Below, one piece after another: positions 1 through 51,002 of a stretch of 51,002 bases of DNA. Made by a program: the position numbers and the translations under genes. Under the pieces are notes generated by a model. The model had not been told where the DNA came from, did not search any database, and was given only the letters and a program-made list of their open reading frames with translations. How positions within the stretch are numbered: position 1 is the stretch's first letter; every line of letters starts with the position of its first letter. Location: the NCBI GenBank assembly GCA_949297775.1, contig CASFTM010000015.1, positions 1 through 51,002 on the forward strand, given 5' to 3'. The DNA is from an uncultured bacterium (GTDB lineage: Bacteria > Elusimicrobiota > Elusimicrobia > Elusimicrobiales > Elusimicrobiaceae).

Positions 1-200
1 GGAAACAACGACCACAGCAACAACACAAGAGGAAACTTTCCTTTTTTGTCGTTGTCGTTGGGGGCCCTTTAGAGCCGCTTATAAAATACGCTTTCGGGCG
101 AAAAAGGCGTTTTATCTGTTTGAGCGCGGGGAACCCGCGCGAGTTATAAACGCCCGCCCGAAATATGTATTTTATGGCTCCCCGGGCCCCGCATTTTTTG
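1..200. repeat. long-hairpin repeat element, copy 1
   Basis: No gene is seen here. Bases 80-172 fold into one long imperfect hairpin built of nested arms: TAAAATAC with GTATTTTA, TTCGGGCG with CGCCCGAA, GGCGTTTTAT with ATAAACGCC, and a GC cap GCGCGGG/CCCGCGC. The reverse complement resembles 15.79-15.95 kb (shared cap, a CGGCTCTAAAGG block and a CAACGACAAC-rich tract), so the two copies lie in opposite orientation. The first 60 bases are rich in CAA/AAC triplets. The family is not one I recognise. Confidence 0.6.
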
Positions 201-226
201 GTACTTTTTTGTGCCCAAAAAAGTAC
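201..226. repeat. GTAC(T)6 / (A)6GTAC hairpin
   Basis: A perfect 10-bp inverted repeat, GTACTTTTTT with AAAAAAGTAC, surrounds the loop GTGCCC. The identical hairpin occurs at 31720-31745. In both places it precedes the TAACGGGCATAGAG repeat and then a pilin gene, so it seems to be part of one composite upstream module. It has no terminator-like GC stem with a T run. Confidence 0.6.
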
Positions 227-238
227 AGATAAGAACAA

Positions 239-454
239 TCGTGTTAGCAGGCATAGAGCGGGAGGCCAGCCTCTGGACTGTTTCGTTAGGGCGCGACATA
301 TCGGAACAGTGTGGCCTAAACTAGTCGTGCTAACGGGCATAGAGTAGGGGAGGCCAGCCTCTGGACTGTTACGTAAGGGCGCGACCGTGCGGGAACGGTG
401 TGGCTCTACTAGTCGTATTAGCGGGCATAGAGAGGGGAGCCCCGGCTCGGGGCC
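239..454. repeat. tandem structured repeat, about 2.5 units of ~87 bp
   Basis: Two full units (239-324, 325-412) and a partial third (413-454) share TCGTGCTAACGGGCATAGAG, a short hairpin, AGGGCGCGAC and GTGTGGC. The hairpin is GGCCAG-loop-CTGG(A) in units 1 and 2 and GCCCCG-GCT-CGGGGC in the third, so pairing is kept while the sequence changes. A second stem in unit 1, CTGTTTCG with CGGAACAG, contains a U-G pair only if the plus strand is the RNA. Related copies lie at 15704, 16009, 31755 and 40428. Confidence 0.75.
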
Positions 455-482
455 TTGACGCGTTTTTTTTTTTTGATAAATT
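455..482 (+). promoter_or_regulatory. T12-spacer promoter of pilin gene 1
   Basis: TTGACG (455-460) is separated by 16 nt (CG, twelve Ts, GA) from TAAATT (477-482), which ends six bases before the ATG at 489. The same geometry, with the same 16-nt spacer and T12, is found at 31800-31827 and 40668-40695. There is no Shine-Dalgarno, so the mRNA is probably leaderless. Confidence 0.55.
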
Positions 483-510
483 TTGCGTATGAGCAAAATT
501 TATCAAAAAA
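469..510. promoter_or_regulatory. 18-bp palindrome spanning -10 and start codon
   Basis: The left arm (469-486) and right arm (493-510) are perfect inverted repeats of 18 bp around the loop GTATGA, which contains the first bases of the ATG. If transcription starts at the ATG the left arm is not in the mRNA. The palindrome would then act in DNA, for example as an operator for a dimeric regulator, rather than as an RNA hairpin. It is conserved at 31834 and 40702. Confidence 0.55.
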
Positions 511-1010
511 CCCTTCCGGCGGGGAAAAACGCCGGATTTACGCTAATAGAGCTGTTAGTGGTCGTTTTAATCATTGGTATCCTGGCGGCGGTGGCACTTC
601 CGCAGTACCAGCTGGCGGTGGATAAGGCCCGCTACACGGAACTGCAAACCATCGGGGCCAAACTGCGTGATATGGTGGAGATGTATTATATGGCTAACGG
701 AGAATATCCCACGCAGTGGGCGGATTTGGATATCACTATCCCCGGCTGTAAAGAGGAAGGTTCTCTGTATGATTTGGTTTGCCAAAAAGTCCGCATTGAT
801 TTAAATGCAACCAATTTTAACGGTTGGGACGGCACAACACGTGCTTCCAGTAGTATGCTGGAAGGAAATGCCACCTATGTTTATTATTTTTTACATGCAG
901 GGAATAATTCCACATATGCAGGAAAAACGGAGTGCCAATCCTTAAATAACCGCGGAAAGAAACTTTGCAAAAGCCTTTGCGGAAGCGCCGGCCGCTGTTT
1001 TTTAAATTAA
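489..1010 (+). CDS. type IV prepilin-like protein (T12 cassette 1)
   Basis: This 173-residue prepilin has a 16-residue positively charged leader ending in NAG, cleavage expected before F17 (GFTLIELL), E at mature position 5, and a hydrophobic N-terminal helix of about 22 residues. The C-terminal domain is lineage-specific and carries five to six cysteines, including C-x12-C-K-S-L near the end. An upstream in-frame TTG (483) would add two residues, but ATG 489 fits the promoter geometry. The first ~130 nt are nearly identical to the genes at 31834 and 40702, after which the sequences diverge. It could be a minor pilin, a pseudopilin or a major pilin variant; family assignment is firm, the role is not. 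Confidence 0.9.
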   Translation: MSKIYQKTLPAGKNAGFTLIELLVVVLIIGILAAVALPQYQLAVDKARYTELQTIGAKLRDMVEMYYMANGEYPTQWADLDITIPGCKEEGSLYDLVCQKVRIDLNATNFNGWDGTTRASSSMLEGNATYVYYFLHAGNNSTYAGKTECQSLNNRGKKLCKSLCGSAGRCFLN

Positions 1011-1030
1011 TCCGTCCACGATTTGCCACA

Positions 1031-1062
1031 ACCCGGGGTTGCACAAACGCCCCGGGTTTTTT
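1031..1062 (+). terminator. intrinsic terminator after pilin gene 1
   Basis: CCCGGGG pairs with CCCCGGG and is followed by TTTTTT, about 20 nt after the pilin stop codon. Confidence 0.85.
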
Positions 1063-1118
1063 GCGTCGGGCAGATTGGCCCGTCTGCCGTTCGTCGTAAT
1101 TTAGTAAAATATATCTAT

Positions 1119-2969
1119 ATGATAGATATCAAAGACCTTTCCTTCCATTTTGGCCTTCGCACCTTGTTTGAAGACACTTCCGTAATGATTCAGGACGGGC
1201 AGAAAGTGGGGCTGGTGGGCCCGAACGGTTGCGGCAAAAGTACGCTTTTTAAATTGATTGAAGGAAAGTTCTCGCCAGACGGCGGGAAAATTGATGTCTC
1301 CCGCGGCACCAAAATTGCTTCCGTGGCGCAGGATATTTTGGACCCCTCCGTCCCTCTGCTGGACTATGTACTGGCCAGCGACAAAGAGCTTTCCTCCCTG
1401 CAAAAAGAATTGGAAAACCCCAATATCTCCGGCGAACGGATGGCGGAAGTGTTTGACCGGTTGGAATTTTTGGGCGCCCACAGCGCCGAGGCCCGTGCCA
1501 GCGCCATTTTAAGCGGTCTTGGGTTTCTAAACGAGGATTTCCGCCGCCCGCTGAAAGAATTTTCCGGCGGCTGGCAGGTGCGCGCCAACGTGGCGGCGTG
1601 TTTGTATGCGCCGTCCAACTGCCTGCTGTTGGACGAACCCACCAATCACCTGGATTTGGAAACCGCCATGTGGCTGGAAAATTATCTCGTCCGCCTGGAC
1701 AAAACGATTTTCATCATCAGCCACGACCGCCACATTTTAAACCGCCTCTGCGATAAAATCATCCACGTAGAGGATGCCCAACTGAAACTGTATAACGGCA
1801 ATTACGATACCTACGAACGCACCCGCGCCGCCGCCATAGAAGGCGCCCGCTTGGCTGCTGCCAAGCACGAACGCGTGGTGGCGCATTTGCAGTCGTTTGT
1901 GGACCGCTTCCGCTATAAGGCCACCAAAGCCAAACAGGCGCAGAGCCGTATTAAAATGATTGAAAAACTCGGCGACGCGCCCGCTATCCCCAAGGACCCG
2001 GAAGTGCATTTTCAATTTCCTTCGCCGGAGCGGCTGCAGAATTCGCTTGTAACGATAGAAAACGGCGTTGCCGGGTATGACGATAAACCCGTCTTGCAAA
2101 ATTTAAATTTACGCATAGAGCCTGATGACCGTATTGCGCTGTTGGGCGCCAACGGCAACGGCAAATCCACGCTGGCTAAAATTTTGTCGCACCGGCTGCT
2201 GCTGATGTCGGGGAAAATGACGATGGCTAAAAAAATGAAAATCGCCTATTTCTCCCAGCACCAAACCGAAGAATTGGACGTGGAAAAAACCCCTTACGAG
2301 CAGCTTTCCGCCGTAATGCCCTTGGCTACGGAAACGCAAATCCGCGCCCAGCTGGGGGCGTTTGGGCTAAATAAAGCCAAGTCGGATACAGAAATCGGCA
2401 AGCTGTCCGGCGGCGAAAAATCCCGCCTGCTTTTGGCGCTTATCACTAAGGATGCGCCGCACTTGCTTATTTTGGACGAACCCACCAACCACCTGGATAT
2501 CCAATCCCGCCAGGCATTGTTGGAAGCCTTAAACAATTACGAAGGTGCGGTGGTGCTTATCACGCACGATTTGCACGTGATTGAATATACCTGCGATACC
2601 TTGTGGATTGTATGCCGCGGTACGTGCCAAACGTTTACCGGCGATTTGGAAGATTACAAGGCCCAACTGTTAAAAAATAACGACCGCAACGACCTTGCCA
2701 GCGACAAAATGACTTCCAAAGAAGCCCAGCGCAAAGCCGCTGCTCAGCGGCGCGCGCGGGTGGCGCCGCTTAAAAAGGAAATCCGCGCCCTGGATGAAAA
2801 AATAGAAAAACTCTCCGCCCGCAAAAAAGCCTTAGAGGACCAACTGACCGTGCAATATTCCGCCGACAGCAGCATTGAACTGGCCCTGCTGACCGACCAA
2901 TTAAAAAACGCCGAGGACGAATGGATGCGCCTGAGCGAAGAGTACGAACAGGCCTGCGCCGCCGATTAA
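1119..2969 (+). CDS. ABC-F family ATPase (YheS-like)
   Basis: A soluble 616-residue protein with two ABC cassettes and no membrane segments, as in ABC-F ribosome-associated ATPases. The first Walker A is GPNGCGKST (34-42), followed by FSGGW and LLLDEPTNHLD. A linker with ATKAKQAQSRIKM follows, then a second Walker A (GANGNGKST), LSGGE and LDEPTNHLD, and a charged coiled-coil C-terminus of about 80 residues. Linker and tail resemble E. coli YheS most. The reading frame is open further upstream, but ATG 1119 matches the start of the family and lies 8 nt after a TAAAAT hexamer with no Shine-Dalgarno, so it is probably leaderless. It is followed 4 nt later by the helicase gene and likely co-transcribed. 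Confidence 0.92.
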   Translation: MIDIKDLSFHFGLRTLFEDTSVMIQDGQKVGLVGPNGCGKSTLFKLIEGKFSPDGGKIDVSRGTKIASVAQDILDPSVPLLDYVLASDKELSSLQKELENPNISGERMAEVFDRLEFLGAHSAEARASAILSGLGFLNEDFRRPLKEFSGGWQVRANVAACLYAPSNCLLLDEPTNHLDLETAMWLENYLVRLDKTIFIISHDRHILNRLCDKIIHVEDAQLKLYNGNYDTYERTRAAAIEGARLAAAKHERVVAHLQSFVDRFRYKATKAKQAQSRIKMIEKLGDAPAIPKDPEVHFQFPSPERLQNSLVTIENGVAGYDDKPVLQNLNLRIEPDDRIALLGANGNGKSTLAKILSHRLLLMSGKMTMAKKMKIAYFSQHQTEELDVEKTPYEQLSAVMPLATETQIRAQLGAFGLNKAKSDTEIGKLSGGEKSRLLLALITKDAPHLLILDEPTNHLDIQSRQALLEALNNYEGAVVLITHDLHVIEYTCDTLWIVCRGTCQTFTGDLEDYKAQLLKNNDRNDLASDKMTSKEAQRKAAAQRRARVAPLKKEIRALDEKIEKLSARKKALEDQLTVQYSADSSIELALLTDQLKNAEDEWMRLSEEYEQACAAD

Positions 2970-2973
2970 GGTT

Positions 2974-4467
2974 ATGAACGACTTTTCTATCCTGCCCGAA
3001 TTTTTGCAAACCGCCCTTAAACGGCTTAACATTACGGAACCGACCCCCGTGCAGGCGGGCGCGGTGGGCCCCGCACTGCAGGGGCGCGACGTGCTGGCAA
3101 CCGCACAGACGGGTACCGGCAAAACGTTTGCTTTCCTGTTGCCGTTAGCGGTGCGCCTGGCCCAAAATCCTGAAGAAAATGCGCTTGTTTTGTCGCCCAC
3201 GCGCGAACTGGCCCAGCAGACTCAAAACGAATTAAAAAAGCTCTTTTCGGACGATTTTACGCTTCAAACCGCGCTTGTGGTGGGCGGGGACAATATCCAC
3301 AAGCAATATGCCGATTTGCGCGATAAACCGCGCGTGATTATCGCTACGCCCGGGCGGCTGTTGGACCATATGGGCCGAAAAAGCGTCAATCTGAAAAAAA
3401 CCCATATGTTGGTGCTGGACGAAACCGACCGGATGCTGGATATGGGGTTTATTGACGATATGCGGAGGATTGTATCCGCCTTGCCTGCGCCGCGGCAGAC
3501 GATGCTTTTTTCCGCCACTCTTCCCAAGGAAATGGAAGCCTTGGCAAAAGAGTTTCTGCACAGTCCGGTGCGCGTAAAAATCGGTTCCGTGGTAACGCCG
3601 GCCGATTTGGTGGTGCAGGAAATTGTGCATGTGGACGTGCGCGAAAAACTGTCCCAGCTGCTGCACGAACTGAACACGCGCCAAGGCTCCATTTTAATTT
3701 TTACCCGCACCAAACACGGCGCGGAGCGGTTGGCTAAACAGCTTAAACTGTACGGGCAAAAAGCCAACGCTCTGCACGGGGAACTGCGCCAAAACCGCCG
3801 CCGGCAGGTGCTGGAATTTTTCCGAAGCGGCGCCGTGCGTATTTTGGTAGCTACCGATTTGGCGGCCCGCGGAATTGACGTGCCGCACATCGCGCACGTC
3901 ATTAACTACGACTTGCCCCAATCCCCGGAAGATTATATCCACCGCATTGGGCGCACGGGGCGCGCCGGCTCGGTGGGGGCAGCGCTTTCGCTGATTTCGG
4001 ACGACGGGCAAAAATGGAAAGATATTTGCAAAGTTACCCGTTTTTCTATCCCCGTCAAAACCGTTCAAAAAACCATTGAACCCCTGCCCGCGCCTAAATT
4101 CGTGGCGCAGGAGGAAGGCGCCGCCCACGCCAAAAACCGCCGCAAAACGCCTGCCCGGAGCCAGGCGAATGCCGCACCGTCAAAACTTTCCGCCCAGCCG
4201 GCAGAATCTTTGCGCGCACCAGGGGAGGCTGCCTGCTCTATAAAGAAAAAGCCCGCCCCAAAACGCACTTTGCCGCCCACACCGCGTGTGCAGGCGCAGC
4301 CCGCCGCGCCAGCCGGAACAAACCCGTTCCGTACGGTAAAAGTCGGCGCCAGCAAAAAAGCTTTGGCCCGCAGGAAGGAAACGGAACGGAAACCAAACAG
4401 CACTGCCCAATCAACCAGAAAAAATAAAAAGGCTTTTGCCAAATTCTTTAAGCGCAAACGGCGTTGA
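2974..4467 (+). CDS. DEAD-box ATP-dependent RNA helicase
   Basis: A 497-residue helicase with the Q motif (TPVQ), motif I AQTGTGKT (44-51), PTRELAQQ, TPGR, motif II DETD in place of the commoner DEAD, SATL, and HRIGRTGRAG in the second RecA-like domain. A basic tail of about 130 residues, rich in K, R, A and P, follows the core and probably binds RNA. The start follows the ABC-F stop by 4 nt with AAGG upstream. The pairing with an ABC-F ATPase suggests a shared role in ribosome or RNA handling. The subfamily (RhlE, DbpA or CsdA-like) cannot be fixed by eye; the compact core looks RhlE-like. Confidence 0.92.
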   Translation: MNDFSILPEFLQTALKRLNITEPTPVQAGAVGPALQGRDVLATAQTGTGKTFAFLLPLAVRLAQNPEENALVLSPTRELAQQTQNELKKLFSDDFTLQTALVVGGDNIHKQYADLRDKPRVIIATPGRLLDHMGRKSVNLKKTHMLVLDETDRMLDMGFIDDMRRIVSALPAPRQTMLFSATLPKEMEALAKEFLHSPVRVKIGSVVTPADLVVQEIVHVDVREKLSQLLHELNTRQGSILIFTRTKHGAERLAKQLKLYGQKANALHGELRQNRRRQVLEFFRSGAVRILVATDLAARGIDVPHIAHVINYDLPQSPEDYIHRIGRTGRAGSVGAALSLISDDGQKWKDICKVTRFSIPVKTVQKTIEPLPAPKFVAQEEGAAHAKNRRKTPARSQANAAPSKLSAQPAESLRAPGEAACSIKKKPAPKRTLPPTPRVQAQPAAPAGTNPFRTVKVGASKKALARRKETERKPNSTAQSTRKNKKAFAKFFKRKRR

Positions 4468-4479
4468 ATGCGGAATATA

Positions 4480-4519
4480 AAAAAGTAAAACCCCGGGATG
4501 AACCGGGGTTTTACTTTTT
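4480..4519. terminator. bidirectional terminator
   Basis: A long symmetric stem, AAAAGTAAAACCCCGG with CCGGGGTTTTACTTTT, sits between the convergent helicase (+) and pilin (-) genes. T runs on both strands let it serve both. Confidence 0.85.
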
Positions 4520-4547
4520 AAGGGAATACAGATTGGCTGACAGCTGT

Positions 4548-5036
4548 TTATGAGCCGATTACATACAAGCTGCCTAATTTGGAATCGCTTAACGCTTCAC
4601 ACAGCCACTTGTATTTTTCCGAGTTGCTGGAACAGGTGAGCAAATCCTTACGTTTTGTGCCGGAATCAAAGACGTAATACATTCTAAAGCAATAGGTGTT
4701 GCTGTAGGAATTATTCCCATCTATACGACAGGCGGAAATATTGTTTGCGGAAAAAGTATAGTGAAATTTTCCAATATTAAAGGAACTGCTGTTGGGGGTG
4801 TCCGCATCAAAAAAAGATACGTCCAGCCCGTTTAATTTCAAGGGGTCTTCGGAGTTGGCGGCGCGGTAGCGTTTGGCAGAATCAAAAATTGCGCGCAGGT
4901 TTGTCAGCGCTTCTATGGCTTCGGCGCGCTGCACCGAGCGGCGGTACTGCGGCATAGCCACCGAAGTTAAAATCGCAATAATCAATACAACAGCTAACAA
5001 TTCAATCAACGTAAAACCGGATTTGATATGGTTCAT
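4548..5036 (-). CDS. type IV prepilin-like protein
   Basis: This 162-residue prepilin has the short leader MNHIKSG, cleavage expected before F8, then TLIELLAVVLIIAILTSVA. The C-terminal domain ends with C-x10-C in the same position as in the other pilin-like genes here. ATG 5036 is chosen over the upstream in-frame ATG 5117 because AAGGAG lies just before it and the leader is then of normal length. It lacks the T12 cassette and has an ordinary promoter. It is divergent from the pilin gene at 5172, so the pair may be co-regulated from the ~135-bp gap. Confidence 0.9.
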   Translation of the reverse strand: MNHIKSGFTLIELLAVVLIIAILTSVAMPQYRRSVQRAEAIEALTNLRAIFDSAKRYRAANSEDPLKLNGLDVSFFDADTPNSSSFNIGKFHYTFSANNISACRIDGNNSYSNTYCFRMYYVFDSGTKRKDLLTCSSNSEKYKWLCEALSDSKLGSLYVIGS

Positions 5037-5058
5037 AAAATCTCCTTGTTCTTTGTAC

Positions 5059-5087
5059 AGTATATCGGTTTTTCGGGGTTTTTTCAA
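5059..5087 (-). promoter_or_regulatory. sigma-70 type promoter of pilin (4548-5036)
   Basis: On the minus strand TTGAAA (5087-5082) and TATACT (5064-5059) are separated by 17 nt, about 25 nt upstream of the ATG. Confidence 0.75.
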
Positions 5088-5111
5088 TATGGAATTTCGT
5101 AGAAAAACTCC

Positions 5112-5139
5112 TTGCAAGCGCTAGAAAAAAGGCTATAAT
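5112..5139 (+). promoter_or_regulatory. sigma-70 type promoter of pilin (5172-5699)
   Basis: TTGCAA (5112-5117) and TATAAT (5134-5139) are separated by 16 nt. AGAGG precedes the ATG at 5172. Confidence 0.7.
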
Positions 5140-5171
5140 AAATATAGTATTCCAATTTTAAAGAGGTTTTT

Positions 5172-5699
5172 ATGCACAGTAAATGTATCCGGAAAGGGTT
5201 TACCCTGACAGAATTGATGGCAGTAGTGATTATCGTTTCTATTTTGGCAGGGATAGCAATCGGTTCGTATAAAAAAGCCGTGGAACGCAGTCACTTTGCC
5301 GAAGGCTTGTCGGCTGGGGCTGCCGTGGCGGAAGCGGTCAGCCGGTTTGATTATGAGAACGAAGGCACTTCTTTTGAAACCCGCCGCCCGAAAATTTCGC
5401 AGCTGGATATTGGTTTTGAAAACGACCGTAAGTGTACGCAGTGGACGTCCGATGCGGATTACTGTTTTAAAACCCGCTATTTTGAGGTCATTGTACTGAA
5501 CTCAAATAGAATACAGGTAAACCGCGTTCAGGGAAATTCCTTGAAGGATTATTATTTTTACTTTTATCCGGAATCCAGAAGCCGCACGGCTGAGCAGTGC
5601 TGTTCGCGTTCTCAGTTGGGGGCGGATTTGTGCAAAAATATGGGGTATACTTCCTGCTCCGGTTCCGGCAGTTCGGTGCAGTGCAGCAAGCCGCTATAA
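5172..5699 (+). CDS. type IV prepilin-like protein, divergent
   Basis: A 175-residue prepilin with a basic leader (MHSKCIRKG) and cleavage before F10 in GFTLTELMAVVIIVSILAGIA. The helix is more divergent than in the other copies: the usual ALPQY is replaced by AIGSY, although the E at mature +5 is kept. The C-terminal half is cysteine-rich, with a CC pair and C-K-N-M-G near the end, matching the C-x8-12-C-[KQR] motif of its paralogues. This and the absence of ALPQY suggest a minor pilin or pseudopilin rather than the main subunit, which is inference. Confidence 0.88.
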   Translation: MHSKCIRKGFTLTELMAVVIIVSILAGIAIGSYKKAVERSHFAEGLSAGAAVAEAVSRFDYENEGTSFETRRPKISQLDIGFENDRKCTQWTSDADYCFKTRYFEVIVLNSNRIQVNRVQGNSLKDYYFYFYPESRSRTAEQCCSRSQLGADLCKNMGYTSCSGSGSSVQCSKPL

Positions 5700-5715
5700 C
5701 TGTTTTGTGCAAGCA

Positions 5716-5748
5716 TAAGCCCGCCGGATAAATTCCGGCGGGCTTTTT
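5716..5748 (+). terminator. intrinsic terminator
   Basis: AAGCCCGCCGG pairs with CCGGCGGGCTT and is followed by a T run, 17 nt after the pilin stop. Confidence 0.85.
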
Positions 5749-5868
5749 GTTGTATCCGGGATTAAATGAAAAGTTTTAGTTGAGGAAATAGCCTTCAAAC
5801 CGGGCTTCTTTCTTGAGGCCCAATCGTGTGGTTGGCAATGCCGTATGGGTGTTACAGATAAAAAGACA

Positions 5869-6137
5869 TAAAAAAACCATAAAGTTTTGGCTTTATGGTC
5901 CGCTTGGCCGTTTTAGACAGGCGGAAGAAAATTTCTTCCCCTGTCCGCCGGTGAATGTCTGGCCGGCTGCAAACTGCTCTGTGGGAGGCCGCCTATGCGG
6001 CGCTTCCGGTTATTTCTTGCTGATCATGTAATGCGCGCCGCTTACGTTTTCGCCGACTTTAACGAGCGCTTCAGCCATTTTTTCCAAAATCTTGGTCATT
6101 TTTTCCTCCTGTTAAAATTATTTTTATTTTCTTTTCT
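5869..6137 (-). ncRNA. candidate small transcript carrying a 29-codon ORF
   Basis: Read on the minus strand, a near-consensus promoter (6172-6144) and a good intrinsic terminator (CCATAAAG with CTTTATGG, then seven Ts, at 5899-5869) delimit a transcript of about 270 nt. It holds a short ORF with an ideal Shine-Dalgarno at the 5' end, then about 110 nt with a strong hairpin at 5945-5916 (14 bp with one bulge). It could be a small-protein mRNA, a regulatory RNA, or both. The plus-strand gap between the pilin and nadB contains no other gene. Confidence 0.55.
6010..6099 (-). CDS. 29-residue amphipathic small protein, function unknown
   Basis: The peptide begins MTKILEKMAEALVKVGENVS and ends in ISKK. 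AGGAGG ends 5 nt before the ATG, the strongest ribosome-binding site in the window, and a TTTACA-17-TATAAT promoter lies upstream. The N-terminal 17 residues have hydrophobic residues spaced as in an amphipathic helix (I4, L5, M8, L12, V13), with acidic and basic residues between them. There is no cysteine, so an Agr-type thiolactone is unlikely. I do not recognise the family. Candidates are a small membrane-associated regulator or a PSM-like peptide; both are speculation. Confidence 0.55.
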   Translation of the reverse strand: MTKILEKMAEALVKVGENVSGAHYMISKK

Positions 6138-6143
6138 TAAAAT

Positions 6144-6172
6144 ATTATACAAATTTTATGAACGGTTGTAAA
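6144..6172 (-). promoter_or_regulatory. near-consensus promoter of the small transcript
   Basis: On the minus strand TTTACA (6172-6167) and TATAAT (6149-6144) are exactly 17 nt apart. Five of six and six of six bases match the sigma-70 consensus. Confidence 0.75.
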
Positions 6173-6269
6173 TTAAGGGGATATATAATAACAAATATAA
6201 AATAAATATGCAAGAAAAATTTAGCTTTTTTTCAAGCTTGGCGGCCCTGTCCTTTTATATAATATAAGC

Positions 6270-7829
6270 ATGAAAGTACTGCATACGGATTGTTTGGTAA
6301 TCGGGGGCGGCATTGCCGGGTGTGTATATGCGCACCAAGCCGCCAAAAAAGGGCTTAAAACGATGCTCTTGTGCTGCGGGGAAATGCCCCAGGCAAACAG
6401 TGATTTGGCCCAAGGGGGGATTGTCTATGAACCCCGCTTGAATATGGACGATTTATTGGCCGACGTCCAAATGGCCACCGCCGGTATGTGCAACGCCGAA
6501 GCGGTAAAAGAAATTTCCGCCGCCGGCTGCAAAGCCGTAGAAGAAGTGTTTTTAAAAGATTTGTCCGTTCCTTTTGACCGCGACGAAAAACATCAACTGC
6601 GCTTTACGCGTGAAGGCGCCCACCGCAAAAACCGCATTATTTATTCCAAAGACACCACCGGCCACGCGATGTTAAACGCCATCCAGGACGCCGTGCGCAA
6701 AAACCCGCAAATCACCGTGCGGGAATTTGCTTCCGCAATTGATTTATTAACCCTTTCGCACAGCTCGCCCGACCCGATGGACCGCTACTATCCGCTGACG
6801 GTATTCGGCGCATACGTTTTGGACAACAAAACGGGAGAAGTGTTTGCCGTCACCGCCAAGAAAACCGTTTTGGCTACCGGAGGAGTGGGGCAGGTCTACC
6901 GCCATACCACCAACGCCGACCATGCCTACGGGCACGGAATTGCTATGGCGTACCGCGTGGGGGCGCGTGTGATGAATATGGAGTTTTTGCAATTCCATCC
7001 CACGGTGTTTGCCAAAGGGAAAAGCTTTCTCTTGTCCGAAGCGCTGCGCGGCGAAGGAGCCATTCTGCGCAACTGCAACGGGGAAGCTTTTATGGCAAAA
7101 TACCACCCGCTCAAAGACTTGGCCCCGCGCGACATCGTGGCCCGCGCCATTGAAGAAGAACGCCTAAAAACTTCCCACGATTGCGTGTATTTGGATATTA
7201 CCGCCAATCCTGCGGAAGAGACCAAAGAACGCTTTCCGGCAATTTACAAAAAATGCTTGGAAGAAGGCTTTGATATGACCAAAGTGCCCGTGCCGGTGGT
7301 GCCAGCGGCGCACTATTTCTGCGGCGGCGTGTACGCCACGCCGGACGGACGCACCAACATTGCGCACCTAAACGCCATTGGCGAAACCGCCTGCACCGGC
7401 TACCACGGGGCAAACCGTTTGGCAAGCACCTCGCTGCTGGAAGCGGTGGCGATGGGGTATTTGTGTGCCGAGTCGGACGCCAAAGAAATCGCCAACGGTT
7501 CTTTCCATATTCCGCAGCCCAAACCGTGGGTGGTGCCGGAAGAAAAGCCGGATTTGAACTTAGTCAAGCAAGACTTGGCCACCCTGCGCAATACGATGTG
7601 GAACTATGTAGGCTTAATCCGCAGCCGCAAGCACTTGGACCGCGCGGAAAAAATTCTGCGCCACCTGCACAACGAAATTGACGTGTTCTATAAAGGAGCG
7701 GCGTTGTGCCAGGAATTGTTGGACCTGCGCAACGGCACGCAGACGGCGCTTTTAATTACTTACGCCGCTTTGAAAAACCGCCATTCGGTGGGGTGCCATT
7801 ACCTGTCGGATGAAGTGAAATCCGCCTAA
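6270..7829 (+). CDS. nadB: L-aspartate oxidase
   Basis: NadB oxidises L-aspartate to iminoaspartate with FAD, the first step of de novo NAD synthesis. The 519-residue protein begins with the dinucleotide-binding motif GGGIAGCVYA and keeps SDLAQGGI, ATGGVGQVY, the substrate region FLQFHPT, SEALRGEGAIL, AHYFCGGV and GANRLASTSLLE, followed by the C-terminal helical domain. TATAAT (6258-6263) ends 6 nt before the ATG with no Shine-Dalgarno, so the mRNA is probably leaderless. No nadA or nadC is adjacent; the NAD synthetase lies at 45746. The active-site loop reads REGAHRKNRII where many NadB proteins have EGGHS, a modest variation. Confidence 0.93.
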   Translation: MKVLHTDCLVIGGGIAGCVYAHQAAKKGLKTMLLCCGEMPQANSDLAQGGIVYEPRLNMDDLLADVQMATAGMCNAEAVKEISAAGCKAVEEVFLKDLSVPFDRDEKHQLRFTREGAHRKNRIIYSKDTTGHAMLNAIQDAVRKNPQITVREFASAIDLLTLSHSSPDPMDRYYPLTVFGAYVLDNKTGEVFAVTAKKTVLATGGVGQVYRHTTNADHAYGHGIAMAYRVGARVMNMEFLQFHPTVFAKGKSFLLSEALRGEGAILRNCNGEAFMAKYHPLKDLAPRDIVARAIEEERLKTSHDCVYLDITANPAEETKERFPAIYKKCLEEGFDMTKVPVPVVPAAHYFCGGVYATPDGRTNIAHLNAIGETACTGYHGANRLASTSLLEAVAMGYLCAESDAKEIANGSFHIPQPKPWVVPEEKPDLNLVKQDLATLRNTMWNYVGLIRSRKHLDRAEKILRHLHNEIDVFYKGAALCQELLDLRNGTQTALLITYAALKNRHSVGCHYLSDEVKSA

Positions 7830-7845
7830 CTATCAGCCAAATTTA

Positions 7846-7880
7846 AGCGCCGGACGGGAAATCCCGCCCGGCGCTTTTTT
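7846..7880 (+). terminator. intrinsic terminator of nadB
   Basis: AAGCGCCGG-ACGGG pairs with CCCG-CCCGGCGCTT and is followed by TTTTTT. Confidence 0.85.
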
Positions 7881-8130
7881 GTCCAAACATCGCTTGGGGC
7901 GGGTGGCGTATGGATGCTGCGCAAAGCCATTTGAAAACCCGTCAATCCGGTTTGTGTGTGTATTTGAACCCCTTTGCCCCGCCCGTGGCAGGGGGCGGCG
8001 TCTGAAACCCAAGGAACGGCCCCCGGCGCGGAGCCGAAAACAGGCCCCCGGCGGAGCGGCGAAGGTGCCGGCGGCAAGGGCTTTGGCGGTGGGGGTTTCT
8101 CCTCAACAAGTTACGGCGGGGAAGTAAGAT
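7881..8130. other. GC-rich stretch without a recognisable gene
   Basis: Between the nadB terminator and a set of hairpins lie about 250 bp, markedly G- and C-rich in the second half. A TTG-started plus-strand frame of 82 codons (7879-8127) and a minus-strand frame (7826-8077) are open, but neither has a Shine-Dalgarno, a plausible composition or a recognisable motif. I see no tmRNA, RNase P or SRP RNA signature. It may be gene debris or an unknown structured RNA. Confidence 0.3.
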
Positions 8131-8133
8131 AAA

Positions 8134-8297
8134 CTCCCGGGTGTTCCGCCGGGAGATGGAAATTGCCGCTTATAAGAAATCCCGGTGCGAAACCCGGGGA
8201 CATTGCGGAATATTTATAAAAACCCCGGGGCAATAACCCCGGGGAAATATTTCCAAATAATTCTCAAATACAACCCCGGGCATAAACCCGGGGTTGT
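8134..8297. terminator. cluster of four hairpins downstream of pyrG and nadB
   Basis: Hairpins lie at 8134-8155 (CTCCCGG/CCGGGAG), 8180-8200 (TCCCGG/CCGGGGA), 8222-8244 (CCCCGGGG/CCCCGGGG) and 8270-8297 (ACAACCCCGGG/CCCGGGGTTGT). On the minus strand the third is followed by TTTTT and is the best terminator for pyrG. The stacking between convergent units probably gives double insulation. Confidence 0.65.
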
Positions 8298-8301
8298 GCA
8301 T

Positions 8302-9948
<1,647 letters not shown>

Positions 9949-9954
9949 CTAGCC

Positions 9955-9990
9955 AAAAAAGAGGAACTCCCGCCGAAGCGGGAGTTCTTC
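9955..9990 (-). terminator. intrinsic terminator of the kdsB operon
   Basis: On the minus strand GAACTCCCGC pairs with GCGGGAGTTC around TTCG-like loop bases and is followed by CTCTTTTTT, directly after the kdsB stop. Confidence 0.85.
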
Positions 9991-9991
9991 G

Positions 9992-10735
9992 CTAATTTTG
10001 ATGTTCCTTAGAATATTTTTCGGCGGCTTCCAAGTCGGCCGCGGTATCAATGGCGGGCCCGGTCGGGTGGGTTTCCACGCATTTGATGGTTAATCCGTCT
10101 TCCAGCGCGCGCAGCTGCTCCAGCCGTTCCAGCTGTTCCAGCGGGCTGGGGGGAAGCGATACAAAGCGTTTGAGCGCTTCGCGCCGGTAGCCGTAAATGC
10201 CGCAGTGCTGCCAATAGGGGGCTTTTTTATTTTCTTCGGTCAGCTCCCGTTTGTAAGGCACGCGCGAGCGCGAAAAATAGAGCGCGCGCCCGTCCTTGGC
10301 AATCACCGCTTTGACACAGTTGGGATTGTCTATTTTTGCGTCGTCCAACGTAGCAAATACAGCGGTGGAAATATCACACGACGGGTCGCTTTTAAGCAAA
10401 TTGGCCACGGCGGAAACGGTTTCCGTGGAAATGAACGGTTCGTCCCCCTGGACATTGATGATGTATTCTTCCGGGCGGTTTTGGGCCGCTTCAAAAATGC
10501 GGTCCGTGCCGCTTTGGCAGGCTTCGCTGGTCAGCACGGCTTTGGCGCCGAACTTGGCGACCGCTTCCACCACCAAAGGCGATTCGGTGGCGATAATCAC
10601 TTCGCCCAGGCCGGTGCGTTTGCACGCTTCGTACACGTGCTGGATAACGGGTTTTCCGTTTAAATCTTTCAGGATTTTCCCCGGCAGGCGCGACGAGCCG
10701 TAGCGCGCGGGAATGGCGATTAAAATATCACTCAC
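9992..10735 (-). CDS. kdsB: CMP-Kdo synthetase (3-deoxy-manno-octulosonate cytidylyltransferase)
   Basis: KdsB activates Kdo with CTP for lipopolysaccharide inner-core assembly in the cytoplasm. The 247-residue protein shows IPARYGSSRLPGK at the nucleotide site, ATES, SGTDR, NVQGDEPF, YFSRSRVPY, HCGIYGYR and the C-terminal ETHPTGPAIDT. The start is a GTG at 10735 with AAGGAG 7 nt upstream. It shares GTGA with the stop of the heptose kinase gene, so the two are translationally coupled. It is the last gene of the LPS operon that starts at lpxL. Confidence 0.95.
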   Translation of the reverse strand: MSDILIAIPARYGSSRLPGKILKDLNGKPVIQHVYEACKRTGLGEVIIATESPLVVEAVAKFGAKAVLTSEACQSGTDRIFEAAQNRPEEYIINVQGDEPFISTETVSAVANLLKSDPSCDISTAVFATLDDAKIDNPNCVKAVIAKDGRALYFSRSRVPYKRELTEENKKAPYWQHCGIYGYRREALKRFVSLPPSPLEQLERLEQLRALEDGLTIKCVETHPTGPAIDTAADLEAAEKYSKEHQN

Positions 10736-11721
10736 GGCAACACTCCTTCAATTTCTTCGCGGGTGGCGGTGGCGGTGCCGGATTTTTCTACCACAATGCC
10801 GGCTGCGTAGTTGGAAAGCACCGCCGATTCTTGCAGCGTGGCGCCCGTGGAAAGCGCAAGCGTCAGTACGGAAATAACCGTATCGCCCGCGCCGGTGACG
10901 TCGTACACTTCGCGTGCGGTGGCTTTGACGGTGATAGGCGTTTTGGAGCCTTTTTCAAACAGGCTCATACCGTCCGCGCCGCGCGTGATTAAAATGGAGT
11001 CGGCGTCCAGCATTTTTAAAATTTTGTTTCCCAGCGTTTCAATGGCTTCTTCGCCGGGTTTGGGGGATTCGCCCACGCCTTCCCAGGCTTCTTTGGTGTT
11101 GGGCGTCATACAGGTAATGTTTTTGTATTTTTTGAAGTTGTCAATTTTCGGGTCCACGCACACGGGAATTTTGTGCTTGCGGCAGGTTTCAATGATGGTT
11201 TGGATGTTATGGTCACTTAGCATTCCTTTGCCGTAGTCGGACAGGATAACGCCCTTGGCGGTTTTAACCGCCAGTTCAAAGCTTTTCATACACAAGGTGG
11301 AAACGGAAGGCGAGATGGTTTTTTTGCTTTCGCGGTCAAAGCGGACGATTTGCTGCTGCTCGGCCATCACGCGGATTTTTTGGGTGGTGGGGCGGTCCGG
11401 GTCTTCGGCGATGCCGTAGATGTTGACGTTCTTTTCGCGCAGGAAGCCTTTTAACATTTCTCCGCCCAAGTCTTGCCCTACGACGGAAATCATCACCGGG
11501 CGTGCGCCCAAAGCCGCTAAGTTCACCGCCACGTTGCCCGCGCCGCCGGCTACAAAAAATTCTTTCTTTACGTCCACCACCGGCACCGGCGCTTCCGGCG
11601 AAATGCGGCTGACCGTGCCTTTGATAAAATGGTCCAGCATAATATCGCCCACGACGATAATTTCCTGGCCTTCAAAACGTTTTAAAATCTCTTTCAAGCG
11701 TTTGGTTGGTATTGCGTGCAT
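10732..11721 (-). CDS. rfaE1: D-glycero-beta-D-manno-heptose-7-phosphate kinase (HldE N-domain type)
   Basis: A 329-residue PfkB/ribokinase-fold protein matching the kinase half of HldE. It has VVGDIMLDHFI, the substrate motif SPEAPVPVV, GGAGNVAVNLAALGA, and the ATP/anion-hole motif DVTGAGDTV with the catalytic Asp. The nucleotidyltransferase half of E. coli HldE is absent, so the adenylyl step must come from another gene not in this window. ATG 11721 is preferred to the GTG at 11727 because AGGAG lies 7 nt upstream of it. A TATAAT in the end of the preceding gene region suggests an additional promoter. Together with gmhB it supports ADP-heptose synthesis. Confidence 0.92.
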   Translation of the reverse strand: MHAIPTKRLKEILKRFEGQEIIVVGDIMLDHFIKGTVSRISPEAPVPVVDVKKEFFVAGGAGNVAVNLAALGARPVMISVVGQDLGGEMLKGFLREKNVNIYGIAEDPDRPTTQKIRVMAEQQQIVRFDRESKKTISPSVSTLCMKSFELAVKTAKGVILSDYGKGMLSDHNIQTIIETCRKHKIPVCVDPKIDNFKKYKNITCMTPNTKEAWEGVGESPKPGEEAIETLGNKILKMLDADSILITRGADGMSLFEKGSKTPITVKATAREVYDVTGAGDTVISVLTLALSTGATLQESAVLSNYAAGIVVEKSGTATATREEIEGVLP

Positions 11722-11758
11722 AAACACTCTCCTGCTTTATTATTAAACCATTATAGCT

Positions 11759-12904
11759 TTAATTGCGTTTGTATTCCAGTAGCTCGGCCGACACACTGCC
11801 GATGAATACTTCCGTTTTCATTTTAACGGGCATTTTGTATTCGTCGTCCGTCAGCCAAACTTTCAGGCTTTTGCCTTTGCTCACAAAAATGCCTTCGCCC
11901 CTAAACTGCGGTTCCACTACAATACAATTAAATTTGCCCGCGTCGGTTTTTACGGTTTCCTTTCCCAGCACTTTCACGACCAGCGGGTATTGGCGTTCGC
12001 GGTTGATGATGTCAAACACGATGTCTTTGCCGATTTCCAATTTTTGCGCGCGTACAAAATACAGCGACGAAAGCATATCCAATACTTGCATAGAAAGCGG
12101 CCCGGAGATGACGCGCGGGTCCTCTTTTTTTTGCAGTTCCCCGTAGAAAAGGTTGCGGGGATAGTCAAAAATCAGCCATTCATCGCGTTTGTAGCTTCCT
12201 TCGCGTACGCTTTGCGTGTAACCCAGCGAGTAGAAGTTTTCGGCGTCAAGCCAGGAATAATTAACGTCGCGCACCTTAAAAAAAGCGTCAATTACCGCGG
12301 CGGAGAAAGCGGTGGTTTGCAACAAATAGGCTTTTCGCCCGTTGACGGTCGTTAAGCCGCGGTTTTTGATGTAGGCGGTTCCGGCTTTAATAAAGGAATA
12401 ATATACGCCGTATTTCAGCTCTTCGCCGCTCCACGGCACGGCGGAGGCCGTTTTGGCGGCGGGCTCATAGGCCATTGGGCTTAAGCGGCGGCCTTCCAGC
12501 GGGATTAAATCTTCGCCTTCAAACGAGGATTGGTCGGGCTGTGGGGCGGATAATGTTTGTGCCGCGCGGGCCTGCCGGACTAAATCTTCTGCGTGGTGTA
12601 GTTGGTCTGCCGTATCGGGCTGGGCGTCTAAATTGGTGCCCACATCCTGCAAAAAAATAGTAACTTCTTCCGGCGCGGCGTTCTTTTGGGATTTTTGGGG
12701 CGCAACCGGTTCCGGCGCGGCCTGTACGGCGGCGGCTTCTTGCGGGGCGGGTGCGGTATTCTGCGGGGCAAAAAGCGGTTCTTCGGCGGGGGAAGCGCTG
12801 TCGTAGGCTAGCGCATCGTGCACCGGGGGGACCGCCGTACGGTTGGCGGCGCAGGATACAGCCAGCAGACAGCAGCCCAATAAGGCTGGAAATTTAATTT
12901 TCAT
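11759..12904 (-). CDS. DUF3108 domain lipoprotein
   Basis: A 381-residue protein with a lipobox (LLAVSC, lipidated Cys18). A low-complexity A/P/Q/E-rich linker of about 120 residues follows, then a C-terminal domain of about 230 residues resembling DUF3108 (GEELKYGVYYSFIKAGTAYI, and DAGKFNCIVVEP, GIFVSKGKSLKVWLTDD). DUF3108 proteins are predicted periplasmic or outer-membrane-facing beta-rich proteins of unknown role, often near LPS or lipid genes. It overlaps the gmhB end by 11 nt, which argues for co-expression with the heptose genes. A role in envelope maintenance is inference. Confidence 0.85.
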   Translation of the reverse strand: MKIKFPALLGCCLLAVSCAANRTAVPPVHDALAYDSASPAEEPLFAPQNTAPAPQEAAAVQAAPEPVAPQKSQKNAAPEEVTIFLQDVGTNLDAQPDTADQLHHAEDLVRQARAAQTLSAPQPDQSSFEGEDLIPLEGRRLSPMAYEPAAKTASAVPWSGEELKYGVYYSFIKAGTAYIKNRGLTTVNGRKAYLLQTTAFSAAVIDAFFKVRDVNYSWLDAENFYSLGYTQSVREGSYKRDEWLIFDYPRNLFYGELQKKEDPRVISGPLSMQVLDMLSSLYFVRAQKLEIGKDIVFDIINRERQYPLVVKVLGKETVKTDAGKFNCIVVEPQFRGEGIFVSKGKSLKVWLTDDEYKMPVKMKTEVFIGSVSAELLEYKRN

Positions 12905-13457
12905 AGGCGGCTCCGCAGTCTTTGGCGATAAAGCGCGCAGCGTTTAGCAGGTTGGAAGCAATTTTGTCCGGGTGCAGTTCCGGGTACTTTTTCAGGTGGT
13001 TTTTGCCGTTGGCGGTTGTAACCAAAACGGTTTTAAAACCGATGGCGCGGCCAAATTCCACATCGGCCTTTTTGTCGCCAATCATATAGGATTGAGAAGG
13101 ATCAATATGATATTTTTTTATCAGTTGCAGCCCCAGTTTTGGCTTGGGTTTGCGGCAATCGCAGTTTTGCTCGGGGGAGTGGGGACAGAAAACGATTTCT
13201 TCTATAACGGCGGGTTTTAGGAGTTTGAGCATCCGGGCGTGTACGGCGTTTACTTCTTTTTCGGTAAAGTATCCGCGCCCGATGCCGGACTGATTGGAAA
13301 CGATAAAAAATTTAAATCCGCACTTTTTAAGCAGTTTAAAAGCGGCTTTGGCGCTTTGGTAGGGGCGGACTTTGGCCGGATCGCTTAGGTAAGTGCCCGG
13401 TTTTTCGTGGATAATAGTTCCGTCCCGGTCCAAAAACACGGCTTTTATCCCGCTCAT
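12894..13457 (-). CDS. gmhB: D,D-heptose 1,7-bisphosphate phosphatase
   Basis: This 187-residue HAD phosphatase of the HisB-N/GmhB type removes the C7 phosphate in ADP-heptose synthesis. It has the nucleophile motif FLDRDGTI, SNQSGIGRGYF, the zinc-site cluster CPHSPEQNCDCRKPKP and GDKKADVE. A longer upstream frame exists, but ATG 13457 matches the family start, has GGAGG 7 nt upstream and overlaps the lpxL stop as ATGA. The phosphate donor kinase gene lies two genes downstream. Confidence 0.93.
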   Translation of the reverse strand: MSGIKAVFLDRDGTIIHEKPGTYLSDPAKVRPYQSAKAAFKLLKKCGFKFFIVSNQSGIGRGYFTEKEVNAVHARMLKLLKPAVIEEIVFCPHSPEQNCDCRKPKPKLGLQLIKKYHIDPSQSYMIGDKKADVEFGRAIGFKTVLVTTANGKNHLKKYPELHPDKIASNLLNAARFIAKDCGAAYEN

Positions 13458-14398
13458 ACGCGTTCCTCCGGGTGCTCCTTTAAATAAGCCTCGCCTTCGG
13501 CTTCGCGTTTCCAGCGGTTGTGCGCCCACAGCCAAGAGGCCGGGTCCGCACGCAGCCAATCTTCATAATACCCGACGAGGATTTTGGTAAATTTGCGGAC
13601 GTTTTCCATACTAAAATCTTTGGGGGGGTACACCGGGTCCATTACTTCGGATACGATGGTGCCGTCTGGTTCCCTCCACACCCTCACCGGGAAAACCGGC
13701 ACCTGCATTTTGATAGACAATAAAGCCGTAATGGGGGAGAACGCAGCCATACGGCCCATAAACGGCAGCCACACTTCGCTGGAGCCGGCGTTTTGGTCAA
13801 TTAAAATACCGAGCATTTTTTTCTTTTTCAGCCAGCGCATACAGGCAAAGAAAGGCTTGTCCTCGTTATTGCTGTAAAAAGTGCGTCCGGTAAAAATGTT
13901 GCGCAGGCGGTTGGTTTCTTCATCCACGTACGGGTTATCCACGCGCTGGGCCAGCACGGCTTTGTCCACTCCGTACACCGCGCCCGCCAGGCCGAAGGCT
14001 TCCCAGTTGGTAAAGTGCCCGATATGGATAATGCCGCCCGTGTTGTCTTGGGCGTTGAGCATTTTTTCCGCCCCGATAATGCGGCTGTGCTTTTTGAATT
14101 CTTCCGGCGTCATATGGGTCAGCTTGATAAATTCCGCCAAAATGCCGCCCATATTGCGCCAGGATTCCAAAGCGACTTGGCGGGCTTTTTCTTCGGACAT
14201 TTCCGGGAAGGCACGCCGGATGTCATACACCGAACGGTTAAAACGTTTTTTCATTACAAAGCGCACCGCACCGGTGGCTTTGCGGCCCAGCCAAACGGCG
14301 GATTTGTAGGGCAACAGGTTAAACAGCGCACAAAACAGTTTGAGCGCCGCGTATTGAATAAAATGCGAAGGAGTCTTTTGAAAGCGGTCGTTTGCCAT
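13454..14398 (-). CDS. lpxL: lipid A biosynthesis late acyltransferase (LpxL/HtrB family)
   Basis: A 314-residue membrane-associated acyltransferase that adds a secondary acyl chain to Kdo-lipid A. It shows an N-terminal hydrophobic segment (~17-35), the catalytic H-x4-D/E-type motif HIGHFTNWE, DQNAGSSEVWLPFMGR, and W-RADPASWLWAHNRWK near the end, all typical of LpxL/LpxM. Which acyl position is modified cannot be told. The minus-strand TGC-TATAAT (extended -10, 14412-14407) ends 8 nt before the ATG with no Shine-Dalgarno, so this first gene of the LPS operon is probably leaderless. The promoter region is shared with the divergent lpxK. Confidence 0.93.
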   Translation of the reverse strand: MANDRFQKTPSHFIQYAALKLFCALFNLLPYKSAVWLGRKATGAVRFVMKKRFNRSVYDIRRAFPEMSEEKARQVALESWRNMGGILAEFIKLTHMTPEEFKKHSRIIGAEKMLNAQDNTGGIIHIGHFTNWEAFGLAGAVYGVDKAVLAQRVDNPYVDEETNRLRNIFTGRTFYSNNEDKPFFACMRWLKKKKMLGILIDQNAGSSEVWLPFMGRMAAFSPITALLSIKMQVPVFPVRVWREPDGTIVSEVMDPVYPPKDFSMENVRKFTKILVGYYEDWLRADPASWLWAHNRWKREAEGEAYLKEHPEERV

Positions 14399-14494
14399 AT
14401 ATACCCATTATAGCAAGTTTTAGCGGAAAACCCGCCCGGTTTTGAAAGTGCTTTGGAAATGGTAAAATATATAAAACTGATTTTTGAGGAGTTT

Positions 14495-15598
14495 ATGGAT
14501 TTATTGCAACTAAAAGAAGATTTACAGCAGTCCTCTCTTGGCAGAGGATTGCTGCGGGGCGCTTCTAAGCTCTACGGCTGGGCCTCCTGGCTGAATAAAA
14601 CCGCTTACGATAATGGGTGGAAAACATCCAAAAGCGTCAATTCCCGCGTGGTGTGCATCGGCAATATTACCGCCGGCGGCACCGGCAAAACCACCGCCGT
14701 ATTGCTGGCGGCTACTACATTGGCTAAAGAAGGCATCCGTGTGGCGATTGTTTCGCGCGGGTACAAACGCCAACAGAAAAGCAACGAACCCGTGGTGCTG
14801 TTTGACAATCCGGACGCCGATTGGCGTTTAGCCGGGGATGAACCGTTTATGATGAGCCGCGTGCTAAGCCAATATAAAGTGCCGATTGTCATCTGCCCGG
14901 ACCGCGCCGAAGCCGCCAACGAAGCTTTAAGACGTTTTAAAAGCCAAATTATCTTGCTGGACGACGGTTTGCAGCACCACCGCCTGCGCCGGGATGCCAA
15001 TATCATTTTGGTAGATGCCAAAAACCCGTTTGGCAATAAGGAGCTTTTGCCCTATGGTATTTTGCGCGAGCCGATGTCGGCCCTCAAACGTGCGTCTTTG
15101 GTGGTGCTGACCCACTGCGACCAGGTATCCGAACGCCAGCTGGAAGACATCCGCGATGAAGTGCGCCTGCATAACGATTCGGTGGAAATTTTAGAAAGCG
15201 TGCACGAACCGGAGTATTTCTTTGATATTTGCCATACCCAAAAAGTGGATTTGGGGGCTATCAAAGGCCCGGCGGCGTGTTTCTGCGCGTTGGGGCACCC
15301 CGAAACCTTTGAAAAAACGCTTGAAAATTTGGGATTGGAACTAAAGCAAAAATGGCGTTTCCCGGATCATCAGTTTTATACCGAACAAAATTTGCGCACC
15401 TTTGAAGAAACCCGCGGAAACCTGCCTTTGATTACCACATTCAAAGATTTTGTGAAATTCCCCGATAACTGGCGTGAAATTTTGACCAAGGACGTATATG
15501 TGCTGTCGGTCAATTTAAAAATTCGCGGTGGCGAAAAGGAATTCTACAAATTTACGGATGTGTTATATCCGAAATTTTCCAAAATACGCGGAAAATAA
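14495..15598 (+). CDS. lpxK: tetraacyldisaccharide 4'-kinase
   Basis: LpxK phosphorylates the 4' position of the lipid A disaccharide at the inner membrane. The 367-residue protein has the P-loop GNITAGGTGKT, VSRGYKR, GDEPFMMSR, the conserved LDDGLQHHRLRRD and LPYGILREP. ATG 14495 is chosen over the in-frame 14453 because GAGGAG lies 4 nt upstream and the family starts near this residue. TTGAAA (14442) and TAAAAT (14463) form a promoter with a short 15-nt spacer. It is divergent from lpxL, so lipid A acylation and phosphorylation genes share a control region. Confidence 0.93.
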   Translation: MDLLQLKEDLQQSSLGRGLLRGASKLYGWASWLNKTAYDNGWKTSKSVNSRVVCIGNITAGGTGKTTAVLLAATTLAKEGIRVAIVSRGYKRQQKSNEPVVLFDNPDADWRLAGDEPFMMSRVLSQYKVPIVICPDRAEAANEALRRFKSQIILLDDGLQHHRLRRDANIILVDAKNPFGNKELLPYGILREPMSALKRASLVVLTHCDQVSERQLEDIRDEVRLHNDSVEILESVHEPEYFFDICHTQKVDLGAIKGPAACFCALGHPETFEKTLENLGLELKQKWRFPDHQFYTEQNLRTFEETRGNLPLITTFKDFVKFPDNWREILTKDVYVLSVNLKIRGGEKEFYKFTDVLYPKFSKIRGK

Positions 15599-15614
15599 TT
15601 TGGACGCAACTTGC

Positions 15615-15642
15615 AAAACCCCGGATGAATCCGGGGATTTTT
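15615..15642 (+). terminator. intrinsic terminator of lpxK
   Basis: ACCCCGG pairs with CCGGGG(A) around ATGAAT and is followed by seven Ts. Confidence 0.85.
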
Positions 15643-15703
15643 TTGCGTTTTGAACCATAAAAGTTTTACGCCGGGAAATCCCGGCGCGGCTTTGCCCCGG
15701 CAA

Positions 15704-15797
15704 GGACTGTTTCGGTAGGGCGCGACAGTGCGGAAACGGTGGGGCTTATTTAGTCGTGCTAACGGGGAAAGAGAAGGGAGCACCGGCTCGGTGCCCC
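15704..15797. repeat. structured repeat unit (TAACGGG family)
   Basis: One unit with ACTGTTTC...GAAACGGT (one U-G pair on plus-strand RNA), TTAGTCGTGCTAACGGGGAAAGAG and the hairpin GCACCG-GCT-CGGTGC. At the same place other copies have GGCCAG/CTGGCC or GCCCCG/CGGGGC, so the stem covaries. No pilin gene follows directly; lpxK ends upstream and a deacetylase-like gene ends downstream. Confidence 0.7.
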
Positions 15798-16000
15798 AGG
15801 GCCCATAAAAATCACTTCTAAGCGGGAAATTTTATAACTCGCGCGGGGACCGCGCTCAAACAATAAAATTTCTAATCCGTTTGAAAGGCTTTTTGTAGAC
15901 GGCTCTAAAGGGGCGGATAAACGGCAAACGACAACGGCAACAACAACAGCAACAACAACAGCCACGACAACGGCAACAACATAAGCGGAAACGACTTTCC
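15798..16000. repeat. long-hairpin repeat element, copy 2
   Basis: This copy is in the opposite orientation to 1-200. GAAATTTTAT pairs with ATAAAATTTC around the cap GCGCGG-GGA-CCGCGC (about 15821-15872). In copy 1 the equivalent arms are GGCGTTTTAT and ATAAACGCC, so the arms differ but still pair. It is followed by CGGCTCTAAAGGGG and a tract of CAA/AAC triplets (15926-15981). No gene is seen in the whole 15.60-16.12 kb interval. Confidence 0.6.
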
Positions 16001-16008
16001 TTTTGAAA

Positions 16009-16088
16009 TAGGGCGGCAGTGCGGAAAGAATGTGGCCCAGCTAGTCGTGCTAACGGGTATAGAGTAGGGAGGCCAGGTTCTGGCCCTG
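16009..16088. repeat. structured repeat unit (TAACGGG family)
   Basis: TAGGGCGGCAGTGCGGAAA, GTGTGGC-like bases, CTAGTCGTGCTAACGGGTATAGAG and the hairpin GGCCAG-GTT-CTGGCC. It lacks the first arm of the longer stem. Confidence 0.65.
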
Positions 16089-16120
16089 CTCCGGTGCCCT
16101 GGCAAGGGGGGCGGGAAGGT

Positions 16121-16888
16121 TTAACGGTGTTTCCAGAGTGTGTAGCGAACGGCAAGAGGGTGTTTGGCAGGAAATAACACTTTTAAAAAGCGGCGCTTGC
16201 CGGTGCGTTTGTTGAACCCTTGGCGGGGCGTTAACACTATTCCGGAAAACCCGTCCGGCAGCCATTTGGCGGCTGTTTTGGTGTCAAAATGTTCAGCCGG
16301 TAAAAAGGCAAAGCCTTCAGGCTTAATCCCCAACTGGGTTTTAAAGCGGAATAAGCTCTCCTGTACCGCTGCGGCTCCGTCCGGCTGGGGAACGAGAGTA
16401 GCATCTTTTCCTTCCAGCGCCGCAGCTCCCAGCGATACCAATCCGCTTTTACTTAATGTTTTTAATTCTTTTTCCGTCAGCAGGTTTTGCCAGGGTTCGG
16501 CATAGGGGTCCTGCCAGGCATTGTACGTACCGGCAAGGTCCGGCGCGATAAACACTGCCGCCGGCGTGTTGTGTTTCTCCAACAGCGGGAAAATATCCGC
16601 CATAAACGCTTGATATCCGCCGATAAACGCCAGCAAAACCGGCTTTTGGGGTAGTTTGCCTTCAGTCAGTTTTTGCAGGGAAACGGGTGTAAACCCACGG
16701 GCGCGCAGCCATAAAAGCGTTTTTTCAAAAGTGCGGGGGGAAATCCATTCGTGTTGTAAGCGGGAGTTTTTTGGTGCGCTGCCTGTTTTTTGGTAAGCCA
16801 ATACAAACAGTGCGTGCGGGCGCCGCCGCAACAGTAAATAAAAGCATACAGCCGCCACTAAGCCGGCGGCAGAGTAGAGAAGAATCAT
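16121..16888 (-). CDS. polysaccharide deacetylase-like protein lacking catalytic residues
   Basis: This 255-residue protein has an N-terminal membrane anchor (residues 1-21) and the outline of a NodB-fold deacetylase. The metal/base motif TFDDGY is replaced by AFIGGY (87-92), and the H-x3-H metal-binding segment (SHTLSH in its neighbour) by SLGAAAL (152-158). It is probably a pseudoenzyme derived by duplication from the gene just upstream at 16892, which keeps every motif. The two genes are 3 nt apart on the same strand. The reading frame is intact at full length, so it may be retained as a binding or regulatory partner, which is inference. If inactive outright it would be an unusually well-preserved decaying copy. 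Confidence 0.8.
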   Translation of the reverse strand: MILLYSAAGLVAAVCFYLLLRRRPHALFVLAYQKTGSAPKNSRLQHEWISPRTFEKTLLWLRARGFTPVSLQKLTEGKLPQKPVLLAFIGGYQAFMADIFPLLEKHNTPAAVFIAPDLAGTYNAWQDPYAEPWQNLLTEKELKTLSKSGLVSLGAAALEGKDATLVPQPDGAAAVQESLFRFKTQLGIKPEGFAFLPAEHFDTKTAAKWLPDGFSGIVLTPRQGFNKRTGKRRFLKVLFPAKHPLAVRYTLWKHR

Positions 16889-16891
16889 ACG

Positions 16892-17689
16892 TTATAATTT
16901 GCTTTGCCCGCGGGTAAGTTGTAAGTGATAGTCAAACAAGCTTTCGCCTCCGCGCGGAAAAGCCCGGCGCAGGGTGGATTTGCCTTTCCAAGGCCACGGG
17001 TTGATGCCTTTTTTGGTGCTGAAATCAAACAAGTAGCCTGCTTTAAACACTTGCGGGCGCACGCGTTTGTCAAAGCCGCCTGCGCCAAACGGATAGCAAA
17101 AAGCCGTTACCGGGGCGCCCAGTTTTTCTTCCAGCACGCGTTTGCTTTCGGTCAGTTCGCGGACGATTTCTTCGTCCGGCAAGCTGCGCAGCCTGCGGTG
17201 GGAAAGCGTGTGCGAACCAAAGCTTACCAAGCCGCTGTCTTTCATTTCTTTGATTTGGTCCCAAGTTAAGTATTCCGGCGTGCCGATGCGGTCCGTAATC
17301 AAAAAGATAAGTGCCGGCACCTGGTATTTTTTTAGCAGTGGGAAAAGGTGGGTGTAATTGTCCGCGTATCCGTCGTCAAACGTCAGCATAACGGGTTTGG
17401 AAACGGCAGACTTTCCCACCCGGAAAGCCGTTTCCAGTTCGGCGGCGGAAATGGGCATATACCCGTTGGCTTTTAAAAATAATATTTGCCGTTCCAGCAT
17501 ATCCGGGCGTATAGTAAACGGGAATTGCTGGTCCTGCGGGTTGTCCAGAACGCCCACGTGATGATACATTTGATACATTAACGCCACCAATCCGCTGCGC
17601 TTGGGCAAATACCACGTTTTGCGCAAAGCCGGGAAACGCCAAAAAAGATAAATAATCAATACGGCCAACGCCGCGATGCACCAAGTCAT
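16892..17689 (-). CDS. membrane-anchored polysaccharide deacetylase
   Basis: A 265-residue NodB-fold carbohydrate esterase 4 protein. It has one N-terminal transmembrane segment (~4-19), MLTFDDGYAD (catalytic base and metal Asp, D105/D106), SHTLSHRRL (metal ligands H160 and H164) and CYPFG. It probably deacetylates an N-acetyl sugar in the periplasm, either peptidoglycan or an LPS/exopolysaccharide sugar. Context with LPS genes and a core-type glycosyltransferase favours the latter. ATG 17689 overlaps the stop of the glycosyltransferase as ATGA; a longer upstream frame is not supported. The pseudo-active paralogue follows 3 nt later. Confidence 0.9.
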   Translation of the reverse strand: MTWCIAALAVLIIYLFWRFPALRKTWYLPKRSGLVALMYQMYHHVGVLDNPQDQQFPFTIRPDMLERQILFLKANGYMPISAAELETAFRVGKSAVSKPVMLTFDDGYADNYTHLFPLLKKYQVPALIFLITDRIGTPEYLTWDQIKEMKDSGLVSFGSHTLSHRRLRSLPDEEIVRELTESKRVLEEKLGAPVTAFCYPFGAGGFDKRVRPQVFKAGYLFDFSTKKGINPWPWKGKSTLRRAFPRGGESLFDYHLQLTRGQSKL

Positions 17690-18447
17690 TTTTCGTTTTT
17701 CTCCTGCACTTGCCACAGCTTTGCATATTTCACAAATACATAGAAGGCCGAAAACGCCGCCCACAGCAGTCCGCGCAGGCCGTCCAAAAGGCCGAGTTTT
17801 AATAGATAACGCTTGATAAATTCAAACGGAATGGTTACCAGCACAAACGCCAGCGAAAACCGCCGCCCGTTTTGGTACATTTGTTCCGCCGCCAGCGAAG
17901 TATATTTGTTAAATTTATTAAAATACGCTTCAATCGTATCGTAGGAATAGTGGTTGATGGGGTGCTGCAGCCGGCCGATTTTGCCGTCCACTTCCAACCC
18001 TTCGTGCACCAACCCGCCTACATATTGGGCCTGGCGGGTGCGTACCAAACGCAGGTGGTGTTCCTTGTTTAGGCCGCTAAAGCGCATCTTTTTGCCTAGA
18101 AAATAGTTGCAAAATGGAATATCAAACCCGGCGCAGTCTGTGTTTTGCACCACGCGGGCGATTTCTTCTTTCAGTTCGGGCGAAAGCCTTTCATCGGCGT
18201 CCAAATTCAGTGCCCAGTCGGACGTTACCTTGGAAAGGGCAAAGTTCTTTTGGTTGGTAAAACCGTCAAACGCGCGGTCGTACACTTGGGCTCCCAATTC
18301 CCGGCAGACGAGCGCGGTTTTGTCTTGGGAATACCCGTTTACCACTACTATTTCGTGCACAAGGCCGCGGGCACTCAAAATGCATTTGGCAATTTTGGCT
18401 TCTTCGTTATGGGCAATAATAAAAAGGGTTATGCGCGGGGTTTTCAT
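17686..18447 (-). CDS. family 2 glycosyltransferase, WaaE/KdtX-like
   Basis: A 253-residue GT-A fold enzyme with the N-terminal IIAHNEEAKIAKCILSA, nucleotide-binding strand IVVVNGYSQDKT, the DxD-type motif NLDADE, and a C-terminal hydrophobic, basic segment that probably associates with the inner membrane. The closest pattern I know is the LPS core glycosyltransferase WaaE/KdtX. The donor and acceptor sugars are unknown. On the minus strand TGC-TACAAT (18459-18454) ends 6 nt before ATG 18447, so the mRNA is probably leaderless. It heads a three-gene unit with the two deacetylase-like genes. Confidence 0.88.
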   Translation of the reverse strand: MKTPRITLFIIAHNEEAKIAKCILSARGLVHEIVVVNGYSQDKTALVCRELGAQVYDRAFDGFTNQKNFALSKVTSDWALNLDADERLSPELKEEIARVVQNTDCAGFDIPFCNYFLGKKMRFSGLNKEHHLRLVRTRQAQYVGGLVHEGLEVDGKIGRLQHPINHYSYDTIEAYFNKFNKYTSLAAEQMYQNGRRFSLAFVLVTIPFEFIKRYLLKLGLLDGLRGLLWAAFSAFYVFVKYAKLWQVQEKNEK

Positions 18448-18493
18448 AGGAGTATTGTAGCATTTCCCGGGGGAGAACAAAAGCAAAATCTTA

Positions 18494-18564
18494 TATAAAA
18501 AGGGGAACCGCTGTAGCAGGGTTTGGGACTACAGCGGTTTGGATGAAATTGAAATCGTCTCTAT
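18494..18564 (-). ncRNA. candidate ~70-nt small RNA
   Basis: On the minus strand an extended -10 (TGT-TATAGT, 18579-18571) is followed about 65 nt later by an 11-bp hairpin (AACCGCTGTAG with CTACAGCGGTT, 18539-18506) and CCCCTTTTT. No ORF fits between them. The hairpin ends no known gene, since the nearest minus-strand gene upstream is beyond 21 kb. A weak call, resting on promoter and terminator only. Confidence 0.3.
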
Positions 18565-18685
18565 ATTCTTACTATAACATTCCGGTAGATTTTTAAACAG
18601 GGTCTTTGGACCCAATTTTTTAAAAATAAGTGCCTAGAAAAAAATAGGTCTTATGTTGTATAATTTTTAGGACTTAGGGGAAATT

Positions 18686-19282
18686 ATGAAAAGAATATTT
18701 TTTTTGTTGCCAATATGTTTGGCTGCCTGCAGCACGCTGCAGACTTCTTCGGAATATCTTTTGCGGGGGGACGGTTATTTTGCCGACGGAAAACCGCAAA
18801 AAGCGATTGAAGCGTACAACCGCGCTTTAGAAATAAACCCCGATAACCTGGAGGGATACGCTTCGCGCGGGTCGGTGTATTTTTTTACCGGAGACTATGA
18901 CCGTGCCGAACAGGATTTTTTATATGTGCTGAACAAAAACCCCTACCAGGTGGATGCTTACACGGCCTATGCCAGTACGCTTGCGGCAAAGGGAGATTTT
19001 CAAAACGCGTTGACGGTACTGGATTTGGCCGTGCGGTTAAAACCGGATAAGCCGGAGATTTTCTTTTCGCGCGCCGGGGTATATTTTATGTTGGGCCAGT
19101 GGGAAGACGCTTTGCGCGATTATACTTCCGTGATTAATTTAAGCCCGGCGGCGGAAGTGTTTAATGCCCGCGGCGTGGTGTATGAACGGCTGGGAAAGAA
19201 GGACTTGGCCCAAAAGGATTTTGAGACGGCTAAGTCCGGACGAATGCCGGAAAAATTAAATGTCTATTCTATGATTGATTGA
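18686..19282 (+). CDS. TPR-repeat lipoprotein
   Basis: A 198-residue lipoprotein with a signal sequence and lipobox (CLAAC, lipidated Cys15), followed by about four tetratricopeptide repeats from residue ~25 to 185 (for example AIEAYNRALEINPDNLEGYASRG and DALRDYTSVINLSP). TPR lipoproteins of this size act as scaffolds at the inner or outer membrane; PilF/PilW pilotins are one such class. Pilins are common in this window, so a PilF-like role in pilus assembly is possible but not shown. AGGGG lies upstream of the ATG and TATAAT at 18658-18663. Confidence 0.85.
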   Translation: MKRIFFLLPICLAACSTLQTSSEYLLRGDGYFADGKPQKAIEAYNRALEINPDNLEGYASRGSVYFFTGDYDRAEQDFLYVLNKNPYQVDAYTAYASTLAAKGDFQNALTVLDLAVRLKPDKPEIFFSRAGVYFMLGQWEDALRDYTSVINLSPAAEVFNARGVVYERLGKKDLAQKDFETAKSGRMPEKLNVYSMID

Positions 19283-19308
19283 ATTTTCCCGTCGGAGAAA
19301 TGAAATAT

Positions 19309-19338
19309 TTGCACAGACCGCCGTTCTTTTGTTATAAT
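19309..19338 (+). promoter_or_regulatory. promoter of tRNA-Met
   Basis: TTGCAC (19309-19314) and TATAAT (19333-19338) are separated by 18 nt, ending 17 nt before the tRNA. Confidence 0.65.
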
Positions 19339-19355
19339 AAATGTACAAGATTTAC

Positions 19356-19429
19356 GTCACCGTAGCTCAGCTGGTTAGAGCGAGCGTTTCATAAGCGCTA
19401 GGTCGGTGGTTCGATCCCACCCGGTGACA
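19356..19429 (+). tRNA. tRNA-Met (CAT anticodon)
   Basis: A complete 74-nt cloverleaf: acceptor GTCACCG/CGGTGAC with discriminator A, D-arm GCTC...GAGC, anticodon stem AGCGT/GCGCT with loop TTCATAA, and T-arm GGTGG-TTCGATC-CCACC. The first pair is G-C and the anticodon stem lacks the GGG/CCC of initiators, so this is an elongator-type tRNA(CAT). It could also be the tRNA-Ile that is lysidine-modified at C34; sequence alone does not settle this. CCA is not encoded. Confidence 0.93.
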
Positions 19430-19438
19430 TTTTTTATT

Positions 19439-19470
19439 CCCCTTGCCATAAAGCAAGGGGCATTTTTTTG
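19439..19470 (+). terminator. intrinsic terminator of tRNA-Met
   Basis: CCCCTTGC pairs with GCAAGGGG around CATAAA, followed by CA and seven Ts. Confidence 0.85.
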
Positions 19471-19535
19471 CCTGAATACTTGTTTTTTGTGGAAAAACCG
19501 TCAAAAATGTACTATGATAAGAATACGGAGTGATT

Positions 19536-20435
19536 ATGAACAAATATTTTACGGTTTTTTTAATGTTTGCGCTGGCCGCTGCGCCGGCTTTTGCGGTGTC
19601 CACCTGTGAAACCCGCGTGGACAGCCACCAGGACGCCACCACCCAACAGCGTGTGGCCTATTGCCTGACGCCGGAAGCCATGGAACCGGCCGCCCCGGGG
19701 CCGCAGGTTATTTATTATGGCGTGTCCGGCAATCAGCCGGACAAAAAGAAGAAACAAGAACAGGAAGAACGGGAACCTGTTTATTTTGATAAAAACGGCG
19801 TATATGTAGAACAAAGTTTTGTGGATTCCAAACAGTTCCCTCCTTTTGAAAACGACCGCTTAAGCGAGCAGGAAAAATCGGACGCGGTGGAAACCGGGCG
19901 CTTGGAAGCCCAAAAAGCAACGGGCTGCTGCGAAGAAAAACTCTTTGCCGCGGCAGAAGAAAACGCCCTTTTAGGCGCAGAAAGCAAAGAGACGGCCGCT
20001 GGTTTGTTGGCCCGCCAAACCAAACCCCGCCGGTTTATGAAAGAACCCGCCTATGAGCCGGAAAATTCTTCCGCGGATACGGCCCAGGCGTATTCCATTA
20101 ACGCCTATGGCGTAGGCGGTTCGGCGGATAATGCCGGGTATGATGATATGGACGCTTTAATGGGCACAGGAACGCCTGCCGCGGGTTACTCTAATCAGGC
20201 CCAGCCTTCCGCTTATACTGTTGCCCAGCCCGCAGCGGGCGCGTCCCAGCCGGCTGTTCCTACCGGGACGCCGCAAAATGAAATCCAGCAGGCGTATGCA
20301 CTGGAAAATAACCCGCTTAGCCAGCCTTCCGGCAATGCCGGCGGCGCAGCCCCAAATGGATACTTGGACAATAATTTAACAACAGGGGGGCAGTCTTTCG
20401 GATACAATAGCACCGATCCGGCTATGCAGCCCTGA
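19536..20435 (+). CDS. secreted low-complexity protein of unknown function
   Basis: A 299-residue protein with a signal peptide (cleavage expected after AFA at residue 20). The mature part has an acidic, K/E-rich segment (~70-130) and a C-terminal half rich in A, P, Q, G, N and S without regular structure. Four cysteines occur in the mature part, two adjacent. ATG 19536 is preferred to the GTG at 19530 because GGAG lies 5 nt upstream. I do not recognise the family; a periplasmic or surface-exposed, largely disordered protein is likely. The small membrane protein gene begins 38 nt later from its own promoter. Confidence 0.75.
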   Translation: MNKYFTVFLMFALAAAPAFAVSTCETRVDSHQDATTQQRVAYCLTPEAMEPAAPGPQVIYYGVSGNQPDKKKKQEQEEREPVYFDKNGVYVEQSFVDSKQFPPFENDRLSEQEKSDAVETGRLEAQKATGCCEEKLFAAAEENALLGAESKETAAGLLARQTKPRRFMKEPAYEPENSSADTAQAYSINAYGVGGSADNAGYDDMDALMGTGTPAAGYSNQAQPSAYTVAQPAAGASQPAVPTGTPQNEIQQAYALENNPLSQPSGNAGGAAPNGYLDNNLTTGGQSFGYNSTDPAMQP

Positions 20436-20438
20436 GGC

Positions 20439-20467
20439 TTGACAAATTCCGCCAGGGAAAATAAAAT
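20439..20467 (+). promoter_or_regulatory. near-consensus promoter for a leaderless gene
   Basis: TTGACA (20439-20444) and TAAAAT (20462-20467) are exactly 17 nt apart. The -10 ends 6 nt before the ATG at 20474, so the expected start site coincides with the start codon. This is the clearest leaderless promoter in the window. Confidence 0.8.
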
Positions 20468-20473
20468 AAATTT

Positions 20474-20752
20474 ATGCAAACGTTACTTTCTTATTTAAAA
20501 AGACCATATACTGAAAAGGGGTTGATTATCGGCACACTGGATTTGCTGTTAAAATGCCTGACCGTGTTTGTGTGGGGGTATGTAACGGTAATTCTCTGCT
20601 CGCTGTTTTTTGATTCACTGTTGACGGATTATAATCCGCTCAATAAATTGTGGTGGTTTTCATATTGCTTTTTGATTTTTTTCGGAGCCACCTGGCTGGC
20701 GTATATCGTTTTATTCGTGCGCGATTACTACGGCGACCCGGACGAAGAATAA
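20474..20752 (+). CDS. small two-helix membrane protein, unknown
   Basis: A 92-residue protein with a basic N-terminus, two predicted transmembrane helices (about 23-47 and 60-83) and an acidic C-terminus (DPDEE). No Shine-Dalgarno is present and the promoter ends 6 nt before the ATG. The gene is followed by its own terminator, so it is a single-gene unit. I recognise no family. Codon use matches the neighbours, and the promoter quality supports it as real. Confidence 0.75.
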   Translation: MQTLLSYLKRPYTEKGLIIGTLDLLLKCLTVFVWGYVTVILCSLFFDSLLTDYNPLNKLWWFSYCFLIFFGATWLAYIVLFVRDYYGDPDEE

Positions 20753-20767
20753 TTTTTGATACGTTAT

Positions 20768-20798
20768 AAAAGCCCTCCTTTTTAGGAGGGCTTTTTTG
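20768..20798 (+). terminator. intrinsic terminator
   Basis: AAGCCCTCC pairs with GGAGGGCTT around TTTTTA and is followed by six Ts. Confidence 0.85.
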
Positions 20799-20974
20799 CA
20801 TCAAACTGCGGAAACGGCGGCAACGCTATCCGCGTCAAGCCGATGGAGTGTATCCTGGTAAATTCCGGGGAAATATGCCCGCCTGGGAAAATTTTCCGGG
20901 AACGCGGCTTGGCGACCTCCCCGTTGGCGCAGGGCAAGCGGTGGGTTACATAGTCCGATTTGCGTAACATTTCA

Positions 20975-21002
20975 TAAAAAACCGCCCTTTTTCGGGGCGG
21001 TG
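20975..21002 (-). terminator. intrinsic terminator of the rbfA-ribF operon
   Basis: On the minus strand ACCGCCCC pairs with GGGCGGT around GAAAAA and is followed by TTTTTT, about 25 nt after the ribF stop. Confidence 0.8.
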
Positions 21003-21025
21003 TTAAATGGTTGCATTTGGGCTAG

Positions 21026-21931
21026 TTACGGCAGGCCGGAGGTTTGCTTGAGAAGTGTGCGTGCGGTTTGACGGTCTTTTTTCAGCTGGGCTACCAAGGC
21101 GTCCAGCCCGTTAAATTTGGTTTCGTTGCGCAGTTTCCCGGCAAACCAAATGGTAATTTTCCGTCCGTATATGCTTTGGTGAAAATCAAAAATATTTACT
21201 TCCACCAGCGGCAAACACGAGTGAATGGTGTTGACGGTCGGACGGAAACCAATGTTGCAAAAACCATCGTAATAGCGGCGTCCGACGCGCACTTTTACGG
21301 CAAATACGCCCAGCGGAAGGATTTTATAAATTCCGGTATCCAAGTTTGCGGTGGGGAAACCGAGTTTCCGCCCCAGTTTATGCCCGGGAACCACGGTTCC
21401 CGTCAGTTCGTAGGGTCGGGCTAGCAACCCATTGACCCGTTCTATATCGCCCATAGCCAAGGTTTTGCGGATGAGCGAAGAGGAAACTTTTTCGCCCTCG
21501 GTTTGGTAAAAACCGGCCACTTCAAAAGGGATATTGCGGTTGGCGCATTCCCGGCGCAAGAAATCCGTATCTCCCCGGCGGTCTTTGCCAAAGGCAAAAT
21601 CCGGCCCTACCAATAGGCCGCCCATTTGGTATTGCTGCAAAAGTACATTTTCAAAAAAATCTTGCGGGTTTTGGTTGCGGCAGGCGTCAAAATCCAGCGG
21701 ACGGGCGGCAAGGCCCAGGGCTTTAAAGAGGTGTTTCTTTTCTTTGGGGGTGGACAATACCGTCATTTCCGGGTGGTTGCTTAAAAGGGTTTTGGGGGGG
21801 AGCGGAAAATACAGTGCCAGCGGTTTTTGCAAATGCTGGACCGACAACGCCTCCAGTCGGTTAAATAAATATCGGTGGCCTATGTGTAAGCCGTCAAAGG
21901 TACCAATGGTAATAAAATTTTTTTGTTTCAT
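21026..21931 (-). CDS. ribF: bifunctional riboflavin kinase / FAD synthetase
   Basis: RibF makes FMN and then FAD from riboflavin. The 301-residue protein carries the N-terminal nucleotidyltransferase domain (GTFDGLHIGHRYL, a HxGH-type site; GPDFAFGKDRRG; SSSLIR) and the C-terminal flavokinase domain (GHKLGRKLGFPTANL, CNIGFRPTVN, and the Glu-containing EVNIFDF). It overlaps the truB stop by 4 nt (ATGA) and is the last gene of the rbfA-nrnA-truB-ribF operon, a common bacterial arrangement. Confidence 0.95.
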   Translation of the reverse strand: MKQKNFITIGTFDGLHIGHRYLFNRLEALSVQHLQKPLALYFPLPPKTLLSNHPEMTVLSTPKEKKHLFKALGLAARPLDFDACRNQNPQDFFENVLLQQYQMGGLLVGPDFAFGKDRRGDTDFLRRECANRNIPFEVAGFYQTEGEKVSSSLIRKTLAMGDIERVNGLLARPYELTGTVVPGHKLGRKLGFPTANLDTGIYKILPLGVFAVKVRVGRRYYDGFCNIGFRPTVNTIHSCLPLVEVNIFDFHQSIYGRKITIWFAGKLRNETKFNGLDALVAQLKKDRQTARTLLKQTSGLP

Positions 21932-22647
21932 AAAGAAATATCTTCCACCCGCGCGTATAGAGTTTCGGCTGGGCAGTTTTTTAACAGGTTCCCGTCAAAA
22001 GCGTTTTGTACGTTAAACGGGCCAATTTCCAGCCGTCTAAGCGCGGTTAAATGCCCCGCACAGCCCAATTTTTCCGCCAACAAATATCCCAGCGACCGAA
22101 CGTACGTGCCGCAAGAGCAGTGCACCGTAAAATCAATTTCATCCGGTGCGCGCAGCGCAAGTTCCTTCCAGTGGACGGTAACCTCATTATATTTCCGCTC
22201 TATTTCGGCGCCTTGGCGGGCGAGGTCGTACATATGTTTGCCGCCAATGCGCTTGGCACTGAAAAAAGGAATCGGCTGGCGTATTGTGCCGCTAAACGTT
22301 TGGGCGGCAGTTTGTACAGCTTGCAACGTAAGAGGGGGAACCATCGTTTGGCGTACGGGCGTGCCGTAGGCGTCCCAGGTATCGGTTTCTGTGCCCAGTT
22401 TTAACCGGGCAGAATAGGTTTTGGAAAGCTTTAAAAAAGCGTCTTGCCGGCGGGTGGCCTCCCGCCCGACCAGCAAAATAAGGAGTCCGGTAGCCATTGG
22501 GTCTAACGTGCCGCTGTGTCCGATTTTTTTGGTTTTTAAAATCCGCCGGGAAATGGCAATAATATCGTGCGAAGAAAAATCCGCCGGTTTATCTATCAGC
22601 AGTAATCCGCTTTTTTGCGGTTCAGGCGATGTCTTTAACAACGTCAT
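21928..22647 (-). CDS. truB: tRNA pseudouridine(55) synthase
   Basis: TruB makes pseudouridine at position 55 of the tRNA T loop. The 239-residue protein begins with LLLIDKPADFSSHDII and has GHSGTLDPMATGLL with the catalytic Asp, followed by KTYSARLKLGTETDT, QPIPFFSAKRIGG and CSCGTYVRSLGYLL. It is somewhat shorter than E. coli TruB because it lacks a full C-terminal PUA domain, as in many bacterial forms. It overlaps the nrnA end by 26 nt. Confidence 0.95.
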   Translation of the reverse strand: MTLLKTSPEPQKSGLLLIDKPADFSSHDIIAISRRILKTKKIGHSGTLDPMATGLLILLVGREATRRQDAFLKLSKTYSARLKLGTETDTWDAYGTPVRQTMVPPLTLQAVQTAAQTFSGTIRQPIPFFSAKRIGGKHMYDLARQGAEIERKYNEVTVHWKELALRAPDEIDFTVHCSCGTYVRSLGYLLAEKLGCAGHLTALRRLEIGPFNVQNAFDGNLLKNCPAETLYARVEDISL

Positions 22648-23617
22648 ATACCACTTTTGCCAAGGCGTCGGCTACTTCGTTGACGGTTTTCCCCGTTACT
22701 TTAAACCCGGACGCGCGCGCGTGTCCGCCGCCGCCAAAGGTTTGGGCAATACGGCTTACGTCCACCCCGCCACGGGAGCGCAAATTGACGGAAATTTTAT
22801 CCGGTTCTTCTTTGATCAGGGCCGATACTTCCACACCGGGAATCATCGTGGGTTGGCTGACGATGCCTTGTGTTTGTGCGGGTGTTGCGCCGAACGTTTC
22901 AAAATCACTGCGGGTAAGGATGATTTGGCTGTATTTGTTGCCAAAGCGCATTTCCATTTTTTCCAGCGCGCGTCCCAACAGTTTTAGTTCAATGTAGGAT
23001 TTGGTGAAATAAATTACTTGGTTAATCTGCTCCACATTTGCGCCCAGCGCAATTAAGGCCGATGCTACGCGCAGCGCTTCGGCGGTGGTGTTGGAATGGA
23101 CAAAGCGGCCCGTATCCGTTACAAGGCCGGTATAGAGGCAGGTGGCTTCGTCCGGGGTGGGGAGCAACTGGTCCTCGCCGGAGGCTTCAAACAGCTGGAA
23201 AATAATTTCCGCGGTGGAAGAAGCTTTGGAATCTATGTGGTTGACGTTTCCGTATGCGTCGCTTACGAGGTGGTGATCAATGTTTACCAATGTTTTGGCG
23301 CGGGTAAGGACGCTTTCCAGGTTGCCTCCGCGCTGGCGGTCAGAACATTCCAGAAGAATAACGGTGTCAAAATCCGGGTTTTCAGGAAGGACGCCTACGT
23401 GAATTTTTTCCAGCCCCGGCAAAAATTTTAAATCATTCCCTACCGCCGGCGCCGCATACGCATATACCGTTTTGCCCAGTCGTTCCAAAAGGGAAGTCAT
23501 TGCCAGCGTGCAGCCCAGAGAATCCCCGTCCGGGTTCAAGTGCCCGGCGATAAAAAATTTTTCCCCGGCTTGCAAGGCGGCCCAAATGGACTGCAGGGTT
23601 TCTTCCCTATTGTTCAT
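22622..23617 (-). CDS. nrnA: DHH/DHHA1 phosphoesterase, NrnA-like
   Basis: A 331-residue protein with the DHH family motifs GHLNPDGDSLGC, the DHH signature in NIDHHLVSD, GLVTDTGRF, and the DHHA1 motif GGGGHARASG at the C-terminus. NrnA enzymes degrade nano-RNAs and dephosphorylate pAp. The position between rbfA and truB is the classic one. ATG 23617 has AAGGA 8 nt upstream and overlaps the rbfA end by 11 nt; the longer upstream frame lies inside rbfA and is not used. Confidence 0.92.
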   Translation of the reverse strand: MNNREETLQSIWAALQAGEKFFIAGHLNPDGDSLGCTLAMTSLLERLGKTVYAYAAPAVGNDLKFLPGLEKIHVGVLPENPDFDTVILLECSDRQRGGNLESVLTRAKTLVNIDHHLVSDAYGNVNHIDSKASSTAEIIFQLFEASGEDQLLPTPDEATCLYTGLVTDTGRFVHSNTTAEALRVASALIALGANVEQINQVIYFTKSYIELKLLGRALEKMEMRFGNKYSQIILTRSDFETFGATPAQTQGIVSQPTMIPGVEVSALIKEEPDKISVNLRSRGGVDVSRIAQTFGGGGHARASGFKVTGKTVNEVADALAKVVYDVVKDIA

Positions 23618-23966
23618 TGTTTTTTTCCTTTTCAATAATTTGGAAAATAGACTCCACCCGCGAGGCTTTTTCTGGCGTATCGTCAAATTCAAAGCTAAAA
23701 GACGGAATTCTCTTTAAGTGCAGCCGCCCGCGCAGTTTGGCGCCGATTTCTTTGCGCAAAACGGACAGGGCGTCCTGGGTTTTTTTCTTGTCTTCCGGAC
23801 TGCCAAATACGGAGAAAAATACCTTGGCGTGGCTTAAATCTTTAGATAAGCGCACGGTGGTAATCGTTACAAAGCCGCCAAAATCGCCATTGGCGGCCAT
23901 TTTGGTGATAAGCGTATTAATTTCTTCCAATAAAAGGGTTTCCAATCGTTTAATTCTGTCAATCAT
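23607..23966 (-). CDS. rbfA: 30S ribosome-binding factor A
   Basis: RbfA assists late maturation of the 16S rRNA 5' end. The 119-residue protein shows the single KH-like domain of the family, with VTITTVRLSKDLSHAKVFFSV and LRGRLHLKRIPSFSFEFDDT. It heads a four-gene operon. On the minus strand TGC-TATAAT (23978-23973) ends 6 nt before the ATG with no Shine-Dalgarno, so the operon mRNA is probably leaderless. It is cut off from infB by a pilin gene, a DUF190 gene and a terminator array, unlike the continuous operon of many bacteria. Confidence 0.93.
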   Translation of the reverse strand: MIDRIKRLETLLLEEINTLITKMAANGDFGGFVTITTVRLSKDLSHAKVFFSVFGSPEDKKKTQDALSVLRKEIGAKLRGRLHLKRIPSFSFEFDDTPEKASRVESIFQIIEKEKNNEQ

Positions 23967-24022
23967 ATTTTTATTATAGCATTTTGGGGTATTTTTAATG
24001 GATAAAAATAGCTATAAAATAC

Positions 24023-24051
24023 TTGAAAATTACGTGAAATATATTTAAACT
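24023..24051 (+). promoter_or_regulatory. promoter of pilin (24105-24623)
   Basis: TTGAAA (24023-24028) and TAAACT (24046-24051) are 17 nt apart, leaving a leader of about 47 nt with AAGGAG before the ATG. Confidence 0.65.
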
Positions 24052-24104
24052 ATATGTGATAGGCGGGTTTGGGACGCGCCGATTCAAAAACTAAGGAGAA
24101 AAAT

Positions 24105-24623
24105 ATGAATAAAGGTTTTACATTAATTGAGTTGCTGGTAGTCGTGTTGATTATCGGTATTCTCTCTGCTGTGGCGCTGCCGCAGTATACTAAAGCTGTA
24201 GAAAAATCCCGCGCGACGGAAGCTATGACGTTGCTCGGGAATTTAACTACGGCGGAAGAAGTTTACAAAATGAGCACCGGCACCTATACGAACGATTTGA
24301 GCGTATTGGACCTGCAGCTCCCTGGCGTGGGCAGCACCTCTACCAAAACGGTTAGCACGAAAAACTTTAAGTTGGATATTACGGCCCCCGGAGGGAATGT
24401 TCCGGCCACTGGTGGTACGTTGACGGCTACCGCTACCCGCATGGTGGGTACCAGCGCCGGAACGGGTGATTTGGGATATAAGCTGAACCTGTCCATTGAT
24501 GCTAATGGAAACATTTCCCGCACCTGCACGGGTTCTGCTACTACCTGCAAATCTATTGCTAACGGGGCTACGTGTTCTGGCACTTCTTCTTCGAACAAAG
24601 ATTGGTGCTATAAAGCTTCTTAA
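24105..24623 (+). CDS. type IV prepilin, likely a main pilin
   Basis: A 172-residue prepilin with the shortest leader in the window (MNKG) and cleavage before F5, then TLIELLVVVLIIGILSAVALPQYTKAVEKSRATEA. The C-terminal domain is rich in G, T, S and A, as in abundant pilins, and has two cysteine pairs near the end (C-x5-C and C-x8-C). It has a good promoter, a strong Shine-Dalgarno (AAGGAG, 6 nt) and a terminator, unlike the T12-cassette copies. This suggests it is expressed steadily and may be the main subunit, which is inference. The upstream in-frame start at 24069 is not supported. Confidence 0.9.
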   Translation: MNKGFTLIELLVVVLIIGILSAVALPQYTKAVEKSRATEAMTLLGNLTTAEEVYKMSTGTYTNDLSVLDLQLPGVGSTSTKTVSTKNFKLDITAPGGNVPATGGTLTATATRMVGTSAGTGDLGYKLNLSIDANGNISRTCTGSATTCKSIANGATCSGTSSSNKDWCYKAS

Positions 24624-24639
24624 GCTATTCGTTTATAGA

Positions 24640-24671
24640 CAAAACCCCGCCTTAAAGGCGGGGTTTTTTAT
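24640..24671 (+). terminator. intrinsic terminator of pilin
   Basis: AAACCCCGCC pairs with GGCGGGGTTT around TTAAA and is followed by Ts. Confidence 0.85.
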
Positions 24672-24717
24672 GCTGTCCAAAGGTTAATTGGAAAGTTAAA
24701 CTGTGGCAGCTGAAAAA

Positions 24718-25077
24718 CTATTCTTGTGTGTTACTTCCTTGTTTTTTAAACAATACATTTATTTCCTGTGAAGCCATCAGACAGCCTTTTGGTTGGTTTT
24801 CCAAAACGGGGCGTATGGCTTTGGCAAAGGCGTCCACTTTGGGTGCTTCTTCTATTATTTCCAATACAACCGGAAATTTTTCAACCAATTCAAAATAACG
24901 CGCGGAGCGCAGCCGTGTGCTGGGCCCAAAACCCATCATTGCCCGGTGGACGGTAGCCCCTTCCATACCAAATTCTTTAGCGCGTTTGGCAATTATTTCG
25001 TAAAGAGGAACACAGTTTACTTTGTCGGTACTGCTAAAGTAAATTTTAAGCATTTTGTATTTATTTTCGTTTTCCAT
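24718..25077 (-). CDS. DUF190 (PII-like) protein
   Basis: A 119-residue protein matching DUF190: LKIYFSSTDKVNCVPLYEIIAKRAKEFGMEGATVHRAMMGFGPS, then FPVVLEIIEEAPKVDAF. The family has a PII-like trimer fold. It is often next to fluoride channel (crcB) genes, but none is adjacent here. GAGGGGG lies before the ATG. It stands alone between a pilin gene and the infB terminator array. Function unknown; a small-ligand sensor is the usual guess. Confidence 0.85.
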   Translation of the reverse strand: MENENKYKMLKIYFSSTDKVNCVPLYEIIAKRAKEFGMEGATVHRAMMGFGPSTRLRSARYFELVEKFPVVLEIIEEAPKVDAFAKAIRPVLENQPKGCLMASQEINVLFKKQGSNTQE

Positions 25078-25170
25078 AAATCCCCCTCGGGGAGTGCCCC
25101 TACTGGTTATAGTAGCAGTTGGCGGGGGGTGTGTAAAGCTTTTTTTATGAGGTGGGGGAAAAATCCAACG

Positions 25171-25562
25171 CTACATAAAAGCCCCGGGCTGTCGCCCAGG
25201 GCTTAATGTTTCTTACAAGTTTTAGGGGAAGAATTAAATTACATTTTAATTCTTCTTGTAACAATCGCGCTACATAAAAGCCCCAGGCTTATCGCTCGGG
25301 GCTTAATGTTTCTTACAAGTTTTAGGGGAAGAATTAAATTACATTTTAATTCTTCTTGTAACAATCACGCTACATAAAAGCCCCGGGCTGTCGCCCAGGG
25401 CTTAATGTTTCTTACAAGTTTTAAGCGAAGAATTAAATTTACATTTTAATTCTTTTCGTAACAATCACGCTACATAAAAGCCCCGGGCTGTCGCCCAGGG
25501 CTTAATGTTTCTTACAAGTTTTAGGCGAAGAATTAAATTTACATTTTAATTCTTCTCGTAAC
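25171..25562 (-). repeat. four ~100-bp tandem copies of the infB 3' end plus terminator
   Basis: Units start at 25171, 25270, 25370 and 25470 (periods 99, 100, 100). Read on the minus strand, each contains the last infB codons (V-T-R-R-I-K-M-stop), an AT palindrome over the stop codon (AAGAATTAAA with TTTAATTCTT), and a GC hairpin followed by CTTTTATG. The fourth unit is the real infB end. Stem differences between copies form G-U pairs only in minus-strand RNA, so the hairpins appear selected as infB transcript structures. The result is four consecutive terminators. No gene lies between 25078 and 25538. Confidence 0.85.
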
Positions 25563-27863
25563 GTTATCCTTCCGGAAACATTCAATCACGTCGCCTTCGG
25601 CAACGCCTTTGAATCCTTCAATCAGGATACCGCACTCGTAGCCTTTTTCTACTTCTTTTACGTCATCCTTGAAGCGTTTAAGGCCGCCAATTTTTCCGTG
25701 GCCGATTTCTTCTCCATTGCGCTTTACGCGTACTTCATAGTTGCGGATAATGGTGCCGCTGTCCACCAGCGAACCGGAAATCAGGCCGGAACTCAATTTC
25801 ATTACTTTTTTGATGGTAGCCGTTCCCACTACCGTTTCCACCACATCGGGTTCCAACAACCCTTCCATCGCGGCTTTGATGTCTTCCAACAGTTCAAAGA
25901 TAATTGTGTAGCGGCGGATTTCAATGCCTTCGCGTTCGGCTTCCGTTTGGGCTTTGTTTTCAACGTCCACGTGGAAACCAATCACTACGGCGTTGCTGGC
26001 TTTGGCCAGCAGAATGTCCGACTCGTTTACATTGCCCGGAGCGGACAGAATGATATCCAACTCCACTTCGTCCGACGGAATGCGCAGCAAGGCGTCTTTA
26101 ATCGCTTCAATAGAGCCCTGTACGTCGGCCTTCAAAATAAGCTGTAATTTTTTGACGCGGTTGCCGTTTTCGTCGTTTTTACCCAAGCTCATTAAAGACA
26201 TCTGCTTGCGGTGGGCCTGTGAATCTTCTTTCTGGGCCAGTTTGCGTTTTTCAGCGGCGTAGCGGGCTTCTTTTTCGCTGGGCATAATGTAGAGTGTATC
26301 GCCCACTTGCGGCGGTTCTCCGTTGATGCCCAAAATTTCAGCCGGCACGCTGGGGCCGATTTTCTGGTACCGCTGGGAATTTTCGTCAATCAGCGCGCGG
26401 ATGCGCCCGTAGTTGGTGCCCACGATAAACGGGTCGCCCACTTGCATCGTGCCTTTTTGCACAAGCACCGTGGCCACGACGCCGCGTTTGCTGTCGCGCT
26501 TGCTTTCCAAAATAACGCCCACGCCCGGGCGGTCCGGGTTGGCTTTCAGTTCCATCATTTCCGCCTGAAGGGCAATCATTTCCAGCAGTTTATCAATATT
26601 GATATGTTTTTTAGCGGAAATTTCCACATAAATCGTGGAGCCTTGCCATTCTTCGGGGACGAGCCCGCGGGCGGCAAGATCTTGTTTAACACGGTCCGGA
26701 TTGGCGCCGGGCAAGTCAATTTTGTTGATTGCCACAATAATCGGGGCGCCGGCGGCTTTGGCGTGTTCCATGGCTTCAATGGTCTGCGGCATAATGCCGT
26801 CCGTAGCCGATACCACCAGCACTACGATATCCGTAGCCTGCGCCCCGCGGGCGCGCATAGCGGTAAAGGCTTCGTGACCGGGCGTATCCAAAAACGTCAG
26901 CGTTCCGCGCGGCGTTGTAACGCGGTACGCGCCGATATGCTGCGTAATGGCGCCCGCTTCGCCCGCTACTACATTGGATTTGCGGATAGCGTCCAAAAGG
27001 CTGGTCTTGCCGTGGTCCACGTGCCCCATAATGGTAATTACCGGGCTTCTGGGCTTTAAAGAGGCCGGGTCGTCCGGGGTTTCCATCAGCGCCACGGTTT
27101 CTTTGGTTAAATCTTCTTCTTCCATTTGCGCTTTAAAGCCGCATTCGTCCACGATGAGTTCAATCATGTCTTTTTCTAGACGCTGGTTAATCGTGGCGAA
27201 AATACCCATCATCATCAGCTTTTTAATGAAATCGTTGGTTTTGATGTTCATCTTTTCGGCTAATTCTTTAACGGTCGGTTGGCCCACAATGCGGATGAGT
27301 TTCGGGTCCTGCGCCGGCTGCGGCGCGGCGGGGCGTTCTCCGTGGTGGTGCCCATGGCGCGGGCCTTGCGGGCGCTGTGCCTGTTGGGGCTGCGCCGGCT
27401 GCGGCTGGGCCGCGGGTTTGGCCTGCGGGGCCGGTTGGGGCTGCTGCGGTTTAGGCGTTTGCGCCGGGGCTGGCTGCGCCGGCTGCGGCTGGGCCGCGGG
27501 TTTGGCCTGCGGGGCCGGTTGGGGCTGCTGCGGTTCGGCTTGCGCCGGCTGCGGGGCCGGCTTGGGCTGTTGTTCCGCTTGCACCGGTACGCTTGCCTGT
27601 GCAGGCGTTTGCACCGGGGCTTCTGAGGTCGGGTGCATTACGGCTTCTTCGGCTTTTTTAGCGGCGGTTTTTTTAGCCGCGGGTTTTTTGGCCGTGGTTT
27701 TAGAAGCGGTTTTTTTAGCCGCGGGTTTTTTTGCCGCAGTTTTAGCGGCGGTTTTTTTAGCCGCCGGTTTTTTAGCCGTGGTTTTAGCGGCGGTTTTTTT
27801 AGCCGCGGGTTTTTTCTTGGCGGAGGATTCGTCTTCGGTATTAGTTGTTTTCTTTGTCGTCAT
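25539..27863 (-). CDS. infB: translation initiation factor IF-2
   Basis: IF-2 is the GTPase that places initiator tRNA on the 30S subunit. The 774-residue protein has an unusual N-terminal region of ~190 residues: first a lysine/alanine repeat (units like [12 protein letters not shown]), then a P/Q/A repeat (units like QPQPAQP). The IF2-N helix segment follows ([18 protein letters not shown]), then the G domain ([26 protein letters not shown]) and domains II-IV. AGGAGG lies before ATG 27863, which overlaps nusA by 23 nt. The repeats give long, meaningless open frames on the other strand. Confidence 0.96.
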
Positions 27864-29226
27864 TGACTACCTCCTGCGTTTGGTCGGCTTCTTTTTCGGC
27901 TAAGTATTTTTTGGCGCCTTCAATGATTTTAGCGGCAGTCTTTTCGCCGATTCCCTGCACGGTGGACAAATGTTCTACGTCCAGCTCGGCAATTTGTTCC
28001 ACACTCGTAAAGCCGGATTTTTGCAATACTTCCGCCATTTTTGGGCCGATGCCTTCTACGTCAGCCAAAATGGCTTGAACGGCGTCGGACGCTTCTTTAC
28101 CTTCCTGTGCTTTTTGGGATTCGCTCTTTACTTCCAAATTCCAGCCCGTCAGTTTGGAAGCCAGCTTGATGTTTTGCCAGTCTTTGCCGATGGCAATCGC
28201 CAGCTGGTCGTCCGGCACGATGACGGTAGCTTTCTTTTCCGCCAGGCTGTCAATTTTAACGAAGTTGGCTTTTGCCGGGGCCAGCGCGTTCATAATGACG
28301 GTGGAAATATCGTCGGAATAGTTAATCAAGTCAATGCGTTCGCCGGAGAGTTCGTTCATAACCGCCCGGATGCGGATGCCGCGCATACCCACGCAGGTGC
28401 CGATGGGGTCAATCTTGCTGTCAATGCTGGACACCATCACCTTGGCGCGGAAGCCGGGGTCGCGCTGGATGTTTTTGATTTCCACGATACCTTCGTTGAT
28501 TTCCGGTACTTCCACTTTAAAGAGTTCTTCCAAGAATTTGCCGTTGGCGCGGGATAAAATAACGTACGGCCCACGCTGGCCTTTGTCCATTTTGTAAGCG
28601 GCCGATTTATAGCGCGACAACACCGGGTCGTCCCCGACGGCAGCTAAATCGTTTTGGTTCATTACTTTGGCAATGACCGCTTTTACGCGCGAACCGTTAA
28701 CATAGCGTTCCTTCTTGATTTGCTCGCAGTAGGGCAAAATGGCTTCCACTTTCCCCAGGTCTACGATGATGTCGCGGTCCGAGAAGCGGCGCACAGAACC
28801 TGTTACCACTTCGCCTTCGCGGGGTTTAAATTCTTTGTAAAAGTTGTCGCGTTCAATGCCGCGCACTTTTTGGATTAATACTTGTTTGGCGATTTGCGCC
28901 GCAATGCGGGAGAAATCTTCCACTTCCAGCGTAATGGTTACCACGTCGCCCGGTTTGGGGTTTTTAAGGTGTTTTTTGGCGCCTTCCACGTCAATTTCCA
29001 TTTCCGGGTTAGTTACCAGTTCCACCACGTTTAACGTTTGAAACGCTTTAATGGAGCCGTTTTCCACGTCAATCTTGGCGCTGATTTGGGCCGTTTTGCC
29101 CAGGTTTTTGCGCAGGGCAGACACCAGGGCGTCTTCAATGGTTTTTAAGATGTCTTCGCGTTTGATGTTTTTTTCTCTTTCCAAACCTTCCAACGCCATT
29201 ACTAAATCTTTAGCAGTTCCTTCCAT
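27841..29226 (-). CDS. nusA: transcription elongation factor NusA
   Basis: NusA binds RNA polymerase and nascent RNA, affecting pausing, termination and antitermination. The 461-residue protein has the N-terminal polymerase-binding domain, an S1 domain (EGEVVTGSVRRFSDRDIIVDLG), KH1 with the GXXG loop GMRG, KH2, and a helix-hairpin-helix C-terminal segment (VEGIGPKMAEVLQKSGF, VQGIGEKTAAKII). In KH2 the loop reads GKDWQN instead of the usual GK-x-GQN, losing the second glycine. AAGGAG precedes the ATG. It lies between rimP and infB in the conserved order. Confidence 0.95.
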   Translation of the reverse strand: MEGTAKDLVMALEGLEREKNIKREDILKTIEDALVSALRKNLGKTAQISAKIDVENGSIKAFQTLNVVELVTNPEMEIDVEGAKKHLKNPKPGDVVTITLEVEDFSRIAAQIAKQVLIQKVRGIERDNFYKEFKPREGEVVTGSVRRFSDRDIIVDLGKVEAILPYCEQIKKERYVNGSRVKAVIAKVMNQNDLAAVGDDPVLSRYKSAAYKMDKGQRGPYVILSRANGKFLEELFKVEVPEINEGIVEIKNIQRDPGFRAKVMVSSIDSKIDPIGTCVGMRGIRIRAVMNELSGERIDLINYSDDISTVIMNALAPAKANFVKIDSLAEKKATVIVPDDQLAIAIGKDWQNIKLASKLTGWNLEVKSESQKAQEGKEASDAVQAILADVEGIGPKMAEVLQKSGFTSVEQIAELDVEHLSTVQGIGEKTAAKIIEGAKKYLAEKEADQTQEVVNDDKENN

Positions 29227-29288
29227 TTGTGTTTTCTCCTTAATTTTTGCCGGGCCGTTTGGCGTAAATCAAAGCGGCCCCGGCGGGT

Positions 29289-29747
29289 TTAAAATTCAAG
29301 AACAGGGTCCAAATTGGCCTTCTTGATGTTATCGTATGAAAAGCGAAATTGGTTGGTTCCGTCGTCTAATACGAAAGCGTCGTCTTCGGCGGAAGCGATG
29401 ACGCCGGTAAAAGAACCGCGGTTTTCCAGCGGCACTTTAAGCACGATTTTGGCGCGCTGCCCGACAAAGCGTTTAAAATGTTCCGGCTTTTTGAGCACGC
29501 GCTGCACCCCGGGGGAGGAAACCTCCAGAATGTACGCGCCGTCAATCAAATTTTCCATTTCCAATACGGCGTCAATTTTATCGGTCAGTTCGCCGCAGTC
29601 GTCCAGCGTTACGCCGCCGACTTTGTCTACAAAAAACTGCAAAAGTTTTTTCCGGCCCTGGTTCTGGATAACCAAATCCACCAACTCCACATTTTGGCTT
29701 TCCAGCGCCTTGGCCACGGTTTCTTCTATCGTTTTGGGATCTCTCAT
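29289..29747 (-). CDS. rimP: ribosome maturation factor RimP
   Basis: RimP is needed for 30S assembly. The 152-residue protein has the family core LVDLVIQNQGRKKLLQFFVD, VTLDDCGELTDKIDAVLE and the signature YILEVSSPGVQRVLKKPEHFKRFVG, then the C-terminal SH3-like domain. GAAGGAG lies 5 nt before the ATG. First gene of rimP-nusA-infB, preceded by a good promoter and a leader hairpin. Confidence 0.95.
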   Translation of the reverse strand: MRDPKTIEETVAKALESQNVELVDLVIQNQGRKKLLQFFVDKVGGVTLDDCGELTDKIDAVLEMENLIDGAYILEVSSPGVQRVLKKPEHFKRFVGQRAKIVLKVPLENRGSFTGVIASAEDDAFVLDDGTNQFRFSYDNIKKANLDPVLEF

Positions 29748-29778
29748 GGCTACTCCTTCTACAGCGCCTTATTTATGG

Positions 29779-29850
29779 AAAGAGCGACTTGTTGCCAAGT
29801 CGCTCTTTCTAGTACATTTCTATAATATCATTCCGGGGGACACTTGTCAA
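29779..29850 (-). promoter_or_regulatory. promoter and 5' leader hairpin of rimP-nusA-infB
   Basis: TTGACA (29850-29845) and TATTAT (29827-29822) are 17 nt apart on the minus strand. About 6 nt after the expected start site the leader forms a perfect 12-bp stem (AAAGAGCGACTT with AAGTCGCTCTTT, 29808-29779) around GGCAAC. With no T run it is a leader structure, not a terminator; it may protect the 5' end or serve autoregulation. Confidence 0.7.
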
Positions 29851-30002
29851 GCGTTCTTTAGCGGGTGGGGAAAAGGATACCTCATTGTAGCATTTTAGGC
29901 AGTGGAAACTAATCCTTTTTTTGCGTTGCAGAGCGGGGAAACGTTATCTAAAATAATTAGGTATCCGGGACGTTACCGACGGATAATCTCACAGGGGGAC
30001 AC

Positions 30003-30875
30003 ATGAAAAAAACCTTAGTATTGGCGGTTTGTGCGTTAATGAGTGCGCCGGCCGCTTTTGCCCAAAAGGCAAACACACATTCGGCGGCTTACCAGCAAAA
30101 AGCCGGCGCGATTGCCACCCAGCAGGCCAATGAAGCCTCGTTAAAACAAGGCGAGCCGAAGCTGAAAGTAAACACCACTACAACCACCACCAGCGTGTAT
30201 GATTCTTCCGTGCGCAACAAAAGAGGGACGACCGATTCGGTAGTGGTGCAGCAGACTGTAACCAACGCCCAGGGCCAAACCACCACGGAAGGGGAAGTGT
30301 ATGAAAGCTTTACACCCAGCAAAGCGGCTTTGACCAACGATAAACGGATGGAAGTGTCTATCGCGGCGGGGCAAACCTATAGCTATAACAAAGACAACCG
30401 CGACGACCGCTACGGCTCCAACGGCTTAGCCGGGGGCGTAAATATGTTGTGGCATATGTCGCCCAATTTTGCGTTGGGGTTGGACTATATGATGCTGCAT
30501 CCTTCCAACAAAACCCATAATCAGGATGGCGAGACCCGCAATTACGACGATATTTACCTGCACAGCATTGCCTTGGCGGGCAAATATACGCTTAACGCCT
30601 GGAACAATTGGCGGGTGTATATCCCGATGGGTTGGGGTATGATGAACGCCCGGATGAAAACCAATTCGGACGCGTTGCGCTCCAGCAACGACAAATGGGG
30701 CACGGGGTTTTATGCCGGTTTAGGGGTACAGTATGATATTACTTCCAGCCTGTTTGCCGGATTGGAATACCGCTATACCTATGCGTTTATCAGCGATAAA
30801 GATCTCTCCTCCTACGGCAGCGATAAAGACTTGCAATACCATTCCGCGTTTTTGCGCGTGGGTATGCGTTTTTAG
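30003..30875 (+). CDS. outer-membrane beta-barrel protein
   Basis: A 290-residue protein with a signal peptide (cleavage after AFA, residue 20) and an N-terminal T/Q/K-rich linker (20-110). The C-terminal barrel of about eight strands shows alternating aromatic and small residues (SIAAGQTYSYN, FALGLDYMML, WRVYIPMGWGMM, LFAGLEYRYTYAF) and ends in phenylalanine as expected for BAM-dependent insertion. It resembles the OmpA-like/OMP_b-brl families. AGGGGGA precedes the ATG and a terminator follows. A general structural or adhesion role is likely but not shown. Confidence 0.85.
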   Translation: MKKTLVLAVCALMSAPAAFAQKANTHSAAYQQKAGAIATQQANEASLKQGEPKLKVNTTTTTTSVYDSSVRNKRGTTDSVVVQQTVTNAQGQTTTEGEVYESFTPSKAALTNDKRMEVSIAAGQTYSYNKDNRDDRYGSNGLAGGVNMLWHMSPNFALGLDYMMLHPSNKTHNQDGETRNYDDIYLHSIALAGKYTLNAWNNWRVYIPMGWGMMNARMKTNSDALRSSNDKWGTGFYAGLGVQYDITSSLFAGLEYRYTYAFISDKDLSSYGSDKDLQYHSAFLRVGMRF

Positions 30876-30892
30876 CGCGCGTCATATGTACA

Positions 30893-30920
30893 GAAAGGCC
30901 CTCGCAAGAGGGCCTTTTTT
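30893..30920 (+). terminator. intrinsic terminator
   Basis: AAAGGCCCTC pairs with GAGGGCCTTT around GCAA and is followed by Ts. Confidence 0.85.
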
Positions 30921-30952
30921 ATGGGCTGAAATGGTTTGCGCCGGCGGCGTAA

Positions 30953-31681
30953 TCATATCCAGCGGGTGTAGACGCGGGCGGCTTCCTTGCCGTCGGATGC
31001 GCGGGTAAGCGTAAGCCAAAAAGCGTTGGGTTCGCACGGATAGACGCCGACGGTGATTTTTTCGCCCGTGCGGCATTCGTTTTTAAAGGACAGCAGTATC
31101 CGGTCCAGCTTTTTCCCTTGGCGCGCTTCGGGCGGGACGCTTTGGATAGCCCATGCCGCATAGTGCGTATTATTGACGTGTCCGTTTAAATCCAGGTCTT
31201 CTTCGCGCGTGAGAATTTCCCGCGTATAGGCGGGGGCGTCTGCGGGCAGCGGTGCTTTGAAGTTTTCTTCCGCTTCCAACCCTTCCGGCAGCGTTGTATG
31301 AGCGTCCAGCAACCGTTGGGGCGTACGGGCCAGGCGGCGTTTTTGGACGTCCATAATCGCCCACCAGGAGGAGCCTTCAAACAGCGGGGTTTTGTCCTGT
31401 CCGTATACCACAAATTGGCGGCGGCTGAGCAGCCGGTCCGAAAATACGTGCCAGGTTTTAACCGTAACGTCCTGCAGCGGGATATCCGCCTGTAAGGCGC
31501 GGGCCTGCATATGCGTAAGTATCCAGGCCTGGTTGTCTTTGATTAAATCTTTCCAGCCAAAGCCCAGCTGTGCGCTGTCCTGCGCGGCGGCTTGTTGGAA
31601 GTATTTTAAAAAGGTAGTGGCGGGAATATGGGCGTTGGCGTCCAGTTCGTCGTACCGCACATAAAATTTTTGTTCTATCAT
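30953..31681 (-). CDS. acyl-ACP thioesterase (FatA/FatB family)
   Basis: The 242-residue protein is a double hot-dog thioesterase. The first domain has RYDELDANAHIPATTFLKYFQQAAAQDSA, the second EDLDLNGHVNNTHYAAWA with the catalytic Asn/His pair. It releases free fatty acids from acyl-ACP, a source for phospholipid or lipid A acyl supply. On the minus strand TATAAT ends 6 nt before the ATG with no Shine-Dalgarno, so the mRNA is probably leaderless. It is divergent from the T12-cassette pilin at 31834, with the repeats in the gap. Confidence 0.9.
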   Translation of the reverse strand: MIEQKFYVRYDELDANAHIPATTFLKYFQQAAAQDSAQLGFGWKDLIKDNQAWILTHMQARALQADIPLQDVTVKTWHVFSDRLLSRRQFVVYGQDKTPLFEGSSWWAIMDVQKRRLARTPQRLLDAHTTLPEGLEAEENFKAPLPADAPAYTREILTREEDLDLNGHVNNTHYAAWAIQSVPPEARQGKKLDRILLSFKNECRTGEKITVGVYPCEPNAFWLTLTRASDGKEAARVYTRWI

Positions 31682-31719
31682 AGTTGTATTATACTTTTTC
31701 CGGCGGGAAATTATTTGTT

Positions 31720-31799
31720 GTACTTTTTTGTGCCCAAAAAAGTACAGATAAAAATCATCGTGTTAACGGGCATAGAGCGGGGAGGCCAGCCTCTGGCCC
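31720..31799. repeat. GTAC hairpin plus structured repeat unit upstream of pilin
   Basis: GTACTTTTTT-GTGCCC-AAAAAAGTAC (31720-31745) is identical to 201-226. It is followed by TCGTGTTAACGGGCATAGAG and the hairpin GGCCAG-CCT-CTGGCC (31755-31799). This is the minimal version of the block upstream of the pilin gene at 489, without the long stem or tandem duplication. Confidence 0.7.
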
Positions 31800-31827
31800 T
31801 TGATTTGTTTTTTTTTTTTGATAAATT
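31800..31827 (+). promoter_or_regulatory. T12-spacer promoter of pilin gene 2
   Basis: TTGATT (31800-31805), spacer TG + twelve Ts + GA (16 nt), TAAATT (31822-31827), then six bases to the ATG at 31834. The palindrome TTTTTTGATAAATTTTG with its reverse complement (17 bp) covers the -10 and start codon, as at 489. Confidence 0.55.
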
Positions 31828-31833
31828 TTGCGT

Positions 31834-32361
31834 ATGAACAAAATTTATCAAAAAACCCACCCGGCGGGGGAAAACGCTGGATTTACGCTAATAGAGCTAT
31901 TAGTAGTGGTTTTAATTATTGGTATTCTGGCGGCGGTAGCCTTGCCGCAGTACCAAAAAGCCGTGGAGAAATCCCGCGCGGCGGAAGGCCTTGCAATGAT
32001 GCGAAGCCTGGCAATGGGATTTGACGAATATGTTATGGCTAACGGAGAAATTCCTACCAGTTTTGATCAAATAAGCATAACGCCTATCAAATCTACTGCA
32101 AATGGCAGTTGTGTGGCCAGTAAAAATTTTAGATATTGTTTAGAATATTCCCGCTTGCAATCCTGGAGCCAACAAATTGAACAATATGGATTTCTTTGGT
32201 ATTCCGGTATGCAAGAGATTGGTTCTTCCGGGAAACAGTTTTATTGCTATGAACTAAAAAATTCTTCAGCCAATAAAATGAATATATGCCAATCTATAGG
32301 CGGAAAAAATAAAATGGACAGTTTAACGAATAGTGCGTATTATTGGTACGCATTGGATTAA
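31834..32361 (+). CDS. type IV prepilin-like protein (T12 cassette 2)
   Basis: A 175-residue prepilin with a 16-residue leader (MNKIYQKTHPAGENAG), cleavage before F17, and TLIELLVVVLIIGILAAVALPQYQKAVEKSRAAEG. The C-terminal domain differs completely from cassettes 1 and 3 but ends with the same type of motif, C-Y-E-L-x9-C-Q-S-I-G. ATG 31834 is chosen over TTG 31828 by analogy with the other two cassettes. The first ~130 nt match cassette 3 almost base for base, so recent exchange of the 5' half is likely. Confidence 0.9.
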   Translation: MNKIYQKTHPAGENAGFTLIELLVVVLIIGILAAVALPQYQKAVEKSRAAEGLAMMRSLAMGFDEYVMANGEIPTSFDQISITPIKSTANGSCVASKNFRYCLEYSRLQSWSQQIEQYGFLWYSGMQEIGSSGKQFYCYELKNSSANKMNICQSIGGKNKMDSLTNSAYYWYALD

Positions 32362-32365
32362 AAAT

Positions 32366-32401
32366 ACAAATCCCCGGGCACTCAGCCCGGGGATTTGTGC
32401 A
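32366..32401. terminator. terminator between pilin 2 and proS
   Basis: ACAAATCCCCGGGC pairs with GCCCGGGGATTTGT. The T run (ATTTTTAA) is on the minus strand, so it serves proS better than the pilin. Confidence 0.7.
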
Positions 32402-32425
32402 AAGCTGGGAAGTATTCGGTCGCTG

Positions 32426-34150
32426 TTATTTCCCGGCGGCTTGCAGCAGTTTGGCTGCGGCTTCGTCCAGGTTCCAGCGCACGGCTTCTTTGTCGGTGCG
32501 CTTTTTATATTCGCATTGCCCGTCTTTCACGGTGCGGCTGCTGACTACCAAGCGGTGCGGCAGGCCGATTAAGTCCATATCCTTAAACTTAATGCCGGCG
32601 CGTTCGTCGCGGTCGTCCAAAAGCACGGACAGGCCCGCCTTTTCCAGCTGGGCGGTAATTTCGTCCGCGTGCTTTTTAACCTCTGGGTTGGAAGCGTAGT
32701 CAATGGCTACGAGCGCCACGTCAAACGGAGCCAAAGGCGCAGGCCAAATGATGCCGTTATCGTCGTGGGACTGTTCAATGGCGGCGGCCACCACGCGGCT
32801 GATGCCGATGCCGTAGCAACCCATAATCATCGGCTTGGAAGTTTGGTTTTCGTCTAAGAAATTGGCCCCCATGGCGGCGGAGTATTTCGTGCCTAGCTTG
32901 AACACGTGCCCCGCTTCAATGCCGCGGGTGAAGGTAAATTCGTGCCCGCAGCGGGCGCATTTATCGCCGGCGGAGGCCATTTTTAAGTCGGCATAAACGT
33001 CTACGGTAATGTCGCGGCGGGGGGTAACGTTAATGGTGTGGACGTCTTTTTCGTTGCCGCCGGAAACGCCGTTGACGATGTTTTTAACGTAGTTGTCGGC
33101 ATAAATCATTACGGACGGATTTTTTTCTTTAAGCCCCTGCGCTCCCGCAAAGCCCACAAACGAACCCGTTACCTGGGTGTAGACTTCTTCGGAGGCTTTT
33201 TCCAGCTCGTTGCATTTGAGCAGGGCCTTGAATTTAAATTCGTTTAATTCGTGGTCGCCGCGCACCAGGGCCACGACGGGTTTTCCGTCGGCGGTGAACA
33301 CCAACAGTTTGATTAACTGCGAGGTGGGCACGTGCAGCATAGCGGCTACATCCTCAATGGTATAGGCTTTGGGCGTATCGCGTTTTTCCATCGGTTTTAA
33401 ATCGGCTTCGTTAAGGGTAATGTCCGCCGGGGCCTGGATTTCGGCCTTTTCCGTATTGGCGGCATAGCCGCAGGAAGGGCAGTTGGCGATAGCGTCTTCG
33501 CCGGTGGAAGCAAGCACCATAAATTCGTGCGAAAAGTTCCCGCCGATGGCGCCGGTGTCGGCCTCTACGGCTTTAAATTCAAATCCGCAGCGCGTAAAAA
33601 TGCGCTGGTACGCGTCGTACATACGCTGGTACCAGTCGTTGGCGCCTTCGTCGTTGGCAGCGAAGGAATAGGCGTCCTTCATATAAAATTCGCGCGCGCG
33701 CATTACGCCAAAGCGGGGGCGGATTTCGTCGCGGAATTTGGTGCCGAACTGGTAGAGGCAGAAGGGGAGCTGCTTGTAGGAAGTGGTATCTTTTTTAACG
33801 AGGTCCGTCATCACTTCTTCGGCGGTGGGGGCAAAGCAGAATTCGGCGTCTTTGCGGTCGGCAAAGCGCAGGAGTTCTTTGCCGTAGTACGTCCAGCGGC
33901 CGCTTTCTTCCCACAGTTCTTTGGGCTGCACCAAGGGCAGCCACACTTCGCACGCGCCGGCGCGGTCCATTTCTTCGCGCACGATGGTTTCCACTTTTTT
34001 AAGCACTCTAAGGCCCAGCGGCAGCCATTCGTAGAGTCCGCTGGCTACTTTGCGGATGAGCCCCGCGCGGATCATTAATTTAGCCGAAAGCGTATCGGCA
34101 TCTTTGGGGGCTTCTTTTAAGGTCGGCAAGTAATAGTTTGAGAGTTTCAT
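32426..34150 (-). CDS. proS: prolyl-tRNA synthetase
   Basis: A 574-residue class II synthetase of the bacterial type. Motif 1/2 regions are seen in GLYEWLPLGLRVLKKVETIVREEMDRAGACEVWLP and RDEIRPRFGVMRAREFYMKDAYSF. An inserted editing (YbaK-like) domain lies at about 225-400, then motif 3 (GCYGIGISRVVAAAIEQ), and the C-terminal anticodon-binding domain follows. A CxxC pair (CARCGHEF) within the insertion region probably binds zinc. AAGGAT lies upstream of the ATG. Last gene in the cdsA-dxr-rseP-ispG-proS unit. Confidence 0.96.
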   Translation of the reverse strand: MKLSNYYLPTLKEAPKDADTLSAKLMIRAGLIRKVASGLYEWLPLGLRVLKKVETIVREEMDRAGACEVWLPLVQPKELWEESGRWTYYGKELLRFADRKDAEFCFAPTAEEVMTDLVKKDTTSYKQLPFCLYQFGTKFRDEIRPRFGVMRAREFYMKDAYSFAANDEGANDWYQRMYDAYQRIFTRCGFEFKAVEADTGAIGGNFSHEFMVLASTGEDAIANCPSCGYAANTEKAEIQAPADITLNEADLKPMEKRDTPKAYTIEDVAAMLHVPTSQLIKLLVFTADGKPVVALVRGDHELNEFKFKALLKCNELEKASEEVYTQVTGSFVGFAGAQGLKEKNPSVMIYADNYVKNIVNGVSGGNEKDVHTINVTPRRDITVDVYADLKMASAGDKCARCGHEFTFTRGIEAGHVFKLGTKYSAAMGANFLDENQTSKPMIMGCYGIGISRVVAAAIEQSHDDNGIIWPAPLAPFDVALVAIDYASNPEVKKHADEITAQLEKAGLSVLLDDRDERAGIKFKDMDLIGLPHRLVVSSRTVKDGQCEYKKRTDKEAVRWNLDEAAAKLLQAAGK

Positions 34151-34163
34151 TTTTGATATCCTT

Positions 34164-35246
34164 TTATTTTTTCCAGTCTTTAATTTTTTGAATTAAAAAA
34201 TCTACCCATTGTTCCTGGGGGAGTTTGAACATCGTCTGCCCGTGTTCAAAATACAGGCCTTCGCCTTTTCCGCCGGCAATGCCGAAGTCGGCGTCGCGCG
34301 CTTCGCCGGGGCCGTTTACAATGCACCCCATCACGGCGATTTTAAGCCCGGTGGCTTTTTGCAAAAGCGCTTTGTCGGAATAGATTTTATCTTCCAGTGC
34401 GTGCACGGTGCCCGTTACGTCCACTTGCGTACGCCCGCAGGTGGGGCAGGAAATCAAATTCGGGCCGTATTCGCGCAAGCCGAGGGCCTTTAAAATTTCG
34501 TACGCGGTGCGCACTTGCATACGCGGGTCCTCCGTCAGCGAAACGCGTATCGTAGCGCCAATGCCTTTTTGCAACAGAGTCCCTAAAGCCACCGCACTTT
34601 TGACGGTGCCGCTTAAAAAGCTGCCCGCCTCGGTAAGGCCGATGTGCAGCGGAATATCGCTTTGTTTGGCAAATAACTCGTTTGCCAGCACGGTGCGTTT
34701 GAAATTATCCGACTTTAAGGAAACGACCACGTCTTTAAAGTTTAACTGTTCCAAAATATTGGCCTGTTCCAGCGCTTCGTGGACCATTACTTCGGCCCAT
34801 TTTTCGTCGGATAAATCCATTTTGCCCTGTACGCTTTTTAAGTATTTTACGCTGCCCGCGTTTACGCCGATGCGGATTGCCACGCCGGCGTCCTTGGCGG
34901 CTTTGACGACTTCTTTGGTGTTTTCCACTGCGCCAATGTTGCCGGGGTTGATGCGTACTTTGTCCACGCCTTGTTTAATGGCTTCCAGGGCGAGTTTGTA
35001 GTCAAAATGAATATCCGCCACCAGGGGGAAGTGAATGCGTTTTTTAATTTCGCCAATCGCCTGGGCGGCCTGCATATCGGGCACGGCTACGCGGTTGATT
35101 TCGCAGCCGGCGTCCTCCAGCAGGTTGATTTGGGCCGCCGTAGCCAGCGAGTCGCGCGTGTCGGTATTGCACATACTTTGCACGCGCACGGGGTGGCTGG
35201 CGCCTAAAATATACGGGCCTACTTTTACTTCTCTAGTCTTGTACAT
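34164..35246 (-). CDS. ispG: 4-hydroxy-3-methylbut-2-enyl diphosphate synthase
   Basis: IspG (GcpE) is the [4Fe-4S] enzyme of the DXP isoprenoid pathway that makes HMBPP from MEcPP. The 360-residue protein has VQSMCNTDTRD, PLVADIHFDYKLAL, VRINPGNIG, and the cluster cysteines in SCPTCGR and the later MGCIVNGPGEA. It overlaps rseP by 14 nt and has GGAGG before the ATG. With dxr two genes upstream it gives two DXP-pathway steps in one operon. Confidence 0.96.
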   Translation of the reverse strand: MYKTREVKVGPYILGASHPVRVQSMCNTDTRDSLATAAQINLLEDAGCEINRVAVPDMQAAQAIGEIKKRIHFPLVADIHFDYKLALEAIKQGVDKVRINPGNIGAVENTKEVVKAAKDAGVAIRIGVNAGSVKYLKSVQGKMDLSDEKWAEVMVHEALEQANILEQLNFKDVVVSLKSDNFKRTVLANELFAKQSDIPLHIGLTEAGSFLSGTVKSAVALGTLLQKGIGATIRVSLTEDPRMQVRTAYEILKALGLREYGPNLISCPTCGRTQVDVTGTVHALEDKIYSDKALLQKATGLKIAVMGCIVNGPGEARDADFGIAGGKGEGLYFEHGQTMFKLPQEQWVDFLIQKIKDWKK

Positions 35247-36360
35247 ATTCCGCCTCCGCGGGTTTTGTTCCGCCGTCTTGCGTCTGCGTTACAGCGGCGG
35301 CGGTTTTGGGCGCAAAGAAAATGCGTTTAATGTCCGAGTACGACGCATACACCACCAACATCAGCAGGATAAACAACCCTACATTGGCGGCGTGGTTGAG
35401 CATTTTTTCCGTCGGAAGTTTGTGGGTCAGCCCTTCCCATAAGTATACTAATGCGTATCCGCCGTCCAGTATTGGAATGGGGAACAAATTGAACATCCCC
35501 ACCGCGAGGGAGAGCATCGCAATTAAAAAGATAAAGTCAAACCAGCTGCGGTGCACCGACTGGTGGATGATGTTTACAATGCCAATCGGGCCGGCCAGCT
35601 CGGGGGCTTTCTTTTGGGTAAAGCTTTGGCCCAAAGAGGTAAGCGAAAATTTCGTCCAGTAATAGCACTGGTACACGCCCAGCCCGGCGGCTTTCCACAG
35701 CGGAACTTTGTTATACGTCGGGTTGACGGTGATGCCCAGCACGGTGGGGGCGCTTTCTTTAAAATCGCTGTCTTTTACGGTGGCCGTCATCGTTTTGCCG
35801 TCGCGTTCATAGGTTAGCACCACGTTGCCTTTGCGCTCGGCCATAGCCAGGGTTAATTCTTTCCAGTTGGCGATGTCTGTGCCGTTAATTTGGCGGATGA
35901 GGTCGCCTTCTTGCAGATCCAGTTTTTCGGCCGGATATCCTTTGGCTACCGTACCTACGGCGGCAGGCAGCTTGACGGGGTCCGTTTCCGGCATACCTTT
36001 AATGTAAATCAATACGCCGAAAATAAGCGCCGCCAGCACATAGTTAAACAGCGCGCCGTTGACCACCATAAAAAATTTGGCGTACCATTTTTTGGCGGCG
36101 AATTCGTACGGTTTGGGCGGTTCGGGCGCATCCTCGGGGTGGAACATCGGGCCGGCGGGCTCCACAAATCCGCCAAACGGAATGGCGCGGATTTGGTAGT
36201 CTGTATCGCCCACTTTTTTATGCCACAGAATTTTGCCAAACCCGAACGAAAACTCATTCACGCGGATGCCCGTCAGGCGGCAGGCCAAGTAGTGCCCAAA
36301 CTCGTGCACGATGACAATCGGGCTAAGCACAATGATAACGGCAATGATGGATAAAAGCAT
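35233..36360 (-). CDS. rseP: RseP-like site-2 zinc metalloprotease
   Basis: A 375-residue intramembrane protease with the zinc motif HEFGH in the first transmembrane segment (residues 19-23), one PDZ domain (~135-215), and the second active-site motif NLFPIPILDGG in a later transmembrane segment. E. coli RseP has two PDZ domains; one is visible here, as in many bacterial homologues. A ~30-residue cytoplasmic tail follows the last helix. It probably cleaves an anti-sigma factor or signal-peptide remnants. The position between dxr and ispG is a conserved arrangement. Confidence 0.93.
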   Translation of the reverse strand: MLLSIIAVIIVLSPIVIVHEFGHYLACRLTGIRVNEFSFGFGKILWHKKVGDTDYQIRAIPFGGFVEPAGPMFHPEDAPEPPKPYEFAAKKWYAKFFMVVNGALFNYVLAALIFGVLIYIKGMPETDPVKLPAAVGTVAKGYPAEKLDLQEGDLIRQINGTDIANWKELTLAMAERKGNVVLTYERDGKTMTATVKDSDFKESAPTVLGITVNPTYNKVPLWKAAGLGVYQCYYWTKFSLTSLGQSFTQKKAPELAGPIGIVNIIHQSVHRSWFDFIFLIAMLSLAVGMFNLFPIPILDGGYALVYLWEGLTHKLPTEKMLNHAANVGLFILLMLVVYASYSDIKRIFFAPKTAAAVTQTQDGGTKPAEAEYVQD

Positions 36361-36368
36361 ATCTTCTC

Positions 36369-37568
36369 CTAAATGACGGCTTTTTTATAGCTCTTTTCTT
36401 TCAAACACGCCCGGGCTGTTTCGCGCGCCCATTGGTCGGCCTCCAACGCCTGGTTGAGCGTGGCGTCCCCTTGGGTATGGGGGGCGGCCTTCAGCACGGT
36501 GTAGACCAATTTGGCGATGTCGGTAAATTTAATTTGCTCGTTTAAAAACGCGTCTACGGCAATCTCGTCCGCCGCGCTTAATACGGCCGGCAAAATGCCG
36601 CCTTTGCGCGCCGCCGCCAAGGCCAAATCTAGGCAGGGGAAGCGGTCCAAATCCGGTTCAAAAAATTCCAGTTTGGCGGCTTCAAACAAATTGAGTTTTT
36701 TCACCGGGCCCGGCGCGCGGTGCGGGTAGGTGATGGCGTACTGAATGGGTACGCGCATATCGGGTTCGCCCATTTGGGCCAAAATGGCCCCGTCGTTAAA
36801 TTCCACCGCGGAGTGTACGATAGATTGCGGGTGGATGACGATTTGCACTTTTTCTTCGGGCAGTCCGAACAAATTCATAATTTCAATAGACTCAAAGCCT
36901 TTATTCATTAGGGTAGCGGAGTCTATCGTTATTTTTTTGCCCATCCGCCAACGCGGGTGGTTTAGGGCCTCGCCGGGCGTAACGGTGGAAAGCGCCCCTT
37001 TGCGCTTGGCAAACGGACCGCCCGAAGCGGTTAAAAACACGCGGGAAATTTGCGGTTCCAGCTTGGTGTACCCGTGTTCGTCCGCCAGGCCGCTTAAGCA
37101 TTGGAAAATAGCCGAAGGTTCGCTGTCCACCGGCAAAATGGCGGCTTCCCAGCGTTCGCATTCTTTCATCAGCGTTTTGCCCGCCATTACCATTGGTTCT
37201 TTGTTCGCCAGGGCGATGGTCTTTCCGGCCTTAATAGCGCTGACCAGCGGCTGAAACCCAACCGCGCCCACCACGCCGCTGACGATTAAATCCGCCGTCG
37301 GCAGAGAGGCCATAAACATCAGGCTTTCAATTTCCGGCGGCAATAAGCGGGTGCCTTCGGGCAGCTGGTCTTTAATTTTTTCGTAACTTTCCGGGTTTAA
37401 GACGGCTGCAAAGCGGGGGCGGAAGGTATGGAGCTGTTTTAAAAAAAGTTCAGTATTGTTGTTGGCGGATAACGCCATTACGCGGTATTCTTTGCCCAGG
37501 CGCGCAATCACGTCCAAAGCCGAGGTGCCGATAGAACCAGTGGAGCCTAAAATAACGATGTTTTTCAT
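36369..37568 (-). CDS. dxr: 1-deoxy-D-xylulose 5-phosphate reductoisomerase
   Basis: Dxr (IspC) converts DXP to MEP using NADPH. The 399-residue protein has the NADPH motif LGSTGSIGTSALDV, ALANKEPMVMAG, the metal and substrate motif PVDSEPSAIFQCL, TASGGPFA, HPRWRMGKKITIDSATLMNKG, and HPQSIVHSAVEFNDG. It overlaps the cdsA stop by 4 nt (ATGA) and lies 8 nt before rseP. Confidence 0.96.
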   Translation of the reverse strand: MKNIVILGSTGSIGTSALDVIARLGKEYRVMALSANNNTELFLKQLHTFRPRFAAVLNPESYEKIKDQLPEGTRLLPPEIESLMFMASLPTADLIVSGVVGAVGFQPLVSAIKAGKTIALANKEPMVMAGKTLMKECERWEAAILPVDSEPSAIFQCLSGLADEHGYTKLEPQISRVFLTASGGPFAKRKGALSTVTPGEALNHPRWRMGKKITIDSATLMNKGFESIEIMNLFGLPEEKVQIVIHPQSIVHSAVEFNDGAILAQMGEPDMRVPIQYAITYPHRAPGPVKKLNLFEAAKLEFFEPDLDRFPCLDLALAAARKGGILPAVLSAADEIAVDAFLNEQIKFTDIAKLVYTVLKAAPHTQGDATLNQALEADQWARETARACLKEKSYKKAVI

Positions 37569-38383
37569 AACGTATAGAGCACCACGTAGTAGAATAACGG
37601 CGCGAGCAGCAGGTAAGAGTCAAAACGGTCTAAAAATCCGCCGTGCCCCGGAAGCAGATTGGATGAATCTTTTACGCCCGTGGAGCGTTTGATGACGGAT
37701 TCGGCCAAGTCGGACACCTGCCCCACCACCGCCACCAGAAGCCCCAATAAAATGGCTTCTTTCACGGAGAACAGCGTAGATAAAAACAAATGCCGCATCA
37801 GCACCGCTCCGCCTACCGCCAGCAAGGTGCCTCCGACGGCGCCTTCCCAGGTTTTCTTGGGGCTGACTTCCTGGTTCAGCTTATGCCGCCCGAAGAAGCG
37901 CCCGCTAAAGTAGGCGCCCGTATCGCTGATCCAGACGGTGATAATCATAAACAGGGTTAAATATTCGCCATAGGTGGCGATGTCGCGCAAATTAATGAGG
38001 TGCGCCAACGACCACGGAATTAAAAACACGCCCGTAAAGGTGTTGCAAACGCGGTCCCAGGAACGTTTGGGGGTAAGAACTTCCACCAAAAGAACGCCAA
38101 AAATCACTACGCTGATGGCAAAGGGGTACAAATTATCCGGCAAATTGCCTATTTCTGTGGGTGTTCGCCCTAAAATGGCCACCGCCGCCATCAACAAACC
38201 AAAGAGCATTAAGCTGATCATATGCACCGGTTTCTTGCCGGCAGTCAGCACCAGCCCGTATTCGTACAGGCACAATAAAATTACACAGCCTACAAACGCC
38301 ATGTAAATAACGCCGCCAAAGTGGATAGCGGCTAAAATAACGGGGACCCCAATCAGGGCGGTTAAAATTCTAGGTAATAGCAT
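37565..38383 (-). CDS. cdsA: phosphatidate cytidylyltransferase
   Basis: CdsA makes CDP-diacylglycerol from phosphatidate and CTP at the inner membrane. The 272-residue protein has about eight transmembrane segments and the family signature S-x-LAESVIKRSTGVKDSSNLLPGHGG-LDRFDS near the C-terminus, with SDTGAYFSGRFFGRHKL upstream. It heads the operon. On the minus strand TAAAAT (38395-38390) ends 6 nt before the ATG and there is no Shine-Dalgarno, so the operon mRNA is probably leaderless. Confidence 0.95.
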   Translation of the reverse strand: MLLPRILTALIGVPVILAAIHFGGVIYMAFVGCVILLCLYEYGLVLTAGKKPVHMISLMLFGLLMAAVAILGRTPTEIGNLPDNLYPFAISVVIFGVLLVEVLTPKRSWDRVCNTFTGVFLIPWSLAHLINLRDIATYGEYLTLFMIITVWISDTGAYFSGRFFGRHKLNQEVSPKKTWEGAVGGTLLAVGGAVLMRHLFLSTLFSVKEAILLGLLVAVVGQVSDLAESVIKRSTGVKDSSNLLPGHGGFLDRFDSYLLLAPLFYYVVLYTL

Positions 38384-38438
38384 ACTTTTATTTTACTATA
38401 TTTAGACGGGTTTATCCGGGTAAAAAGAGGCGCCGGCG

Positions 38439-38957
38439 TTAGTGGCAGAGGACTTTTTCAAACGCGTGGCGCGCCTGGTGCGCCCGGACGAAAATAATTC
38501 CGCAGTCGGTAAATCCGCACCGGGCAAGCAGTTGTTGCATAGAAAAATTTTGGGGATGGGTGTCGGCCCGGAGTGAAAAGATGTTTTGCGCCAGGGCGGC
38601 CTGTTCCCAAAATTCCAATACCTGCAGGGCGGCCCCCGTGCCGCGGAGCTTTTCCGTCAGCGCAAAGCGGTGCAGCACGCAGTAGGCGCCGTCAGACAGC
38701 CAGGCGCCTTGTTCAATGCGGCGGTATGGAATTTCATCTTCAAACGACAATGCAAAATAGCCGTGCACGTCGCCCTGGGTTTGCAGGATGTAGCCTTTTC
38801 CGCGTGCGATGTCGTCCTGTAAAATTTCCTCATTGGGGTACCCGTCCTGCCATTGGTCCACCCGGCGGACTTTTAAGAGTGTTTTAGCCTGCCGGATAAT
38901 TTGCTTAATGCGCGGCAAATCGTCGGGCCGGGCGGTTCGGAGGAGGATATCGTTCAT
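38439..38957 (-). CDS. GNAT family N-acetyltransferase
   Basis: A 172-residue single-domain GNAT protein with an N-terminal RTARPDDLPRIKQIIRQAK, a central YFALSFEDEIPYR strand, and the acetyl-CoA-binding segment RFALTEKLRGTGAALQVLEFWEQAA. The P-loop is RGTGAA. The substrate is unknown; the family covers small molecules and protein N-termini. The ATG overlaps the stop of the DNA alkylation repair-like gene by 4 nt. Confidence 0.85.
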   Translation of the reverse strand: MNDILLRTARPDDLPRIKQIIRQAKTLLKVRRVDQWQDGYPNEEILQDDIARGKGYILQTQGDVHGYFALSFEDEIPYRRIEQGAWLSDGAYCVLHRFALTEKLRGTGAALQVLEFWEQAALAQNIFSLRADTHPQNFSMQQLLARCGFTDCGIIFVRAHQARHAFEKVLCH

Positions 38958-39670
38958 TTTCGTTTAGCCACCATTGCTTTGGTTTTGGGGTTTTTAAGCT
39001 CCCACAAGGCGTTGTTAGCCACCCACCGGGCGGATTTATTATCGGTGTATAAGTCCAAAATTTCTTCCGCTGCGGCGATGGCTTTGGGTGTAAGGCGCGG
39101 GTTTTTCTTGCCGATGTTGCGAAGCGCCCAGTTGACCGCTTTATGCACCATGGGCCGCGGGTCGCAGGCGTGGTTTTTGATAAGCGGAAACATTTTGATT
39201 AATTCTTCGTCCTTGGTTTTGGCGCGCGGCGCCGCCAGTACGCAAATAACCGCAAACCCCGCCCGGCGGACAAATTCTTCTTCGCGCTTAATCCAGTGTT
39301 CCGCCAATTTCAGCGGATTTTTTACTTTAGAAAACAAATTCCCGGCGCATAAATCGCAAATATCCCAGGAATTGAGTTCTTGGGCCCACGCATCCAGCTT
39401 TTCGCGTGTCATTTGCGCCGGATCCGCCAGCATAGAGGCCATAATCCGCGCTTCGTGTATGCCGCTTGCCCATAACGCTTCGGCCAGTTCCTGGTCCGGC
39501 CGCGGCAGGCCTTTAACCAGTACGCGCAGGGTGGTAACCGGAGTGCCCAAGGCTTTTTCCGTACAAATGCCAAAGCGCTGCGCCATCTGATTCTTGAAAG
39601 CGGGGGAGGAAAAACGTTTAATCCGCCGAATCATTTCTTCGGCGCGGGAACGGATAAGCGGGGTGGTCAT
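38954..39670 (-). CDS. DNA alkylation repair-like HEAT protein (AlkD family)
   Basis: A 238-residue, all-helical protein matching the DNA_alkylation family: SPAFKNQMAQRFGI, ELAEALWASGIHEARIMASMLAD, WAQELNSWDICDLCAGNLF, REEEFVRRAGFAVI, HDPRPMVHKAVNWALRNIGKKN. Members with intact catalytic Asp/Trp remove alkylated purines; the WD of SWDICD is present here. ATG 39670 is chosen over the upstream frame because GGAGG precedes it and the overlap with the uppS stop is ATGA. Function in this organism is inferred from family. Confidence 0.85.
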   Translation of the reverse strand: MTTPLIRSRAEEMIRRIKRFSSPAFKNQMAQRFGICTEKALGTPVTTLRVLVKGLPRPDQELAEALWASGIHEARIMASMLADPAQMTREKLDAWAQELNSWDICDLCAGNLFSKVKNPLKLAEHWIKREEEFVRRAGFAVICVLAAPRAKTKDEELIKMFPLIKNHACDPRPMVHKAVNWALRNIGKKNPRLTPKAIAAAEEILDLYTDNKSARWVANNALWELKNPKTKAMVAKRK

Positions 39671-40365
39671 ACTCCTCCAAAACGGCGTTTGCGGCGGCTG
39701 TACGCCCAAAGGGCTTTTTCAAATTCCGCTTCGTCAAAATCCGGCCACAAAACGGGGGTAAAATAAAATTCGCTGTATGCCGCCTGCCACAGCAAAAAGT
39801 TGGACAGCCGTTCTTCGCCCGACGTGCGGATGATGAGCTCCGGGTCCGGCAGCTGGGGTTGATAGAGCTGTTGGGAAATATCTTGCATCGTGATTTCTGT
39901 TTTGCCTTCCCGCAGCAGCGTATTGACGGCGTGGACAATTTCCTGCCGCGCACCGTAATTAAGCGCCAAGTTGAGGGTAAGGCCCGTGTTTCCGGAGGTA
40001 GAGCGGACGGCGTGGTCTATTTTATCCAAAACAGACGGCGGCAACGGTTCGCGCGCGCCGCTTACCAGCAGGCGCACGCCGTGTTTGGCGGCGTCCTGGG
40101 TGTAGCGGCCCAAGGTTTGTTCCAGCAATTTAAACAGCCCGCTTATTTCGTCTTGCGGGCGGGACCAATTTTCGGTGGAAAAAGCGTAAAGCGTTAAAAA
40201 TTTCACGCCTGCTTTTTGGGCGGCCTTCAAAGTGCGTTCCACGGCTTTAGCCCCGGCGTTGTGCCCGGCTAAGCGCGGCAAATGGCGTTCTTTGGCCCAG
40301 CGGCCGTTGCCGTCCATAATGACGGCTACGTGCGTTGGAACGGGGTTGGCGGCGGTTTCTGACAT
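39667..40365 (-). CDS. uppS: undecaprenyl diphosphate synthase
   Basis: UppS makes the C55 carrier lipid for peptidoglycan and O-antigen. The 232-residue protein has VAVIMDGNGRWA, GHNAGAKAV, YAFSTENWSRP, LNLALNYGARQEI and PDPELIIRTSGEERLSNFLLWQAAYSEFYF, the full cis-prenyltransferase set. On the minus strand TACAAT (40377-40372) ends 6 nt before the ATG with no Shine-Dalgarno, so it is probably leaderless. It heads the uppS-AlkD-like-GNAT unit. Confidence 0.96.
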   Translation of the reverse strand: MSETAANPVPTHVAVIMDGNGRWAKERHLPRLAGHNAGAKAVERTLKAAQKAGVKFLTLYAFSTENWSRPQDEISGLFKLLEQTLGRYTQDAAKHGVRLLVSGAREPLPPSVLDKIDHAVRSTSGNTGLTLNLALNYGARQEIVHAVNTLLREGKTEITMQDISQQLYQPQLPDPELIIRTSGEERLSNFLLWQAAYSEFYFTPVLWPDFDEAEFEKALWAYSRRKRRFGGV

Positions 40366-40427
40366 ATAAGTATTGTACCTTTTTTGGCGGTGAATAGGGG
40401 AGTTTTGCAGGAGCGGTGCAGCTCCGC

Positions 40428-40562
40428 TAACCGCGCTAACGGGTAAAGGAAAGGGCGGCCAGGCACGGGGGCCGTTGCGCCAGGGCGCGACAGCGCGGAA
40501 ACAGTGTGGCTCAACCAGTCGTGTTAACGGGCATAGAGAGGGGAGGCCAGGCTCTGGCCCGG
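40428..40562. repeat. structured repeat units upstream of pilin gene 3
   Basis: One and a half units. GCTAACGGGTAAAG with a GGCC(A)...GGCC hairpin is followed by CCAGGGCGCGACAGCGCGGAAACAGTGTGGC and TCGTGTTAACGGGCATAGAG with the hairpin GGCCAG-GCT-CTGGCC. The rest of the 40.37-40.70 kb interval (40563-40667) has no gene and a GC-rich CCCCGGC/GCCAAG-like stretch. Confidence 0.7.
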
Positions 40563-40667
40563 CTCGCCCCTTGCAGGAACATCCTCAACCAGTTGTTCCC
40601 TAATAGCGTAAGCACCGTATTTGGCAACCCCTTGGCCGGGGCCAAAAAGCCTGCCCCGGCAAGGGGG

Positions 40668-40695
40668 TTGATTTGTTTTTTTTTTTTGATAAATT
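40668..40695 (+). promoter_or_regulatory. T12-spacer promoter of pilin gene 3
   Basis: TTGATT (40668-40673), spacer TG + twelve Ts + GA (16 nt), TAAATT (40690-40695), then six bases to the ATG at 40702. The same palindrome arms (17 bp) flank the start codon. Confidence 0.55.
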
Positions 40696-40701
40696 TTGGC
40701 T

Positions 40702-41208
40702 ATGAGCAAAATTTATCAAAAAACCCACCCGACGGGGAAAAACGCCGGATTTACGCTAATAGAGTTATTAGTAGTGGTTTTAATTATTGGTATTCTGGCG
40801 GCGGTAGCCTTGCCGCAGTATCAACTGGCCGTAGCCAAAAGCCGCGCCGCCGAAGCCGTGAGCATTTTAAAGGCTATCACCGACGCACAGGAAGTATATT
40901 ATATGGCCAACGGCGAATATACCAATAATTTAGAGGATTTGGATATTGATGTTCCTGCCGAAACAAAGGCGTGGAGATTTCTCTGTTGGGGAAACGCCAC
41001 CTGTGGGGCCGCAAATAAAATAAAAAATTTGCCGAATGTGTTTGAATTCCGTATGGTAAATGTGCCGGAGGGGACAGGGGGAGCTTCGTACAGTGGAAAA
41101 CATTGGTGCCGTGCCTCTGGCAGCAATCCGATTGGCTTACAGATTTGTAGGACTTATGGCTCTTATGACTTTACACAAAATAACCAGCAGTACTACTTGA
41201 TGAGGTAA
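40702..41208 (+). CDS. type IV prepilin-like protein (T12 cassette 3)
   Basis: A 168-residue prepilin with a 16-residue leader (MSKIYQKTHPTGKNAG), cleavage before F17, TLIELLVVVLIIGILAAVALPQYQLAVAKSRAAEA, and a distinct C-terminal domain. Its last part carries the recurrent motif C-R-x9-C-R-T-Y-G. The first ~130 nt are nearly identical to cassette 2, and residues up to YYMANGEY resemble cassette 1. It stands alone with its own repeats and terminator, inserted between uppS and frr. Confidence 0.9.
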   Translation: MSKIYQKTHPTGKNAGFTLIELLVVVLIIGILAAVALPQYQLAVAKSRAAEAVSILKAITDAQEVYYMANGEYTNNLEDLDIDVPAETKAWRFLCWGNATCGAANKIKNLPNVFEFRMVNVPEGTGGASYSGKHWCRASGSNPIGLQICRTYGSYDFTQNNQQYYLMR

Positions 41209-41210
41209 TA

Positions 41211-41240
41211 AAAAACCCCGGGGCTGGGCCCCGGGGTTTA
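41211..41240. terminator. terminator between pilin 3 and frr
   Basis: AAACCCCGGGG pairs with CCCCGGGGTTT around CTGGG; the longer T run is on the minus strand (frr side). Confidence 0.8.
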
Positions 41241-41257
41241 GATCATCTGAAAACCGG

Positions 41258-41821
41258 TTAGATTTTCATAATTTCGGCTTCTTTGTTTTTAATCACCTGG
41301 TCAATTTTGGCGATGTTCGCATCCGTCGCTTTTTGGACGTCCGTTTCGTAGCGTTTCAAATCGTCCTCGGTGATTTCTGACGCTTTTTGCGCTTTTTTGA
41401 GTTTTTCCAATACGTCGCGGCGTTCATTGCGCACGGCTACTTTAAAATCTTCGCTCATTTTGGAAATGTTTTTAGCCAGCTGTTTGCGGCGGTCTTCGGT
41501 CATAGAAGGCAAGGTAATGCGGATGACTTTGCCGTCGTTTACCGGGCTGGCGCCGAGGTCGGCTTTTTGGAGCGCTTTGTCAATATCGTTAATGGAGCTG
41601 ATATCCCACGGTTGAATTTCCAGCGTTTTGGCGTCCAATACATTGATGACGGCCATTTGCTTAATGGGGGTTTGGGTGCCGTAGTAGTCCACACGGATAT
41701 TTTCCAACAGCCCCGCGCTGGCGCGGCCGGTGCGGATGGTAGCTAAATCGCGTTCCAAGCGGGCGACGTGTTCAGCCATATTGGTTTTGGTTTTATTTAA
41801 AAGGGTGCTAATGCCTTCCAT
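41258..41821 (-). CDS. frr: ribosome recycling factor
   Basis: Frr splits post-termination ribosomes with EF-G. The 187-residue protein shows the family core LATIRTGRASAGLLENIRVDYYGTQTPIKQMAVI, TLEIQPWDISSINDIDKAL, and RRKQLAKNISKMSEDFKVAVRNERRD. ATG 41821 gives normal length; the much longer open frame upstream runs through the pyrH region and is not used. GAGGA lies 9 nt upstream and TGC-TATAAT forms an extended -10 about 35 nt upstream. Confidence 0.96.
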   Translation of the reverse strand: MEGISTLLNKTKTNMAEHVARLERDLATIRTGRASAGLLENIRVDYYGTQTPIKQMAVINVLDAKTLEIQPWDISSINDIDKALQKADLGASPVNDGKVIRITLPSMTEDRRKQLAKNISKMSEDFKVAVRNERRDVLEKLKKAQKASEITEDDLKRYETDVQKATDANIAKIDQVIKNKEAEIMKI

Positions 41822-41908
41822 ATCAAAATTCCTCGTATTGTAAAATGTACTTCTATTATAGCAATTCTGGCGCGGTTTGGGCGGGTTGCAAAAGCCAGCC
41901 GGCGCGCC

Positions 41909-41940
41909 AAAAAATACGCCCGCGGGGTTTCCAGCGGGCG
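41909..41940 (-). terminator. intrinsic terminator of pyrH
   Basis: On the minus strand CGCCCGC pairs with GCGGGCG and is followed by TATTTTTT, directly after pyrH. Confidence 0.8.
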
Positions 41941-41948
41941 CAAGCAAA

Positions 41949-42686
41949 CTAATAAATAATTGTGCCGACGTCTTCGCCGCAGAGGGCTTTTTTGATATTG
42001 CCCTTTTTATGCAAGTTGAATACTTGCACGGGTACTTTGTTTTCCAGGCACAGGGCCAGGGCCGCGGTGTCCATAAATTGCAGCTGGCGGGCGATGGCTT
42101 CCGTATAAGTGATTTTATGAATGAGTTTAGCATCGGGGTTTTTGCGCGGGTCGCTGTCGTAGACACCGTCCACCTGGGTAGCTTTCAAGAGGACGTCGGC
42201 ATTGATTTCCGATGCGCGCAGCGCAGCCGCGCTGTCGGTGGTAAAGAAGGGGTTTCCCGTCCCGCCCGCAAAAATGACAATGCGGCCTTTTTCCAAATGG
42301 CGCAGCGCTTTGCGGCGCACGAACGGTTCGGCTAACTGGTAAATGTTAATAGAGGTAAGCACCCGGGTGGGGGCGCCGGCTTCTTCCAGTGCAGATTGCA
42401 AGGCCAGCGCGTTGATGACGGTAGCCAGCATACCCATATTGTCGGAATTGACGCGGTCAATCACGCCGCCTCCGTCGCGCACGCCGCGCCAAATGTTGCC
42501 GCCGCCCAGCACGATGGTCAACTCGCAGTTGCCGCAGCGGTAGGCGTCGGCAATTTCTACGGCGATTTCTTTTAACGCCTGAGGGTTAATCCCGCGGTAT
42601 CCTTCGTTGATGAGCGCTTCTCCGGATAATTTCAATAAAACTCTTTTTTTGCGGCTGGCAGTGGGTTGTTGGCAGCACGTTTCCAT
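41949..42686 (-). CDS. pyrH: UMP kinase
   Basis: PyrH phosphorylates UMP to UDP. The 245-residue protein has KRVLLKLSGEAL, VLGGGNIWRG, NSDNMGMLATVINALAL, IVIFAGGTGNPFFTTDSAAALRA and KATQVDGVYDSDP, all diagnostic for the amino acid kinase-fold UMP kinase. A 12-residue N-terminal tail (METCCQQPTASRK) precedes the core. GAGAGG lies upstream. TGC-TACAAT (42724-42719) is an extended -10 giving a 25-nt leader, so it is transcribed separately from tsf. Confidence 0.96.
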   Translation of the reverse strand: METCCQQPTASRKKRVLLKLSGEALINEGYRGINPQALKEIAVEIADAYRCGNCELTIVLGGGNIWRGVRDGGGVIDRVNSDNMGMLATVINALALQSALEEAGAPTRVLTSINIYQLAEPFVRRKALRHLEKGRIVIFAGGTGNPFFTTDSAAALRASEINADVLLKATQVDGVYDSDPRKNPDAKLIHKITYTEAIARQLQFMDTAALALCLENKVPVQVFNLHKKGNIKKALCGEDVGTIIY

Positions 42687-42758
42687 AAGCAATCCTCTCT
42701 TGGAATGATATTTTTACTATTGTAGCACAAAACCGCTTGGCCCGCTACTGCGGCGGTC

Positions 42759-42887
42759 GGCTTCTTTTTATGCCGCTGAAACTCCCCGGAAAAGCAAAAC
42801 TTTATGTTTTGCAAATTCCGCTTTCGCAAAGAAGCTGGGCGGAATATTTTACAACCGGTCTTTGTTCCGGCGGCATAAAAAGAAGCC
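42759..42887. repeat. structured intergenic element between tsf and pyrH
   Basis: An 18-bp perfect inverted repeat (42759-42776 and 42870-42887) encloses two inner hairpins: GCAAAAC/GTTTTGC, and ATTCCGC/GCGGAAT. The layout resembles a small folded RNA or a miniature inverted-repeat element. The right arm overlaps the T run of the tsf terminator. No gene is present in 42687-42911. Confidence 0.55.
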
Positions 42888-42907
42888 CCTCGCGGGGAGG
42901 GGCTTTT
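42877..42907 (-). terminator. intrinsic terminator of rpsB-tsf
   Basis: On the minus strand AAGCCCCTC pairs with GAGGGGCTT around CCCGC and is followed by CTTTTT, directly after the tsf stop. Confidence 0.85.
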
Positions 42908-42911
42908 AAAA

Positions 42912-43736
42912 CTAGAAGCGAACGAAACGAACTACTTTCAATTCGCAGCCTTGATTTTTGGATTCTTCGGCCAGGTAATCGGCAACGGTTTTTTTGTTGT
43001 CTTTAATGGTCGGCTGTTCCAAGAGGCAGTTTTCTTTGGCGAATTTTTTAACTTTGCCGGGGAGCATTTTTTCAATAGCTTCGGCGGGTTTGCCTTCGTT
43101 AATCGCCTGGGTTTTGTAGATGTCCAGTTCGCGGTCAATCACGGCCTGAGGAATATCTTTGGCATCCACCCAGCCGCTCTGCATACCAACGGTGTGCATA
43201 GCCAGTCCGCGGGCAATTTCTTTCACTTGGTCGGCATCTTTGGCGGTGCCGGCAACAGCCAATTCCAAAAGGGAGGCTTTTTTATTGTCCGAGTGAATGT
43301 AATAGGCCATTACGCTGCCTTCGGCGGGCGCCCAGTTGTAGCCGCCTTTGAAGGTGGTGTTTTCCCCAAATTTGGGGGCTTGTTCGGTGATCATCTCTTT
43401 GATGTGTTCATCGTTGGCGTAATCCAAACCGGGGTGTTCCAAGACATATTGGGCCAAGTCGTCGGCTAATTTAATGAAGGCGTCGGTTTTAGCCACAAAG
43501 TCGGTTTCGCAGCCCAGGTAAATCATCGCATAGTTTTTGCCGTCGGTTTTAACGGACACCCGTCCTTCTTTGGTTTCACGGTCGGAACGTTTGGCCATAT
43601 CCGCCAAGCCTTTCTTGCGCAGAAATACGATGGCCTGTTCCATATCGTCTTTGCATTCCAGCAGGGCTTTTTTGCAGTCCATCAGGCCCGCGCCGGTTTT
43701 TTCTCTAAGGATTTTAATGTTTTCGGCTAAAGACAT
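42912..43736 (-). CDS. tsf: elongation factor Ts
   Basis: EF-Ts is the nucleotide exchange factor for EF-Tu. The 274-residue protein has the N-terminal UBA-like LREKTGAGLMDCKKALLEC, a central core with YLGCETDFVAKTDAF, the conserved IARGLAMHTVGMQSG region and the C-terminal LLEQPTIKDNKKTVADYL. AGGAG precedes the ATG and it follows rpsB by 70 nt on the same strand, the usual order. Confidence 0.96.
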   Translation of the reverse strand: MSLAENIKILREKTGAGLMDCKKALLECKDDMEQAIVFLRKKGLADMAKRSDRETKEGRVSVKTDGKNYAMIYLGCETDFVAKTDAFIKLADDLAQYVLEHPGLDYANDEHIKEMITEQAPKFGENTTFKGGYNWAPAEGSVMAYYIHSDNKKASLLELAVAGTAKDADQVKEIARGLAMHTVGMQSGWVDAKDIPQAVIDRELDIYKTQAINEGKPAEAIEKMLPGKVKKFAKENCLLEQPTIKDNKKTVADYLAEESKNQGCELKVVRFVRF

Positions 43737-43806
43737 TTTGTTCTCCTGTAAGGGATTAAATCTGAGGGGAAAGTTCCCGGCGGGGCCGGGAACTTTCGCA
43801 CAATCG

Positions 43807-44838
43807 TTATTTGGCTTCTTCGGCCGGAGCTTCTTCTTTGGCTTCGGCTTTTTCTTCCGCTTCAGCTTCGGCTTTCGCTTTGGCTTTTACGGTTTTTTTG
43901 GCTTTGGAAGCAGCCGGTTTTTTGGCAGCCGCTTTCTTTTTGGCAGCCGGTTTTTCGGCTTCTTCTTTGGCTTCTTCAGCCACGGCTTCTTTGGCTTCTT
44001 CGTTGACGGGTTCGTCAGCTTTTACCACTTCTTCCACCGCTACGGCTTCCGCGGCGGCCGGTTCGGCTTTTTCAGCCGCCAGCATGGCGGATTCAAAAGC
44101 CTGGGCCATTACCGGGTTTTCAGCGGGTTGGTTTTCGGCAGTCTTGACAGCTTCCAGCTCGGCTTTTCCTTCCAAGATGGAATCGGCAATTGCGCTGCAG
44201 AACAACTTGATGGAGCGGGCGGCGTCATCGTTGCCGGGTATCGGTACGCTGATCATATCCGGGTCGGCGTTGGTGTCGCACACGGCTACCACCGGGATAC
44301 CCAAAGCGTGGGATTCGCGCACGGCGCCGGCGGTGTCCACCGGGTCAATCACAAAAACCACATCCGGCAATACTTTCATATCGCGGATTCCGCCCAGCAG
44401 TTTCTGCAAGCGGTTCATTTCTTTGGTCAAGCGGCTGGCTTCTTTTTTAGAAATGGCTTTAAACACGCCGGAAGATTCCCATTTTTCCAATTCGTTGAGT
44501 CTTTCTACGGATTTTTTAACCGTTTGGAAGTTGGTCAGCGTTCCGCCAAGCCATTTTTCGTGGATGCAGTACGCACCGCAGCGGGCGGCTTCGGCCTGGA
44601 TGGCTTCCTGGGCTTGTTTTTTGGTGCCGACGAACAAAAATTTGGAGCCTTTTTTGCTTTCTTCTTTAATAAAAGCGCAGGCTTTTTTAAGTTCTTTGGC
44701 GGTTTTTTGTAAGTCTAAGATATGGACGCCGTTTCTTTCTCCAAAGATAAAGCGGCCCATTTTGGGGTTCCAGCGAGAAGTTTGGTGCCCAAAGTGCACG
44801 CCGGCTTCCAGCATGGCTTTCATAGATACATTGCTCAT
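43807..44838 (-). CDS. rpsB: 30S ribosomal protein S2 with a long charged C-terminal extension
   Basis: Residues 1-230 are a normal S2: [61 protein letters not shown], and PDVVFVIDP. The family usually ends near residue 240, but here a further ~110 residues follow, first E/A-rich ([21 protein letters not shown]) and then K/A-rich ([18 protein letters not shown]), ending E/A-rich. The tail is probably disordered; it has the same K/A repeat character as the IF-2 N-terminus. AGGAG precedes the ATG. Confidence 0.95.
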
Positions 44839-44859
44839 GTTTTCTCCTGTGGCCGCTGC

Positions 44860-44952
44860 CTAAATTAGGGAAGGGGCTTCCCCGGTGGCATTGGCCGTGG
44901 GTGTCGTCGGGACTGGCTTTGATTTACGAACTTGTTTCGCTATCCCGCTCAT
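44860..44952 (-). CDS. possible 30-codon leader ORF upstream of rpsB
   Basis: In the rpsB leader a minus-strand ORF starts at ATG 44952, 5 nt after AAGGTG, and encodes MSGIAKQVRKSKPVPTTPTA followed by ten more residues, ending 21 nt before the rpsB start. The extended -10 (TGC-TATAAT, 44977-44969) would start transcription about 10 nt upstream of it. It could be a real small protein or a regulatory leader peptide, or simply an open frame within a structured S2 leader. The 3' part includes the stem GGGGAAG/CTTCCCC. Confidence 0.35.
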   Translation of the reverse strand: MSGIAKQVRKSKPVPTTPTANATGEAPSLI

Positions 44953-44976
44953 ATTACACCTTATAGCCATTATAGC

Positions 44977-45060
44977 ATAAAAAAGCGGTTAGGCCAATAG
45001 CCAACCGCTTTATGAAAGGAATGGTAAAGTTATTATACTTTATTTGGTAAGGGAAAACAA
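44977..45060 (-). ncRNA. candidate very small transcript between two terminators
   Basis: On the minus strand TTGTTT (45060-45055) and TATAAT (45037-45032) are 17 nt apart. About 30 nt later comes a strong hairpin (AAAGCGGTT-GGC...GCC-TAACCGCTTT, 45013-44985) with a T run. A transcript of ~50 nt would result, ending just upstream of the rpsB promoter. It may be a small RNA or a decoy promoter plus terminator insulating rpsB. Confidence 0.3.
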
Positions 45061-45088
45061 AAACCGCGGGGATAACATTTCCCCGCGG
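45055..45088 (-). terminator. intrinsic terminator
   Basis: On the minus strand CCGCGGGG pairs with CCCCGCGG around AAATGTTAT and is followed by TTTTTGTTTT, after the surface repeat protein gene. Confidence 0.85.
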
Positions 45089-45106
45089 CATGACCAAAAT
45101 TACTGC

Positions 45107-45625
45107 TTAGAAGCGGCCGTTGACGATAACCATCGCCGGGAACCAGCCGTTTTCGGCAATGTTCAATAAACCAATCTGCAAGCCGTCAATGGATTTGGCA
45201 TAGTTGACAAAACCCAGCTGCAGGCCGTTCATGTATTCGGCTTGGTTGAAGAAACCCCACTGCAAGCCGGTGGCACTGTGCATAGACAGGTTGACAAACC
45301 CCAACTGCGCACCGATGATATCGTCGCTCTTGGAGAGCAAGCCCAGCTGGGCGCCTTTTACTTGGTTGGCCAAGTTGATGATCCAGGCCATGCTGACGCC
45401 GTTCATTTCGTATTCGGTTTGCGCGAAAAGGAAATCAAACTGGACGCCGGATAAAGTGGACGTTTTGGAAGCGATACCCAAATCCACCCCTTTCACGTCG
45501 TGAATGTTGGACGGAACCGCTACGGCGATTTCATCCCACAAGGAGAGTTTTAAAGCTCCCGTTTCAGCCGAGGCGGGCAATACCGCCGCCGCGAGCAATA
45601 CAGCTAAAACTGCTAGTTTTTTCAT
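45107..45625 (-). CDS. secreted GxQxGxxN-repeat protein (LA_2272-type)
   Basis: A 172-residue protein with a signal peptide (cleavage near ASA, residue 20). Five or more imperfect repeats of ~20 residues follow, built on G-[LAV]-Q-[LIFW]-G-x-[FLV]-N (for example GAQLGFVN, GLQWGFFN, GLQLGFVN, GLQIGLLN). The pattern is known from the LA_2272 family of surface repeat proteins and would form a beta-rich, barrel- or solenoid-like structure. The role is unknown. GGAGGT lies 10 nt before ATG 45625; an in-frame ATG at 45643 has no ribosome-binding site. Confidence 0.75.
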   Translation of the reverse strand: MKKLAVLAVLLAAAVLPASAETGALKLSLWDEIAVAVPSNIHDVKGVDLGIASKTSTLSGVQFDFLFAQTEYEMNGVSMAWIINLANQVKGAQLGLLSKSDDIIGAQLGFVNLSMHSATGLQWGFFNQAEYMNGLQLGFVNYAKSIDGLQIGLLNIAENGWFPAMVIVNGRF

Positions 45626-45745
45626 CTTTGGTTTTACCTCCATTTTGTAAAACTGTTTGGATGTTTTTTATTGTAGCAATTTTAGTCCGTTTTTTTCAGA
45701 AAAAATAAGGTTAGAAAGTGGTAAAATAATTATAAGAGGTGACTG

Positions 45746-47248
45746 ATGAAAATAAACTTGGTTTCTTTTAACCCCTTGCCTGCCGATATGTCCGGCAATG
45801 CGGCCCGCGTGCTGGAACTTTTGCGCGCTCCGGCCCCGAAAGCGGATTTATTAGTTTTGCCGGAAGCGGCCCTGTGCGGCTGCCCGTTGTTTGACTTGTT
45901 TGACGATAAACGTTTAACGCCGCAAAACACCGCCGCTTTAAAAGCGTTGGCCAAAGAAACTAAGGAAACCGCCCTAGTGCTGGGGTATATGGACCGCCAG
46001 GACGGGGATTCCGCCACGGCTGCTGCGTTTATATATAAAGGAAAAATTTCTAAAATTTTTGATACGGAAACCGTCACTTTTAAAGGGAGCCGTATCCAAT
46101 TTGCGCTGGGCGCGCCGGGCGAAATCCAACCGGATCCGGATGCCGATCTCGTGGTGTTTTTAATGGCCCGTCCTTATTTAAAGGGGAATATTGCCCCGCG
46201 TTTGGACCTGCTTAAAAAGACCGCCAAGAAATATGCCCGCCCTATGCTTTTGTGCAACTTGTTGGGCGGCGGGGACGGTATGATTTTTGACGGCTTAACC
46301 GCTGCTGCCGACAGAAAAGGCGCCTTAACCCTTATCGGCGAACCCTTCCGCGAGCAGGTGCTTTCTTATGATACGGATGAAAAATACGAGCCCGTTGCTT
46401 ATAAAAAGCCTGTACAAGAAGAGTTGATTGACGCATTGGCCTTTGGCTTGCGCGATTACGTGCACAAAAGCGGTATGGATAAAGTGGTGTTTGGGTTAAG
46501 CGGCGGGATTGATTCGGCTTTTACGGCGGCCCTGGCGGCGAAAGCGTTGGGGGGAGAAAGCGTGTACTGCGTATCACTCCCGTCCTATTGCACCAGCGAT
46601 TTAAGCAAAACCCTGGCGGGCCAGCTGGCGCGGCGGCTGGGTGTAAATTTGGAAGAAGTCGGCGTGGTGCCCGCGTTGGCCAGCGTCAAGGAAGCGATGT
46701 CGCATATTGTGTCTCATCCCAAAGATTCCACCGAGCAAGAGCTCCAATCCCGCCTGCGGACAACCGTTTTGGGTGCGCTTGCCAGCGAATACAAAGCTAT
46801 GCTGATTTCCACCGACGATAAAAGCGAATGTGCGGTGGGGTCCTTTGTGTTGTACGGAGACGCCGGCGGCAGCTTACAGCCGATCGGCGATTTGTACAAA
46901 AGCGAAATTTATGAACTGGCGGAGTATATCAACCAAAAGGGCGAAATTATTCCGCGCGGCATTATTGAGCGCGCTCCGACTTCCGAACTCAGCCCCAACC
47001 AAAAAGACGAGGATCATCTCCCGCCGTATGCCGTGTTGGATAAAATTTTGTGCGCCTATCTGGAAAACGGTATGACGGCGGCGGATATTGCCCAAAAATT
47101 CCGTCTAAAATCTGCCGTGGTGCAGGATGTTCTGGCCCGGGTAAACCAGGCTGATTTAAAACGCCGCCAAACCGCTCCCGCCTTGCAGGTAAGCGCGCAC
47201 CCGTTTGCCTCGGTGCTGCGGCCGATTATTAAAAAAATAAACCTATAA
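45746..47248 (+). CDS. nadE: NAD+ synthetase with degenerate glutaminase domain
   Basis: The C-terminal synthetase domain (from ~225) is intact, with the P-loop GLSGGIDSA (250-258), TDDKSECAVGSFVLYGD and PIGDLYKSEIYELAEYIN. The N-terminal ~215 residues have the nitrilase fold outline: LVLPEAALCG with the Glu (E40) and a later LLCNLLGGGDGMIFDG matching the VNxVGGQDxxVFDG motif. The segment normally holding the catalytic Lys and the Cys-Glu-Asp triad is shortened and reads ...FKGSRIQFALGAPG..., with no Cys at the expected place. Glutamine hydrolysis is probably lost, leaving ammonia as the nitrogen donor. Total length (500) is below the usual 540-580. AGAGGTG precedes the ATG. Confidence 0.9.
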   Translation: MKINLVSFNPLPADMSGNAARVLELLRAPAPKADLLVLPEAALCGCPLFDLFDDKRLTPQNTAALKALAKETKETALVLGYMDRQDGDSATAAAFIYKGKISKIFDTETVTFKGSRIQFALGAPGEIQPDPDADLVVFLMARPYLKGNIAPRLDLLKKTAKKYARPMLLCNLLGGGDGMIFDGLTAAADRKGALTLIGEPFREQVLSYDTDEKYEPVAYKKPVQEELIDALAFGLRDYVHKSGMDKVVFGLSGGIDSAFTAALAAKALGGESVYCVSLPSYCTSDLSKTLAGQLARRLGVNLEEVGVVPALASVKEAMSHIVSHPKDSTEQELQSRLRTTVLGALASEYKAMLISTDDKSECAVGSFVLYGDAGGSLQPIGDLYKSEIYELAEYINQKGEIIPRGIIERAPTSELSPNQKDEDHLPPYAVLDKILCAYLENGMTAADIAQKFRLKSAVVQDVLARVNQADLKRRQTAPALQVSAHPFASVLRPIIKKINL

Positions 47249-47251
47249 ATT

Positions 47252-48256
47252 ATGCGCCGGATATTTCTCCTGCTTGCTGTATGGCTGCCGGGCGTGTGGG
47301 CCTATGGGGCGGATACGCTGTTTTTAGGCCCGACGAATCTGCGCATCAGCGAAGAAGGGGAATTCTCGTGGGTGGATTTAACGCCCGCCCCCGAACCGTT
47401 TGATAATTTATGGGCCTACCGCACGCTCCCTGCCGAAAAAAAGCTGACCGGAAAAGGCGTAAAAATTGCGGTGGCGGACAGCGGCATTTCCTCCCACCCG
47501 GAATTTAACGGCAAACACATTTTAGGGCAGGATTTTACTCTTTCCGGTTCGCTTGCGGATGTAAAAAACCACGGTACCGGCGTAGCCGGTATCATCGGCG
47601 CGCGCGGGGTGCGTTTTACGGGGGTGGCTCCGGGATCCGCTATCTGGGTGTATAAGATAGACGACGGTAGCCGCTTAATCGGCCCGCAGGCCGCCGCCAA
47701 CGCCCTAAATACCATTCTTGCCCACAACACAGCCAACCCAGACGATAAAATTACCGTAGTTAATTTAAGTTACGGCGTATCCGGCGGCGGATATGTGCCG
47801 CTGACCGACGCTATCAACCGGGCGCATGATTCGGGCGTAACGGTGGTGGTTCCGGCGGGGAATTTTGGCTATCCCGGCGTATTTTATCCGGCTAATTTAT
47901 CTACCGTATTAGCCGTCAGCGCGCTGGCGGCGGACGGAACCAATCTGTATGCCAACTCCGCCTACGGCCCGGAAGTGGATTTTACCGCCCCGGGCGACCG
48001 CGTATATACCGCTTCGTCTGACGGAGAATATACCCTGATGAGCGGCACTTCGGCCGCGGCGGCTTTTGTAACGGGCGCGGCGGCGCTGGCGGTGGAAGGA
48101 TTAACCCAAAAACTGGGCCGCTGTCCCACCGCCGAAGAAGTAAAAAACGCGTTAAAAGCGGCCTCTTCCAAAGTGCCGGGCTTGCCCGATATCGCCCAAG
48201 GCAGCGGACGGATTGACGTAGCAAAGCTGGAACAACAGCTGGGAGGCTCCAAATGA
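47252..48256 (+). CDS. secreted subtilisin-family serine protease (S8)
   Basis: A 334-residue protein with a signal peptide (~1-20) and a complete subtilase core: catalytic D76 in IAVADSGI, H107 in NHGTGVAGIIG, oxyanion N204 in PAGNFG, and S267 in SGTSAAAAFVTGAAA. There is little propeptide beyond ~40 residues and no C-terminal anchoring domain, so it is probably periplasmic or exported. No Shine-Dalgarno is evident and the ATG lies 3 nt after the nadE stop, so translation probably depends on the upstream gene. It overlaps the MATE gene by 4 nt. Confidence 0.93.
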   Translation: MRRIFLLLAVWLPGVWAYGADTLFLGPTNLRISEEGEFSWVDLTPAPEPFDNLWAYRTLPAEKKLTGKGVKIAVADSGISSHPEFNGKHILGQDFTLSGSLADVKNHGTGVAGIIGARGVRFTGVAPGSAIWVYKIDDGSRLIGPQAAANALNTILAHNTANPDDKITVVNLSYGVSGGGYVPLTDAINRAHDSGVTVVVPAGNFGYPGVFYPANLSTVLAVSALAADGTNLYANSAYGPEVDFTAPGDRVYTASSDGEYTLMSGTSAAAAFVTGAAALAVEGLTQKLGRCPTAEEVKNALKAASSKVPGLPDIAQGSGRIDVAKLEQQLGGSK

Positions 48257-49620
48257 GTGGAGTATCGGTGCAAAAGCCGCGCAAAATCATCCGCCGCAAA
48301 TTATTCAACCTCACCAGCCCTATCTTCGTAGAAACGCTGCTGATTATGCTTACCGGCGCGGTGGACGTATTTATGCTTAGCCGCTATTCCGACGAAACCG
48401 TCGCCGCCGGCGGGGTAGTAAACCAATTGTTAAACCTGGTTTTTATTTTGTACGGCATTACCACGCTGGGCACTTCCGTATTATGTGCGCAATATTTGGG
48501 GGCGCGGCAGCATAAAAATGTGGCGCAGGTGATTGGGGTGTCGCTGTTGGCCAATTTATTGATGGGGGGGCTGGTCAGCGCGGGGTTGTTCTTTTTTGCC
48601 CAGCCGTCTTTAAAATTAATGGGGCTGGAAGATAACCTCATCGGTTACGGCGTATCGTATATGAAAATTGTGGGCGGGTTTTCCTTTTTGCAGGCGCTGT
48701 CTATGACGCTTTCCGCCATTTTAAGAAGCCACAACAAGGCCTATTATCCGATGTTGGTTACGTTCTTCATTAATATCGTCAATATCATAGGCAACTATTT
48801 CCTGATTTTTGGCAACTTCGGCGCCCCGCGCCTGGGGATTACCGGGGCCGGTATTTCCACTTCCGCCAGCCGGCTGATAGCCGTGTGTTTGCTGGCCTAT
48901 CTGTTGTTTAAAAAAGTTACGCCTGTGCCGGCCTTGCACCTGTTTAGGCCATTTCCGTGGGATAAAATTAAAAACCTGTTAATCATCGGTTTGCCGGCGG
49001 CGGGGGAACAGGTGTCTTATAATTTGTCCCAAGTGCTGATTACTTATTTTTCCGTGATGCTCGGCACCGCCGCGCTGACCGCGCGTACGTATGCGATGAG
49101 TATTGTGATGTTTTCGTATGTGTTTGCCATTGCCATTGGGCAGGGGGCGGCGATATCCATCGGGCACCTGATTGGAGAGGACCGCGACAACGCGGCTTTT
49201 TCCGTGGAGAAATATTCCATCAAACTGGCTATGCTGGTAAGCGTGTGTATATCGGTGCTGACGGCGTTGGTGGGGACGGACATTTTTAAACTGCTTTCCC
49301 ACAACCCGGATGTAATTGCGATGGGCGCAACGGTGCTGTATATTGACGTGCTGCTGGAAATCGGCCGGGCCGTAAACATTACGTCCGTCAACTCGCTTAA
49401 TGCGGCGGGGGACGTGATGTACCCTTTTGTTACCGGGGTAATTGTGATGTGGGGCGTAGCCACCTTGCTGGCTTATGTGCTGGGCATTTGGTGGGGATGG
49501 GGGCTAAACGGCATTTGGCTGGCGATGGCGCTGGATGAAAACATCCGCGCGGCGGTGTTTGAACGCCGTTGGAAAAGCCGCAAATGGGAAAACAAAAGTT
49601 TTGCCCGCCGAAGCGCCTGA
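48253..49620 (+). CDS. MATE family multidrug/organic cation exporter
   Basis: A 455-residue membrane protein with twelve predicted transmembrane helices in two six-helix bundles. It begins KLFNLTSPIFVETLLIMLTGAVDVFMLSRYSDETVAAGGVVNQLLN and has the repeated LPAAGEQVSYNLSQVLITYF in the second half, typical of the MatE superfamily. MATE proteins export cationic drugs or other organic compounds using Na+ or H+. The substrate is unknown. The gene overlaps the subtilase gene as ATGA; the subtilase and nadE share the transcription unit. Confidence 0.93.
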   Translation: MSGVSVQKPRKIIRRKLFNLTSPIFVETLLIMLTGAVDVFMLSRYSDETVAAGGVVNQLLNLVFILYGITTLGTSVLCAQYLGARQHKNVAQVIGVSLLANLLMGGLVSAGLFFFAQPSLKLMGLEDNLIGYGVSYMKIVGGFSFLQALSMTLSAILRSHNKAYYPMLVTFFINIVNIIGNYFLIFGNFGAPRLGITGAGISTSASRLIAVCLLAYLLFKKVTPVPALHLFRPFPWDKIKNLLIIGLPAAGEQVSYNLSQVLITYFSVMLGTAALTARTYAMSIVMFSYVFAIAIGQGAAISIGHLIGEDRDNAAFSVEKYSIKLAMLVSVCISVLTALVGTDIFKLLSHNPDVIAMGATVLYIDVLLEIGRAVNITSVNSLNAAGDVMYPFVTGVIVMWGVATLLAYVLGIWWGWGLNGIWLAMALDENIRAAVFERRWKSRKWENKSFARRSA

Positions 49621-49652
49621 CGGAGGCAAGCGTTATTTGCTAAAATATACCT

Positions 49653-51002
49653 ATGACAGAAAATTCGTTTTACCGGGAGTACGACGTCCCGCAGGATTTG
49701 CAGTTTGTCAACAGACGCAACCCCAAGAACGCGGGCTGCCTCGAAATCGACGGCATTCTGGGTATAGACGCAGTGCTCGACAACCGTCAGTTCGTCGAAC
49801 TTGCCAAGGTTCTCCGCGGCAACAACCTCACGGGCGCGGAACGCGATAAGGCGCGCGCAATCCTTAAAAATTACGACCTCGCGGACGCAAAAATCGACGC
49901 TATCGCCGACGCACTCAATTCTTCCGACGTCGACGTCGAAGGTCCCGAAATCCGCGAAAAGACGGAACTGCGCGAAAAGATACTCAAAGTTCTCGGCAAA
50001 AAGGCTATGGCTATCGGCAAGAAACAGCTGTCTCTCATCGTCGACAACTGCTTCAAGTACCACGGTGCCACCGAAACCGCGAACGTGCTGGACAAAATCA
50101 AGGCTCTCGGCTACAAGTACTCCACAATCGGAGCTATCACGGCAAGCGTCTTCGATATGCACATCCCCGGCGACAAGAAGAGGATTATCGCAGAAGCCGA
50201 AGAGAAAGTTCTCAACATCGAACGTAACTTCGCAAGAGGTATCGTCACCGACGAAGAACGTTATCAAACCGTAGTCAAAATCTGGAAAGACGCGTCCGAT
50301 AAGGTCGAAAAAGAACTCGTCAAAGGTCTCGACGACTTCAACCCCATCTGGATGATGGCGAACTCCGGTGCTCGTGGTAACATGGGTCAGATTCGTCAGC
50401 TTGCAGGTATGCGTGGTCTGATGGCAGACCCTTCCGGTCGTACAATCGAGTTGCCTGTCCGCGCTTCCTTCCGTGAAGGTCTGTCCGTTCTGGAATACTT
50501 CATTTCCTCTCACGGCGGCAGAAAAGGTCTTGCGGATACGGCACTTAAAACGGCTGACTCCGGTTACCTCACCAGACGTCTGGTCGACGTTTCCCACTCC
50601 GTTATCGTCCGCGAACAGGATTGCGGCGACAGCAAGGGTACGGAAATCACTGCTATCCGCGACGGCAAGAGCGAAATCGAATCGCTTGCAGACCGTATCG
50701 CGGGCAGATTCACCATCGACCCCATCGTCAATCCCGAAACCGGCGAAATCATCGTCGATGCGGATACCATGATTAGCACCGACAAGGCAAAGGAAATCGA
50801 AGATGCGGGCATTCAGAAAGTGCTCATTCGTTCCGTCCTTACCTGCAAGACGAGAAACGGCGTCTGCGCCAAGTGCTACGGCAAGAACATGGCAAGCGGC
50901 AACCCCGTCAAACTCGGCGAAGCGGTCGGTATAATCGCGGCACAGTCCATCGGTGAACCCGGTACGCAGCTCACAATGAGAACGTTCCACACGGGCGGCG
51001 TT
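49653..51002 (+). CDS. rpoC: RNA polymerase beta' subunit fragment fused to a native gene start
   Basis: The frame is open from ATG 49653 to the window end (450 codons). The first ~12 codons ([12 protein letters not shown]) follow a TAAAAT that ends 6 nt before the ATG, in the style of the native genes. From about PQDLQFVNR onward the protein is beta': [92 protein letters not shown], three zinc-site Cys in [14 protein letters not shown], and [13 protein letters not shown] at the trigger loop. The N-terminal ~half of rpoC is missing. Codon use changes abruptly (GAC, ATC, CTC, GTC dominate). Most likely an assembly or binning join to another organism's rpoC, Clostridia-like by its motifs. Confidence 0.85.

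Follow-up and report, generated by a model that had tools for sequence, protein, structure and literature searches.

The transposons IS10 and IS50 are, like IS200, protected from impinging transcription. In IS200, as outlined in PMC3196728, a stem-loop in the read-in RNA hides the translation start, and another, the first stem-loop, terminates impinging transcripts. The cassettes that precede three pilin genes in the window, the whole 51,002-nucleotide stretch of DNA analyzed here, resemble IS200 as far as that outline goes, with an inverted repeat predicted to cover the translation start in read-in RNA. They differ from IS200 and IS10 in that the AUG lies in the loop, with the native mRNA predicted to be leaderless, and in occurring as about 50 dispersed copies. 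The three genes that would be protected encode N_methyl pilins rather than the transposases of the IS10/IS200 class, so the cassette would work like these elements but is not a member of their class. Self-insulation of this sort would be a known kind of fold-back protection in an unusual setting, pilin genes.

Leaderless bacterial genes, for which PMC10783764 gives a general description, are a second point of comparison. The pilin cassettes share with the genes described there a -10 element about 6 nt before the ATG and the lack of a Shine-Dalgarno (SD) sequence, but only the pilin cassettes, set against that general account, have an inverted repeat extending over both the -10 and the opening codons. 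A literature search of titles and abstracts, with most subscription journals outside its coverage, returned nothing bearing on this arrangement.

A sequence-only reading of the window had described one layout shared by the three genes, and this layout matched base for base: TTGACG or TTGATT, a 2-nt lead, exactly twelve Ts (T12), GA, TAAATT, six bases, and the ATG, at positions 489, 31834, and 40702. The 16-nt spacer also held at all three sites, and the window's remaining three genes with a pilin motif (minus strand, near 4953; plus strand, near 5190 and near 24102) were indeed without the cassette. A relaxed form of the pattern had three matches in the window, compared with 0.01 expected from shuffles. 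Rfam and tRNA scans of the window returned nothing beyond one tRNA-Met. An inverted repeat that spans the start codon, absent from the earlier reading, is the main feature of the cassette, and because of it the likely mechanism differs from the one proposed there. The left arm of this perfect 17–18 bp repeat consists of the final six Ts plus GATAAATTTTG(C), and the right arm lies within pilin codons 2–8, leaving the ATG in the loop at all three sites. The features are as follows.

239–435, plus strand: tandem 86–88 nt repeats upstream of site 1, from a genome-wide family often found near pilin cassettes
439–453, plus strand: site 1 G+C-rich terminator-like hairpin, GCCCCG-GCT-CGGGGC, adjoining the -35 (predicted fold, weakly supported)
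455–482, plus strand: site 1 promoter; -35 TTGACG at 455–460, T12 at 463–474, -10 TAAATT at 477–482, spacer 16
469–486, plus strand: site 1 left arm, TTTTTTGATAAATTTTGC; 18 nt, 100% complementary
489–491, plus strand: site 1 ATG and predicted transcription start, in the palindrome loop, 6 nt after the -10
493–510, plus strand: site 1 right arm, GCAAAATTTATCAAAAAA, which falls in codons 2–8
489–1010, plus strand: type IV pilin-like gene 1 (Pfam N_methyl PF07963; TIGR02532)
31784–31798, plus strand: site 2 terminator-like hairpin, GGCCAG-CCT-CTGGCC (weak)
31800–31827, plus strand: site 2 promoter; TTGATT, T12 at 31808–31819, TAAATT at 31822–31827
31814–31855, plus strand: site 2 palindrome; arms 31814–31830 and 31839–31855, 17 nt, 100%; ATG 31834–31836 in the loop
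31834–32361, plus strand: type IV pilin-like gene 2 (N_methyl pilin)
40668–40695, plus strand: site 3 promoter; TTGATT, T12 at 40676–40687, TAAATT at 40690–40695
40682–40723, plus strand: site 3 palindrome; arms 40682–40698 and 40707–40723, 17 nt, 100%; ATG 40702–40704 in the loop
40702–41208, plus strand: type IV pilin-like gene 3 (PF07963, PF16734, PF16732)

Elusimicrobium minutum is said to show a pilin expansion. The genome studied here, that of a small gut bacterium, has 88 pilin-motif matches, and a search for further copies of the cassette, as the sequence-only reading had suggested, yielded about 50 palindromic pilin cassettes (51 distinct rows and a further copy truncated at a contig end), a count in which a few contig-end copies may be one gene counted twice. 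Among 68 own pilins, the subset of the 88 matches examined at the DNA level, identified through the protein motif and not through the palindrome, 47 had a start-codon inverted repeat scoring at least 10; random ATGs reached at least 12 in 0.7% of cases, a rough background only, since it includes pilin ATGs. Of 66 genomes from the genus, 27 carried the palindrome when up to two mismatches were allowed, in some of them as one weak match. The exact palindrome had no match in the viral contigs searched.

TTGA was present in 51/51 own copies, with the -10 TAAATT, and the one copy needing a corrected layout (L004) reads TTGATTTGA-T12. Across 200 copies, mostly loci fetched by palindrome or promoter patterns, 198 had an ATG that followed the G of GATA by exactly 14 nt, a fixed distance from -10 to ATG; the script looked 8–23 nt downstream and tried the fixed distance first, and two of the 200 (L272) probably have a wrong start. 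All 14 counted pairs were intact in 173 of the 198 in-register copies. With the -10 about 6–7 nt before the ATG, an SD-like sequence was found in none of 50 palindromic own pilins, compared with 11/18 non-palindromic ones, and at least three of the seven non-palindromic pilins without one have an SD ahead of a nested ATG. The same -35/T12/-10 module also precedes palindrome-free pilins with an SD site, indicating that it is separable from the palindrome and promoter-like. Eight own places carry the same promoter with another -10, and the six readable ones have no palindrome; elsewhere, about 3 of the 198 leaderless copies are without it. Given the invariant TTGA, the fixed spacing, and this reuse of the module, the leaderless, pilin-associated promoter that the sequence-only reading had posited is very probably real.

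The position of the -10 and the fixed spacing would fit a native transcript that starts inside the repeat and lacks its left arm, as follows if transcription starts at the AUG. We propose that each cassette is a pilin-associated sigma-70-type promoter (TTGA, a 16-bp spacer with T12, TANANT) whose transcripts begin with the A of the ATG, yielding a leaderless mRNA. The palindrome's left arm holds the -10 region and its right arm is made up of the first codons, such that native mRNA would carry the right arm only and stay open. RNA reading in from upstream would carry both arms and fold, burying codons 2–6, confining the AUG to a small loop, and preventing translation. The palindrome would thereby shield dozens of pilin genes, scattered and subject to gain and loss, from neighboring transcription, so that control of each rests with its own promoter. 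Architecture, copy number, arm co-variation, module reuse, and folding predictions were all observed here; the start site, the read-through, and the translational block are what we infer from sequence, and we give this model of leaderless start and read-through insulation roughly an even chance of being correct.

Predicted folds of 47 own copies gave an unpaired probability for nucleotides +4 to +18 of 0.09 in read-through RNA and 0.83 in native RNA. The AUG itself was predicted to be unpaired in both (0.99 in the read-through hairpin loop, 0.82 native), so the block would rest on the buried codons. A leaderless AUG without an SD would be poorly translated from read-through RNA in any case, and hence a second block may be unnecessary. 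Of 45 own copies scored by a crude measure, 24 have a longest upstream frame that faces away, and little read-through would be expected at these.

In some relatives the palindrome lies ahead of an SD rather than around the ATG, and there the U tract pairs with an A-run and the SD in the predicted read-through fold. For 49 leadered T-tract pilins, a few of them (L043 and L245, for example) with an uncertain start, predicted SD accessibility was 0.29 in read-through and 0.55 in native RNA, and was lower in read-through RNA in 40/49; for 400 control SD genes it was 0.39 and 0.43 (the two drops differ with p=4e-8, paralogs not being independent). Set against dinucleotide-shuffled upstream DNA, the masking was only marginal (p=0.04; 30/49 below the shuffle mean). 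One of the six leadered palindromes (L251) showed no difference between read-through and native RNA (0.07 and 0.05). A sister-genus genome (G107) has ACTCCT between the -10 and the predicted start, opposite an SD AGGGG; its SD is predicted to be partly masked already in native RNA (0.08–0.36 in seven copies), and in one copy (L376) accessibility changed in the wrong direction. On average, then, leadered relatives are predicted to follow the same trend of read-through masking, with exceptions.

Co-variation between the arms bears on whether pairing itself is maintained. The third base of codon 4 tracks the third base of the -10 hexamer: for A, C, G, or T in the hexamer, the codon usually has T, G, C, or A, respectively, with AT the usual state. 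The pair was formed in 39 of 49 places with CG, GC, or TA (right arm left free), and the covariation score was 0.113, compared with 0.057 for shuffled data and reached by none of 500 shuffles. Two of five pair measures did not exceed shuffles: changes on both sides (302/500) and further pair types (101/500). The alignment used (A3) comprised all 29 distinct variants together with 8 of the 11 loop types of this genome, each otherwise of standard form, and left out own copies with damaged arms. Wobble compared with A-C mismatches, inspected by hand in the 200-copy register set, did not discriminate RNA from DNA pairing.

A function at the DNA level, with the palindrome serving either as the operator of a dimeric regulator or as a cruciform sensitive to supercoiling, centered on the transcription start and controlling the pilins jointly, seems unlikely to us. 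Its long, AT-rich, perfect arms and near-identical sequence across about 50 copies would suit such a role, as would its location, since operators typically lie over the -10 and +1. Co-variation to all four pair types at one position, however, is easier to reconcile with pairing than with a fixed half-site, an argument that leaves a cruciform unaffected, and DNA symmetry does not explain the G-U pairs that hide the SD in the predicted read-through fold of several leadered relatives.

Another improbable reading, though compatible with the palindrome, is that of the earlier note: slippage in T12 would alter the -35/-10 spacing and phase-vary each pilin. The vlp genes of Mycoplasma hyorhinis reportedly phase-vary through a homopolymer in the promoter spacer, and here too a family of surface proteins has a homopolymer between its -35 and -10 elements, as in phase-variable contingency promoters; the pilin tract differs in being strongly centered on 12. 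Among paralogs of other genomes, one genome per species and thus paralog spread only, tracts ranged from 8 to 17 (runs below 8 fell outside the search), and these changes mostly shift the spacing one for one, so slippage does happen; one genome (G100) is split between T11 (11/29) and T12 (13/29). Against switching, the tract is exactly T12 in 45/51 own copies and in 37/44 copies of another genome (G035), and the 432 kb examined of this genome hold no other run of at least nine Ts, a constancy that looks like stabilizing selection. Counting tracts in relatives thus bears out variable lengths among paralogs, but the own tract and that of G035 are largely constant, and phase variation stands only as a possibility.

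A hairpin in the native mRNA, with the true promoter farther upstream and the start-codon hairpin acting as a thermosensor, a stabilizer, or the target of a trans-acting factor, is quite unlikely. The hairpin regions are predicted to be very stable (z -3.9 to -5.0), and hairpins ahead of SDs are common 5' stabilizers, which would favor it, but the T12 promoter, the one sought systematically, is common to the leaderless, leadered-palindrome, and palindrome-free classes, and the predicted start lies in the loop. Most doubtful is that no selection is involved, with template-switch correction between arms and gene conversion among paralogs keeping the palindrome perfect; this would suit a multi-copy family with near-identical 5' ends and mimic co-variation, but the palindrome recurs in diverged pilins across those 27 genomes (weak single matches included), and the changes there, whether in codons or in amino acids (ATT/ATG/ATC/ATA at codon 4), follow the left arm.

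Returning to read-through insulation, we tentatively suggest, at a little under even likelihood, that the genus keeps tens of pilins as self-insulated cassettes, in which the DNA immediately before the transcription start, which native mRNA would never include, is kept complementary to the translation start, so that any copy would be translated only from its own promoter. This would have been built several times with different pairings: the palindrome around a leaderless AUG, poly-U with AAAAAAGGAG, and ACTCCT with AGGGGT. Large surface-gene families need separate control of scattered copies, and, if the proposal is true, a pilin family would use transposon-style read-through protection with non-transcribed promoter DNA as a built-in lock. 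The genomic signature to seek elsewhere would be a -10 to +1 segment complementary to the initiation region.

A conserved upstream G+C-rich terminator was suggested by eye, but z-scores were weak and it was not evident in the copies inspected from one genome (G015). An upstream stem ended within 2 nt of the TTG in 40/48 own and 97/142 other copies, with mean z of -0.55 and -0.02, respectively, and no strong excess over shuffles. A candidate intrinsic terminator was called at site 2. At the position of gene 2, the genomes of two related species (G028 and G034) have no pilin and those of five (G011, G020, G013, G070, and G068) have a different one.

At each of the three sites in the window, direct inspection agreed at every base with the cassette layout of the sequence-only reading (TTGA, twelve Ts, TAAATT, six bases and the ATG of a pilin gene), and a relaxed form of the pattern matched the window three times against 0.01 expected. 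The genes behind the sites are type IV pilin-like (N_methyl). That reading overlooked a perfect inverted repeat at each site, with a left arm made of the T-tract end and -10 region, a right arm made of the first pilin codons, and the ATG in the loop:

469-486, + strand: left arm of site 1, TTTTTTGATAAATTTTGC
493-510, + strand: right arm of site 1, GCAAAATTTATCAAAAAA, fully complementary to the left arm across a six-base loop that contains the ATG at 489
31834, + strand: ATG of site 2, with perfect 17-nt arms and eight bases between them
40702, + strand: ATG of site 3, with perfect 17-nt arms and eight bases between them
31834-32361, + strand: gene 2, the pilin-like gene behind site 2

By RNA folding, the stability of the three site regions far exceeds that of shuffles (z -3.9, -3.9 and -5.0).

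The genome (1.69 Mb, 32 contigs) holds 88 N_methyl family matches, 87 of them above the cut-off, and some 50 copies of the palindrome, made up of 51 distinct rows and one copy truncated by the end of contig 29; because several sit at the end of a contig, one or two may have been counted twice. A protein-motif search gave 68 pilins whose DNA was examined, of which 47 had a start-codon inverted repeat scoring at least 10. Two copies, L181 and L182, carry AAG or CTG where ATG is expected with arms nearly intact, possibly through decay, an alternative start or assembly error. Among the matches listed, named genomes with the exact palindrome were Elusimicrobiales, Elusimicrobium sp., Candidatus Avelusimicrobium and uncultured bacterium; the window itself may belong to Avelusimicrobium. 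Viral contigs gave no exact match. A genus-wide search allowing up to two mismatches found a match in 27 of 66 genomes, some a single weak one, and 24 genomes of another family gave no hit to a similar pattern in which as many as three mismatches were permitted. Each of the 41 genomes of the genus that were searched had 22 pilin-motif matches at the fewest and at least 150 at the most, an extreme expansion for genomes of about 1.1-1.7 Mb.

Covariation was examined in 66 genomes, with the left arm fixed to a non-A third -10 base and no constraint on the right arm. The third -10 base paired with its partner in 39 of 49 places (30 CG, 7 GC and 2 TA; 10 unpaired), and in 21 of 29 distinct sequences, a level reached by 19 of 100,000 permutations. 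The partner base stands at the third position of codon 4, and therefore whether the codon is ATT, ATG, ATC or ATA tracks the promoter. In an alignment of all 29 variants and 8 standard types from this genome, 90.8% of cells were paired and the covariation score was 0.113, against 0.057 for shuffled alignments (none of 500 reached it) and at most 0.055 for slid versions. The same alignment gave no excess over shuffles of pairs changed on both sides (302/500) or of further pair types (101/500). Two pairs carry most of the signal: the third -10/codon 4 pair, with both sides changed in 15 sequences, and the innermost one, with both sides changed in 7 but 19 of 37 unpaired. Most remaining pairs hardly vary. 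The arms are thus held complementary.

All 51 palindromic copies have TTGA, and 45 of them a run of exactly 12 Ts (otherwise 13 twice, 11 twice, 10 and 9). Searching the genome more widely for the promoter gave 59 places; the -10 is TAAATT in 51 and TACACT or TACAGT in 8. Six of these eight are readable: they lack the palindrome, and 67-75 nt of predicted leader precede an SD-led pilin. The other two run off a contig end. Across the order, 46 of 149 genomes, from 2 of 19 genera, carry the exact T12 module, some with a near-consensus -10 (TTGACT and TACAAT in G035). Because it recurs without the palindrome and in other genomes, TTGA-T12-TANANT counts as a promoter-like module separable from the palindrome, of which T12 is no by-product. 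Four SD-led pilins with a T12 promoter (L205, L212, L302 and L303) have in common a predicted 71-72 nt leader that contains a TTGATTTTTGGC...GCCTTTAAATCAA-like stem and may act as a second regulatory RNA.

Of 200 gathered copies, 198 have the ATG exactly 14 nt downstream of the G of GATA and 6 nt past the -10; most were fetched by pattern, and the measuring script scanned the 8-23 nt that follow, testing 14 before other distances. The ATG would therefore sit where a start site would fall. None of the 50 palindromic pilins of this genome has an SD-like sequence, against 11 of the 18 that lack a palindrome; among the remaining seven, at least three show an SD ahead of a nested ATG. The sequence-only interpretation is partly supported: a leaderless pilin promoter is very probable, and phase variation is possible but less likely. 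Twelve is the commonest tract length in this genome, in G035 (37/44) and in G107 (17/26), while G100 is split (11 at T11 and 13 at T12, n=29). Length changes mostly move the -35/-10 spacing one for one, and no T run of 9 or more occurred outside cassettes in 432 kb of this genome's DNA. The pattern reads as a length kept near an optimum, with occasional slippage.

The cassette is most likely a leaderless promoter with built-in fold-back insulation. Transcription from its own promoter would start at the ATG, whereas read-through RNA, entering from upstream with both arms, would fold back and hide the first codons. In predicted folds of 47 palindromic pilins, nucleotides +4 to +18 had an unpaired probability of 0.09 in read-through RNA versus 0.83 in ATG-started RNA; for the AUG the values were 0.99 and 0.82, so that it is predicted to stay open in either RNA. 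A similar arrangement is known to protect insertion sequences, such as IS10, IS50 and IS200, from impinging transcription. For IS200, one stem-loop terminates impinging transcripts and another hides the ribosome binding site (PMC3196728).

Insulation has points against it. Read-through RNA would be a poor template for translating leaderless genes whether or not it forms a hairpin; by a crude measure, 24 of 45 scored copies have their longest upstream frame pointing away; and about 3 of 198 leaderless copies lack a palindrome. The palindrome may instead be an operator, a cruciform or a product of template-switch correction, readings from which the wobble patterns do not discriminate insulation.

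The need for insulation would come from the scattering and instability of the pilin copies. Where gene 2 lies, both flanks were present in eight of ten relatives fetched: G028 and G034 have no pilin there (gap of 98 or 123 nt), another pilin stands there in G011, G020, G013, G070 (SD-led) and G068 (palindromic), and that of G065 resembles gene 2 by eye, with a masked start. Contig 12 of the window's genome carries three tandem copies, each with one palindrome.

In seven genomes (G065, G017, G015, G007, G034, G012 and G066), a similar T-tract promoter has a perfect or near-perfect palindrome with no start codon in the loop. An A-run and an SD-like sequence come directly after it, and the predicted start is once more within or beside the loop. 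The palindrome is thus not bound to a start codon. Among leadered palindromes, the SD was predicted to be less accessible in read-through RNA in 5 of 6, the exception being L251. Across 49 leadered T-tract pilins, predicted SD accessibility averaged 0.29 in read-through RNA and 0.55 in native RNA, with 40 of the 49 showing the lower value in read-through; control SD genes (400 of 488) gave 0.39 and 0.43 (difference in drop, p=4e-8); with shuffled upstream DNA the comparison, 0.29 versus 0.36, was marginal (p=0.04), and paralogs are non-independent. In the sister-genus genome G107, ACTCCT fills the stretch from the end of the -10 to the predicted start, opposite the SD AGGGG, which is partly masked already in the predicted native RNA; one copy goes the opposite way.

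Several repeats lie near the cassettes. Tandem 86-88 nt repeats at 239-435 of the window belong to a genome-wide family, AGTCGTGTTAACGGGCATAGAG, which is also present at 15752 and 16043. The family occupies 54 places (up to three mismatches), frequently just upstream of pilin cassettes and at times away from them. A hairpin-forming element, GTACTTTTTTGTGCCCAAAAAAGTAC, lies upstream of pilin cassettes at 31716-31745 and about 203-229, and CAACAA/ACAGCAAC-type simple repeats (15940-15985 and 1-60) adjoin intergenic repeats.

Follow-up and report, generated by a model that had tools for sequence, protein, structure and literature searches.

A probable genus-restricted small-protein gene with a predicted translational brake and a structured 3' UTR in Elusimicrobiota

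Introduction

Annotation usually misses small proteins under about 50 residues, and short structured transcripts that encode such proteins can be compared with several described systems. RNAIII of Staphylococcus aureus, which encodes delta-hemolysin, carries several mRNA-binding hairpins and belongs to the agr locus, while RNA thermometers and other leaders that sequester the Shine-Dalgarno sequence offer a more general comparison. The type I toxin mRNAs (Fst/RNAI, AapA1, BsrG, Hok) encode membrane-associated toxins countered by antisense RNA antitoxins, and some of them hide the Shine-Dalgarno sequence by intramolecular pairing. In the VcdRP system of Vibrio cholerae, VcdR base-pairs with mRNAs and the 29-residue VcdP binds citrate synthase (PMC8672173).

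The unit described here lies in a 51-kb stretch of DNA, the whole of which is called the window below, from a genus that is probably Candidatus Avelusimicrobium (Elusimicrobiales). It appears nearest in kind to dual-function RNAs such as VcdRP, among which its membership is putative: compared by description and not by sequence, both have a short transcript, a 29-residue protein and a further RNA part, but the RNA part is here a three-way junction that can go while the peptide stays. As in RNAIII, a structured RNA encodes a short peptide that is helical and amphipathic, whereas RNAIII is about twice as long and its hairpins and the agr locus are without counterpart here. Like the type I toxins it encodes a small peptide, although a charged one, at a single fixed locus and with no conserved antisense promoter. 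The pairing of UUCUCC with GGAGAA in its leader recalls the Shine-Dalgarno-sequestering leaders, from which it differs by a competing hairpin (GAUAAG/CUUAUC) in one of its two sequence types, type A, and by the loss of the pairing in the subclade of the window. A literature search of papers on the genus, by title and abstract, returned no such small protein or RNA for this animal-gut lineage.

Results

Layout of the unit

The unit runs on the minus strand from window position 6172 to 5870 and comprises a promoter, an AGGAGG and an ORF of 29 codons, followed by a folded 3' part that ends in a terminator (Table 1). The AGGAGG, ORF and terminator noted in the first-pass annotation are all present, and the promoter that it had described as near-consensus is among the three sigma-70 sites scoring 11/12 or more in the whole window; its two hexamers are separated by a 17-nt spacer. 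In 26/32 units a TG-extended distal promoter precedes the proximal -10 by about 31-35 nt, and comparison shows the tandem promoters, as predicted from sequence, to be conserved among relatives. The predicted transcript of 268 nt folds better than 200/200 dinucleotide shuffles (z = -3.2), and the unit is single copy within its own genome.

Table 1. Window coordinates of the unit and of its divergent neighbour
Feature	Position	Strand	Sequence or structure	Remarks
Distal promoter	6185..6213	-	TTGCAT (6213-6208), 17 nt, TATTAT (6190-6185) with extended -10 TG (6193-6192)	Tandem with proximal promoter
Proximal promoter, -35	6167..6172	-	TTTACA	11/12 consensus matches together with -10
Proximal promoter, -10	6144..6149	-	TATAAT	Present in 32/32 extracted units
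Shine-Dalgarno	6105..6110	-	AGGAGG	GGAGA in most relatives
ORF, 29 codons plus stop	6010..6099	-	MTKILEKMAEALVKVGENVSGAHYMISKK; ATG 6099-6097, codons to 6013, TAA 6012-6010	Homologue search, profile search, dN/dS
Three-way junction	5907..5977	-		RNA models R1/R2, compensatory changes
P1 of junction	5977-5971/5913-5907	-	One A-G mismatch	
P2 of junction	5967-5963/5951-5947	-		
P3 of junction	5946-5934/5928-5915	-		
Intrinsic terminator	5870..5901	-	Stem 5901-5874, then T run	
nadB (presumed L-aspartate oxidase)	6270..7829	+		Divergent neighbour outside the transcript; conserved context

Distribution and genomic context

An initial set of 61 genomes yielded the peptide in 18, all of the same genus, and a later profile search over 341 genomes of the phylum was positive in 38, again all of one genus, with E below 1e-15; outside the genus these 341 genomes gave no convincing match. 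Weak profile matches in 24 genomes of other genera (E 0.001 to 0.05) were set aside as chance, being confined to about 12-17 positions and lying in nearly every case within open frames of much greater length. The motif VG[DE]NVxG[AS][HN]Y, run as a DNA pattern against 84,980 species, returned 28 matches in Elusimicrobiota records only, 22 of which stand in records named Elusimicrobia, Elusimicrobiales, Elusimicrobium or Candidatus Avelusimicrobium, while the other six were ascribed to the genus. No match to the unit was found in the phages and viral contigs searched.

The unit is divergent from a gene that we take from its sequence to be nadB in 18/18 loci first compared and likewise in further loci inspected by eye; the exception is genome G068 (locus L059), where another ORF follows nadB and the unit survives about 3 kb away. 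On a nadB tree of 53 proteins, rooted by midpoint only and with G068 still scored as 'absent', genomes with the unit fall to either side of the root and five changes are required to account for the 'absent' label, which fits a history of vertical descent with repeated loss. Since it would have been lost several times within the genus, the unit appears not to be essential. In genomes that lack it a prepilin-like gene mostly stands directly after nadB; the four genomes that gave no nadB match (G006, G021, G025, G083) were left undecided.

Three further observations concern the neighbourhood itself. Three ORFs around nadB, at 483-1010 (+), 4548-5117 (-) and 5172-5699 (+), have type IV prepilin-like N-termini (GFTLIELLAVV...). 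A TATAAT lies only a few bases before the nadB ATG (window 6258-6272, plus strand, and equally in relatives), so that the nadB mRNA may be leaderless or nearly so. The nadB matches of G004, G005, G014, G015, G019, G030, G035, G062 and G064 each contain one in-frame stop inside the matched stretch, which could be the natural end of the gene or result from faulty assembly.

The peptide

The peptide measures 28-33 residues in the 32 extracted units, the range of the small protein being put at about 28-34, and it follows the consensus [IL]LEKxAEALxKVGENVSGAHY, with A9, G16, N18, G21 and Y24 invariant among 17 representatives. The suggestion that the ORF encodes a small protein was borne out at the codon level, where changes between relatives are mostly synonymous: the median dN/dS is 0.156 over 358 pairs, with pN 0.20 against pS 0.63, and the sister pairs listed differ mostly at synonymous positions, with the exception of L068 and L072 (10 and 10). 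This predominance of synonymous change marks the peptide as a selected protein, and purifying selection at the amino-acid level is strongly supported by the comparison of codons. Length, start, stop and a Shine-Dalgarno sequence at similar spacing are conserved across 32 loci, and the ORF is kept also in genomes without the 3' structure.

The amphipathic character proposed earlier agrees with computational evidence for a helix. For a member of 33 residues AlphaFold2 predicted a single helix that spans residues 7-32 (mean pLDDT 80, pTM 0.40), a model of limited weight given that a helix is an easy prediction for a peptide so short, and the window peptide has a higher hydrophobic moment than its shuffles (p 0.004), although two of nine peptides tested miss 0.05. 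The peptide carries charged residues and its hydrophobicity is low (mean Eisenberg H about 0.1). No Pfam or NCBIfam family was found for the window peptide at the curated cut-off, one weak match in each database coming from a single other member, and a PDB sequence search with the peptide gave nothing convincing.

The three-way junction

The 14-bp stem that the first-pass annotation had noted at 5916-5945 is present but is not uninterrupted: it consists of 13 pairs with a bulged G (5922), spans 5946-5915, and belongs as arm P3 to a larger three-way junction (5977-5907). Two sequence types, A and B, share a common layout in which P1 encloses P2 and P3, with zero bases between the latter two. 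Each type has its own RNA model, R1 for type A matching strongly in 23 genomes and R2 for type B in 12, together 35/38 peptide-bearing genomes, and strong matches to either model are confined to genomes that carry the peptide. The remaining three (G061, G062, G072) keep promoter, leader and peptide but show a plain hairpin where the others carry the junction; because they do so, the peptide would be the core product of the unit.

P1 of type B occurs in several variants (CAUCC/GGAUG, CAUCU/AGAUG, GCCU/AGGC, GGUUUG/CAGACC), and 8 of 24 type B pairs change on both sides, in 20 cells, a result reached by 0/500 shuffles in a control that ignores relatedness. Compensatory changes are weaker in type A (3 pairs), whose pairs are near-invariant, a conservation too high to speak for or against the fold. 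Taken over the relatives, comparison shows the predicted 3' three-way junction to be conserved as a fold, with compensatory changes. Dozens of relatives carry both the homologous ORF and the structure, so the unit goes beyond chance. An absence of the two from close relatives, named in the first-pass annotation as a refuting outcome, was not what the comparison showed.

The two models also match each other's type, and the near-palindromic P3 gives antisense matches that are equally strong; the cross-matches alone therefore cannot prove that types A and B are homologous, for which shared layout and position argue better. Aligning the two types together put P1 in the wrong place, and that alignment was discarded. 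Weak model matches that fell outside the units were ascribed to chance, two that were inspected (G022, G136) being purine-rich hairpins without such a peptide alongside. Rfam gave no match in the unit at the gathering threshold, the best sub-threshold scores being 18-28 bits against thresholds of 40 or more in a permissive search of the window, one type B locus and another type A locus.

The leader

In most units a UUCUCC stands upstream of the Shine-Dalgarno sequence and is complementary to GGAGAA over 6-9 nt. An anti-Shine-Dalgarno stretch of at least 6 nt is present in 26/32 leaders, and the complementarity reaches p below 0.05 in 13/32 units taken singly, related species not being independent. 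Predicted folding buries the Shine-Dalgarno sequence, mainly by the leader, in most of the units with such a stretch; exceptions occur among type A and junction-less units, several type A species having it open or paired elsewhere, and type A leaders can form the competing hairpin GAUAAG/CUUAUC. Pairing with the 3' UTR was considered as well and was predicted in few units only. The leader is most simply read as a translational brake. In the unit of the window and in four near relatives (L001-L004, L095) the leader complement is gone and AGGAGG stands instead, and the Shine-Dalgarno sequence of the window is predicted to be 66% open.

Discussion

The explanation that we consider probable is a new small-protein gene, restricted to the genus, in which the leader regulates translation and the 3' UTR is structured; its transcript may possibly serve as a dual-function RNA. 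Judged on comparative grounds the unit is first of all a small-protein gene, because the peptide is its constant part. The tandem sigma-70 promoters would produce a short mRNA, monocistronic and about 270 nt long; in most species the leader UUCUCC would pair with GGAGAA and restrain translation until the leader refolds, while in the subclade of the window, where the brake is gone, translation should be constitutive and strong. The product would be an amphipathic helix in which several polar and small residues are fixed (A9, G16, N18, G21, Y24), and its most likely mode of action is binding, either to a cellular protein or to the membrane on its inner face. The junction and the terminator that follows it in the 3' UTR most likely provide transcript protection or a binding platform, and the 3' UTR may additionally act as an RNA in its own right.

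How far that last activity extends separates the preferred reading from one in which the transcript, or a processed junction, base-pairs with mRNAs or binds a protein and so regulates in trans, as RNAIII, SgrS and VcdRP do. The isolated, strongly promoted and terminated unit and the linkage of the structured 3' domain to the ORF in 35/38 genomes are consistent with such a role, but three genomes dropped the junction and kept the peptide, and P2 and P3 are paired, with no long conserved single-stranded seed observed besides the short junction strands. An RNA chaperone is usual, though not obligatory, for dual-function RNAs in enterobacteria, and a search for Hfq and CsrA found no recognisable homologue of either in the 97% complete genome. 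VcdRP likewise combines a 29-residue protein with an RNA function (PMC8672173), and on balance we regard regulation in trans as possible, if unlikely. Somewhat more doubtful is the bolder form, a new Elusimicrobiota class of dual-function RNA in which peptide and junction both act, the junction in trans without Hfq or CsrA, and a switchable anti-Shine-Dalgarno gates translation.

The small amphipathic peptide, the structured mRNA and a leader that sequesters the Shine-Dalgarno sequence in most relatives, as in RNAI of pAD1 (PMC8309996), could also indicate a type I toxin-antitoxin system, with a membrane toxin silenced by the folded leader and an antisense RNA. That is improbable, as the peptide is charged and weakly hydrophobic, the unit is single copy at a fixed locus with no phage match, the subclade of the window lost the leader lock and strengthened its Shine-Dalgarno sequence, and a search within 32 units for sigma-70 consensus promoters in antisense found no conserved one, only 5/32 having any weak match, mostly at differing places. 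To a purely non-coding regulatory RNA with an incidental ORF, for which the strong fold and the covariation could be cited, we give very little credence: a dN/dS of about 0.16, the conserved start, stop and Shine-Dalgarno sequence and the presence of the ORF without the fold in some genomes stand against it, and the codon data already contradict it. Equally slight is the chance of a leader peptide whose attenuator or riboswitch controls a downstream gene. Short ORF, alternative folds and terminator do occur together in one short RNA, but the ORF has no run of regulatory codons, the next gene downstream (5172-5699, plus strand) is on the opposite strand in the window, and the homologous ORF is convergent too in most of the 18 loci compared, so that no gene is read on from the terminator.

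The comparative record of this unit is a clean one, made of repeated losses, one subclade without the predicted brake and three genomes that separate the peptide from the RNA structure. Such a record makes the function of the peptide and that of the RNA separately testable in this lineage.
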